Shown: positions 1 to 34,577 of the stretch, piece after piece
How the letters are laid out: every line of letters begins with the position of its first letter
Numbering within the stretch: the stretch's first letter is position 1
Assembly (NCBI GenBank): GCA_014055495.1
Contig: WIAG01000038.1
Location: 1 to 34,577 of the forward strand
DNA length: 34,577 bases
Direction of reading: 5' to 3'
DNA from: Nitrospira sp. CR1.2
GTDB lineage: Bacteria > Nitrospirota > Nitrospiria > Nitrospirales > Nitrospiraceae
Notes under the pieces: model-generated
The model's database searches: none
The model's input: the letters and a program-made list of their open reading frames with translations, nothing else
Told to the model about the DNA's origin: nothing
Translations under genes and position numbers: made by a program

Positions 1-337
1 CTCCACCGCCGTTGCCGCCGCCACCACCCCCGCCCCCAGGGAGCGTTAAGGCTGCAATGTTCAGGTACTCGTAGGGATTGCCCCAGGGATCGACCATCTC
101 CCCGGCGCCGGCTTGGGCCAAGCTGTTCGGAAGGGCGTCATAGGCAGCTTCGTACGAATCGATCACCCGCTCGATGTAGCGTACCTCCGCGATCGCTCGC
201 GCCACTCGCGCCTTATCGAGAAAGCCCAGATAGTTGGGAATCGCCAGACCCGCCAACGCCCCGACGATCGCCACGGCGATCATCAATTCGATGATGGTAA
301 ATCCCTGCTGGCGACGATCGAACGGAACGTGAGCCAT
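1..337 (-). CDS. Type II/IV pseudopilin, GspG/PilA-like (partial, C terminus off the window)
   Basis: The protein starts with a 12-residue leader ending in QQG, followed directly by FTIIELMIAVAIVG. This is the class III prepilin pattern: cleavage after Gly12, methylated Phe13 and the conserved Glu at +5 of the mature protein. A hydrophobic helix follows to about residue 36. Further on there is DPWGNPYEY, typical of GspG-type major pseudopilins, then a glycine-rich stretch running into the window edge, so the C terminus is missing. Prepilins of this family are processed at the inner membrane and assembled into type II secretion pseudopili or type IV pili. The ATG has a TAGGAT ribosome site about 4 bases upstream and lies 7 bases after the preceding HAMP gene, so they are probably co-transcribed. 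GspG and PilA cannot be separated without the rest of the gene. Confidence 0.85.
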   Translation of the reverse strand, partial: MAHVPFDRRQQGFTIIELMIAVAIVGALAGLAIPNYLGFLDKARVARAIAEVRYIERVIDSYEAAYDALPNSLAQAGAGEMVDPWGNPYEYLNIAALTLPGGGGGGGGNGGG

Positions 338-344
338 AACGATC

Positions 345-980
345 CTAGAATCCAGCGGCAGTGGGCAACGTCGCGGGTCTCGCCTCAGCCGGCTTGCTGT
401 TCGTCTGGAACGGCTCCATCGCCTGCGTCAGCCGTTCGACGGTCGTGCGCAATCGATCGGCCTCCTGCTCCACCTCGCGCAACGCCCCGCGCGCGGCGGC
501 GGCCTTCAGCCGTTCCAATTGCGGGGCCATATCGGCATGGTACGCCTCGATCCGGCCGATCTTGTCACGCAAGGCGTTTACCATCTCTCCCAGACATTGG
601 GCTTCGACATGCAGATAGTCGCTCTTGCGAATCGACGTGCGCACGGTCAAATCCCCCTCCGCCACGGACTGAAAAATCCGGCGAAAACGATAGAGCGGAC
701 CCGCGATGCGATGCGAGAAAAACACGCCATGCACGATCAGCAGGAGGGAAACGACGAACACCACCGGCCAAAACCGGCTGTGCAGCAATTCGAACTGATC
801 GGCCACCCGTTGAGCTTCGATGGTGGAAAGCGGCAGGTGATTGAGCTCCAGCATCAAGGGCACAAAGAGCGCCCCCGCGACAGCCGCGATGACGACCACC
901 ACGTAACAGAAACTCAGCCCCAGGAAGCGTGGCTGAACCGTATCCCACAGGAAATGCCGACGGAATCGTGGCCGGCTCAT
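345..980 (-). CDS. Membrane protein with two TM segments and a HAMP domain
   Basis: About 211 residues. There is one TM helix near residues 20-45 (LSFCYVVVVIAAVAGALFVP), a short periplasmic part, and a second TM helix near 70-92 (FWPVVFVVSLLLIVHGVFF). A HAMP linker follows (RIAGPLYRFRRIFQSVAEGD, then LTVRTSIRKSDYL), and the protein ends in a predicted coiled coil with several Leu/Arg/Glu heptads and a Pro-rich tail. No kinase, cyclase or methyl-accepting output domain is present, so it is a truncated receptor-like protein rather than a full signal transducer. I chose the ATG at 980 because it overlaps the stop of the upstream lipoprotein gene as ATGA, which suggests translational coupling; an ATG at 1004 is also possible. 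Its place before a pseudopilin suggests a role near the pilus or secretion machine, but that is inference. Confidence 0.75.
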   Translation of the reverse strand: MSRPRFRRHFLWDTVQPRFLGLSFCYVVVVIAAVAGALFVPLMLELNHLPLSTIEAQRVADQFELLHSRFWPVVFVVSLLLIVHGVFFSHRIAGPLYRFRRIFQSVAEGDLTVRTSIRKSDYLHVEAQCLGEMVNALRDKIGRIEAYHADMAPQLERLKAAAARGALREVEQEADRLRTTVERLTQAMEPFQTNSKPAEARPATLPTAAGF

Positions 981-1369
981 GTGCTGGTCGCCTTTTTTGT
1001 CCATGTAAGATGATCCTGATTCTTGAAGGTGATCCGCCCGCCTCCGGCCGGATCGTAAAAGAAGGCCAATTGAAACTTGGCCTGAGCGGCATCCTGATAC
1101 GACAGGACGAACAGGGTTTTGCCGCCATCACGGCTTTCGTCGACCTTCGTAATCACATAGCCGTCCGCCGCCACGGCGCTGGTACCAAAACCGATCCGGC
1201 CCTGACCGATAAACATATGCTGGTCGGCATACCCTTCGGTGTGCGTTTCCCACACCCCGACGAGATACGCCGGGGCCTGATCCGGCTCCGGTGTGCAGGC
1301 CGAACACCACCACAACAGCAACAGACAGCTCACCGCTCTCATCGACCGCACGACATACCTCTTGGCCAT
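977..1369 (-). CDS. Predicted lipoprotein of unknown function
   Basis: About 130 residues from the ATG at 1369. The N terminus has a basic start (MAKRYVVRSMRAVS), a hydrophobic core (LLLLWW) and a probable lipobox CSAC, so it should be lipid-anchored after signal peptidase II cleavage. The mature part (VGVWETHTEGYADQHMFIGQ) is a small predicted beta-rich domain with a later Lys/Phe-rich strand (AKFQLAFFYDP). I do not recognise the family. An alternative start is the ATG at 1342, which keeps the signal. The gene overlaps the following HAMP gene by ATGA and is the first of a run that continues into a pseudopilin gene. Confidence 0.7.
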   Translation of the reverse strand: MAKRYVVRSMRAVSCLLLLWWCSACTPEPDQAPAYLVGVWETHTEGYADQHMFIGQGRIGFGTSAVAADGYVITKVDESRDGGKTLFVLSYQDAAQAKFQLAFFYDPAGGGRITFKNQDHLTWTKKATST

Positions 1370-1400
1370 GATGGTTGGGGATCGCCTCACTAACAGAAGA

Positions 1401-1430
1401 TCAGTATGTCGCACTTCCGGAGGAATTCAA
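1401..1430 (-). promoter_or_regulatory. Predicted sigma70-like promoter of the lipoprotein-HAMP-pilin run
   Basis: On the minus strand TTGAAT (1425-1430) and TACTGA (1401-1406) are separated by 18 bases, about 30 bases before the ATG at 1369. The match to -35 and -10 consensus is moderate. This is a prediction by inspection only. Confidence 0.35.
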
Positions 1431-1526
1431 TTTCTTTACACATTCCTACTAACGGAGGGCTCGGCCGGAACGCAGGATCGAGCGGACGACAGAGAGCGGC
1501 AGCCGGAACAGGACGACCGGCGCCGA

Positions 1527-2960
1527 CTATTCGCTTTGGATCGGGATATAGAGCAGGCTGCCCTGCCTGTTGATGAGCAGGAGCGCGAGGTCTGTGGAGC
1601 GAAGCGGCTCAGCGAGCCGCTGAAATGTGCTGAAGGTGGGGACGGGTTGTCGATTGAGTTCCAGGATCAGATCGCCGGGCTGAAGGCCCGACACTTCTGC
1701 CAGGCTGCCGTCTTCGATGTCCGTCACCACCAGGCCGCTGTTGGCAGGAAGATCCATCTGCCGCGCCAGCGCCGGCGTGATTTCATCGACGATCACGCCG
1801 GACAGCGGATGCGCCGTGGGGCCGGCCGTCTCGGCAGTCTGCGCTTTGCGTTGCCGTTCACGCGGCGCTTCCTGCACCGTCAATTCGGCCTGCACCAAAC
1901 GGGCATCCCGCAGGAGTTCGACCCGGTGTTTGCTGCCGATGGCCGCCGCCGCCATGAGATTCCGCAGATGGCCGCTGTCCATGACATCGCGCCCGTCGAA
2001 CCGCACCACGACGTCGCCGCGCTTCAGCCCAGCCCGTTCGGCTGACCCCTTGGCCTGCAGGTCGGTGATGATCGCTCCCTTGACATCGGGCAGGTGAAAA
2101 ATCTTGGCCAACAACGGGGTCACATCCTGGGTGGAGGCGCCGAGAAATCCACGCACGACGCGGCCCGTCTTAATGAGGCTCTGCATGGCGGTCCTGGCCA
2201 TGTTGCTTGGAATCGCGAAACCAACCCCCACGCTGCCGCCAGTGGGGCTGGCAATGGCCGTGTTGATGCCGACCAACTCACCGTTCGTGTTCACCAACGC
2301 GCCGCCCGAATTGCCGGGATTGATCGGCGCATCGGTTTGAATGAAATCTTCCACATCGGCGACGCCTACATCGGCTCGCCCGACTGCGCTCACGATGCCG
2401 AACGTGACCGTGCGGCTCAAGCCTAGCGGATTCCCGATGGCCAGGACAAAATCACCGACGGCGAGCGCGCTGGAATCGCCCCAAGCCGCCGTGGGGAGAC
2501 CGTTGGCATTGATTTTCACCACGGCCACATCCGTCTTCGGATCGGTCGCCACGACCCGGCCTTTGAACTGCCGTCGATCGGCCAGGATCACTTCGACATC
2601 CACTGCATCAGCCACCACGTGGTTGTTCGTGATGATGTAGCCGTCCGACGACACAATCACCCCGGAGCCCTGGCCGTATTGGCGGCGGGGCGGCACATCT
2701 TTAAACATGCCGAAGGGTAGGCCTTCATCGCTGAACGCTTGATCGTGCACCATGACCGTGGACGCAATACTGACGACGGCAGGAAGCACCTTGGCGGCGG
2801 TGGCCCGCACCTGTGCCTGTAAATCACCGGTCGTGCTGACCTTCGACGGTCGTGGCGCCGGCAGATCGGCAGCCGAGGCAGGCAGCATCGCCGCGACTCC
2901 GAACGAGACGCCGAGCAGGCCGGCCGCGAACAGGCAGGAATGGGATCGACTCATCGACAT
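1527..2960 (-). CDS. Periplasmic serine protease of the DegP/HtrA (Do) family
   Basis: 477 residues, a normal length for Do-type proteases with two PDZ domains. There is a signal peptide ending near residue 30 (AAMLPASA|ADL). The trypsin-like domain carries the catalytic triad: His114 in TNNHVVADAV, Asp144 in DPKTDVAVV and Ser218 in NPGNSGGAL. PDZ1 lies at about 275-360 (GFLGASTQDV, AGLKRGDVVV) and PDZ2 at about 385-470 (SGLVVTDIEDGSLAEVSGLQPGD). These enzymes degrade or refold damaged envelope proteins. The ATG at 2960 has a GAGGAGGG ribosome site 8 bases upstream. The gene lies 68 bases after the copper ATPase, so co-transcription with DsbA-like and ATPase genes is likely and would pair metal efflux with protein repair. 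Which of DegP, DegQ or MucD it is closest to cannot be said. Confidence 0.95.
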   Translation of the reverse strand: MSMSRSHSCLFAAGLLGVSFGVAAMLPASAADLPAPRPSKVSTTGDLQAQVRATAAKVLPAVVSIASTVMVHDQAFSDEGLPFGMFKDVPPRRQYGQGSGVIVSSDGYIITNNHVVADAVDVEVILADRRQFKGRVVATDPKTDVAVVKINANGLPTAAWGDSSALAVGDFVLAIGNPLGLSRTVTFGIVSAVGRADVGVADVEDFIQTDAPINPGNSGGALVNTNGELVGINTAIASPTGGSVGVGFAIPSNMARTAMQSLIKTGRVVRGFLGASTQDVTPLLAKIFHLPDVKGAIITDLQAKGSAERAGLKRGDVVVRFDGRDVMDSGHLRNLMAAAAIGSKHRVELLRDARLVQAELTVQEAPRERQRKAQTAETAGPTAHPLSGVIVDEITPALARQMDLPANSGLVVTDIEDGSLAEVSGLQPGDLILELNRQPVPTFSTFQRLAEPLRSTDLALLLINRQGSLLYIPIQSE

Positions 2961-3028
2961 CGCACGAACCCTCCTCGCACACGACAGGCCTCAGCCTATC
3001 ATGCGGCAGGGAATTGCACCCTCAGAAC

Positions 3029-5923
3029 TCATAAATCGGTATGCCGCAGGCGTAACGCGTTCGAAATCACGGACAGCGAACTGCAGGTCATGGCCGCACT
3101 AGCCATCATCGGGCTGAGGAGAAGCCCGAACACCGGATAGAAGAGCCCGGCTGCGACCGGGACACCGATACTATTGTAGACAAACGCGAAGAAAAGATTC
3201 TGACGGATGTTTCGCATGGTCGCCTTGCTCAACCGATAGGCCCGGACGATCCCCCGCAAATCGCCTTTCACGAGGGTGACTCCGGCATGCTCCATGGCCA
3301 CGTCGGTTCCGGTACCCATGGCGATCCCGACATCCGCCTGCGCCAGGGCCGGCGCATCGTTGATGCCGTCCCCCGCCATGGCCACGACCTGGCCCTGCCG
3401 CTGAAACTCTTGCACGATCCGGCTCTTGTCGTCCGGTTTCACGCCGGCCCTGACCTCATCCAATCCCAGCTCCTTGGCCACCGCCTGCGCTGTCACGGCA
3501 TGGTCCCCGGTCACCATCACCAGGCGAATGCCTTCCTGCCGCAACAAGCGGAGCGCCTCCGGGGTGGAACGCTTGATCGGGTCGGCCACGCCCAGCAATC
3601 CGATCGCACGGCCCTCCACGGCGACCAACATGACGGTCTGCCCAGTCTGCCGCATCAACTCGGCCTTGGCGTCGAGGTCGGCAAGCGCGGTCTCATCGCC
3701 GACCTTCAGTTCCCGCAGCCAATCGATCGTACCCACCGCAACCCGCTTCGTCCCGACGGTCGCCATGACACCTTTTCCCGCTTTCGACGTAAACCCGGTC
3801 GCCGTCTCCACGGTGATCCCTCGGGCTTCGGCCCCGCTGACAATCGCATTCGCCACCGGATGCTCGCTCCCCCGTTCGACCGACGCGGCCAATCGCAGCA
3901 GATCCGTTTCAGACCAGGGCGACACTGCACTCACCACCCGCAACTTCGGCTTGCCTTCCGTCAACGTCCCGGTCTTGTCGAACACCAGCGTGGTGACCTT
4001 TTCGATCGTCTCCAGTGCCTCGGCCTTTTTGAACAACACCCCAGCCGACGCACCGCGCCCGGTCCCCACCATGATGGACATGGGCGTGGCTAACCCGAGG
4101 GCACAAGGGCAGGCGATGATCAAGACCGCCACGGCATTCAACAGGGCATGGGCAAGACGGGGCTCCGGTCCTAGCCAGGCCCAGAGCAATCCGGTGACAA
4201 TCGCCACCCCGACGACGGTCGGAACAAAGTACCCGGCCACCACATCGGCGGTGCGCTGGATGGGCGCGCGACTACGTTGCGCGTCGGCCACCATTTGGAC
4301 GATGTGGGACAACAGCGTATCCGCTCCCACCCGATCCACCCGCATCACCACGCCGCCCGATCCGTTGATGGTGCCGCCGGTGACCCGCTCCCCGGCAAAC
4401 TTTTCGACCGGCATGGATTCGCCGGTAATCATGGACTCGTCGATCGACGTGGTGCCTTCGAGAATGACTCCATCCACCGGCACCCGTTCACCCGGACGCA
4501 CCCGCAGCCGATGACCGACCTGCACCTGCTCCAGCGGCACATCCTCTTCATGGCCGCCGTCACGCACCAGCCGCGCAGTCTTCGGCGCCAAGCCGAGCAG
4601 CGCCCTGATCGCGCCGGTCGTGCGACTCCTCGCCCGCAATTCCATGACTTGGCCTAGGAGGACCAACACGGTAATCACTGCCGCCGCTTCGAAATACACC
4701 GGCACCGCCCCGCTCTCAAGATGGAACGATGACGGGATCCACGACGGGAGTAACGTGGCGATCACGCTGTAGAGATAGGCTGTGCCGGTGCCGATCGCGA
4801 TCAACGTAAACATGTTCGGACTGCGGTGCACGATGGACGCCCAACCGCGCTGAAAAAACGGCCATCCGGCCCAGAGCACCACCGGCGTGCTGAGCAGAAA
4901 CTGCACCCAGGCCGATTGGGTATCCGACAGGAGATGTTGCATCGGATGGCCGGGAAGCACATGCGACATGGCCAGCAGGAACACGATGGCCGCCGGGACC
5001 AATCCGACCCAGAACCGCCGGGCCATATCGACCAACTCCGGATTCAGTTCCTCCTCAACGGTCACCGTCCGCGCTTCCAGCGCCATCCCGCATGTCGGAC
5101 AGGCGCCAGGCTCCGCTTGCACGATCTCCTGGTGCATCGGGCACACATATTCCGTCTTGGTCGGCAGCGGTTGTACCGAATCCGCCTCCAACGCCATGCC
5201 GCATTTCGGACAAGGGACCGGCTTATCCTCCAACACTTCGGGACACATCGGGCAGACATACTTGGTTCCCGGAGGGGCCGGCGTGGCGGACATCGCGTCT
5301 TTGGCGGCGCCCGGCGACAGGTAGCGCGGTGGGTCGGCGCGAAATTTCGTGAGGCACCCTTGGCAGCAGAAATAATAACTCGTGCCTTGGTGGGCGAAGG
5401 AGCCCGCCGCTGTGGCCGGATCCACCGTCATCCCACAGACGGGATCGATCACCCCAGTAGCGGCGTGAGGTGGAGGTGCCGAGACCATCATGGGAAGCGC
5501 TTTCCCTCCGAACTGACGCGGGGGTTTCAGCTCGGGCACGGCTGCAGCCCGAGACAGGTACCGGGCGGGATCGGCGCGGAACTTGGTGAGACACCCTTGG
5601 CAACAAAAATAGTAGGTCTTCTGCTCATGGGTGTGCGATCCGGCCGCCGTGGCCGGCTGGACGGTCATCCCACAGACCGGATCACGCTCCCCGCCGGTGG
5701 CCGGCTGTTCCGGCATCGCCTGCATCATCGGCAGCGAGCGGCGGCCGGTTGGTTGAACCACGGCACCGGCGAGGGCAGCCTTCGTCATGTACTGAGTCGG
5801 CCGGGCGCGAAACCGGTCGAGACAGTGACGGCTGCAGAAATAGTAGGTCTCGCCTTCATGTTCTGCATGCCCCGCCGCCCGGTCCGGCTCCACCGTCATG
5901 CCGCAGACTGGATCAACAGCCAT
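3029..5923 (-). CDS. copA: Cu+/Ag+ exporting P1B-type ATPase with three YHS and two heavy-metal-binding domains
   Basis: 964 residues from the ATG at 5923. The N terminus has three YHS domains, each starting DPVCGMTV and followed by a Tyr-Tyr-Phe-Cys motif (about residues 4-46, 81-123 and 160-203). Two zinc-ribbon-like heavy-metal-binding domains follow (YVCPMCPEV...CPKCGMALE at 222-249; YVCPMHQEI...CPTCGMALE at 258-286). No classical HMA domain (GMxCxxC) is present. The ATPase core has TGES (500-503), the transmembrane metal site CPC (605-607), phosphorylation motif DKTGT (649-653), SEHPVA (686-691) and GDGINDAPA. The last helices carry NSIG and MxxSS-type residues, the pattern of Cu+/Ag+ pumps (class IB-1). 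It should export monovalent copper or silver from the cytoplasm. The ribosome site is weak (GGGG). An in-frame GTG at 5980 adds 19 residues. It lies between a DsbA-like gene and a protease gene. Confidence 0.93.
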
Positions 5924-5992
5924 GGACTTGTACCCCGCATCTCGTCGTTCGTATCTCGCTCCGGACGAAGGACGCTTCACGAGAGACGATGC

Positions 5993-6637
5993 TTACTTTT
6001 TGCTGTCTCCATCCAGAATGCTCTGGATGATCACCTTCAGGTTGTCCGGATCGATCTGTTCGACCTTGATGTTGCCGTCGAGCAACACCGTCGGAGTCTG
6101 CTGCACCTTGATGCGGTCGCCCCAGCGACGCCCATCCTCAAACGCCTTAGCTGGCTTGGCACTGGCCAGTCCTTCTTCGAACGCCGCCGGATTCAGTCCG
6201 ACCTCGCGAATCAGCACTTCCCGAATGGCCTTATCGATGATGCCGATCTTGTCTGTGTGGATCGTGCGGAACAACGCCCGCTTCATCTCATTGCCCTTGC
6301 CCATGGTCTTGGCCTGTTCATACATATCGAAGGCCGTCGGCAACTTGCCGGGAATGACCGGATATCCCACCATGACGGTTTCGATCTTATTCCCGAACTG
6401 CTTCTCGAGAATCGCCAACCCTTCCCCGTCGAACCGGTGGCAATGCGGGCAGTAGAAATCGGCGAACTCCACCAGCTGGACCTTTCCCGGTTTGTGCGTC
6501 GATTTTTCTTCGCTCAGGATTTGAAAGTTGCCTTTCAATTCCGGCTTCCCTGCCTGCGCGACGCCCGACAACCCGAGCCACATCATCGCCACCAGGCCCA
6601 TGAACAGACCGCCCAGCCACACAGGACGTTTCACCAT
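5993..6637 (-). CDS. DsbA-like periplasmic thiol:disulfide oxidoreductase
   Basis: 214 residues from the ATG at 6637, which has an AAGGAG ribosome site about 8 bases upstream. A signal peptide ends near residue 29 (GLSGVAQA|GKP). The thioredoxin fold carries CPHC (Cys63-Cys66) in EFADFYCPHCHRF, which is the DsbA active-site sequence, and a cis-Pro loop near the end (QQTPTVLLDG). The helical insertion between them matches DsbA. It should oxidise or shuffle disulfides of secreted proteins. The gene precedes the copper ATPase by 70 bases on the same strand, so it probably shares its transcript; disulfide handling is a known target of copper damage. It faces the Slp gene divergently. A DsbG or ScsC-like isomerase role is the main alternative. 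Confidence 0.88.
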   Translation of the reverse strand: MVKRPVWLGGLFMGLVAMMWLGLSGVAQAGKPELKGNFQILSEEKSTHKPGKVQLVEFADFYCPHCHRFDGEGLAILEKQFGNKIETVMVGYPVIPGKLPTAFDMYEQAKTMGKGNEMKRALFRTIHTDKIGIIDKAIREVLIREVGLNPAAFEEGLASAKPAKAFEDGRRWGDRIKVQQTPTVLLDGNIKVEQIDPDNLKVIIQSILDGDSKK

Positions 6638-6732
6638 ACGCTGCGCTCCTTTTTCCAACAGGACCCGTTTCGCAGACTCATCGCCGGAATACACTATGCC
6701 TACGATCTTCCACGTCTGTTATAATGCCAACG

Positions 6733-7284
6733 ATGCAGGGCAAACTTCTACAGGGGATCGGTATTTTCTTGTGTGCCGCGGTCCTGACGGCCTGCGCGAC
6801 CTCCGCAGACCAGCGTGAGTCGGCTGACGGCGGCCCCCCAACGCCACAGTTCTCTCACATCAAGGCGACGCCGGAATCCTTCAAGGGACAGACGCTCGTA
6901 CTCGGCGGACAAGTGCTGTCGGCCCGCCGCCTGAAGGACGGCACCCGTCTCGAAGTGCTCCAACTGCCGCTGAACAACGCCCAGCAACCGTCGCTGGATC
7001 TGATGAAATCCCAGGGTCGTTTCGTGGCGATTCAACGTGAGTTCCTGGACCCGGCTACGGTTCCTCCCGGTACTTTCATTACCGTCACCGGCGAACTCAC
7101 CGGCTCGGTCACCCTGCCGCTGGATGAAACGGATTACGTCTACCCGACGATCGACATCAAGAGCTTCCGTACCTGGATCCCCTCACAAGACTCGGATCAG
7201 TTCCGATACCGCCCCTATCCCTACTACGGCCCGTTCTGGCATCCCTACTGGGGACCGTACGGACGGTTCCCCTATTACTGGTAA
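6733..7284 (+). CDS. Slp-family outer-membrane lipoprotein
   Basis: About 183 residues; the only clear plus-strand gene. The start MQGKLLQGIGIFLCAAVLTAC is a lipoprotein signal with lipobox LTAC. The body matches the Slp (starvation lipoprotein) family: FSHIKATPESFKGQTLVLGG near the start, a strand set with TRLEVLQLPLN, a central AIQREFLDP, and FITVTGELTGSV. The C terminus is rich in Tyr, Trp and Pro (RPYPYYGPFWHPYWGPYGRF), which is typical of Slp homologues. It should sit in the inner leaflet of the outer membrane; its function is unknown. An ATG at 6724 is in frame, but TATAAT (6720-6725) overlaps it, and no ribosome site precedes either ATG, so I favour 6733. Divergent from the DsbA-like gene. 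Confidence 0.85.
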   Translation: MQGKLLQGIGIFLCAAVLTACATSADQRESADGGPPTPQFSHIKATPESFKGQTLVLGGQVLSARRLKDGTRLEVLQLPLNNAQQPSLDLMKSQGRFVAIQREFLDPATVPPGTFITVTGELTGSVTLPLDETDYVYPTIDIKSFRTWIPSQDSDQFRYRPYPYYGPFWHPYWGPYGRFPYYW

Positions 7285-7392
7285 CCGACCGGCCGCTGCC
7301 CCTCCACCGGCCGGTGCGCGGCCAATGCGAGAGCTGGAGGCGGTCGACCATGTGCCCGTCGAATCCCACGGCAGCCTGGCCCTGAACGACAA

Positions 7393-7422
7393 CGCCCCGT
7401 CCATCCGGAGATGAACGGGGCG
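7393..7422. terminator. Hairpin between convergent genes
   Basis: An 8-bp perfect stem (CGCCCCGT at 7393-7400 with ACGGGGCG at 7415-7422) encloses a 14-base loop. It sits between the plus-strand Slp gene and the minus-strand gene ending at 7449, so it could serve both. There is no clear T tract. Confidence 0.5.
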
Positions 7423-7448
7423 CCACCACAACCGACTCGATTCGGCTG

Positions 7449-7928
7449 TTACTTAATCATGATCAACTGACCACCGGGCTGCTTCGGGTTCAACTGATCC
7501 CGATAGCTCAGGGTGTTGCCTTGCGTGGCGTTGAACAGGTCGCTGGTCGGAATGCCGATGTACTTGGTCTCGCCGGGCTTGAGGACGACTTCCGCCTTCA
7601 GCACGAACGGAGAGGCCGCGTTGACCGGGTCCGTCATCTGGAACCCGCGATCCGTGGAGGTGTTGTTCGTCACCTTCAGCAAGACCGGCCGGCCGGGACG
7701 AATTTTGAAGTCGATCACGGTGGTCGGTGGGTACCAGGCCTTCAAGCCCCCCACTTCGACCGCGAACAATTGCGCATCTACTTCCAATTCCTTGAACGGT
7801 TGGCCGACCACCGAACCGGTCGCGAGGTCTCCCACTTCGACCCCGCCGGCCTGCAAGGCCCAGGCTCCGGTGGCACTCGACAACAGACTCAACGCACCGA
7901 GAAATAACACTGCACTCCTGCTCAACAT
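7449..7928 (-). CDS. Secreted cupredoxin-like beta-sandwich protein without copper ligands
   Basis: 159 residues with a signal peptide (MLSRSAVLFLGALSLLSSATGAWA|LQ). The mature protein has strands of cupredoxin type (VIDFKIRPGRPVLLKVTNNTSTDRG, then VVLKPGETKYIGIP) but no Cys and none of the Cys-His pattern that binds copper. It is therefore either a structural relative or a metal-independent partner. ATG at 7928 has AGGAGGT 5 bases upstream. It lies 19 bases after the gene 7947-8291 and should share its transcript, which starts from a copy of the tandem-repeat promoter at 8316-8379. The family assignment is by fold pattern only and is tentative. Confidence 0.65.
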   Translation of the reverse strand: MLSRSAVLFLGALSLLSSATGAWALQAGGVEVGDLATGSVVGQPFKELEVDAQLFAVEVGGLKAWYPPTTVIDFKIRPGRPVLLKVTNNTSTDRGFQMTDPVNAASPFVLKAEVVLKPGETKYIGIPTSDLFNATQGNTLSYRDQLNPKQPGGQLIMIK

Positions 7929-7946
7929 ACACGACCTCCTGTCAGG

Positions 7947-8291
7947 TTAAAGGGATGAGGACGAACGATGCTCCGGCGCCAGGCACGGAGGAAGACCAGT
8001 GCCTTCCAGCACCTGACCGCCGACAATGTGACCATCCATGATGAGAAATAACACTTTCATCCGCTTGGTATTCTCCGAAAATTTGCCGCTAGCCACCGCC
8101 AGCACTTCATGCGACCCGTCCGGCTGAGGATGATCGGCTTCGATCATCACGTAGTACGAATCGAATCCCTCAAATTCCCGATTGAACGCCTGCGCCCGCA
8201 ATAATCGCTCGAGCGTGTCGTCCGCCGCCCACCCCGTCGTACCATCGGCCAGCACCAGTACGTACAACAGGGCGATGAAGAGTTTTCGCAT
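7947..8291 (-). CDS. Small secreted protein of unknown function
   Basis: 114 residues with a signal peptide (MRKLFIALLYVLVLADGTTGWA|ADD). The mature part has FEGFDSYYVMIEADHPQPDG and a strand-rich middle (HEVLAVASGKF, RMKVLFLIMDGHIVGGQVL). One Cys lies near the end (LPPCLAPEH) and the C terminus is a run of serines. I do not recognise the family. ATG at 8291 has GGGAGGT about 5 bases upstream. It is the first gene after promoter copy 1, the only copy with three 10-bp repeats, and is followed 19 bases later by the cupredoxin-like gene, so the two probably act together in the periplasm. Confidence 0.7.
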   Translation of the reverse strand: MRKLFIALLYVLVLADGTTGWAADDTLERLLRAQAFNREFEGFDSYYVMIEADHPQPDGSHEVLAVASGKFSENTKRMKVLFLIMDGHIVGGQVLEGTGLPPCLAPEHRSSSSL

Positions 8292-8315
8292 GGGGCTACC
8301 TCCCTAGGGTGAGGA

Positions 8316-8379
8316 GTTATAGCCCCGGCAAGCCCGGCCGTCTACAGACGCCCGCTCATGGATGCCAACGGATGCTACA
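8316..8379 (-). promoter_or_regulatory. Tandem-repeat regulon promoter, copy 1 (three repeats)
   Basis: Minus strand: TGT, then 10-bp units AGCATCCGTT, GGCATCCATG and AGCGGGCGTC, two bases, -35 TAGACG (8339-8344), 17 bases, -10 TATAAC (8316-8321). The predicted transcription start is about 18 bases before the ATG at 8291. The operator spans 41 bp, exactly 10 more than the other six copies. Confidence 0.75.
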
Positions 8380-8486
8380 CGATCGACTAGGGTGAAGTCG
8401 ACAAGAAGAAGCACGCACGCTCGGGATCGATCCGGCCGGAGACGTCTCAATTGAGATGTAGCAGCAGCACGGGGGCGAAGGAGCGG

Positions 8487-8783
8487 CTATTTCTTCCCCT
8501 TGCCCTTCTTGCTCACAGCCTGTTCCGCATGCGCCAATGATTCCTCGGCATGTTTGACGGCTTCCTTGGCATGCTCCAGCGCTTCCTTGGCATGGGGATC
8601 GTTGCTGGCCTTGACCGACTCCTCCAGATGCTTGATGGCTTCCTTCTCGTGCTCCACGCCTTCCTTGGCATGCTTGATGGTTTCCTTGACGTGGCCGCCG
8701 TCGGCCAGGGCATGTCCCATCGGCGCGGCAAGGACCAGCGCGGACAGCGACAACACCACCATTGCAGTGCGTACGTAAGTCAT
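8487..8783 (-). CDS. smbP: SmbP-like small periplasmic metal-binding protein
   Basis: 98 residues from the ATG at 8783, which has GGAGGA 6 bases upstream. A signal peptide ends at HALA|DGG. The mature part is a chain of short helical repeats of the form H-A-K-E-x-x-x-H (HVKETIKHAKEGVEHEKEAIKH, continuing with ALEHAKEAVKHAEESLAHAE), followed by a Lys-rich tail. This regular His/Glu spacing is the hallmark of SmbP, first described in Nitrosomonas europaea, a four-helix periplasmic protein that binds copper and other divalent metals. It should buffer periplasmic copper. No copy of the tandem-repeat promoter lies upstream, so its control differs from the metal regulon further on. The family link is strong on composition; homology should be read with care because low-complexity helices can converge. 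Confidence 0.85.
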   Translation of the reverse strand: MTYVRTAMVVLSLSALVLAAPMGHALADGGHVKETIKHAKEGVEHEKEAIKHLEESVKASNDPHAKEALEHAKEAVKHAEESLAHAEQAVSKKGKGKK

Positions 8784-8997
8784 AATCATTCCTCCCCGGC
8801 AAATAAGTGGTTCGACGAAAATCGTGGGCGCATTGTACAACATTCGACACTGTTTGTTGAGTGACTGTCGGACTGGGTCTGGTCGTAGGAAGACAGGAAC
8901 GATGGTGGGAGAGGGAAGCGTATGGGCGTACGCTTCCCCCCTCGGGGCTCACTGCGTGGTCAGCGCAGTCCAACCGTCGAGCCCCGTCCACCGATCG

Positions 8998-9513
8998 TCA
9001 GCTGTGGAACGACGGCAACCGGCAAATCCCGCATCGGCCTGGCTGCGTCGTCGCCGGGGAGCCGGCCGCATTCCAGCTGGCATAGATCCAAGACTCTCGC
9101 TGCCCGCATCCCCGGCTGTTCAGGCTCATCCCGGCACACTTCTCCATGGCAAACAGGGAGGGACGCGGGCCCTGCCCGGCAGCGCGCGACGGATAGGGCT
9201 GCGACTCCACCACGAAGACCGTGCCGACCGGGAACGACTCCGCGTCGGTCGTCAGCAGCGCCCTGGGGGACACGTAGAATCGTAGCTGCTGTGCTCCCTC
9301 CCGTGACTCGACCACCGAGGTCAGGCTGGGCCAATCTCGATACCCGAATGGAACCAACAGACCGGCGGCAGGCGGAGCCGGCGACCAGCCTTCGCTGATA
9401 TCCAGCGCCAAGGCCAACAATCGCACCACGGCCACGTTCAAGCCGGCCTCGTGATGAGATGCTCCGGACATCTGCGTTCGAGGGGGTGCTGCCACTGCGT
9501 GACTGGCCCGCAT
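8998..9513 (-). CDS. Cytochrome P460-like protein with degenerate heme motif
   Basis: 171 residues from the ATG at 9513 (AAGGAAGG upstream). The P460 pattern is visible: GYRDWPSLTSVVESREG, RFYVSPRAL, FPVGTVFVVESQPY, then ESWIYASWNAAG and a final cysteine pair. In true P460 the end is CxxCH, which binds heme; here it reads CGICR (Cys161, Cys164, Arg165), and the protein stops six residues later (LPSFHS). The N-terminal region (LNVAVVRLLALALDIS) resembles a signal peptide but has charged and polar interruptions. It is therefore likely a decaying paralogue or a non-heme relative. It follows the TPR gene by 31 bases, on the same strand as the intact P460 (10898-11443). It could also be a real gene with a different cofactor. 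Confidence 0.6.
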   Translation of the reverse strand: MRASHAVAAPPRTQMSGASHHEAGLNVAVVRLLALALDISEGWSPAPPAAGLLVPFGYRDWPSLTSVVESREGAQQLRFYVSPRALLTTDAESFPVGTVFVVESQPYPSRAAGQGPRPSLFAMEKCAGMSLNSRGCGQRESWIYASWNAAGSPATTQPGRCGICRLPSFHS

Positions 9514-9544
9514 GAAACACCTTCCTTTCTGGTCCTGACGATGT

Positions 9545-10702
9545 TTACCGCCGGATCTCACCGACGGTCGGGCCCAGGCGACGCCCGGCCCCTTGCTTCA
9601 CCGTTTCCGACTGTACCCGCGCGCGAATCGAGGCAGCTCGCGCCGCGAACAACCCCGCTTCCACCGGCTGTCCCATCAGATCGAGCACCCGTGCATACCG
9701 TTCTGCCAGCAGCCCGACGGTGGGATGGTGCAACCCGAGTTGCTGTTGCTGGATGACCAGCGCCCGCTGGTAGAGGAGCTGTGCCTGCATCGTCAATCCC
9801 TGCTCATCCGCCAGAAAAGCCAGATTGCCGACGATGGTGCCGGTCAAGGAGGCCTGCGGACCCGACACCCGTTCGGCGATGGCCAGCGCCTCGTCGAACA
9901 ATCGTTGCGCCACGGCATAGGATCCCGCGTCCTGATACAGGCACGCGGCATTATTCAAACCCATCGCCACGGACGGATGGTCGCTGCCCAGTCCCAGCCG
10001 GCGTACGTTCAAGGCCCGTTCATACAACGGTTCCGCCCAGGCATACATACGACGGCTTTTGTACAATGCGGCCAGGTTGTTGAGCACCGGCCCCAGCTCG
10101 ACATGATCGGGGCCGTGCGCCTGCTCCATCAGCGTGAGGGCCAACTGGTAGGAGGATTCGGCCGCCGTTTCCCGCCCCTGTTGACGATAGAGTTCGGCCA
10201 GGTTGTTCAAGCTGATCGCCACATCGGGATGCGCCGCGCCCAGCGTGTTCCGTTCAATCGCTAACACCCGCTCATACAAGGGTTCCGCCGTCGCCCACTC
10301 GCCCCTGGTATGGGCGATTTCCGCCAGATTACTCAGCGCCGCCGCCACGTCTTCGTGCTCCGGACCCAGCTGCGCTTCCCAGATGCCGAGTGCGCGCCGG
10401 TAGAGCGATTCGGCTTCGGTGAGCCGCCCCTGGTCGTGATACAGCAACCCCAAACTATTCGCGGCCAGCGCCATCCGAGCGTCCTCGGCGCCGGCTTGCT
10501 CGGCTTCCCGCAACGCCTGCGCCAGAAGCGGCTCGGCCTCGGCGTAGTGGGCCGCTTCCCTAGCTTTCAGCCCCGCCTCGACGCGCTGCATCCAGCCGTC
10601 CGATTCCGTGGCGCCGAGCCCGGCCGCGCTGCCGAACACAACCAGCGCAAACAGGCCGACGAGTCCCATCCGATACCGCCGCTGCGTCATCCGTTCACCC
10701 AT
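9545..10702 (-). CDS. Secreted TPR-repeat protein (kinesin-light-chain type)
   Basis: About 385 residues from the ATG at 10702. An N-terminal signal or TM segment (MGLVGLFALVVFGSAAGLGA) precedes about seven tetratricopeptide repeats of 42 residues. Each has the form LxNLAxLYxxQGRxxxAExLYxxAL followed by GxxHPxVA, which is the TPR_10/TPR_12 (kinesin light chain) subtype. Such proteins are scaffolds; no enzymatic domain is present. Start choice is uncertain: GGAGGG lies 12 bases before the ATG at 10702, and ATGs at 10690 and 10669 also keep the signal. The gene sits between P460 (upstream) and the broken P460 paralogue (31 bases downstream), so a role with these periplasmic proteins is possible but unproven. 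Confidence 0.8.
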   Translation of the reverse strand: MGERMTQRRYRMGLVGLFALVVFGSAAGLGATESDGWMQRVEAGLKAREAAHYAEAEPLLAQALREAEQAGAEDARMALAANSLGLLYHDQGRLTEAESLYRRALGIWEAQLGPEHEDVAAALSNLAEIAHTRGEWATAEPLYERVLAIERNTLGAAHPDVAISLNNLAELYRQQGRETAAESSYQLALTLMEQAHGPDHVELGPVLNNLAALYKSRRMYAWAEPLYERALNVRRLGLGSDHPSVAMGLNNAACLYQDAGSYAVAQRLFDEALAIAERVSGPQASLTGTIVGNLAFLADEQGLTMQAQLLYQRALVIQQQQLGLHHPTVGLLAERYARVLDLMGQPVEAGLFAARAASIRARVQSETVKQGAGRRLGPTVGEIRR

Positions 10703-10791
10703 GGTGATCGCATCCCTCCACGCCTTCGTCTTCGTTCGATTCCGGTTCATCCCGGTCGGTGTGTCCGAGTCGTCAGCCCTCAGTTGCGGCC

Positions 10792-10874
10792 CCCCGAAGG
10801 GCCGGGGTGAAGGGGGAGGCCATCCCATTCACCCCGGGGAGGCAGATCCTGAAGAAGGGTGCACAACCCCAGGA
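10792..10874. repeat. 83-bp intergenic repeat, copy 1
   Basis: Near-identical to 11495-11577, with a few substitutions by eye. The core forms a hairpin: CCGGGGTGAA (10802-10811) pairs with TTCACCCCGG (10828-10837), with a further GGGA/TCCC pair inside. A second short hairpin, GGGT-GCACA-ACCC, lies near the end. Together with copy 2 it brackets the P460 gene. Confidence 0.85.
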
Positions 10875-10897
10875 TCTGAGGGAACCGTGACGACACC

Positions 10898-11443
10898 CTA
10901 ATGGGCCTGATGGCTTTGGGCACAGAACTCATCCAACCGGTGGACAAAATCTTTTTGCGCCAAGGGCGCGTGACAGGCCCGGCATTTCGTGAAGTCTTCG
11001 GCCAACGCTTTTCCGTCCGGACCATAGGCGCCGAACAGCCAGCTGCCGTTCTTCAGATTGTCCGGCACATCCTGTCCCCACCCCTCGTTCTTCTCCATGA
11101 CGAAAATTTTCGCCAGATCGCCCTTCACCAGTTTGCCGTCCGCCCCCTTCGCCAACGTCTCGCCCTCAGCCTTCGCCTTGTAGAGCTCCATCACCAGTCT
11201 GGTGCCGTTGGGAAAGGAGCCGGTCGGACAGGCCTTGGCGCCACCTGGATTCACATAGAGCTCCCGGACCTGCTTCGTATCCTCCCGTTGCACGCCGCTC
11301 AGAAACTTCGGCCAACTCGCATAGTCGGCCGGAAGGGCCACCTCTCCATCCTTCGGAGACGCCGCTTGCGCCACCTCTCCAACCAGCGCACCGGAGCAAC
11401 CGAGACTGATGAACATTGCAATTGCGCATACCTGCTTGACCAT
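10898..11443 (-). CDS. Cytochrome P460 family protein
   Basis: 181 residues from the ATG at 11443, with AGAGGAGAA 6 bases upstream. A signal peptide (MVKQVCAIAMFISLGCSGAL, cleavage near residue 28) sends it to the periplasm. The body has DYASWPKFL, ELYVNPGGAKACP, FPNGTRLVMELY and NGSWLFGAYGPDG, ending in the c-type heme motif CRACH (Cys154, Cys157, His158). All are features of P460, a mono-heme enzyme in which a lysine is also cross-linked to the porphyrin. In ammonia oxidisers P460 converts hydroxylamine and nitric oxide to nitrous oxide or nitrite. In nitrite-oxidising Nitrospira its role is not settled. The gene is bracketed by two copies of an 83-bp repeat; a longer open frame upstream is only translated repeat sequence and should not be added. 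Confidence 0.9.
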   Translation of the reverse strand: MVKQVCAIAMFISLGCSGALVGEVAQAASPKDGEVALPADYASWPKFLSGVQREDTKQVRELYVNPGGAKACPTGSFPNGTRLVMELYKAKAEGETLAKGADGKLVKGDLAKIFVMEKNEGWGQDVPDNLKNGSWLFGAYGPDGKALAEDFTKCRACHAPLAQKDFVHRLDEFCAQSHQAH

Positions 11444-11494
11444 GACCCGTTCTCCTCTCTGCCTATCGCCTCGCGCTGCGTTCCCATGTCGCGA

Positions 11495-11577
11495 CCCCGA
11501 AGGGCCGGGGTGACGAGGGAGGCCATCCCGTTCACCCCGGAGAGGCAGATCCTGAAGAAGGGTGCACAACCCCAGGA
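11495..11577. repeat. 83-bp intergenic repeat, copy 2
   Basis: Second copy of the repeat at 10792-10874, in the same orientation, about 700 bp away. Its stem is CCGGGGTGA with TCACCCCGG; the changed bases next to the stem still leave the inner GGGA/TCCC pair intact. It lies just upstream of the P460 ribosome site. Confidence 0.85.
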
Positions 11578-11592
11578 CCCGTCACTTTCTCC

Positions 11593-11838
11593 TTACCGCT
11601 TGAGCGATCGACGCCTAGTCAGCGGCACGATTTTCAACTGCGGCACGGACTCCGTCGGACGCGGATCCGTCCGACTCCCCTCGACCAGCGCCATCACGGA
11701 GGAACGAAAGATGCGCAGACTGCCGCCGCCGATTTTGGTGGCATCCAGCCGCCCTTCGTCGACCCAGCGATAGATCGTCCACTTGCTCACTTGCAGCATG
11801 TGGGCGGCTTCCTTGACCCGCAAGAGCGGCTGATCCAT
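11593..11838 (-). CDS. Small excisionase-type helix-turn-helix DNA-binding protein
   Basis: 81 residues from the ATG at 11838, with GGAAGG about 7 bases upstream. The first 60 residues are a winged HTH of the MerR/excisionase (HTH_17) type: LLRVKEAAHMLQVSKWTIYRWVDEGRLDATKIGG, then a short wing (SLRIFRSSVMALVE). The C-terminal 25 residues are basic and disordered (VPLTRRRSLKR). Members are either phage or plasmid excisionases or small regulators. No integrase, att site or phage gene is nearby, so a regulator is more likely. It is the only plain transcription factor in the window, but nothing in the sequence links it to the tandem-repeat promoters. Confidence 0.8.
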   Translation of the reverse strand: MDQPLLRVKEAAHMLQVSKWTIYRWVDEGRLDATKIGGGSLRIFRSSVMALVEGSRTDPRPTESVPQLKIVPLTRRRSLKR

Positions 11839-12209
11839 CACACACCTTCCAGTACCATTCGAGACTATGGCGGTGGACAGGAGCGGCTTCGACACCGCTC
11901 ATCCCCGAGTGCGCGGGGGGGGACGAGCCTCCCGAACAGCCGGGTCCACCATGCGAATACCGGCACATGCCTCACGACAGTGACTTGGGGACCGGCAGCG
12001 GAGGTCACAGGGATGGCGCCTGCGCTGCCGGCAGGTCCAGGGTAGAGGGCAATTCAACCCCGGACTCAGATGATTCGAGTGAATAGCTCAGGCCGAACGC
12101 CCGATGGCGGCGGTTCACAGTGTGAAGCAGGCACCGGTCCCGGTTCTTCGCGGAACGGTCCAACCATCACATGCGCTGTGAAGAAAAGGCGACGTGCGCC
12201 CCGCCCGAA
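11839..12209. other. Intergenic stretch without recognised gene
   Basis: About 370 bases with no convincing coding frame on either strand. It contains a perfect odd palindrome TTCACA-G-TGTGAA (12114-12126), operator-like, and some weak hairpins (CCTGC/GCAGG near 12020-12036). No copy of the tandem-repeat promoter is present. Confidence 0.5.
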
Positions 12210-12542
12210 CTATCCCCTCGCGGAGACCGGCGGTGCACGGGTGTGAAGAGACGAGTGATCCTGAACGGCAATGAGCAGAGGAGCGGAAGGGAGAGAAGAC
12301 AGCTGCGTAACCCAGGAGATCCCGTTATCCGCATGCGCCACCGGGCCGACATCTGATGAAGCTTGGCAGGCCCACGAACAGAGCGTGGAATGGGAGTCCG
12401 TCCCGGAATGCTGGTGGTGATCGCCTGACGGTGCCGCATGGGCAAAGGAACAGCCCGGCGCGACGAGCGCCAAGGTCAGATAGACCAAGACCACGCCAAG
12501 GGTGACGAGGACAGCTGATGTTTTGGTGGATAATCGATTCAT
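12210..12542 (-). CDS. Small His/Cys-rich secreted protein, regulon member with RAPP tail
   Basis: 110 residues. A signal or TM segment (VLVTLGVVLVYLTLALVAPGC, ending near FAHA) is followed by a His-rich stretch (GDHHQHSGTDSHS) and CSWACQ. A second hydrophobic part (LSSLPSAPLLIAV) precedes HSSLHTRAPPVSARG. The WAC motif and the R-A-P-P tail are shared with other small proteins in this window (22904-23302, 27781-28191 and, for the tail, 16469-16807). The pattern resembles DUF2946-like small proteins found beside metal-uptake genes, but I cannot confirm the family. Many His and Cys suggest metal binding. It is transcribed from promoter copy 2, whose predicted start lies about 18 bases before the ATG, and seems to stand alone. 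Confidence 0.65.
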   Translation of the reverse strand: MNRLSTKTSAVLVTLGVVLVYLTLALVAPGCSFAHAAPSGDHHQHSGTDSHSTLCSWACQASSDVGPVAHADNGISWVTQLSSLPSAPLLIAVQDHSSLHTRAPPVSARG

Positions 12543-12567
12543 GAGTCTACATCTTTTTCTCGATACT

Positions 12568-12621
12568 CATCTACGCGCTTTCACAAAACTTGTCTACCGA
12601 CGGATACTCACGGATGCTACA
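12568..12621 (-). promoter_or_regulatory. Tandem-repeat regulon promoter, copy 2
   Basis: Minus strand: TGT, AGCATCCGTG, AGTATCCGTC, GG, -35 TAGACA (12591-12596), 17 bases, -10 TAGATG (12568-12573). Operator plus -35 is 31 bp. Predicted start about 18 bases before the ATG at 12542. Confidence 0.75.
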
Positions 12622-12643
12622 CAATTATCAGATTCCGCTTCGG

Positions 12644-13954
12644 TCATACAGATGGCCCTCTCGCCCCCGCGACGACGGGCGAGCCGGTGCGCCGTGCCTG
12701 TGCCGTGATCCTGGATCGACGTTTCTTCCACCAGAGATAGGTGCCGGTTACCGAGAGCTGGACGATGATCAATCCCAGCAGGCACACAAACATTCGATAG
12801 GGAAGCCCGAACACATTGGCCATGTGCAGGGCATACAGCCAATTGCTGAGGGTGTTGCCGGTATATTGGCCCGCGGGCAGCAACGCCGATTTCAATGCCC
12901 CGCTGTCCGCGTCGAAAAACACCTGGGTTGTATAGCGGCGGGGTCTATCGTCGAGTTCACGGTCGGTCTCAACCTGATACTGATAGAGGCCGAATTCACG
13001 ATACAGTCGTAGCGCCACCGGCCGGCGCAGCGTCAGTCCCGCCTGCGCAACGTGCACCGCCATCAACCGCTCCCCGACCGTTTGCGCGTCCAACCAACTC
13101 AACTCCGGCCGCTCCATCGGAACCGGCCGTGATTGAAACTCTGTCCAATACGGGCGATAGTCGAAGAACGCCCGCGTGGTCCAGGTATACACCGTATCCC
13201 AGAGATTCATATAGACGCTCGACCAGGCGAAGAGCAGCAGCGCCGCCCACAGCCACAAACCGCTCGCCCGGTGCAGGTCGAAATTCAGCCGATAGGAGCT
13301 GGTGGGCCACTTGATCATCCATGCCGGCTTCCAGCGCTCCCACCAACTCGCCTGAGGCACTCGCTCTGGCCCATTTGCCTGGCCGGTACTGGAACGGCCG
13401 GCAGGAAGGGGAAGGGTCAGATAGAAACCGACGAAACAATCCAGGGTCCAGACAAACGCACAGATCCCCAGAATCCACACGCCCGGCATGTCCAACGCCA
13501 AGGAGTAGTGCAGCGCATAGACAAATGACATGAGGCCGGTCCACCCGTTCCGAAGTGAGCCCCATTGAATCCGGTCCAGCACCGTTCCCCTCGCCGGGTC
13601 CAGCACGACATAGTCGTACCCCAGGTGGAATGGCATCCCGGTGGCCGGATCAAGACGAGGCTCTACCCAGGCAGACGTCGCGCCGTCGAAGCCTTGCAAC
13701 GACACCTGAGTGACTCGCAGTCGTGGCTCGGCCCTCTCCAGCTTCTCTGCCAACAGGCCGGCGCCCATCCACGTGGCGGGGTTGCGGTCCGGATACCAGT
13801 GCGGATGGGCGAGGCGCTCCAGCTCGGGATAAAACGCCAGCAGACTTCCGGTTAGCCCGACCACGATCAAGAACCCCGCCATCGTCAGGCCGGCCCAGCG
13901 ATGCAGGCGGACCCAGAACGGTCTCCCACTCCGCCATGTACGTTGTGTCGACAT
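12644..13954 (-). CDS. PepSY-associated TM protein (siderophore/heme reductase-like)
   Basis: 436 residues from the ATG at 13954, with AGGAGGTG 6 bases upstream. It is a PepSY_TM protein: TM1 near residues 15-40 (RLHRWAGLTMAGFLIVVGLTGS), a large periplasmic PepSY part (LRVTQVSLQGFDGA), two or three central TM helices, and a last TM segment (MFVCLLGLIIVQLSVTGTYLWW) before a basic end (KKRRSR). Conserved histidines lie in or next to the helices: LHRW, YALHYSLALD, FDLHRASGLW and YALHMANVFG. In related proteins beside siderophore receptors such histidines bind heme and the protein reduces ferric iron at the inner membrane. It follows the TonB receptor gene by 68 bases and belongs to the unit started by promoter copy 3. 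Confidence 0.87.
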   Translation of the reverse strand: MSTQRTWRSGRPFWVRLHRWAGLTMAGFLIVVGLTGSLLAFYPELERLAHPHWYPDRNPATWMGAGLLAEKLERAEPRLRVTQVSLQGFDGATSAWVEPRLDPATGMPFHLGYDYVVLDPARGTVLDRIQWGSLRNGWTGLMSFVYALHYSLALDMPGVWILGICAFVWTLDCFVGFYLTLPLPAGRSSTGQANGPERVPQASWWERWKPAWMIKWPTSSYRLNFDLHRASGLWLWAALLLFAWSSVYMNLWDTVYTWTTRAFFDYRPYWTEFQSRPVPMERPELSWLDAQTVGERLMAVHVAQAGLTLRRPVALRLYREFGLYQYQVETDRELDDRPRRYTTQVFFDADSGALKSALLPAGQYTGNTLSNWLYALHMANVFGLPYRMFVCLLGLIIVQLSVTGTYLWWKKRRSRITAQARRTGSPVVAGARGPSV

Positions 13955-14022
13955 TCCGCCCACCTCCTGAGTCCACACATCAGGCGCCGCCCTGCTCGGT
14001 CCACGGCAGTGCCGGGTCTCCG

Positions 14023-16374
14023 TCACATCTCGATGCGAAGCGATCCCAGGAATGTCAACGGCAGGCCCGGTTGAATGACGAGCCGGGAGTTGCCGCGGTC
14101 GTAATAGTCCGTATTGAGCAAGTTGTACACATTCAGCTGGGCCGTCATTTTTGAGCCGGAATACGTGAAGGTGTATCCGGCGCTCGCATCCCATCGGACA
14201 TATCCCGGCAACTCCACCGTATTATCCAGATCCGCCATCCGGTTGGACCGTGCGAAAGCCCCGGTTCCCAGACGGACACCCTGCAAGATCCCATCCGTGA
14301 ATTCGTAGACCGCCCAGAGGCTTCCGGAATGAGCAGGAACTGAAATGAGCCGGTACCCTTCGATGCCGCTCAGGTCCTTCGTAACTTTCGCGTCGGTGTA
14401 GGCGTAACTGGCGATGACGTTGAGTTGGTCGGTGAGACGGCCGGACACATCGAATTCCACGCCACGACTGTTGGCCTCCCCGATTGTCCGGCTGAACGGC
14501 GTGCCCGGAATCACCGTCGCCACGTTCTCCTTGGTCAGGTCGAAGAACGCCAACGTGGAGTTGACGGTGCCGCCCCAAAATTCGGTTTTGATGCCGGCTT
14601 CCCACTGTCTGGCGGTTTGCGGATCGAGCGAGCCGCTGCCCGGTAACGGCGTGCCGCTATTGTTGCTTCCCAAGGATTTGACATAGTTCCCATAGAGAGA
14701 CAGCCACTGCCAGGGTCGGTACACAATGCCCAGGCGCGGGCTGAAGTATCCGGTGCGCTCGTTGGTTTCACCGGCATGCGCCAAAGCCAGTGAGGTGTCG
14801 GAGAAACTGGTTCCGACCTCGGCCCAGTCATAGCGACCGCCGCCGAGAATATGCACCTTGTCCCACAGGGTGATCTGATCCTGGAAATACAGGCCGTACC
14901 ACTGCTCGGGAAACGTGCCGAATTGATTGTAGGTGGCACGGGTAATCGAGGAGAGGTCGATCCCGTACGTCGGGTTGAAGATATTGAGGGACGGTACGAC
15001 AGGGGTTTGTCCGGCAAAGGCACTATAGACGCCTTCAAATCGATAATAGTCCACTCCGACGAGCAGATCGTGCTTGAGGGGTCCCGTCCTGACATGCCCG
15101 ACCAGATCTAGATTGGCGGCATAGGTTCTGCGGTTCAGATCGGCATGCCACAACCCCCGGGTCAGCTCGCCCGTGCTCTGGTCGAAATCTACGGCAAAGA
15201 GCGTCCGTTGATCGTAGGCGACATCGTTGAACTGAAACCGGTTGATGATCTTCCAATCGGGGGTGAATCGGTAGGTCCAATCGAGTCCCACCAATACACG
15301 TCGTTGCGTATTCTTGGCGGCCGGATCGCCGGTGAACCGGCTCAACGGAATGGGGGCGGGACGATTGCCGATGGCAGGAATGCCGACATCGCTGACATCC
15401 GTGAACGTATTGCGTTGGTATTCAATGTCGAGGTTGCTTTCAAATCGACTATTGGGTCGCCACGTCAGGGAGGGAGCGAAAAAGATGCTGTGCTGCGTCA
15501 CCAAATCCTGAAACGTATTGTTGTTTTTGTACGCCAGATTGACCCGATAGAGCAGCGTACGATCCGCAAGGAGCGGCCCTGTGGCATCAATCGTCGTCCG
15601 GTAAAAATTGTACGAACCGAATTGCTGCTGGAGCGAATAGTACGGGACATCCAGCGGCCGTTTCGTCGCCAGATTGACCAGACCGCCGGGCTCGGTACGG
15701 CCGTAGAGAACGGAGGCGGGACCTTTCAAGACCTCGATCACGTCCAGATTCGCGGTTTCCAATGCGGTGGTGGCTTGATGGCGAAGCCCGTTGCGATAGG
15801 TGCTGGCGTTGGCTTCGAAGCCTCGTAGAATGAAATTATCGTAAAAGGTATATCCGCCCGGCTGGACTCCGCTGACATTCTTCAAGGCATCGCCCACGGA
15901 TATGACTTGCTGATCGTCCATCACGGCGCGCGGCACGACCTGAATGGATACCGGCGTCTCCATGATCGGCTGATCGCTCTTCGTGGCGGTCGCGGCCCGC
16001 TCGACGGCGTAGGACTCTCGCTGCGCCGTGACAAATACCGGCTTGGCCTCGACCACCGGAGCGGCCTCCTCTCTCTCTGCGGAGCGAGCCGGTCGGCGCA
16101 CATCAGGAACCGCAAGCGGCAGCGGCGGCACAATCGCCAAGGGCCGCTCCTCCGATGGCGGTGCCGGCGCCTCTCCCGCCTCTCCGGCCTGCTGAATGGA
16201 CGGCGCCGGTTGCCCGGACGAGTCCTCCGCCTGTCGGGAAGCCTGTGGCGGGAGCTGCGGCCCCGCGCAAGCGGCCATGATGAGACTCGCCAGGAGGGCG
16301 AAGCCCGCGATCGAACTCAATGGGGGAACGAATGAAGACGATGACGGACGAAACTGAATCGTGACGGAAACCAT
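14023..16374 (-). CDS. TonB-dependent siderophore-type receptor with lipoprotein signal
   Basis: 783 residues from the ATG at 16374 (GAGGAG about 10 bases upstream). The signal ends in ASLIMAAC, so Cys36 may be lipidated, which is unusual for a TonB receptor. A Pro/Gln/Glu-rich linker of about 80 residues leads to the TonB-box region (VVEAKPVFVTAQRE). The plug domain has TPVSIQVVPRAVMDDQQ and LKNVSGVQPGG, the siderophore-receptor signature, and VLKGPASVLYGRTEPGG. A long beta-barrel follows and ends LGSLRIEM. The ligand is not identifiable. It has a paralogue at 25224-27566. It is the second gene of the unit from promoter copy 3, after the small protein 16469-16807 and before a PepSY gene, a classic arrangement for siderophore uptake with reduction. 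Confidence 0.9.
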   Translation of the reverse strand: MVSVTIQFRPSSSSFVPPLSSIAGFALLASLIMAACAGPQLPPQASRQAEDSSGQPAPSIQQAGEAGEAPAPPSEERPLAIVPPLPLAVPDVRRPARSAEREEAAPVVEAKPVFVTAQRESYAVERAATATKSDQPIMETPVSIQVVPRAVMDDQQVISVGDALKNVSGVQPGGYTFYDNFILRGFEANASTYRNGLRHQATTALETANLDVIEVLKGPASVLYGRTEPGGLVNLATKRPLDVPYYSLQQQFGSYNFYRTTIDATGPLLADRTLLYRVNLAYKNNNTFQDLVTQHSIFFAPSLTWRPNSRFESNLDIEYQRNTFTDVSDVGIPAIGNRPAPIPLSRFTGDPAAKNTQRRVLVGLDWTYRFTPDWKIINRFQFNDVAYDQRTLFAVDFDQSTGELTRGLWHADLNRRTYAANLDLVGHVRTGPLKHDLLVGVDYYRFEGVYSAFAGQTPVVPSLNIFNPTYGIDLSSITRATYNQFGTFPEQWYGLYFQDQITLWDKVHILGGGRYDWAEVGTSFSDTSLALAHAGETNERTGYFSPRLGIVYRPWQWLSLYGNYVKSLGSNNSGTPLPGSGSLDPQTARQWEAGIKTEFWGGTVNSTLAFFDLTKENVATVIPGTPFSRTIGEANSRGVEFDVSGRLTDQLNVIASYAYTDAKVTKDLSGIEGYRLISVPAHSGSLWAVYEFTDGILQGVRLGTGAFARSNRMADLDNTVELPGYVRWDASAGYTFTYSGSKMTAQLNVYNLLNTDYYDRGNSRLVIQPGLPLTFLGSLRIEM

Positions 16375-16393
16375 GATGGTGATGCTCCTCGTT

Positions 16394-16425
16394 AAAAAGC
16401 TGACGATCGTCCGTGCGAGCACGGA
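16394..16425 (-). promoter_or_regulatory. Hairpin and U-run ahead of the TonB receptor gene
   Basis: On the minus strand TCCGTGC and GCACGGA (16410-16425) form a hairpin, followed after 11 bases by TTTTT (16394-16398) and then the ribosome site of the TonB receptor. The spacing is too long for a standard terminator. It could act as a weak attenuator between the small gene and the receptor. Confidence 0.3.
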
Positions 16426-16468
16426 TGCGCCGACACTCCGCGTGGGGGAATGCGGGCAGACGACGGCG

Positions 16469-16807
16469 TTACGCGACGATCAGCGTAGGAGGAGCGCGGA
16501 GACTGTGGATGGTTGCGAGGAAGTCTGCGGAGGGAGGTTCACGCGCCTGATCATCAGGCAACCTCGCCAGGAACGGCACGCAAGGCTCTAGCTCATCATG
16601 AAGGATTGCGGCGCAGGGGGAGGCTTGCGGAGGATCTATGAGCGAGACCGGATATGAGCAGATCTCGTCGCAATGCTCCCCTTCGGCGGCATAGTGCTCG
16701 GCGAGATCGACCGGACTCCAGAGCGGCGGCAACCCCAGCCACCACCAGACCGGCAGGAAGAGAAGCAGGACGACGGAGACTTTCCAGGATCTATTAAGGC
16801 GAGACAT
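16469..16807 (-). CDS. Small Cys/His membrane or secreted protein with RAPP tail
   Basis: 112 residues. One N-terminal hydrophobic segment (VSVVLLLFLPVWWWLGLPPLW) acts as signal or anchor. The rest carries EHYAAEGEHCDEICSYP and later Cys residues (ASPCAAIL, LEPCVPF), suggesting metal binding, and ends HSLRAPPTLIVA. The R-A-P-P tail is shared with the small proteins at 12210, 22904 and 27781, although this one lacks their WAC motif and is the most diverged. AGGAG lies 9 bases before the ATG at 16807. It is the first gene after promoter copy 3 and is followed by a TonB receptor and a PepSY gene. I do not recognise a named family. Confidence 0.6.
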   Translation of the reverse strand: MSRLNRSWKVSVVLLLFLPVWWWLGLPPLWSPVDLAEHYAAEGEHCDEICSYPVSLIDPPQASPCAAILHDELEPCVPFLARLPDDQAREPPSADFLATIHSLRAPPTLIVA

Positions 16808-16827
16808 GCGACAGACTCCTGCGCGAG

Positions 16828-16881
16828 CTTATAGCAGACGCTCCGCGGGCTGCCTACGGATGGGTGCTCACAGATGCTACA
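16828..16881 (-). promoter_or_regulatory. Tandem-repeat regulon promoter, copy 3
   Basis: Minus strand: TGT, AGCATCTGTG, AGCACCCATC, CG, -35 TAGGCA (16851-16856), 17 bases, -10 TATAAG (16828-16833). Operator plus -35 is 31 bp. Predicted start just upstream of the AGGAG of the gene starting at 16807. Confidence 0.75.
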
Positions 16882-16910
16882 AATTGTCCGTCAACGGGCT
16901 CGCGCGTCAA

Positions 16911-18080
16911 CTATGCCGTCCGTTCGCCGAGCGCGTGGACGATCTCGATACGTGCAGCGCGGGCCGCCGGGACCAGCCCGCAGATGAGGCCCATGAATAC
17001 GGCGAACAGAAGGCCTTCGCCGACCATGCCGGGGGTGAGATGAAACCCGAAGGCCAACTCGGCGCCGGTATCCCAGTTCACGGTCGAAATCGTCACGCGA
17101 TTCAGCAGCGCCGCGCCGGCCACACCCAAGAGACCGCCGGCAAGGCTCAACAGGATCGATTCGAGCATAAACGCCTGCAAAATGTGGCCGCGCGTAAAGC
17201 CTAACGTGCGAAGCGTACCGATTTCGGTCGTCCGATGCGCAACCGACGCGGACATCGTCATCGTCGCCCCGAGTATCGCGCCGACACTGAACACCACGGT
17301 GAGGAACAAGCCGGTCACGCGAATCAGCCGGGCTAACCCTTCGGCCTTTCCCTCGTAATATTCCGGCTCGCGCTTCACCGAGACTTTGAATCGGGGATCG
17401 CGCTCCAACCTCGCCTTGAACGCCGGCAGCACCTCCGGGTCGGCGAGGCGCAGAGTCATGGACGAGAACGCCGTGCGGTGGAACGTGGTCATCATCTGAT
17501 CGACGTCTCCCCACACCTCCGAATCGAATCCGCTACCCTCCGCCTCGAAGATCCCCACGACCGTCCACTCCCGCCGCCCGAACCGCAGCGTTTCAGCCAG
17601 CCGGGCTTCGGGAAACTGCCTGGCCACCTGGCTGCCGACAATCACCTCCGTGGTGCCGGGCTGCCACGCTCGCCCTTGTACGATGCGCAGGCGGGGACGC
17701 ACGGCAAACGCGACGGGCGAAGAGCCGCGGACGGAAAGACTGGCCAGGCTGCCTCGCTCCCGCTTGCGCAAAGTGAGCTGCAAAGCGATTTCGCGCACCG
17801 CCGCAACCTGATGGTCGGCCAGGGTGACGACCTCTGGCTGCGCCGCCAACACCCCGGTCTGATCCCGCGACAGACTGCTTTCGATCTCCGACAGCGCCCC
17901 TTTACTCAACAGGATGGCATTGGAGGGATCGCCGGTCCTTCCCATGGTCTGTTCAAGACCATGGGCCAACATGAGAATCGCCACGAACACGAAGACCACG
18001 AGCCCCAGCCCCGACAGGGTCAGCAGCGTCGTGACGCGGCGCGCCCACAGGTTCCGCAGACTGTATACGCTCCACAACAA
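16911..18080 (-). CDS. ABC transporter permease, FtsX/MacB type
   Basis: 389 residues. TM1 near residues 20-42 (LLTLSGLGLVVFVFVAILML), a large periplasmic domain (about 45-255), then three C-terminal TM helices (LTVVFSVGAILGATMTMSASV, ILLSLAGGLLGVAGAALL, and GLLFAVFMGLICGLVPAARAA). The cytoplasmic loop RTTEIGTLRTLGF is the FtsX signature. It should pair with the ATPase at 19453-20151, together with the permease at 18290-19456. The start is a TTG at 18080 with GAGG 7 bases upstream. A MITE-like element (18099-18292) lies immediately upstream, between the two permease genes. It is the last gene of a long run beginning at promoter copy 4. Confidence 0.88.
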   Translation of the reverse strand: MLWSVYSLRNLWARRVTTLLTLSGLGLVVFVFVAILMLAHGLEQTMGRTGDPSNAILLSKGALSEIESSLSRDQTGVLAAQPEVVTLADHQVAAVREIALQLTLRKRERGSLASLSVRGSSPVAFAVRPRLRIVQGRAWQPGTTEVIVGSQVARQFPEARLAETLRFGRREWTVVGIFEAEGSGFDSEVWGDVDQMMTTFHRTAFSSMTLRLADPEVLPAFKARLERDPRFKVSVKREPEYYEGKAEGLARLIRVTGLFLTVVFSVGAILGATMTMSASVAHRTTEIGTLRTLGFTRGHILQAFMLESILLSLAGGLLGVAGAALLNRVTISTVNWDTGAELAFGFHLTPGMVGEGLLFAVFMGLICGLVPAARAARIEIVHALGERTA

Positions 18081-18098
18081 CGGCTGACCTCGTGACCG

Positions 18099-18292
18099 TA
18101 ACCCGCATTCTCCATGAACACTTCTGTTGCAATCGCCGATTCACTACTACGACAGGCCTTCGGCCGGCGGGCTCGCCCCTCGGATCCTCACCGTACTGCA
18201 TGAGTACGCATCGGGTCCTCCCGGCTCCGCGCGCCGGTCTCGCCACGTGACTCGGCGATTTCACGACGAACCGCCATGAAGAATGCGGGTTA
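18099..18292. repeat. MITE-like palindromic element between two permease genes (copy A)
   Basis: 194 bp with imperfect terminal inverted repeats of about 45 bp: left end TAACCCGCATTCTCCATG, right end (reverse complement) TAACCCGCATTCTTCATG, each continuing to an ATCGCCGA-TCA block. No coding frame. The stop codon of the permease 18290-19456 lies inside its right end. A shorter relative is at 24822-24942. No clear target duplication was seen. Confidence 0.75.
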
Positions 18293-19456
18293 ACCCCTGT
18301 GGCGCAGGCCTTCTAACGTCGTCATGCGGCTGAGGCGTACCGCAGGCCAGAGAGCCGCCAGCAGGCCGACCAGGACCATCATCCCCAGACACAGCCAGAT
18401 CGTCTCGGCGGTGATCTCGTAGGCTCCCACCGTTTTCCCGCCGGCGACCGTGACGGCATAGAGCCCCGCCGCCGGATACAACAATCCCAATCCGACAAGG
18501 GCGCCAGCCAGCGCGACCAGTAACGATTCACCCATGACCAGCGCCACCAAATGGCGCGGGCGAAATCCCAATGTCTTCATCACGCCATATTCTCGGGTTC
18601 GCTCGCGCACCGCCATGGCCAGCGCATTGACCAGCACAAGGGCCGCGATGCCGTTCATCACACCCGACAACCAGTTCAAGGCGTCGAGCAATGCGCCGGA
18701 GCGCGCGACCCACCCGGCGATGTAGGCCTGTTCCCGTTCCGTTCTGGTTTCAGCGAATGAGTTGGCGAATGTGGCATCGATGGCCGCCACCACGCTGCGG
18801 GGATTCACGCCCGGAGCCGTCGTGGCGACATACCAGCCCACCCCATCGGCCCGGTCCGGCGCCGTGGTCTTCAGACGCTCGTTGGCAAACTGCCAATGCG
18901 CATACAGTTCGCCTTCGCCCATGATGGCGGGGTTGCTGCTGTGGAAGATGCCGCGTACGACCAACTCCCAGTTCCCGGTATGGGTGGTTCCTTTGAGTGG
19001 GATCACATCCCCTACCTTCCAGCCGAATCGGGCGGCGAGTTTCCACCCAATGAGACATCCCCCCCGATCCTTCAGAAAAGCCAACCGATCGGCCTCGTTG
19101 AGGATAACTTCCGGGTAGGTCTCGAAGAAGGTGCCCATGTGTTCGGCGAACGCCGCAAACGACTCCTTCGCGTCGCGATATTCGACGCCGAACACGTTAC
19201 CGTAATGCACCAGCTGTATGCCGGGAATCACCGCCATCCGCTCCTTATACGCCAGCGGCAACTGCAGGGAGTCCGACATGGCATGGACGGTAATGAGCCG
19301 GTTATTGGCGGCCGCCTTCACGCCGCTGTGCCATTCCTCCAACGTCAGCCTCAGCAACCCGAAGGCCAGGACCACCATGGCCAGACCGCCGATGGTGAGC
19401 GCCAGACGGACCGGCCGCCTGATCGTATTTCTGAGCATCAAGCGCAGGAGCGTCAC
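18290..19456 (-). CDS. ABC transporter permease, FtsX/MacB type
   Basis: 388 residues. TM1 near 15-38 ([21 protein letters not shown]), a large periplasmic region (to about 260), then TM helices [40 protein letters not shown] and [20 protein letters not shown]. The FtsX loop reads [18 protein letters not shown]. Only modest likeness to the other permease, so the exporter may be a heterodimer. The GTG start overlaps the stop of the ATPase gene as GTGA (19453-19456), indicating coupling. The stop TAA is supplied by the right terminus of the MITE-like element at 18099-18292, so the last few residues may have been changed by that insertion. Confidence 0.88.
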
Positions 19457-20151
19457 GGCGGCATCTCCAACAGCCCCTTTTCCAGGTGTCGGATCATCTG
19501 CGCCCGCTCGGCCGCGCGAGGATCGTGGGTCACCATCACGATGGTTTTGCCCAGCTCCCGGTTCAAGCGGGCCAGGAGGGTCAGAATGTCGTCGGCCGAT
19601 TCGCGATCGAGATTGCCGGTCGGCTCGTCCGCGAGGATCATGGTCGGATCGCTGACAATGGCGCGCGCCACACCGACCCGCTGTTCCTGCCCACCGGACA
19701 GCTGCCGTGGATAGTGATCCATGCGATCGCCCAACCCCACCAGGCGCAGCGCCGTTTTCACATGCTCGGCACGCTCCCGTCGCGTCAGATGCGTCAGGGC
19801 CAGCGGCAATTCCACATTCTCCGCCGCCGTCAGCACCGGAATGAGGTTGTAGGTCTGAAACACATAGCCGATATGGCGAGCCCGCCAGCGCGCCATCTCA
19901 CCCTCAGACAGCTGGTCCAACCTGGTTCCGGCCACCACCACCGATCCGCTCGTCGGCCGATCGATGCCCGCCATCACATTCAGCAGCGTGCTTTTGCCGG
20001 AGCCTGACGGACCCATGATCGCGAGAAAGGTCCCGGCGGGGATCACGAAAGATAAATCTCGAATGACCGACACTTCCGTGCCGCCCCGGATATAGGTTTT
20101 CGTGACGTTGTGGAGACTCACGACCGGATCACCCATGGCTCGATGACTCAC
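19453..20151 (-). CDS. ABC transporter ATP-binding protein, LolD/MacB type
   Basis: 232 residues. Walker [10 protein letters not shown], signature [14 protein letters not shown], Walker [13 protein letters not shown] and the H-loop MVTHDPRAA are all intact. The sequence [25 protein letters not shown] and the DEPTGNLD form place it with the MacB/LolD/FtsE group, which uses FtsX-type permeases for export or mechanotransmission. The GTG start at 20151 overlaps the TGA of the adaptor gene as GTGA; an ATG at 20136 is an alternative. It is followed by two permeases. With the adaptor it forms a tripartite-like exporter; the substrate is unknown, but its position behind a PepSY gene in the metal regulon suggests a siderophore or metal ligand. 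Confidence 0.93.
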
Positions 20152-21416
20152 GGCGCACGACGGAACACCGAGACCGTGCTGCCGGAGCGCAGGGTCTCGT
20201 TCGGTGCGACGATCACTTCGTCGGTCTGTGACAGGGACCCATGCACCGGGACGATCCCAGCCACAGCAGCCCCGGCTTGCACCACCGCTTCCGCCACGAG
20301 TCCCGCACGCACAACGAGCACGACCGATCGCCCGTCGCGCGTCACCACGGCGGTCGACGGCACGCCCCAGTCATCCCCCTGCTCGACCGGCGTTCCAGGA
20401 ATCGGGCCAAATGTGACCTTGGCGCTCAGCTCAGGCCGCACGCGCTCATCCAGGTCACGAAAGCGTATGCGCGTCAACACGGTTCCCTTGGCGCGATCCG
20501 CGATCGGCATCACCTGCTGCACCTCGCCCTGATACCGGTGGCCCGGCACAGAGTCGAGCTGAATCTCCGCCAGTTGCCCCGCCCGTACGCGATGAATCAT
20601 CGCTTCCGACACCTCGGCGTCCACCGTCACCGACAGGGGATCGACCATGTTCACCACAGACCCGCCTGAGCGGACGGTCGCGGTGAATGGGGACACCACT
20701 TCTCCGATTTCGGCGAGCTTCTTCACAATGACGCCGTCGAACGGCGCACGAATGCTCGTATTCTCCAATTGGACCGTCGCGTTCTGCCGTTCGGCCTCTG
20801 CCGCCGTCACCGCCGCTTCAGCCGACTTGACGGCAGCCGCCGCGCGACGAAGCCGTGCCGAAGCCATGTCGTACTCCGACTTGGTGACAAAGGACTTTTC
20901 CAGGAGCGTTTTCACCCGCTCGAAACTCAGTGTCGCCTCTTCCAGCTCCGGTTTGGCTGCACCCAGTTGCGCCCGCGCCACACCCAACCGGGCCAATGAC
21001 TGACGCAGGAGCGCATCCATATCGTCATGCTCGATGCGCGCGATCAGTTGCCCCTCCTTCACTCGATCGCCGACGTTGACGCCGAAGTAAATCAGCCGCC
21101 CCGTGCCCTTCGACGCAATCGACGCCTGCCGCTGCGCGACCACATATCCGGTCGCCGCCAGGCCCGCCCCGCTTCCTGACGGCATGCGCACCACCGGAAC
21201 CACTTCAACTCGTTGGTCCGGTCGAAGCCAGGCCGTACTCCAGGCCAGGCCAGCCACGGCCAGCAGGACGGCCAGGGTGAGCCACAGCCACCGACGCCGA
21301 CCGGCAGAAGTAGGCTCACCGGGAGCGGGACGACGGATCGCCAACCCGTCTAAATCGGCATCGTGGATGCCGGATTTGCGCGGTTCGGAACGATCAGATG
21401 ATTGATGAGCAGACAC
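20148..21416 (-). CDS. Periplasmic adaptor (HlyD/RND membrane fusion) subunit
   Basis: About 422 residues from a GTG at 21416 with a strong GGAGGAGG ribosome site 4 bases upstream. One TM helix near residues 45-65 (LWLTLAVLLAVAGLAWSTAW). The periplasmic part has a lipoyl half (RLIYFGVNVGDRVKEGQLIARIE), an alpha-hairpin coiled coil of about 100 residues rich in Ala/Leu/Glu (LARLGVARAQLGAAKPELEE), the second lipoyl half (IRAPFDGVIVKKLAEIGEVV) and beta-barrel domains (VDAEVSEAMIHRV). It should link the MacB-like ABC permeases to an outer-membrane channel, which is not in the window. A longer reading upstream has no ribosome site and is not supported. It overlaps the ATPase gene by GTGA. Confidence 0.88.
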   Translation of the reverse strand: MSAHQSSDRSEPRKSGIHDADLDGLAIRRPAPGEPTSAGRRRWLWLTLAVLLAVAGLAWSTAWLRPDQRVEVVPVVRMPSGSGAGLAATGYVVAQRQASIASKGTGRLIYFGVNVGDRVKEGQLIARIEHDDMDALLRQSLARLGVARAQLGAAKPELEEATLSFERVKTLLEKSFVTKSEYDMASARLRRAAAAVKSAEAAVTAAEAERQNATVQLENTSIRAPFDGVIVKKLAEIGEVVSPFTATVRSGGSVVNMVDPLSVTVDAEVSEAMIHRVRAGQLAEIQLDSVPGHRYQGEVQQVMPIADRAKGTVLTRIRFRDLDERVRPELSAKVTFGPIPGTPVEQGDDWGVPSTAVVTRDGRSVVLVVRAGLVAEAVVQAGAAVAGIVPVHGSLSQTDEVIVAPNETLRSGSTVSVFRRAP

Positions 21417-21496
21417 GGGACCTCCTCCATCGAACGGCCACGAATCGTACCGTTCCTTCCAGTTTTCACTCGCGCGCCGATCTGCAGCAACGCGGG

Positions 21497-22726
21497 CTAC
21501 GAAGCCGATGCGATCGACCGCCGCTCCCGCCCTCGCCGCTTTCGCCACCACATGAGGAACCCGGTGGCGTAGATGACCGGGCAGGCCAGACCGCTCGCAC
21601 AGACCAGCAGGCGGCCCGGCATCCCGAAGGCCTGCCCCGAATGCAGCGGCCCTTGCCAATCGAGAAATGTTTCCCCCGCGCTCCGCCTCGTATCAGGCGC
21701 GCGCACATCAACGATCGCGCCGCTGTACTGATCGACACTCACGATCCGCTCCGACCAAAATGCGCTGAGCCCCGGCACACCCTGGCGACCCACCTGATAG
21801 ACACCGGTCGCATCCTCCGGCATAGAAAGGGAGCTCAACCGGCCCTCGGGATACCGGGCCGCCGCCAATTCCACCGCCCGTTGCGGACTGATCGGATGCG
21901 CGCCGTCCCCGACAGTCGACGGAGACGACTGGGCAGGGCCGCGGGTCACCGGGGACAGAAGCTGCGTCACCCATATGATCGGCTCGGCCCAATTCATGTA
22001 GGCACCAGACAGGAGCACGGCGCCGATCGCCAGACAGAGATACAACGACAGGGTCTTGTGCAGATCGAACAACAGCCGGAACGAGGCAAAGGGTCGTCTG
22101 ATCACGAACGCCTGCCGCCAGTGCCCGTTCACCGGCCACCAGACGATTACGCCGGTGAGCAACGAGAGCATCAGCAACCAGGCCGCGATCGCAGCCAACG
22201 TGACGCCCGTCATTCCCGCAAACAATTGGTAGTGCAGCGCGAAGACCGCGTCCATCAAATAGTTGGGCACCCACTCGTCAGGCCCATAACTGCGTACCCC
22301 CGTCACCCGGGCCCGGTAGGGATCGACAAAAATCCGTTGCCAGGCTTTCGACGGCTGCTCCATATAGACGGCCATGACCCGTTCACGAGTCGTCGCGCCA
22401 TACACCTGCGTGATGCGGCTCCCAGGCGCCGCCGCCTGTTTCGCTGCCGTAAGTATCTCGCCCACCGACCGATAGCCATCCTGCCCAGGTGCGGGAACGT
22501 TCACGGTCAACAGCGCAGGGTTCAACCACTCGTCGATGTCCTGGAAGAACACCAGGATACTGCCGGTCAGTCCGAAGACGACCAGCAACGCCCCCGCGGT
22601 CAGGCCCAAATAGAGATGCGCCTGCACCCACCACGTGCGCCAGAGTCGGCGGTCTCGCACTCTGGCCTGCGCGATCTCGCGAGATGGCCCCGCAATCGAC
22701 GAAGATGTGACGGCTCTACCAGACAT
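21497..22726 (-). CDS. PepSY-associated TM protein (second copy)
   Basis: 409 residues from the ATG at 22726, with AGGAG about 10 bases upstream. TM1 near residues 38-60 (AHLYLGLTAGALLVVFGLTGS), a periplasmic PepSY part (SRITQVYGATTRERVMAVYM), central TM helices (FALHYQLFAGMTGVTLAAIA, then LLMLSLLTGVIVWW), and a last TM segment (VCASGLACPVIYATGFLMWW) before RKRRGRERR. Histidines match the family: AHLYLGL, FALHYQL, FDLHKTLSL, GPLHSGQAFGM. It is more distant from the PepSY protein at 12644-13954 than a recent duplicate would be. It lies between the small protein gene at 22904 and the ABC exporter genes, so in this unit iron or metal-ligand reduction seems joined to export. Confidence 0.86.
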   Translation of the reverse strand: MSGRAVTSSSIAGPSREIAQARVRDRRLWRTWWVQAHLYLGLTAGALLVVFGLTGSILVFFQDIDEWLNPALLTVNVPAPGQDGYRSVGEILTAAKQAAAPGSRITQVYGATTRERVMAVYMEQPSKAWQRIFVDPYRARVTGVRSYGPDEWVPNYLMDAVFALHYQLFAGMTGVTLAAIAAWLLMLSLLTGVIVWWPVNGHWRQAFVIRRPFASFRLLFDLHKTLSLYLCLAIGAVLLSGAYMNWAEPIIWVTQLLSPVTRGPAQSSPSTVGDGAHPISPQRAVELAAARYPEGRLSSLSMPEDATGVYQVGRQGVPGLSAFWSERIVSVDQYSGAIVDVRAPDTRRSAGETFLDWQGPLHSGQAFGMPGRLLVCASGLACPVIYATGFLMWWRKRRGRERRSIASAS

Positions 22727-22903
22727 GCGACTCACACTCCTGCGGCCTATCGACGCGGCGTCGGACACCCCCCGACATGAAACCATCGTTCGACGACCGA
22801 AGCGACGACACTTCTGCCGGGCGACGACGTGACCCATGACGCGAATTCCGGTCGACTCAGACCCACGCCGGGATCGGCCTATGAACGATGGAGAAACCGG
22901 TAA

Positions 22904-23302
22904 TCAGGAGAGCACAACGGGAGGACCGCGGCCGTGGGCCGCAATTTCAAACAGGGTGCGATAAGACATCAGCAGCAGCACCAGCAGGACAAATGCAGAG
23001 ACCACGAGAGGGAGGCGTGGAACCTCCGGAAGGATGAATGCCGTTTCATCCTGCGTGACCGTACAGGCCCAGGTCGTCAGGGGACTCGCTTCCGCCTGGC
23101 CGTGGTGGCAAGGATCGCGATCCCCCCCGGCATGGAGATGGAAGCTCCGTGAGGTCGGCTGTTCGAAATCAACGAAGCAGGTGTGGCAGACAAACCCCGC
23201 GACCACCCGGATCACGACTAAGAGGCAGGCGACGACCACCGCCGCACGAGGCATCAGGCTGGATCGCCGATGTTGTGAGAGAGAACCCTGCTGCATCGTC
23301 AT
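22904..23302 (-). CDS. Small Cys/His membrane protein, WAC/RGPP family (paralogue 1)
   Basis: 132 residues from the ATG at 23302 (ATGs at 23296 and 23254 also possible). TM1 (AAVVVACLLVVIRVVAGFVC) leads to CHTCF, then a His-rich outside part with FHLHAGGDRDPCHHG and TTWACTV, then FILPEVPRLP and TM2 (LVVSAFVLLVLLLMSYRTLF), ending AAHGRGPPVVLS. It is clearly homologous to 27781-28191: shared VCxxCF, FxLHxGxDRDxCHHG, WAC, FxLPExPxLP and GRGPP. The four Cys and several His should form a metal or disulfide site on the periplasmic side. It is the first gene after promoter copy 4 and heads a six-gene unit (PepSY, adaptor, ATPase, two permeases). I know no name for it; DUF2946-like is a guess. Confidence 0.72.
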   Translation of the reverse strand: MTMQQGSLSQHRRSSLMPRAAVVVACLLVVIRVVAGFVCHTCFVDFEQPTSRSFHLHAGGDRDPCHHGQAEASPLTTWACTVTQDETAFILPEVPRLPLVVSAFVLLVLLLMSYRTLFEIAAHGRGPPVVLS

Positions 23303-23332
23303 CGCGGCTTTCACGCGGTTGAAAGGCCCCTT

Positions 23333-23387
23333 ACCATACGCAACCAGCCGTTCCCTTGTCCAGCAACAGGTGCTCACGGATGCTACA
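23333..23387 (-). promoter_or_regulatory. Tandem-repeat regulon promoter, copy 4
   Basis: Minus strand: TGT, AGCATCCGTG, AGCACCTGTT, GC, -35 TGGACA (23357-23362), 18 bases, -10 TATGGT (23333-23338). Operator plus -35 is 31 bp. Predicted start about 23 bases before the ATG at 23302, which supports that start choice. Confidence 0.75.
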
Positions 23388-23503
23388 GCCTGTTGGTGCG
23401 ATGAAGAACGGACGAGCCACGACAGGAATGATTCAAGCGATGGCATGAACGTCGCTGATCCATAGCCGTGCAGGACCGAGCGCGGAGATACGGCCGGTGA
23501 CGT

Positions 23504-24664
23504 TTATACCGTTTCTTCCTCGAAGAGATGCCCTGGCACGGCCAATGCGCCGACCGGTACGGCTTCCACCCGGTCGGTGAGGGCAACGCGCTTGCTTCCT
23601 GGATAGACGATCGCAACGCGTTGCAGGCGGAGATCATCGAGTGCGATGCGGATTGAGGGCGTCAGGCGCGGCGCATCGACGCGCTTACACTCCACGCCGA
23701 ACAACCGGTCACCTCGGCGCAGGATCAGGTCGATTTCCGCTCCTTGGTGCGTGGCCCAGAAGTACGCCTCGTCATACGACTCGGCGGCCAGTACCTGCTC
23801 GATGACAAACCCCTCCCACGAAGCCCCGACCCTGGGGTGGGAGAGGATCGCCTTTTCCGTGCCAAGCCCGAATAACTGGTGCAACAGGCCACTGTCGCGA
23901 ACATAGACTTTCGGCATCTTCACCTGCCGTTTGCCGAGGTTGGCGTGCCAGGGTTGAAGTTGACGCACCATCAAGGCGTCGGTGAGGAGATCAAGGTAGC
24001 GACGGCTGGTGGACGGGTTCACACCCAGTGCCCTGGCCGGTTCGGCAGCGTTCCAGATCTGTCCCTGGTAATGTGCGACCATGGTCCAAAAGCGCAGCAA
24101 CGCCGCTGCTGGAACGCGGACGCCCCATTGCGGAAGGTCGCGCTCCAAGAGTGTCTGAATGAACTGCTTGCGCCAGGCGAGGCTGTCCATCTCCGTGCGG
24201 GCGAGGAATGCGAGCGGAAAGCTGCCGCGTCGCCAAAGTTGGGCCACCGATTGTAATCCCACTTCGGCCACGGTGAAGCCCCCGATCTCGATCCGCTCCA
24301 TACGCCCGGCCAGGCTCTCCGAACTCTGGCGCAGCAACTCACCCGAGGCGCTGCCGAGAATCAGGAAGCGCGCCGGACGTTCCTTGCGGTCCGCGAGCAC
24401 TCGCAGCACTGGAAAGAGATCCGGCCGCCGTTGAATCTCATCAATGACCACAAGCCCCTGCAGTGGTTCGAGAGCGGTCTTGGGTTCGTCCAGTCGCGCG
24501 AGACTCAGCGGGTCCTCAAGGTCAAAGTAGTTGGGGGAGTCCTCGGAGAGAAGCTCACGTGCCAGCGTAGTTTTTCCACACTGTCGTGGTCCGGTGAGCA
24601 CGGCCACCGGGGTCCTGGCGAGCGCGGCGCGAATACGGTCGAGAATGGCTGGCCTGCTGATCAT
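23504..24664 (-). CDS. AAA ATPase with C-terminal DUF4143 domain
   Basis: 386 residues. Walker A GPRQCGKTTLARELL near residue 25, Walker B GLVVIDEIQRRPDLFP near 70, and the sensor-like ILGSASGELLRQS near 100. The C-terminal DUF4143 half includes VRDSGLLHQLFGL and GASWEGFVIEQVL, then EIDLILRRGDRLFGVECKR. This last stretch is the D...ExK pattern of a restriction-nuclease-like fold. Such proteins are widespread, often horizontally moved, and of unclear function. It does not match the metal genes around it, has no ribosome site, and is preceded by an 11-bp inverted repeat at 24680-24716. It probably represents an insertion between two regulon units. Confidence 0.9.
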   Translation of the reverse strand: MISRPAILDRIRAALARTPVAVLTGPRQCGKTTLARELLSEDSPNYFDLEDPLSLARLDEPKTALEPLQGLVVIDEIQRRPDLFPVLRVLADRKERPARFLILGSASGELLRQSSESLAGRMERIEIGGFTVAEVGLQSVAQLWRRGSFPLAFLARTEMDSLAWRKQFIQTLLERDLPQWGVRVPAAALLRFWTMVAHYQGQIWNAAEPARALGVNPSTSRRYLDLLTDALMVRQLQPWHANLGKRQVKMPKVYVRDSGLLHQLFGLGTEKAILSHPRVGASWEGFVIEQVLAAESYDEAYFWATHQGAEIDLILRRGDRLFGVECKRVDAPRLTPSIRIALDDLRLQRVAIVYPGSKRVALTDRVEAVPVGALAVPGHLFEEETV

Positions 24665-24679
24665 TGCAAGCTGATCGTA

Positions 24680-24716
24680 TCATGAAAATCGAGCATTGAC
24701 AGCAGGATTTTCATGA
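24680..24716. repeat. Inverted repeat upstream of the DUF4143 ATPase
   Basis: TCATGAAAATC (24680-24690) and GATTTTCATGA (24706-24716) are perfect inverted repeats of 11 bp with a 15-base centre, starting 16 bases before the ATPase ATG. The AT-rich arms stand out in this GC-rich DNA. It fits an operator or a boundary mark of a mobile segment. Confidence 0.6.
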
Positions 24717-24782
24717 CAATTGGAGACCTGTCCCTCCTAGGAAGAATCCAGCCATCAACGTTTCCCCTCTGCTCAACCGACG

Positions 24783-24807
24783 CCTGTGGCGCGTCAATGG
24801 CCACAGG
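24783..24807. repeat. Short hairpin, 8-bp stem
   Basis: CCTGTGGC (24783-24790) pairs with GCCACAGG (24800-24807) over a 9-base loop. No T tract follows on either strand, so a terminator role is only possible. Confidence 0.4.
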
Positions 24808-24821
24808 TCACGCGGAACCTC

Positions 24822-24942
24822 ACCCGCATAATTCATACGCGCTTCTGCTGCACTCGCCGATCCGCCGCCGCGATAAGCCTTTGGCCGGCTGGCTCGCGAC
24901 TCAGCCCGACGAGTTCGCGACGAACCGTCATGAATGCTGCGG
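24822..24942. repeat. MITE-like palindromic element, shorter copy B
   Basis: About 121 bp resembling the element at 18099-18292: left end ACCCGCATAATTCAT, right end (reverse complement) CCGCAGCATTCATGACGG, and a shared interior around GGCCGGCTGGCTCGCG. The centre of copy A is missing. More diverged than copy A. Confidence 0.6.
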
Positions 24943-25161
24943 CCGAACGGACCTGGCAACCACAGATAGGGACTGCGACCACCAGGAAGAGGCGACGCCG
25001 CAATCGTCATCGGCGGCGACGGTCGAACTGCAGACGAGCAACGACCGTCTCACCTCAGGCGCTCGCTTCCCCGGCCGGGCACCTCGAAATAGCGGCGTCA
25101 TGGGGGACGGAACGGGCGGGTCGGCGAGTCGAGTGCATACAACACAGACTGAGCCGGAGCC

Positions 25162-25192
25162 TCCCGTGCCCGCCGAGTCGGCGGGCACGGGA
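25162..25192 (-). terminator. Strong hairpin downstream of the TonB receptor
   Basis: Perfect 14-bp stem TCCCGTGCCCGCCG (25162-25175) with CGGCGGGCACGGGA (25179-25192), 3-base loop, 31 bases after the receptor stop. There is no T tract, but the stem is very stable. Confidence 0.6.
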
Positions 25193-25223
25193 AGCGTTCG
25201 GGCCGGCAGGGATGGCGCAGCGG

Positions 25224-27566
25224 CTAAAACTCCATCTTCAGGGATCCCAGGAAGAAACGTGGCGTTCCGATGTCGATCCGACCCCGGCCGAAGCCTGCGC
25301 TGCTCGGGAAGTACTCCTGGCCCAGCAGATTGTCCACATTCACTTGCGCAGTGAGCCGCGTGGCCCCGACATGCATCGTATAACTGGCCATCAGATTGAC
25401 CAGCACATACCCCGGCATCTGGTAGTCGTTCTCCCGATTCCCTTGCCGCTCTCCCCTGGCCACCAGCCCGGCCCCTACTTTCCATCCCTGGAGACGCGGC
25501 TCCTGGAACCGGTACGTCGTCCATAGACTGCCCGCATGTTTGGGGACATTCGGAAAGCGATTGCCGATCGTACCGTCGTTCATCTGGGTGATTTCCGAAT
25601 CGGTATACGCGTAGGTCGCAATCACATCCAACCCCGGGAGCACTTCTCCGGCCACGTCCAGTTCGACGCCATTGTTGCGCGCTTCGCCCGTTTGCACGGA
25701 GAACCCCAAGGCGGCGAGCACCGGATCGGGATGGCCCGTGGCCACATTCTGCTTGGTCAGTTCAAACCAGGACAGGGTCGCCGTCCACCGGCCATCGAAG
25801 AGCTCGGTCTTGATACCGGCCTCCCACTGCTGGGACGTTTCCGCTCTCAGCGGCGCCCCTGTCACACCCAGCGATCCGATATTCGGCACACCGAAGCCTT
25901 CGACATAGTTGCCGTACAAGGCGAGTTCCTTGATCGGTTGCCAGAGCAGGCCTACGCGTGGCGTGACGGCAGACTGCCGGCTACTCGATACGGTCCGCGT
26001 CCCGCCGAACGTATTGTCGGTCGTAATCTCCGCGCTGTCGTACCGCAGGCCCGCCAACAGATGCAGGTGAAACGGCAATTCCACCTGATCCTGCAGATAG
26101 AGCCCGAACCATTTCTCGCGGAGATCGAACGCAAAATCGTCCGCCGGATCCGCAATAGAATTCCCACTATGGACCGGGTTGAAGATATTGATGGAGGGAA
26201 TCGCGAAGTTGTCGACCATGGTGCCGGTATTCTTGAACTGGTAATAGTCCGTTCCCACCAAGAGCCGATGGTTGAGCCCGAAGGTGTCGAAGCGCCCGGT
26301 CAAGTCGAGGCTGGTCGTATAGGTCTTGTGTTTGTTGCCTTGGAATCCGGCGAAAAAACGATCCAAGGTTTCGTTGTCCGCTTGCAGGGCCAGCGGCAAC
26401 ACCACCTGATCATCTTCCTTCGTCGATTGCAGATAGGCCCGGTGCTGAATCTTCCACTGGCTATTGAACTCATGCGACCAATTGAATCCGCCGAGCAGGG
26501 CCGTATAGTTCGCCTTGGCGAACGACTCGCCCAGGTTACGCTCGATCGGCAGAGAAGCCGGCCTGGTGCCGAGGGCCACCGTGCCATAGTCAGGACGCAC
26601 GTTGCCTTTGCTGTATTCCCCGTCGAACGTGATCTGTGTCCGCTCGCTCAATTTCCATTGCACCACCGGCGCAACGAACAACTTCTTGTCGTCGACGAAC
26701 TCCCGGAACGACCCTTTACTTTCATAGGACATATTGAACCGATAGAGCAGCGACCCCGACTCGTTGAGTTTGCTCGTCGCATCCAAAGCCGTGCGGTAGA
26801 AATCGTACGACCCGACCTGCTGTTGAATCGAGTAGTAGGATTGCTCAAGCGGCTTCTTCGTGACGAGATTGATCATCCCGCCCGGTTGAATCCGGCCATA
26901 GAGAATCGACGCCGGGCCCTTCAGGACCTCGATCCGCTCCAGGTTCGCCATTTCCCTCCTGCCGGTTTGCGTCAAGGCCGACTGAAACCGAGTCCCTTCC
27001 CGATAATAGTCGAACGTTTCGAATCCCCGAATCGTAAAGGACTCGAAGAGACTGAGCGATTGATTGGCAAACACACCGCTGACGTTGTTCAGCGCATGGT
27101 CCAGACGCGTCGTCTGTTGATCCTTCAACACCTGCTGCGGCACCACCTGGATGGAAAACGGCGTCTCCATGATCGGCGTATCGGTTTTGGTGGCCGTGAC
27201 GGCGTTCGTCATGTGATAAGACTCGGCCTGCGCCACCACATACACGGGTTTCACGTCGACCACCGGCGTGTCGGCCTTCTCCTCGCTGCTGACTCGGTCG
27301 ACCGCAGCAACCGGCGGGACCGGCGGCGGCACGCCGACCGCGACGGGCGGCTCTGATGGTGCCGGTTCGGTGGTTTGCTGAACTTCGGCTGGTTCGGAGG
27401 GCTGGACCTCCGCCGCCTGGCGAGGCTGTGTCGGTACCGGTTTATGCGGCCCGATGCAGCCCGCGAACACAATGAGACAGATGACTGCACCTGTGGTCAG
27501 GCTGACGCCCGACCACACACTTCGAACGTGATCCTCGGCACTTTGATCGCATACGACTGACTTCAT
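25224..27566 (-). CDS. TonB-dependent siderophore-type receptor with lipoprotein signal (paralogue)
   Basis: 780 residues from the ATG at 27566, with GGAGGGGAG about 8 bases upstream. The signal ends CLIVFAGC, a good lipobox with Cys37, followed by a Pro/Glu/Gln-rich linker of about 75 residues and a TonB-box region (VDVKPVYVVAQAE). The plug domain has TPFSIQVVPQQVLKDQQ, LNNVSGVFANQ and VLKGPASILYGRIQPGGMI. The barrel ends FFLGSLKMEF with the usual terminal Phe. It resembles 14023-16374 in all these features. It is the second gene after promoter copy 5, behind a small Cys/His protein. A perfect 30-bp palindrome (27582-27611) sits directly upstream of its ribosome site. No PepSY gene follows it. 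Confidence 0.9.
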   Translation of the reverse strand: MKSVVCDQSAEDHVRSVWSGVSLTTGAVICLIVFAGCIGPHKPVPTQPRQAAEVQPSEPAEVQQTTEPAPSEPPVAVGVPPPVPPVAAVDRVSSEEKADTPVVDVKPVYVVAQAESYHMTNAVTATKTDTPIMETPFSIQVVPQQVLKDQQTTRLDHALNNVSGVFANQSLSLFESFTIRGFETFDYYREGTRFQSALTQTGRREMANLERIEVLKGPASILYGRIQPGGMINLVTKKPLEQSYYSIQQQVGSYDFYRTALDATSKLNESGSLLYRFNMSYESKGSFREFVDDKKLFVAPVVQWKLSERTQITFDGEYSKGNVRPDYGTVALGTRPASLPIERNLGESFAKANYTALLGGFNWSHEFNSQWKIQHRAYLQSTKEDDQVVLPLALQADNETLDRFFAGFQGNKHKTYTTSLDLTGRFDTFGLNHRLLVGTDYYQFKNTGTMVDNFAIPSINIFNPVHSGNSIADPADDFAFDLREKWFGLYLQDQVELPFHLHLLAGLRYDSAEITTDNTFGGTRTVSSSRQSAVTPRVGLLWQPIKELALYGNYVEGFGVPNIGSLGVTGAPLRAETSQQWEAGIKTELFDGRWTATLSWFELTKQNVATGHPDPVLAALGFSVQTGEARNNGVELDVAGEVLPGLDVIATYAYTDSEITQMNDGTIGNRFPNVPKHAGSLWTTYRFQEPRLQGWKVGAGLVARGERQGNRENDYQMPGYVLVNLMASYTMHVGATRLTAQVNVDNLLGQEYFPSSAGFGRGRIDIGTPRFFLGSLKMEF

Positions 27567-27581
27567 GACAAGACTCCCCTC

Positions 27582-27611
27582 CTGGCTAGTCCGGCATGCC
27601 GGACTAGCCAG
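27582..27611. repeat. Perfect 30-bp palindrome abutting the receptor's ribosome site
   Basis: CTGGCTAGTCCGGCA followed by its exact reverse complement, with no spacer. On the minus strand its last bases run straight into the Shine-Dalgarno sequence of the TonB receptor (start 27566). It may be an RNA hairpin affecting translation or stability, or a DNA operator. Confidence 0.85.
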
Positions 27612-27697
27612 AACTCCCCATAACGCCGGTGGAACGGTGCCCAGCCCGAGGCACAGCCTGTGAAAACAGGGCGGCGGTCCGAGATCAGACCGAGCCC

Positions 27698-27719
27698 ACT
27701 CGCGTGGGACCACGCGAGT
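27698..27719 (-). terminator. Hairpin between small gene and TonB receptor
   Basis: ACTCGCGTG (27698-27706) pairs with CACGCGAGT (27711-27719) around a GGAC loop. It lies about 60 bases after the stop of the gene at 27781-28191. No T tract; it could be a partial terminator. Confidence 0.4.
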
Positions 27720-27780
27720 TCCACGACACAGACCTTGCCAAGGCTTCAACCGCCAGCGGCTGATGTTTTGTTGTGCGGAA

Positions 27781-28191
27781 TTACGAGACGAACGAAACGG
27801 CGCTGAAGGGAGGGCCGCGGCCATTGGCCGCGACCGGCGCGAGACTGCGGTAGCTGAGCCACACGAGCACGAGGGGTACGAAGAAGGAGACCAACACCGG
27901 CAGGTGCGGGATCTCCGGAAGGACAAACGCCGGATCATCTTCATTGACCGAACAGGCCCAGATGATCCACGGACTGACCGGAGCCAGGCCATGGTGGCAT
28001 CGATCGCGATCCCACCCGCTATGAAGATAAAACGCTCTGGTCTTCGCCGGTTCCCAATCGCTGAAACAGGTCGAACAGACAATGCCTGCCGCGACGCGGA
28101 TGGCAATGAGCAGACAGGCAAGCAGCGCAACCAGCCGAGGGGTCCGGCCGGATCGATCGGTCGCATGCATGGCGCGAAGAAAATCGTTCAC
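27781..28191 (-). CDS. Small Cys/His membrane protein, WAC/RGPP family (paralogue 2)
   Basis: 136 residues from a GTG at 28191 (AGGAA 6 bases upstream; predicted transcript start 21 bases upstream); an ATG at 28170 is the alternative. TM1 (LVALLACLLIAIRVAAGIVC) leads to CSTCF, then FYLHSGWDRDRCHHG and IIWACSV, then FVLPEIPHLP, TM2 (VLVSFFVPLVLVWLSYRSL) and a tail ANGRGPPFSAVSFVS. Homologous along its whole length to 22904-23302. The outside loop of Cys and His residues should bind a metal or heme or form disulfides. It heads the unit from promoter copy 5, followed by a TonB receptor 214 bases away with two hairpins in between. No known function. Confidence 0.72.
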   Translation of the reverse strand: MNDFLRAMHATDRSGRTPRLVALLACLLIAIRVAAGIVCSTCFSDWEPAKTRAFYLHSGWDRDRCHHGLAPVSPWIIWACSVNEDDPAFVLPEIPHLPVLVSFFVPLVLVWLSYRSLAPVAANGRGPPFSAVSFVS

Positions 28192-28219
28192 GGGATATTC
28201 CTACAGAAAAAAGCAGAGT

Positions 28220-28274
28220 AGGCTACGACACTGCGTAGGACATGGTCTACAGATGCCTGCTCACGGATGCTACA
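28220..28274 (-). promoter_or_regulatory. Tandem-repeat regulon promoter, copy 5
   Basis: Minus strand: TGT, AGCATCCGTG, AGCAGGCATC, TG, -35 TAGACC (28244-28249), 18 bases, -10 TAGCCT (28220-28225). Operator plus -35 is 31 bp. Predicted start about 21 bases before the GTG at 28191. Confidence 0.72.
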
Positions 28275-28338
28275 GTTCAGGCCGTGAACCGCCGGACGTG
28301 AAGGATAAACAGTGAACCACCTTCGGGCACGTGAGATC

Positions 28339-28713
28339 TCACAACTTCATCACTTCCAGACTCACCTGCTGAAACCCCAGCCCGCGGATGCGATCCACGA
28401 CGACGACGAACCGCTCCAGCCGCGTCACCTTGTCGGCACGAACCAAGACCGGAGATTGGCGGGGATGGGGCGCCAAGACGGTGCCCAGTTGCTCCTCGTC
28501 GATCGCACGGTCGTCCACGAAGACCGTCCCCTCCGCCGTGACTGTCACGACGATCGGTCGGTCATGCCGGTCGGCCGAGGTCGAGGCCTTCGCCAGATTG
28601 ACCGGTATCTGTCCTGTGGTGATGAAGGTCGCCGTGGTCAAGACGATCACCAGCAGCACCAGCATGATATCTACCAGCGGAATCACATTGATCTGATCGA
28701 CTTCATGTTCCAT
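28339..28713 (-). CDS. exbD: ExbD/TolR-type proton channel subunit
   Basis: 124 residues from the ATG at 28713. It starts MEHEVDQINVIPLVDIMLVLL: the N-terminal TM helix carries the conserved Asp (LVDIML) that ExbD and TolR use for proton movement. The periplasmic domain follows with IPVNLAKAS, VFVDDRAIDEEQL, VLVRADKVTRLERF and VVVVDRIRGLGF, typical of ExbD. With ExbB it powers TonB. The gene overlaps the end of exbB by 11 bases, so translation is coupled. Short and compact, close to the ExbD2 subtype. No tonB gene lies in the window, so the TonB partner must be elsewhere. It is the last gene of the unit begun by promoter copy 6. Confidence 0.93.
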   Translation of the reverse strand: MEHEVDQINVIPLVDIMLVLLVIVLTTATFITTGQIPVNLAKASTSADRHDRPIVVTVTAEGTVFVDDRAIDEEQLGTVLAPHPRQSPVLVRADKVTRLERFVVVVDRIRGLGFQQVSLEVMKL

Positions 28714-29128
28714 GGCGCGCCTTGTACTGCGCGAGCAACTCGCTGACACGCCGCCGGAGGATGTTATTCACGACGACGCAGGGAATGGCAACCACGAGCC
28801 CCGCCGCCGTCGCCTTCAACGCAAGACTCAGGCCGATCATGATCGTCGTCACCGCCATGGCGCCGGAGCTACCCATCGTGTGAAACGTCAGCATGATGCC
28901 CAGCACGGTGCCGAGCAGGCCGATGTAGGGGGCGTTGGCCGCCACGGTTCCGATCACCACCAGCCGTTTGGTCAACGCGATTTCACATGCGTCGAGCGAC
29001 GGGTACGCATGCACATCGATCCGCCGGTAACACCACCACCGCTCGATCGCCACCGCGACCGCCCAGAGACTCAGCCCGATCAACAGGCCGATCACACCGT
29101 ACTCCACCAGTTCCTTCATACCTTCCAT
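28703..29128 (-). CDS. exbB: ExbB-type (MotA/TolQ/ExbB) proton channel subunit
   Basis: About 141 residues from the ATG at 29128, with GGGGGG upstream; an in-frame GTG at 29134 is possible. Three TM helices: GVIGLLIGLSLWAVAVAIE near the start, then the family core VAANAPYIGLLGTVLGIMLTF and ATAAGLVVAIPCVVVNNIL. The GLLGTVLG motif is diagnostic. The length is much shorter than the E. coli protein and fits the short ExbB2 subtype. It forms the energised stator with ExbD for TonB-dependent receptors. It follows the TonB receptor 29445-31676 after a gap of 316 bases that may hold a small gene. Confidence 0.93.
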   Translation of the reverse strand: MEGMKELVEYGVIGLLIGLSLWAVAVAIERWWCYRRIDVHAYPSLDACEIALTKRLVVIGTVAANAPYIGLLGTVLGIMLTFHTMGSSGAMAVTTIMIGLSLALKATAAGLVVAIPCVVVNNILRRRVSELLAQYKARHGT

Positions 29129-29140
29129 GATCACCCCCCA

Positions 29141-29329
29141 TCAGTCCTTCAACTGCTGTCTCAGCGCCTCTTCACACCGGTCCAGACCTTGGACGTCGAC
29201 ACCGGCCGCCACGGCTGAGGCTTCAGCTGCGTCGCACAGGGCCTGACAAAGGATGGAGTGCCTTGCGTGACCGGCCTGGGGTGGGTCTGCATGCGTCGGT
29301 GCGAAGCAGCCCCCGTCCCACCGGCCCAT
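29141..29329 (-). CDS. Possible small Cys-containing protein between TonB receptor and exbB
   Basis: 63 residues if the ATG at 29329 is used (MGRWDGGCFAPTHADPP, then ILCQALCDAAEASAVAAGV and LDRCEEALRQQLKD). The last half has a plausible helical composition and the stop lies 12 bases before the exbB ATG, as in an operon. However no ribosome site precedes any start, and nothing is recognised. An in-frame GTG at 29458 would overlap the receptor's end. It may be only an open frame. Confidence 0.3.
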   Translation of the reverse strand: MGRWDGGCFAPTHADPPQAGHARHSILCQALCDAAEASAVAAGVDVQGLDRCEEALRQQLKD

Positions 29330-29444
29330 GCAGCAAGCCCAAAGAGTTACAGCGCGATCAACAGGCCTACTCGGGCGAGAAATTCCTCCGCAACTGGCGG
29401 CACTTTTGCGGCAGAGATGCCGGCCACAGACAATGGGCACAGGC

Positions 29445-31676
29445 CTACTCGAACACATACCGCACAGACAGGCCGCCGAAGACGTTGCGGCCGATGAAGG
29501 GCCCGAACGCCGGCGCGTTGGCCGGGTTCAGCGTGGCAAACGCATAGTTCTCGTCAAACACGTTTTCCAGTCGGGCAAAGGCTTCGATCCCCCAATGTTT
29601 GTTCACCATCGTCTTATAGCCTCCCTTCAGGTTGGTCACCGTGTAACTGGGATTTTTCTGCCCGTTGAGAGGCGACGAGGATTCAAGATTCGTATCGCTC
29701 AGGAAATAGGCGGTCTGGTATTGCCATTCCACGCCGGCAAAGGCGCCGGCCAGCACGCCCTGCAGTTGCTCGTACGTCCAGTCGATGACGAGGCGATGCG
29801 TCGGCACGCCGGGCAGGGTCTTGCCCGCCAGCTGAACGCCGTTGACGAGGTAATCGCGGAACCGGTAATCCGCATAGGTATAGGCGAGCTGGATCGTCAA
29901 CGGGCGAACCGGCTTATAGGCTAAGCCGACTTCCAATCCGTCATGGTCGCTCTTGCCCGCATTGCGAAAACAAGGCGCAAAAATATTGCACGGACCGGTG
30001 AAACCCGTGCTGAACCGCAAGAGCTCGTCCGTAAAATGCTGACGATACAGCGCCACGTCATAGTAGAACGTCTCGCCGAGGGCGCCTTTCACGCCGATTT
30101 CGTAATTGGTGGATTTTTGCGGTTGAATGCCCGGGTTCAAACCAGCGCCGCTCGCCGTCAGAGGATTGCGGAATTCCGAGCCGGTCGGCGTTTCGAACGA
30201 CTGTCCGACGGTGAGATATACATTGGCCCAAGGGACGGGACTGTACCGGATGCCTCCCAACCCGGTCGTTTGCGCAAAATTCCGTCGACCGGAGGCGTCG
30301 ATTCCGCCGCTTCGCAGGTGGTCTGAGACCTTGAACCGGACCTGGCTATACCGAAGGCCTCCCACCAGCTCGATCTGATCGGTCACCTTGAATTCGTTCT
30401 GCAAGTACACGCCGTCCTGGTTGATGCGCTCCTGCGTGAAAGACTGCAGCGCCCCAGGCGAGCCCAGGACGTTTGCGAAATTCTTGTTGACCGAATTCTG
30501 GTCCTGCCAGTCGTACCCGACGATCAAGCGGTTTTCATGGCCGAGAATCGGCACCGTATTGGTGTATTTCGCGAAGGCCGCGTTTTCAATGCGATTCAAC
30601 GTGATAAAGCTGCTGTTGAAACAACACAGCGGATGGTGCAAATCGCGCGTGGCAAAGAAGCCTGTGACGGTGATTTCCTGATGCTCACTGAGCTGGTTGC
30701 GATAGGTAAGGGCCGGGCGAAACCGCTCATCCTTGCGAAACGGTTTGAACGCCGCGTAGGGCGTATTCGCGGGAAATGTTGCCGGCGGAACGGCGTGCAG
30801 CGTCTGCTGCTGCAGCCGCGGGCTGTTCTCGAATTCCGAGCGAAAGAGGCTGCCAGGAATGTCGCCGTCCATCTGGCCGTAGGTGACGACCAGCGACAGA
30901 TCCGAATGATCGTTGAAGGTATATTTGAACTTCCCAAGAAATCGTTGATTCCTCGTTACGGATTGATCGCGGTAGCCGCCGTAATCCAGAAAAGAATAGT
31001 TGGCCATCCAGCTGAATTTGTCGTTCGCTCCCGCAGCCTTCAGCCGGTACTTCGAAAAATCATAGGAGCCGAACACAACACGGGGCTCTACATAACGATT
31101 GTCTTTGCTCCCTTCCTCTAACACGTAGTTGATGACGCCCGCCGAGGCATTGCCATACAGGGTCGAATTCGGTCCGCGCAGCACTTCCACACGGGCGACC
31201 GCGTCCAGATCGATCGGCTCCAACCTGGTCTGCCCATCGACTTCGGTAAGCGGGACACCGTCGATCAGGATGCGCACGCTCCGTACACCGAACGTGGAGC
31301 GGACACCGCTCCCGCGGATCGAAATCCGCACATCGTCGGGCCCGAACCGCCGTTCCGTCTGTACGCCCGGCACGATCCGCAACGTTTCATCCACGCCAAC
31401 GGCCGGCCGCCCTTGCAGAATTTGCTTTTGATCGATCACCGACACCGCGCCGGGCACTTGCGTCAGTTGCTTCGGCGCACGTGTGGCGGTCACCACGACC
31501 GGATCCATGATCACCAGCGGCGCATCGCGTTCAGCGCTGCTTCGGATTTCCTTCTCATATTCTTCCTGCAGCGTCGATCGTTCCGAACCGATGGCTTCCT
31601 CGGCGCGCGCGGCGCCAAAGGTCCAGACACTCATCGCGATCACACCACCGCACAGCAGGAGCACACGTGTCCGCAT
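29445..31676 (-). CDS. TonB-dependent outer-membrane receptor (FecA-like)
   Basis: 743 residues from the ATG at 31676 (GAGGTG about 4 bases upstream). A normal signal peptide (RVLLLCGGVIAMSVWTFGAARA|EE), not a lipoprotein one. TonB box VIMDPVVVTATRAP. The plug domain has QVPGAVSVIDQKQIL, VGVDETLRIVPGV, DVRISIRGSGVRSTFGVRSV and VEVLRGPNSTLYGNASAGVI. The barrel follows and ends GGLSVRYVFE. It belongs to the general FecA/CirA-like group, different from the two siderophore-type receptors nearby. Ligand unknown. First gene of the unit from promoter copy 6, followed by exbB and exbD, so the receptor and its energy source are controlled together. Confidence 0.92.
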   Translation of the reverse strand: MRTRVLLLCGGVIAMSVWTFGAARAEEAIGSERSTLQEEYEKEIRSSAERDAPLVIMDPVVVTATRAPKQLTQVPGAVSVIDQKQILQGRPAVGVDETLRIVPGVQTERRFGPDDVRISIRGSGVRSTFGVRSVRILIDGVPLTEVDGQTRLEPIDLDAVARVEVLRGPNSTLYGNASAGVINYVLEEGSKDNRYVEPRVVFGSYDFSKYRLKAAGANDKFSWMANYSFLDYGGYRDQSVTRNQRFLGKFKYTFNDHSDLSLVVTYGQMDGDIPGSLFRSEFENSPRLQQQTLHAVPPATFPANTPYAAFKPFRKDERFRPALTYRNQLSEHQEITVTGFFATRDLHHPLCCFNSSFITLNRIENAAFAKYTNTVPILGHENRLIVGYDWQDQNSVNKNFANVLGSPGALQSFTQERINQDGVYLQNEFKVTDQIELVGGLRYSQVRFKVSDHLRSGGIDASGRRNFAQTTGLGGIRYSPVPWANVYLTVGQSFETPTGSEFRNPLTASGAGLNPGIQPQKSTNYEIGVKGALGETFYYDVALYRQHFTDELLRFSTGFTGPCNIFAPCFRNAGKSDHDGLEVGLAYKPVRPLTIQLAYTYADYRFRDYLVNGVQLAGKTLPGVPTHRLVIDWTYEQLQGVLAGAFAGVEWQYQTAYFLSDTNLESSSPLNGQKNPSYTVTNLKGGYKTMVNKHWGIEAFARLENVFDENYAFATLNPANAPAFGPFIGRNVFGGLSVRYVFE

Positions 31677-31721
31677 CACACACCTCGATCGCAAGACCAT
31701 GATCAGGGGCAAACGGCGCGG

Positions 31722-31775
31722 ACTCTAACAAAGCTTCCTGCGGGGCGCTACCGACGTATGCCTACCGATGCAACA
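31722..31775 (-). promoter_or_regulatory. Tandem-repeat regulon promoter, copy 6
   Basis: Minus strand: TGT, TGCATCGGTA, GGCATACGTC, GG, -35 TAGCGC (31745-31750), 17 bases, -10 TAGAGT (31722-31727). This is the most diverged copy, yet spacing is unchanged at 31 bp. Predicted start about 38 bases before the ATG at 31676. Confidence 0.62.
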
Positions 31776-31840
31776 GATGTGACAGAATGACGTCACCGGG
31801 GAGAACGGACGGGAAAGGACGAGACCATTCAGAGGCGTCA

Positions 31841-31866
31841 CGGTGAGCCGGAAGGCCGGCTCACCG
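31841..31866 (-). terminator. Hairpin after the beta-propeller gene
   Basis: Perfect 11-bp stem CGGTGAGCCGG (31841-31851) with CCGGCTCACCG (31856-31866) and a 4-base loop, 26 bases after the stop at 31893. It would separate this gene from promoter copy 6. No T tract. Confidence 0.6.
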
Positions 31867-31892
31867 CAGGATTGGACCGGAAATGTGGATGG

Positions 31893-33143
31893 TCACGGCT
31901 TGGGGAGATCCACACGTCCCTCTTGCACCACGATCTTGTTCGTGGGAAACGCATGTTCGGTCCAAGCCAGTGCGATTCTTCCCGATGGGTGGATCGCCAC
32001 GGTCGGATGCTCAGCTTTCGTGCCGGCGCTCAGCGGAATGACCGATCCAAACGTCTTTCCCCGATCGAACGACACACGAAGGACCACCCGTTTACGCACG
32101 CCGGTCACTTCTTCCCATACGGCTGCGAGGATGCCGTCGGGATGAATCGCCAGGCGCAGGTTGTCGGGCAAGGAATTGGTCGAGGTATGCAAGGACACAG
32201 GCTCGGTAAACGTCCCGGCCCGGTCGTCCGAGGTGGCGAGGTAGAGACGAGCCTGCTCATCAGTCCCTTCCGTATACCAGCCGACGTAGAGCCGCCCCTG
32301 CCGATCGAAACCCAACGAAGGGCCGCGATGCGGGCAAGCCGAAAACACCCAATGGTCTTCCCGCACACGATGTGGGGGACCGAACGTCTTCCCACGATCG
32401 ACGGACTGCGCCACCACAATATCGCGCACGTTGCCCTCATAGGTTTTCCGCCAGGCAGCCCACAGACTGCCGTCCGGCGCCGCAGCCAGCATGGGACGGC
32501 AACAGGGGCAGGCCATGCCATCCACCGTGACATTGGGCCCAAACGTCTCCCCTCCGTCCCGTGAACAGGCGAACTGCACCGCAGCGCCGCTGCGATCCTT
32601 GCCGCGACCGTCCAGCCACATCACGTAGAGGTCGCGCTCGGGCCCGCGCAACAGATCCTCAAAAGTGTGGGAGATCGGCAACCCGTCGTCGTTGACCTGC
32701 ACCGGTGGGGTGAACGTACGGCCTCCGTCGCCGGAAGCCGCCACGCGAAGATCCGAGGCGAACATGGCGCCGGGGGTCCGATTCGGCGTAGACCAGCTCA
32801 GCGCCACCGTTCCGTCTCCTTGGGTGGTCAGCCCCGGGGCCTGGTGCAATGCCTCCGGTCCGAGCGATGCCGGATTGACCTGAACGGCATGGCTCAGTTG
32901 CCGCGTCTCTCCCGCGATCTGTCGTATCTTCACGGCGCCCTGTTGATCCGGCTTTTCCTGCCAGGCCACATGCAGCGTGCCGCCGGCGTCATATCGAAGC
33001 GAAGGAGGCGACAGGGTGAAGGGCCCGGCGGCAACGACCTGCGCCGGAGTCAACGTCACGCCGGGTGCGGCGAGCGTTTCTGCGTGAACGAGGTTCGGAC
33101 TCAGCCAGAGCAGGAACAAGAACCATATGCAGAACGCCATCAT
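31893..33143 (-). CDS. Secreted sialidase-like (BNR-repeat) beta-propeller protein with CPCC motif
   Basis: 416 residues; the ATG at 33143 has GGAGGAG 5 bases upstream. A signal peptide ends NLVHA|ET. The mature protein has several BNR/Asp-box repeats (SGDGGRTFTPP, SRDGGETFGP, SVDRGKTFGPP, SDDRAGTFTEP, SFDRGKTFGS), each starting a blade of a sialidase-type six-blade propeller. The sialidase catalytic Arg/Tyr/Glu set is not evident, so I do not call it an enzyme. The loop DGMACPCCRPML has three close Cys, and another Cys-His pair (SACPHRG) lies two blades on; both may bind metal. It is alone behind promoter copy 7, so it should belong to the same metal regulon and act in the periplasm or outside. 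Confidence 0.8.
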   Translation of the reverse strand: MMAFCIWFLFLLWLSPNLVHAETLAAPGVTLTPAQVVAAGPFTLSPPSLRYDAGGTLHVAWQEKPDQQGAVKIRQIAGETRQLSHAVQVNPASLGPEALHQAPGLTTQGDGTVALSWSTPNRTPGAMFASDLRVAASGDGGRTFTPPVQVNDDGLPISHTFEDLLRGPERDLYVMWLDGRGKDRSGAAVQFACSRDGGETFGPNVTVDGMACPCCRPMLAAAPDGSLWAAWRKTYEGNVRDIVVAQSVDRGKTFGPPHRVREDHWVFSACPHRGPSLGFDRQGRLYVGWYTEGTDEQARLYLATSDDRAGTFTEPVSLHTSTNSLPDNLRLAIHPDGILAAVWEEVTGVRKRVVLRVSFDRGKTFGSVIPLSAGTKAEHPTVAIHPSGRIALAWTEHAFPTNKIVVQEGRVDLPKP

Positions 33144-33184
33144 GGCATCTCCTCCGAAAAACGAACAAACCTGTCAGGGAGCCC

Positions 33185-33239
33185 ATGCTACGTGGGACCA
33201 TTCCGCACTGTCTACCGACGGGTGCTCATCGTTGCTACA
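33185..33239 (-). promoter_or_regulatory. Tandem-repeat regulon promoter, copy 7
   Basis: Minus strand: TGT, AGCAACGATG, AGCACCCGTC, GG, -35 TAGACA (33209-33214), 18 bases, -10 TAGCAT (33185-33190). Operator plus -35 is 31 bp. Predicted start about 34 bases before the ATG at 33143. Confidence 0.72.
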
Positions 33240-33261
33240 TGCGTCACGGCGCATCGCCGAA

Positions 33262-34577
33262 TCAGTCGAGATATTGAGCAAGGAAGGCCTGCAACTCTGA
33301 GAAGACGCGCTGCCGATCCTCTTCCCGATGCAAGGCATGGTCTGCCACCGGCAGTTCCACATAGGTATAGGTCCTGTTCCCGGCAGTCTGTAACGCCTCG
33401 GCCATGGCCCTCCCATGAGACACAGGAACGGTCCGATCCATCAGGCCATGCATGAGCAGCAGCGGCGTGCGCATGTCGCGCGCATGAGAGACCGGAGAGG
33501 TCTCCCCAAGGCGATCCCGATCGTTCCACCAGGACCCGATCCGCATTTCCGTCATCGATTTCTGATTGAGATACCAGCGGCTATCCGACACCAGATCCCG
33601 CAAGTCCGTCACCCCGCCCAGACTGACGGCGCAGCGATACAGATCCGGCGTCTTCACTGCGCCCATCAAGGCGGCATATCCTCCGTAACCGGCACCCACG
33701 ATGCAGATCCTGTTCGCATTGGCAAGGCCGGAACGGATCGCATATTGCAGCGCGTCGGTGAGGTCGTCCTGCATCTCCAGCCCCCACCGCTGGAAACCGG
33801 CACGGAGCCATTCGTCACCGTATCCCTCGGTCCCGCGAAAGCGCGGCTCCAGCACCGCCCAGCCGCGACTGACGAACCACTGGGTCCAATAGTTGTATGC
33901 ACCGGGCATTCGCGCGGCAGGACCTCCATGGGGAAACACGATCATCGGAAGTTGGCGCGGGTCCCGATCCTTGGGAACCGTCAGGAAGACTTGCAGCTCC
34001 TTGCCGTCCCGCGCCGTCACGTACGTCGTCGTGGGAGCAGCGAGCACGGCCGTCTCCAGATCAGGATAGGACTTGCCGAGCAAGACCATGCGTCCATCGC
34101 GTTCGTCGAAGATCGACCAGCGCGGGGGATACGCCGCGCCGCTCGACTTGACGATGTGCAATCGCCCGTCGTCGCTGCTGCTGTGAATGACATTGACCGT
34201 TCCGGGAATCGCGCGATCGATACGCGCCTGCAAGCGTTGCGCATCGAAATCCCAGAACAGCACCCGCTCATCCGTCGCGCTGTACCGGACGCCGACCACC
34301 TTTTTGCGTCCAGGCGCATAGACCAATTCCCCGTTCAGATCAAACTTCGGATCGGCGACCACGAGGATCCGATCCGCGCTCAGGTCCATCACGTTGAGCT
34401 TAAAAATCGCCGCCTTGCCCCGATGTTGATCCCGCACATACAACCAGGCTGGATCGGCATCGAAGGCCAAGGGTACCAGCCCGGTTTCCTTCGCCAGGTC
34501 ATACTCGGCCAGTTCGCGCCAGAGACTGGACGCCGGCTGCCTGAAGATCGCATGCACAGCGGTGTGAAATTGGCCGA
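33262..34577 (-). CDS. S9 (prolyl oligopeptidase) family protein, catalytic Ser replaced by Gly (partial, N terminus off the window)
   Basis: About 438 residues are visible; the frame stays open to the window edge, so the N-terminal propeller part continues outside. The visible part has the end of a beta-propeller and then a complete alpha/beta-hydrolase domain: PMIVFPHGGPAARMPG, FVSRGWAVLEPRFRGTEGYG, then ICIVGAGYGGYAALMGAVKTPDLYRCAVS, HGLMDRTVPVSHGRAMAEAL and VADHALHREEDR. In S9 enzymes the nucleophile motif is G-x-S-Y-G-G-Y; here it is G-A-G-Y-G-G-Y, with a GGT codon at 33688-33690. The Asp and His of the triad remain. Related intact enzymes cut short peptides or acyl-amino acids. This one may be an inactive pseudoenzyme or a sequencing variant. 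Confidence 0.88.
   Translation of the reverse strand, partial: GQFHTAVHAIFRQPASSLWRELAEYDLAKETGLVPLAFDADPAWLYVRDQHRGKAAIFKLNVMDLSADRILVVADPKFDLNGELVYAPGRKKVVGVRYSATDERVLFWDFDAQRLQARIDRAIPGTVNVIHSSSDDGRLHIVKSSGAAYPPRWSIFDERDGRMVLLGKSYPDLETAVLAAPTTTYVTARDGKELQVFLTVPKDRDPRQLPMIVFPHGGPAARMPGAYNYWTQWFVSRGWAVLEPRFRGTEGYGDEWLRAGFQRWGLEMQDDLTDALQYAIRSGLANANRICIVGAGYGGYAALMGAVKTPDLYRCAVSLGGVTDLRDLVSDSRWYLNQKSMTEMRIGSWWNDRDRLGETSPVSHARDMRTPLLLMHGLMDRTVPVSHGRAMAEALQTAGNRTYTYVELPVADHALHREEDRQRVFSELQAFLAQYLD

Follow-up and report, generated by a model that had tools for sequence, protein, structure and literature searches.

The seven promoter sites on the minus strand of the window, a stretch of 34,577 nucleotides from Nitrospira sp. 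CR1.2, are real and lie far beyond chance. They are likely to be the operators of F10, a small protein encoded in the same stretch, and a small filament of this protein would activate metal-uptake operons headed by leader genes.

According to an earlier note on this DNA, each site carries two 10-bp direct repeats followed by a -35 element. The seven sites do read as described; however, the operator is formed by three 10-bp units arranged head to tail, TGTAGCATCC, GTGAGCATCC and GTCGGTAGAC, and the third unit ends in the -35 TAGACA, which is not an element apart from the repeat array. A length of 31 bp for operator plus -35 holds for six sites, but the seventh, 8316, is not irregular: it has four units, i.e., one extra 10 bp, a form that also occurs in relatives, and it gives two matrix matches offset by 10 bp (8369/8379). 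Among 193 distinct matches 16 are four-unit operators; 14 of these are counterparts of the 8316 site and the other two are located in L099 and L109. Most of the information in the motif comes from the GCA/GCA/GTA triplets, spaced by 10 bp, and from the -35 and -10. The TA of the -10 is placed, as proposed before, 17 or 18 bases past the -35 (128 and 40 of 177 distinct sites, respectively), and up to about nine sites are found in one cluster (G015). Counted from the lower coordinate of each site, the first start codon lies 18-45 bases away, and not 13-40 as previously given; some of the starts were chosen by eye.

A matrix trained on 155 sites from other genomes, none of them from this one, recovered exactly the seven window sites at 15 bits or more (eight matches), whereas the background maximum was 11.1 bits in 40 Markov-shuffled windows and 13.8 bits in control stretches around other HTH_17 proteins. 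Likewise, a 23-mer consensus with up to three mismatches matched 5 of the 7 sites and nothing in 100 shuffles. All pattern matches in the own genome (5/5) fall inside the window, and a degenerate pattern gave 50 matches in 11 of 12 genomes, 48 of them in one cluster per genome, with 0 in the control. A 31-bp matrix built from eight genomes detected 72 matches of at least 22 bits in 40 further stretches, which were picked around F10 genes or pattern matches, and the column-reversed matrix detected none; the lower matrix thresholds in use (about 20 bits) were set after the first results were known. The operator architecture and its confinement to one cluster are thus supported by sequence and comparative evidence, and the idea of a dedicated regulon that holds metal-uptake genes and is confined to the cluster stands, as does the gene list of three TonB receptors, ExbBD, two PepSY_TM proteins, an ABC exporter and a BNR propeller, which Pfam confirmed (Table 1).

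Table 1. Operators, genes and leader region of the cluster, in window positions
Feature	Position	Strand	Remark
159-aa protein, family F5	7449..7928	-	no Pfam match
114-aa protein, family F6	7947..8291	-	behind the same site type in the clusters of seven relatives
Four-unit operator and -35	8339..8379 (whole site 8316-8379)	-	promoter of the 114-aa/159-aa unit
F10, 81-aa excisionase/BldC-type winged HTH	11593..11838	-	proposed regulator
Conserved non-coding leader, 371 nt	11839..12209	-	between uORF and F10; predicted structured
CruR-like small protein (His-rich, CSWAC, TRAPP)	12210..12542	-	proposed sensor uORF before F10
Three-unit operator and -35	12591..12621 (whole site 12568-12621)	-	before uORF-F10 unit; 50.3 bits with other-genome matrix
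PepSY_TM protein	12644..13954	-	
TonB-dependent receptor (siderophore-receptor subfamily)	14023..16374	-	start chosen by eye
Small protein (CDEIC, LRAPP)	16469..16807	-	heads receptor/PepSY unit; CruR-like C-terminus, outside strict signature
Three-unit operator and -35	16851..16881 (whole site 16828-16881)	-	before small protein-TonB receptor-PepSY unit
MacB/FtsX-type permease	16911..18080	-	
MacB/FtsX-type permease	18290..19456	-	
ABC transporter ATPase	19453..20136	-	
HlyD/CusB-type adaptor of ABC exporter	20148..21416	-	
PepSY_TM protein	21497..22786	-	start chosen by eye
CruR-like small protein (CHTC, PCHHG, WAC, GRGPP)	22904..23314	-	heads PepSY/ABC unit
Three-unit operator and -35	23357..23387 (whole site 23333-23387)	-	before uORF-PepSY-HlyD-ABC unit
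TonB-dependent receptor (siderophore-receptor subfamily)	25224..27566	-	start chosen by eye
CruR-like small protein (CSTC, RCHHG, WAC, GRGPP)	27781..28191	-	heads TonB receptor unit
Three-unit operator and -35	28244..28274 (whole site 28220-28274)	-	before uORF-TonB receptor unit
ExbD and ExbB	28339..29134	-	
TonB-dependent receptor	29445..31676	-	best NCBIfam model PqqU-type, below cut-off
Three-unit operator and -35	31745..31775 (whole site 31722-31775)	-	before TonB receptor-ExbBD unit; weakest three-unit site, 28.4 bits
BNR-repeat beta-propeller protein	31893..33143	-	
Three-unit operator and -35	33209..33239 (whole site 33185-33239)	-	before BNR propeller gene

The candidate regulator F10 passes two excisionase models, TIGR01764 (49.5 bits, cut-off 28.8) and HTH_17/PF12728 (51.5 bits, cut-off 27), and scores 30.2 bits with the NCBIfam BldC subfamily NF033787, under the cut-off of 77. 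Its alignment-based AF2 model, used in place of a poor single-sequence prediction (pLDDT 63), has a winged HTH core with a pLDDT of about 90 and a low-confidence tail; the top Foldseek matches of this model are Xis of phage Pukovnik and BldC-DNA complexes, and phmmer aligns F10 with 6amk (E 5.5e-4). AF2, Foldseek and phmmer concur in a single winged HTH of 81 aa that carries neither an effector nor a dimerisation domain. BldC of Streptomyces is a MerR-like protein that forms head-to-tail multimers on direct repeats of varying number (PMC5859096, available in part), which is what the three- and four-unit sites would require. In a correspondence drawn by hand, the DNA-reading Arg30 of BldC and the interface residues Glu16, Val23 and Trp31 match R25, E11, V18 and W26 of P0001, whose numbering is one ahead of that of the 81-aa protein; three of these residues (R25, V18 and W26) do not vary among 58 sequences, and E11 is kept in at least 90% of them. 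F10 resembles BldC in its lone winged HTH (about 52 aligned residues), in its recognition arginine and several residues of the head-to-tail interface and, if it is the binder, in the variable number of direct repeats; the interface is only partly kept, and a multimer of F10 on DNA is a prediction. On the other hand, the unit of the proposed F10 site is of the GCA type and measures exactly 10 bp, unlike the AATTXXXX(C) reported for BldC (9 bp in the whiI structure), the positions of BldC His46 and Lys26 are occupied by Ser and Trp, the operator is fixed to the -35, and the genes behind it serve metal uptake instead of development. F10 shares its fold and the TIGR01764/HTH_17 models with the excisionases of phages and ICEs (Pukovnik Xis, 4j2n; RdfS, 8dgl), but its proposed site is a promoter element present in up to about nine copies per cluster and the Pfam-scanned ORFs of the window include no integrase. 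An excisionase acting on an attachment site was rejected because these sites are promoters, their -10 being fixed in position.

Comparison across genomes links this protein to the operator. Among 100 genomes, F10 (E<=1e-10) was present in 34 of 35 with the motif and in 16 of 65 without it (Fisher 4.5e-13); counted by genus, the association reaches only p 0.005. In 15 of the 16 motif-negative F10 genomes a diverged site of at least 19.9 bits lies near F10; G086 has F10 and no site near it, and the sole motif-positive genome without F10 (G037) keeps a site with a -35 that does not follow the rule. Among F10 loci fetched separately (the best 80 of 122), 62 contain the motif, and their 114 matches (109 distinct) are all on the F10 strand, with a count of 1 in the reversed-matrix control; several of the 18 loci lacking it represent a second paralogue. 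Some of the 80 loci overlap, and some (e.g., L128, L130, L132, L133 and L135) belong to genomes in the training set of the matrix. The second paralogue, of 64 aa, has no site nearby within the genus, and alignments of its upstream regions showed, in the nine rows listed, no common box save the ribosome-binding site. Two of three loci from the Methylomirabilota have both F10 and the motif, the third (L175) having F10 only. The linkage of F10 to the operator is therefore supported by sequence and comparison, which makes the identification of F10 as the regulator well supported; F10 very probably reads the 10-bp repeats.

The earlier note had favored a regulator of the OmpR/PhoB type. The direct repeats bound by OmpR-type proteins measure about 10-11 bp, close to the 10-bp units, and for this kind of repeat an OmpR/PhoB-type response regulator or an AraC-type activator was also the first binder considered here, with F10 as a mere passenger of an island whose genes travel together. 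However, the Pfam-scanned ORFs of the window include no gene of either type and no response regulator that binds DNA, no DNA-binding family besides F10 was noticed in all eight clusters, and the motif is missing (0 matches) from 14 stretches around other HTH_17 proteins. In seven distant genomes the site lies 13-16 bp past the F10 stop, a range that becomes 7-16 bp when L168 is counted. We consider such a passenger role for F10 improbable. An alternative sigma factor was discarded because an array of three or four tandem units, 31-41 bp in length, is larger than a -35 element. It is still less probable, to the point of being barely credible, that the repeats are a promoter cassette spread by duplication and read by no dedicated regulator; the receptor and PepSY genes of the clusters do belong to multi-copy families, but conservation of the 31 bp reaches across families to a second phylum, in contrast to the information-poor flanks and spacer, and the occurrence of the motif follows that of F10.

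The claim of class II activation fared in part: an operator fixed to the -35 suits it, and activation by bound F10 is what we infer from this geometry. The sites, the four-unit ones included, keep a single register to the -35, as expected for an activator touching RNA polymerase, and the core promoters look weak: most have TAGACA or TAGACG in place of TTGACA as their -35, and only 32% of the 128 sites whose spacer is 17 bases long carry a final T in the -10; for the 40 sites with an 18-base spacer this proportion is 78%, so the label of weak promoter is not equally valid for all sites. These features argue against repression, in which F10 filaments would cover the -35, block RNA polymerase and leave the operons to open when F10 falls. 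BldC has been described as a repressor of development (PMC5859096, available in part), the operator overlaps the -35, and within the genus a long form of F10 lies 660-830 bp behind an operator, as an autorepressor could; even so, repression by F10 seems unlikely to us.

Another characteristic of these promoters is the kind of gene that follows them. In 109 of the 177 sites the first gene of the operon encodes a small Cys/His protein ending in R[AGS]PP, against 6.1% of random positions and 2/177 on the opposite strand; the filters were written once the first examples were known, and by the filter used the remaining 68 sites, including 8316, 31722 and 33185 of the window, have no such ORF behind them. 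A stricter signature occurs 126 times (119 distinct) on the F10 strand of 848 kb and never on the other, and an ORF bearing it ends within 900 nt upstream of F10 in 39 of 80 genes (best 80 of 122 loci). Among 113 distinct ORFs behind the motif, all picked by the RxPP filter, the ending is RAPP in 73, RGPP in 26 and RSPP in 14, and a Cys pair is present in 106 (CxxxC in 81, CxxC in 25), at 41-42 residues from RxPP in 74 of these 106 and at 82 in 22. The linkage of these leaders to the operator is supported by sequence and comparison.

These small proteins resemble CruR of Bordetella pertussis, a copper-responsive DUF2946 uORF that heads a TBDT-PepSY_TM operon (PMC9426467, available in part), and CutF of Rhodobacter, also a DUF2946 uORF (PMC9973294, available in part). 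As in CruR and CutF, they are short, have an N-terminal hydrophobic stretch, a Cys pair and a C-terminal RAPP-like motif at a near-constant distance, and head TBDT/PepSY_TM operons (in the window, the unit behind the operator at 16851-16881) with a gap to the next gene, of 94-371 nt in the four window cases. They differ in being mostly of the CxxxC type, in being driven by a dedicated operator, in that one precedes the regulator gene itself, and in lying below the DUF2946 cut-off: PF11162 reached it in 0 of 12 genomes, the weaker matches being largely chance-like, two of 12 chosen small proteins gave a DUF2946 match (best E 0.0012), and the window's own Cys/His proteins match no Pfam family above cut-off. 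Across many phyla, arrest peptides with a C-terminal RAPP or RGPP motif are encoded ahead of TonB, PepSY and copper genes, and Nitrospirota genomes were among those counted in the frequency survey; the available parts of these papers mention no link to a BldC-type DNA-binding regulator (PMC12992588, PMC10987492). By analogy, the uORF before F10 may sense metal by ribosome arrest and so gate F10. The leader RNA between them folds only modestly better than its shuffles (z -1.67), double changes occur in 6 of 78 pairs of its consensus (15 of 17 sequences aligned, L133 and L142 left out), and no Rfam family reached its gathering score in the window; this covariation is too weak to support a riboswitch.

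Since several sites front small genes resembling CruR, the arrangement looks like a two-step metal-uptake switch. F10 protomers would sit head to tail, one per 10-bp unit and three (once four) in a row, with the last one on the -35 beside RNA polymerase, and the filament would most likely activate weak promoters. Many of these promoters would first transcribe a leader that probably senses copper during translation and arrests the ribosome at its C-terminal R[AGS]PP, ahead of TonB receptors, PepSY_TM proteins and an exporter. Such a leader also precedes the F10 gene, so that copper shortage would raise F10 as the uORF permits its synthesis; F10 would then turn on the other leader-headed operons, giving a feed-forward loop in which every operon has its own lock. 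The complete cascade, in which an arrest uORF gates a sensorless BldC-like activator of up to about nine promoters in Nitrospirales and Methylomirabilota under copper starvation, is put forward tentatively, at slightly less than an even chance.

Copper as the metal is suggested by analogy, and the receptors look siderophore-like, so iron or another metal is possible. The regulon might respond to iron through siderophore uptake, in which case the small proteins would sense a different metal or the redox state: two receptors pass the TonB-siderophore subfamily cut-off, one PepSY_TM protein has been described as a siderophore reductase (PMC9426467, available in part), and Fur genes are present. 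However, in Bordetella the CruR operon, whose genes stand in the same order, is specific for copper (same source), CopD genes adjoin F10 in the Methylomirabilota (L153 and L168), and a simple 19-mer count in the window gave four Fur-box matches of at least 12/19 against 1-8 in ten shuffles. This count shows no excess and so gives no signal for Fur control, in line with the earlier note, which saw no Fur-like box. An iron-responsive regulon is thus doubtful, though of some weight. PepSY_TM occurs in 47 of the 100 genomes and overlaps only partially with those bearing F10.

A literature search thin on subscription papers returned no title or abstract on the operator, F10 or a link between BldC and CruR, and nothing specific on the control of iron or copper in Nitrospira. 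BldC homologues are numerous and of unknown role according to the 2018 BldC paper (PMC5859096, available in part). Through the present analysis, one homologue of this type is assigned a defined operator, a promoter geometry that is fixed and, in nitrifying bacteria, a regulon for metal uptake. The metal supply of these bacteria bears on nitrification. If the proposed cascade is true, it suggests a signal route for a regulator without a sensor; as far as we know, a role in metal uptake would be new for BldC-type proteins, and a metal-sensing arrest peptide would be new as the signal source of any transcription factor.

The seven sites were re-read on the sequence at the positions that the earlier note had assigned to them (see the table). 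That note had described two 10-bp direct repeats; alignment of the window sites with those of seven relatives instead gave three 10-bp units arranged head to tail, TGTAGCATCC, GTGAGCATCC and GTCGGTAGAC, followed by A. These units carry GCA, GCA and GTA, respectively, at the same place in each, and the third one ends in the -35 (TAGACA). The site at 8316 is indeed longer, as had been measured, and the extra length corresponds to one additional unit. In all, 16 four-unit operators were found, 14 of them counterparts of the 8316 site, and the remaining two are located at L099:3048 and L109:8043. Across 177 distinct sites the information resides in the triplets, the -35 and the TA of the -10, with little in the flanks; the TA is located 17 bases past the -35 in 128 sites and 18 bases in 40. 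With a position matrix built without the window's own sites, the only sites detected in the window at ≥15 bits were these seven, and the maximum score in shuffled windows was 11.1. The architecture of three (or four) head-to-tail units is practically certain.

Coordinates of the features in the window
Feature	Positions	Strand	Size
P-type metal ATPase	3029-5980		
Site (operator, -35 and -10)	8316-8379	minus	
Cytochrome P460 family protein	8998-9561		
Cytochrome P460 family protein	10898-11569		
F10	11593-11838		81 residues
Conserved non-coding leader between CruR-like gene and F10	11839-12209	minus	371 nt
Terminator-like stem	12206-12187		
Site (operator, -35 and -10)	12568-12621	minus	
Site (operator, -35 and -10)	16828-16881	minus	
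CruR-like ORF overlooked by the filter	22904-23314		
Site (operator, -35 and -10)	23333-23387	minus	
AAA_14/DUF4143 ATPase	23504-24664		
Site (operator, -35 and -10)	28220-28274	minus	
Site (operator, -35 and -10)	31722-31775	minus	
Site (operator, -35 and -10)	33185-33239	minus	

In the genome of the organism (4.06 Mb), the 23-mer consensus, with up to three mismatches, showed five matches, all inside the window, which is an entire contig. A degenerate 30-mer (≤2 mismatches) gave 50 matches in 11 of 12 genomes, and the reversed pattern none; one cluster per genome holds all of them except G015:C6:286131 and G018:C6:2340167. The regulon is local, not global.

Among gene calls on eight clusters, one DNA-binding family was noticed in all eight, F10, which scores above the cut-off for HTH_17 and an excisionase-family model and below it for the BldC model. 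F10 resembles BldC and a phage Xis both in sequence and in fold (predicted structure with a core pLDDT of about 90 and a tail below 50). The same 100 genomes (the organism's own and 99 relatives) were searched for the 23-mer, present in 35, and for F10 at E≤1e-10, present in 50; four genomes with weaker F10 matches (G006, G031, G061 and G068) were set aside before this count. Both were found in 34 genomes, F10 only in 16, the motif only in one and neither in 49 (Fisher 4.5e-13); by genus the table becomes 8/12/0/16 (p 0.005), an association that is weaker but takes kinship into account. The F10-only genomes, 16 in number, served as a prediction test: 13 have a match of ≥22 bits in the F10 stretch, two further ones have sites of 21.0 and 19.9 bits, and in G086 no matrix site was detected in this stretch. 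The single motif-only genome, G037, carries an operator with a last unit off consensus (L106, minus strand from 9493), and F10 was not found in this genome; in its congener G055, F10 is accompanied by a site that fits the consensus. The G037 operator is possibly a decaying remnant. A site starts 13-16 bp past the F10 stop codon in seven genomes that belong to another family (G071, G081, G088, G089, G091, G093 and G096).

In a separate collection, the best 80 of 122 F10 relatives, nearly all entries were titled Nitrospira, Nitrospirales or Nitrospirota, with two Nitrosospira and three Methylomirabilota. The motif was present in 62 of these 80 loci, with 114 matrix matches (109 distinct), all on the F10 strand, and one for the reversed matrix; no motif match appeared in 14 stretches surrounding HTH_17 proteins that are more distant from F10. 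Several of the 18 motif-less loci are second F10 copies, so that each paralogue may have a role of its own. The second paralogue, of 64 residues, is located at L105:1474-1668 in the organism's own genome (contig C72), with counterparts such as L035:1128-1322; in the genus no operator was found in the 1.5 kb before it or the 0.6 kb after it, although in several relatives this paralogue belongs to the same gene neighbourhood. Beyond about residue 48, the F10 copies at L112:2730-3020 (G043) and L113:12462-12752 (G013) diverge from the family, as if frame-changed, and an intact-looking operator adjoins them.

The BldC study (PMC5859096) describes head-to-tail multimers on direct repeats of differing number, with Arg30 contacting a guanine and Glu16, Val23 and Trp31 in the interface. 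In an alignment lined up by hand, these four residues correspond to R25, E11, V18 and W26 (numbered one ahead of the window protein); 58 sequences show no variation at R25, V18 and W26, and at least 90% of them retain E11. BldC Lys26 and His46 are replaced by Trp and Ser in F10, in keeping with a different repeat. Given that the variable number of units, the exact 10-bp period and the directional repeats fit the needs of a BldC-type protein, F10 very probably binds the operator, and it probably does so as a head-to-tail multimer. The last unit holds the -35 in a register constant throughout the sites, and the promoters look weak, since a final T is present in the -10 of 32% of the 128 sites with a 17-base spacer, but of 78% of the 40 sites whose spacer has 18 bases. 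These features incline us towards F10 as an activator adjoining the polymerase; the main rival is repression by F10.

Small Cys/His ORFs with R[AGS]PP at their end follow 109 of the 177 sites, a lower bound given that the ORF filter overlooks some (see the table); the frequency was 6.1% at random same-strand positions, and 2/177 on the opposite strand. Some sites, such as those before a 114-aa gene, genuinely lack it. According to PMC9426467, CruR of Bordetella is a DUF2946 uORF that heads a TBDT-PepSY_TM operon, its CXXC senses copper and its RAPP arrests the ribosome. The distance from the Cys pair to RxPP is 45 residues in CruR, whereas here it is 41-42 in 74 of 106 proteins and 82 in 22; DUF2946 profile scores are below the cut-off, and therefore we call these leaders CruR-like, not members. 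It is likely that they are arrest uORFs. PMC12992588 and PMC10987492 already describe small proteins with RAPP/RGPP as widespread in front of TonB, PepSY and copper genes; what is new here is the operator and F10. Leaders of this kind extend beyond the regulon, as further CruR-like small proteins (CAWxC, RAPP/RGPP) without an upstream operator occur in L086, L100, L144, L167, L169, L177 and L192.

In the 848 kb of the 80 loci, a strict signature (Cys pair or WxC, 38-46 residues, RxPP, 1-12 residues, stop) has 126 occurrences, of which 119 are distinct, and all of them are on the F10 strand; 170 kb of control stretches contain none. In 39 loci the end of one is no more than 900 nt upstream of F10: the distance is 356-418 nt in 16 loci, 187-250 nt in another 15, 753-846 nt in a further six and 86-88 nt in the last two. 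The other 41 have none there. The non-coding leader before F10 is strongly conserved, with a mean column identity of 78% in 15 sequences, the window included, and is predicted to form helices, with one arm overlapping the stop codon of the uORF; the T run of the terminator-like stem is not kept in all relatives. Through this arm a ribosome stalled at the uORF could alter the leader, which is a lead only, given the thin covariation and a folding z-score of -1.67. There is perhaps an even chance that F10 is gated by its own leader.

Several other genes accompany the cluster. The adjoining P-type metal ATPase has three YHS and two heavy-metal-binding stretches. Downstream of F10, two cytochrome P460 family proteins flank a TPR protein; the families of the two P460 proteins recur in 8 and 6 of the eight clusters. 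The gene for the AAA_14/DUF4143 ATPase, which lies between two units headed by operators, is present in 4 of the eight. In Methylomirabilota, CopD-domain genes adjoin F10 in L153 and L168, and in the latter ExbB and a TonB receptor follow the operator. The receptors resemble siderophore receptors. From the likeness of the leaders to CruR, the shared gene order and CopD beside F10 in Methylomirabilota, copper would be the favoured candidate, with modest confidence, for the metal of this regulon.

Follow-up and report, generated by a model that had tools for sequence, protein, structure and literature searches.

Nitrospira are major nitrite oxidisers, and some of them are complete nitrifiers. 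In the literature searched, we found no description of how TonB-dependent metal uptake is controlled in these bacteria. The 34,577-nt stretch of DNA analysed here (the window), which is one complete contig of a 4.06-Mb Nitrospira genome, carries a gene cluster encoding TonB receptors, ExbB/ExbD, PepSY_TM proteins, a MacB-type ABC system and small secreted proteins. Seven minus-strand promoters in this cluster have phased direct-repeat operators, six with three units and one with four.

Operator arrays and their step size

The seven operators in the window are as follows.

8340..8379, minus strand: copy 1, four-unit operator (one unit over the -35 and three upstream of it), from the sequence and orthologous sites
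12592..12621, minus strand: copy 2, three-unit operator, followed by a RAPP leader ORF and by the gene of the candidate regulator
16852..16881, minus strand: copy 3, three-unit operator
23358..23387, minus strand: copy 4, three-unit operator
28245..28274, minus strand: copy 5, three-unit operator
31746..31775, minus strand: copy 6, three-unit operator
33210..33239, minus strand: copy 7, three-unit operator

On the minus strand, copies 2–7 are arrays of the type TGTAGCATCC GTGAGCAYCC GTCGGTAGAC, the last unit of which overlaps the -35, while copy 1 reads TGTAGCATCC GTTGGCATCC ATGAGCGGGC GTCTGTAGAC. The last unit holds GTAGAC at the sigma-70 -35 position, 17–18 nt before a TA-containing -10. In an alignment with copy 5, copy 1 carries an insert of exactly 10 nt (TGGCATCCAT), and the sequences on either side of it stay in register; the spacer to the -10 is the same despite the extra unit, with 18 nt between GTAGAC and TATAAC in copy 1. 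The alignment bears out the original prediction that copy 1 exceeds the other six by exactly one 10-bp repeat that preserves both phase and promoter distance; the count of two and three repeats given there needs correction, as the unit over the -35 brings the operators to three and four. A sequence-only model of copies 2–7, with copy 1 left out, still finds copy 1, insertion included, at E=0.023 genome-wide, and its strong sites are confined to the metal-uptake cluster, both in this genome and in other Nitrospira. A random in-phase 10-mer would match the unit RTNNGYANNC with p ~9e-4. Upstream of copy 6 (31775–31784, minus strand), a TGTCACATC stretch precedes the first unit by 9 bp and is kept in G004 and G015; it may be a further weak unit.

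To define the step size across Nitrospira and its relatives, promoters were anchored on the -35 and -10 alone (n=140), and the distance of a perfect TGTWGCA upstream of the -35 was scored. The motif lies at 24 nt in 49 cases and at 34 nt in 14, with one off-step case each at 23, 32 and 33 nt; matches at 47 nt (two) and 71 nt (one) come from a site counted again from a later GTAGA. Because TGTWGCA falls at 24 or 34 nt when ~1.2 chance matches are expected over all positions, the arrays are not chance repeats, which upholds the earlier claim that the units are real. A PWM scan gave 48 versus 8 for the two spacings. Additionally, self-identity at a lag of 10 is 0.49 for three-unit and 0.48 for four-unit arrays, other lags giving 0.14–0.36, and the unit consensus across genomes is RT-NN-GYA-NN-C. 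The search of other genomes for versions with different repeat numbers, as had been proposed, returned three- and four-unit forms, the latter also at promoters other than that of copy 1 (G008, L210, L211 and L214), and no two-unit or five-unit form was seen among the anchored promoters. From this sequence comparison, the operator system is judged to be real, conserved and quantised by whole units. Two exceptions look real: the unit spacing at a G206 site (L215, minus strand, 17229) is 9 bp, and a 33-nt site in G178 (L214:6109) heads an operon containing a copy-1 orthologue. A 20-nt partial match in several genomes (G023:C1:230004 and others) was rejected as an operator, as by eye it precedes an apparent tRNA gene.

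The position of the arrays could also suggest that the repeats form part of extended promoters for an ECF/FecI-like alternative sigma factor and are not an operator. In favour of this, the array is most constant on its GTAGAC side, and in one related genome a weak site is followed by a FecI-like gene. Against this, ECF promoters are not known to have phased repeats 25–35 nt upstream of the -35; here the -10 is also variable and sigma-70-like. We regard this explanation as highly improbable. The weak site in question, which has a perfect TGTAGCA and a TATAAT, is located at ~12774 of L203 (G084:C5:45000-64999), in a related family, and heads a FecI-like sigma/FecR/TonB receptor set; no counterpart of this FecI-like gene was noticed in Nitrospira. 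More broadly, Fur-like, ECF-sigma and response-regulator candidates were set aside, as no gene of these classes recurs in the cluster.

The four-unit operator and its orthologues

Copy 1 heads an operon of two genes for secreted proteins.

7947..8291, minus strand: first gene of the copy 1 operon, encoding a 114-aa secreted protein of no known family with a conserved LPPC near its C-terminus
7449..7928, minus strand: second gene of the copy 1 operon, encoding a 159-aa secreted protein judged cupredoxin-like only by eye

The 159-aa protein has no Pfam match. The 114-aa protein is present in 64 of 175 Nitrospiraceae genomes, and its relatives in named records are nearly all from Nitrospira. Directly upstream of copy 1 lies a gene for a small metal-binding protein (SMBP, Pfam PF16785; 8487–8843, minus strand), with two cytochrome P460-type genes further upstream.

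The sites beside the copy-1 gene in these genomes lie at 34 nt in 43 cases, spread over nine genera, and at 24 nt in three; in the other 18 the site is unrecognisable or moved. The expectation that orthologous sites should differ in 10-bp steps was thereby sustained, with no recognisable site at any other distance. On a protein tree of the copy-1 product, made from a short alignment and rooted at the midpoint, the three-unit orthologues (g9, g19 and g20) form one supported clade, and the four-unit ones fall elsewhere. Because the three-unit cases share this single clade, the four-unit state at the copy-1 gene is probably old, and one unit was probably lost in the g9/g19/g20 lineage. Together, the 43 four-unit orthologues and the confinement of the three-unit ones to one clade indicate that the four-unit form is an ancient, gene-specific and conserved trait, one that is neither a recent duplication nor peculiar to the window's genome.

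It could be argued that repeat number has no regulatory meaning, three and four units being equivalent and the extra unit a neutral slip. The three-unit versions of the copy-1 promoter in one clade fit this proposal, as do the four-unit versions at some other promoters. A neutral slip is harder to reconcile with 43 orthologues in nine genera that retain four units with conserved unit cores while the neighbouring promoters remain three-unit, and we therefore consider it unlikely. The natural three- and four-unit promoters, together with a clade that has lost a unit, make the tuning of a head-to-tail regulator by repeat number directly testable.

A candidate regulator of the operators

The candidate regulator encoded in the window is an element new to this analysis, and it is assigned from its sequence and predicted fold.

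11593..11838, minus strand: candidate regulator, 81-aa HTH_17/excisionase-family protein, BldC- and Xis-like winged helix, from profile, PDB and fold matches

The protein, whose sequence starts MDQPLLRVKEAAHMLQVSKWTIYRWVDEGRLDATKIGGGSLRIFR, is small and MerR-like, without coiled-coil and effector domains. It matches TIGR01764 (excisionase) and HTH_17 (PF12728) with 49.6 bits against a cut-off of 28.8 and 51.5 bits against one of 27, whereas with the BldC subfamily model NF033787 (HTH_BldC) it scores 30.2 bits, below the cut-off of 77. A phmmer search of the PDB ranks two BldC–DNA complexes first. A Foldseek search with an AlphaFold model made from seven sequences returns phage Xis (4j2n) and BldC (6ama/6amk) as top matches, the predicted fold reaching a TM of up to 0.90 over the target for the BldC structures. 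The profile of the protein is 36% identical to BldC over 50 columns; the BldC sequence used for this comparison agrees with the chain aligned from the PDB. All 12 Nitrospira sequences compared have R24 and W25, which align to BldC Arg30 and Trp31, both of which contact DNA (PMC5859096).

Streptomyces BldC (PMC5859096; PDB 6AMA, 6AMK) is likewise a small MerR-like winged helix that has no dimerisation domain, carries the conserved Arg/Trp of the recognition helix, and binds direct repeats of variable number as a head-to-tail multimer with 9 bp per protomer. The excisionases of the HTH_17 group, such as phage Xis (4J2N) and RdfS (8DGL, PMC11963761), belong to the same Pfam/TIGR family and form head-to-tail filaments on DNA, and the 81-aa protein is predicted to share their fold. 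Since BldC places one subunit per direct repeat, homology supports one subunit per 10-bp unit here. There are also differences. The BldC repeats are 9 bp (AATT-NNNN-C) and AT-containing, whereas the units here are 10 bp (RT-NN-GYA-NN-C) and GC-rich; BldC targets concern development, not metal uptake, and the arrays here end on the -35. Unlike the excisionases, the 81-aa protein is linked to no integrase or mobile element, and the sites are chromosomal promoters of uptake operons.

Gene order and co-occurrence also point to this protein. Among the 35 regulator-type genes read, an operator is located within 2.2 kb upstream of 22; all 22 of these operators are three-unit, at a distance of 0.66–1.9 kb, and each is separated from the gene by an ORF ending R[AG]PP. 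The remaining genes are mainly of a second paralogue type (MNKQLL...), present in many clusters and with no operator upstream, so that the arrays may be bound by either type. Within the genus, the 81-aa protein is absent only from G006, G011 and G016, which are those in which the operator is missing or represented by a single weak match; joint absence of the protein and of good operators in three genomes would arise by chance once in 3654. At the order level, G074, G081 and G084 have both. Furthermore, G071, chosen by the protein alone, has beside the gene a 24-nt operator, missed by the operator model, with an RGPP ORF behind it. As protein and sites share one cluster, their co-loss is partly a matter of linkage. 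In G006, which lacks the cluster, a degenerate operator (TGGAGCATCCATGAGCATCGGTCGGCCAGAC) still stands at the expected place (L112, G006:C1:2433000-2436000, ~1480–1504, minus strand) and is apparently a remnant.

OmpR/PhoB-type regulators bind tandem direct repeats of 10–11 bp that overlap the -35. A response regulator of this type encoded elsewhere could accordingly occupy the arrays, leaving the HTH protein with some other role, and the repeat period and position would fit it equally well; direct-repeat binding by response regulators is described in PMC5859096. However, the operators differ in being strictly 10-bp with three or four units, we noticed no response regulator containing a DNA-binding domain in the clusters that were read, and it is the BldC-like gene that recurs there and is present or absent together with the sites. 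From these clusters, we consider a response regulator an unlikely ligand.

We therefore favour, as fairly probable, the explanation that the seven sites serve as the operators of a single local regulon, that of the TonB/ExbBD/PepSY_TM metal-acquisition cluster, with the 81-aa protein as the most likely ligand and one subunit on each unit. The points that weigh against this assignment are the differing length and composition of the BldC repeats, the score below the BldC subfamily cut-off, the two sites that break the 10-bp rule (G206 and G178), the second paralogue type, and the linkage component of the co-loss.

Leader ORFs and a proposed circuit

Four of the seven operons in the window begin with a leader ORF.

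12210..12542, minus strand: leader ORF of the copy 2 operon, 110 aa, ends RAPPVSARG
16469..16807, minus strand: leader ORF of the copy 3 operon, 112 aa, ends RAPPTLIVA
22904..23302, minus strand: leader ORF of the copy 4 operon, ~132 aa, ends RGPPVVLS
27781..28191, minus strand: leader ORF of the copy 5 operon, 136 aa, ends RGPPFSAVSFVS

These ORFs are small, exported, Cys-rich and Cys/His-containing, and they end in RAPP (copies 2 and 3) or RGPP (copies 4 and 5); across genomes, R[AG]PP leaders follow 40 of 84 operators. Behind the copy 3 leader are a TonB receptor (14023–16422) and PepSY_TM (12644–14194), and behind the copy 4 leader are PepSY_TM, HlyD, ABC and two FtsX/MacB genes. The copy 5 leader overlaps the start of a long TonB receptor ORF (25224–28166). 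The copy-1 operon has no RAPP/RGPP leader.

The arrangement resembles the cruR-crtA-PepSY_TM operons of Bordetella, in which an exported Cys-rich leader ending RAPP/RGPP precedes a TonB receptor and PepSY_TM, and in which B. pertussis CruR stalls on RAPP without copper, allowing TonB/PepSY_TM expression (PMC9426467; PMC12914433). Arrest of this type has been demonstrated in vitro (PMC12992588). In the Nitrospira leaders, a CxxxC lies 42 (copy 2) and 53 (copy 3) residues, and a CxxC 82 residues (copies 4 and 5), before RAPP/RGPP, compared with 45 in CruR, and the leaders in the window match no Pfam family, DUF2946 included, at E up to 5. Because of this and the mostly different Cys–RAPP spacing, they are CruR-like in kind and not members of the family. 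Unlike in Bordetella, one leader precedes a transcription-factor gene, and a shared transcriptional operator is present on top. Given the CruR-like leaders, the metal handled by the cluster is most likely copper; two receptors score as siderophore receptors above the cut-off, so that iron is possible instead.

From the units, their phase, the fixed promoter end, conservation, gene order, co-occurrence and protein family, all of them sequence-based, we infer binding, stoichiometry, cooperativity, regulatory sign, copper response and autoregulation as follows. Subunits of the 81-aa protein would line up head to tail on 10-bp units with neighbours touching, three at most promoters and four at copy 1, the promoter-proximal subunit covering the weak sigma-70-type -35 (GTAGAC) and the array extending upstream by whole units. 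In four operons, including the regulator's own, the leaders would permit synthesis of the regulator and the transporters only when copper is scarce, by analogy with Bordetella CruR. Activation of weak promoters is the likelier sign, since with such leaders the regulator would be made when copper is low, and since the promoters appear weak; the protein probably autoregulates its copy 2 operon. The extra unit of copy 1 would give a longer, tighter filament on a leaderless operon that depends on the operator alone. As a tentative extension that we hold possible but doubtful, the whole could form a two-layer copper circuit in which a RAPP leader controls a BldC-like factor that polymerises on 10-bp arrays and repeat number sets the promoter response, the leader-free operon having the longest array. 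If the regulator assignment is true, BldC-like direct-repeat control would extend into Nitrospirota, coupled to arrest-peptide sensing.

The window also contains an 83-nt element twice (10792–10874 and 11495–11577), with 95% identity between the copies and strong folding potential (z -2.5 and -1.6). An Rfam search of the whole window, this element included, gave no match, and translated fragments hint at similar copies in other Nitrospira clusters.
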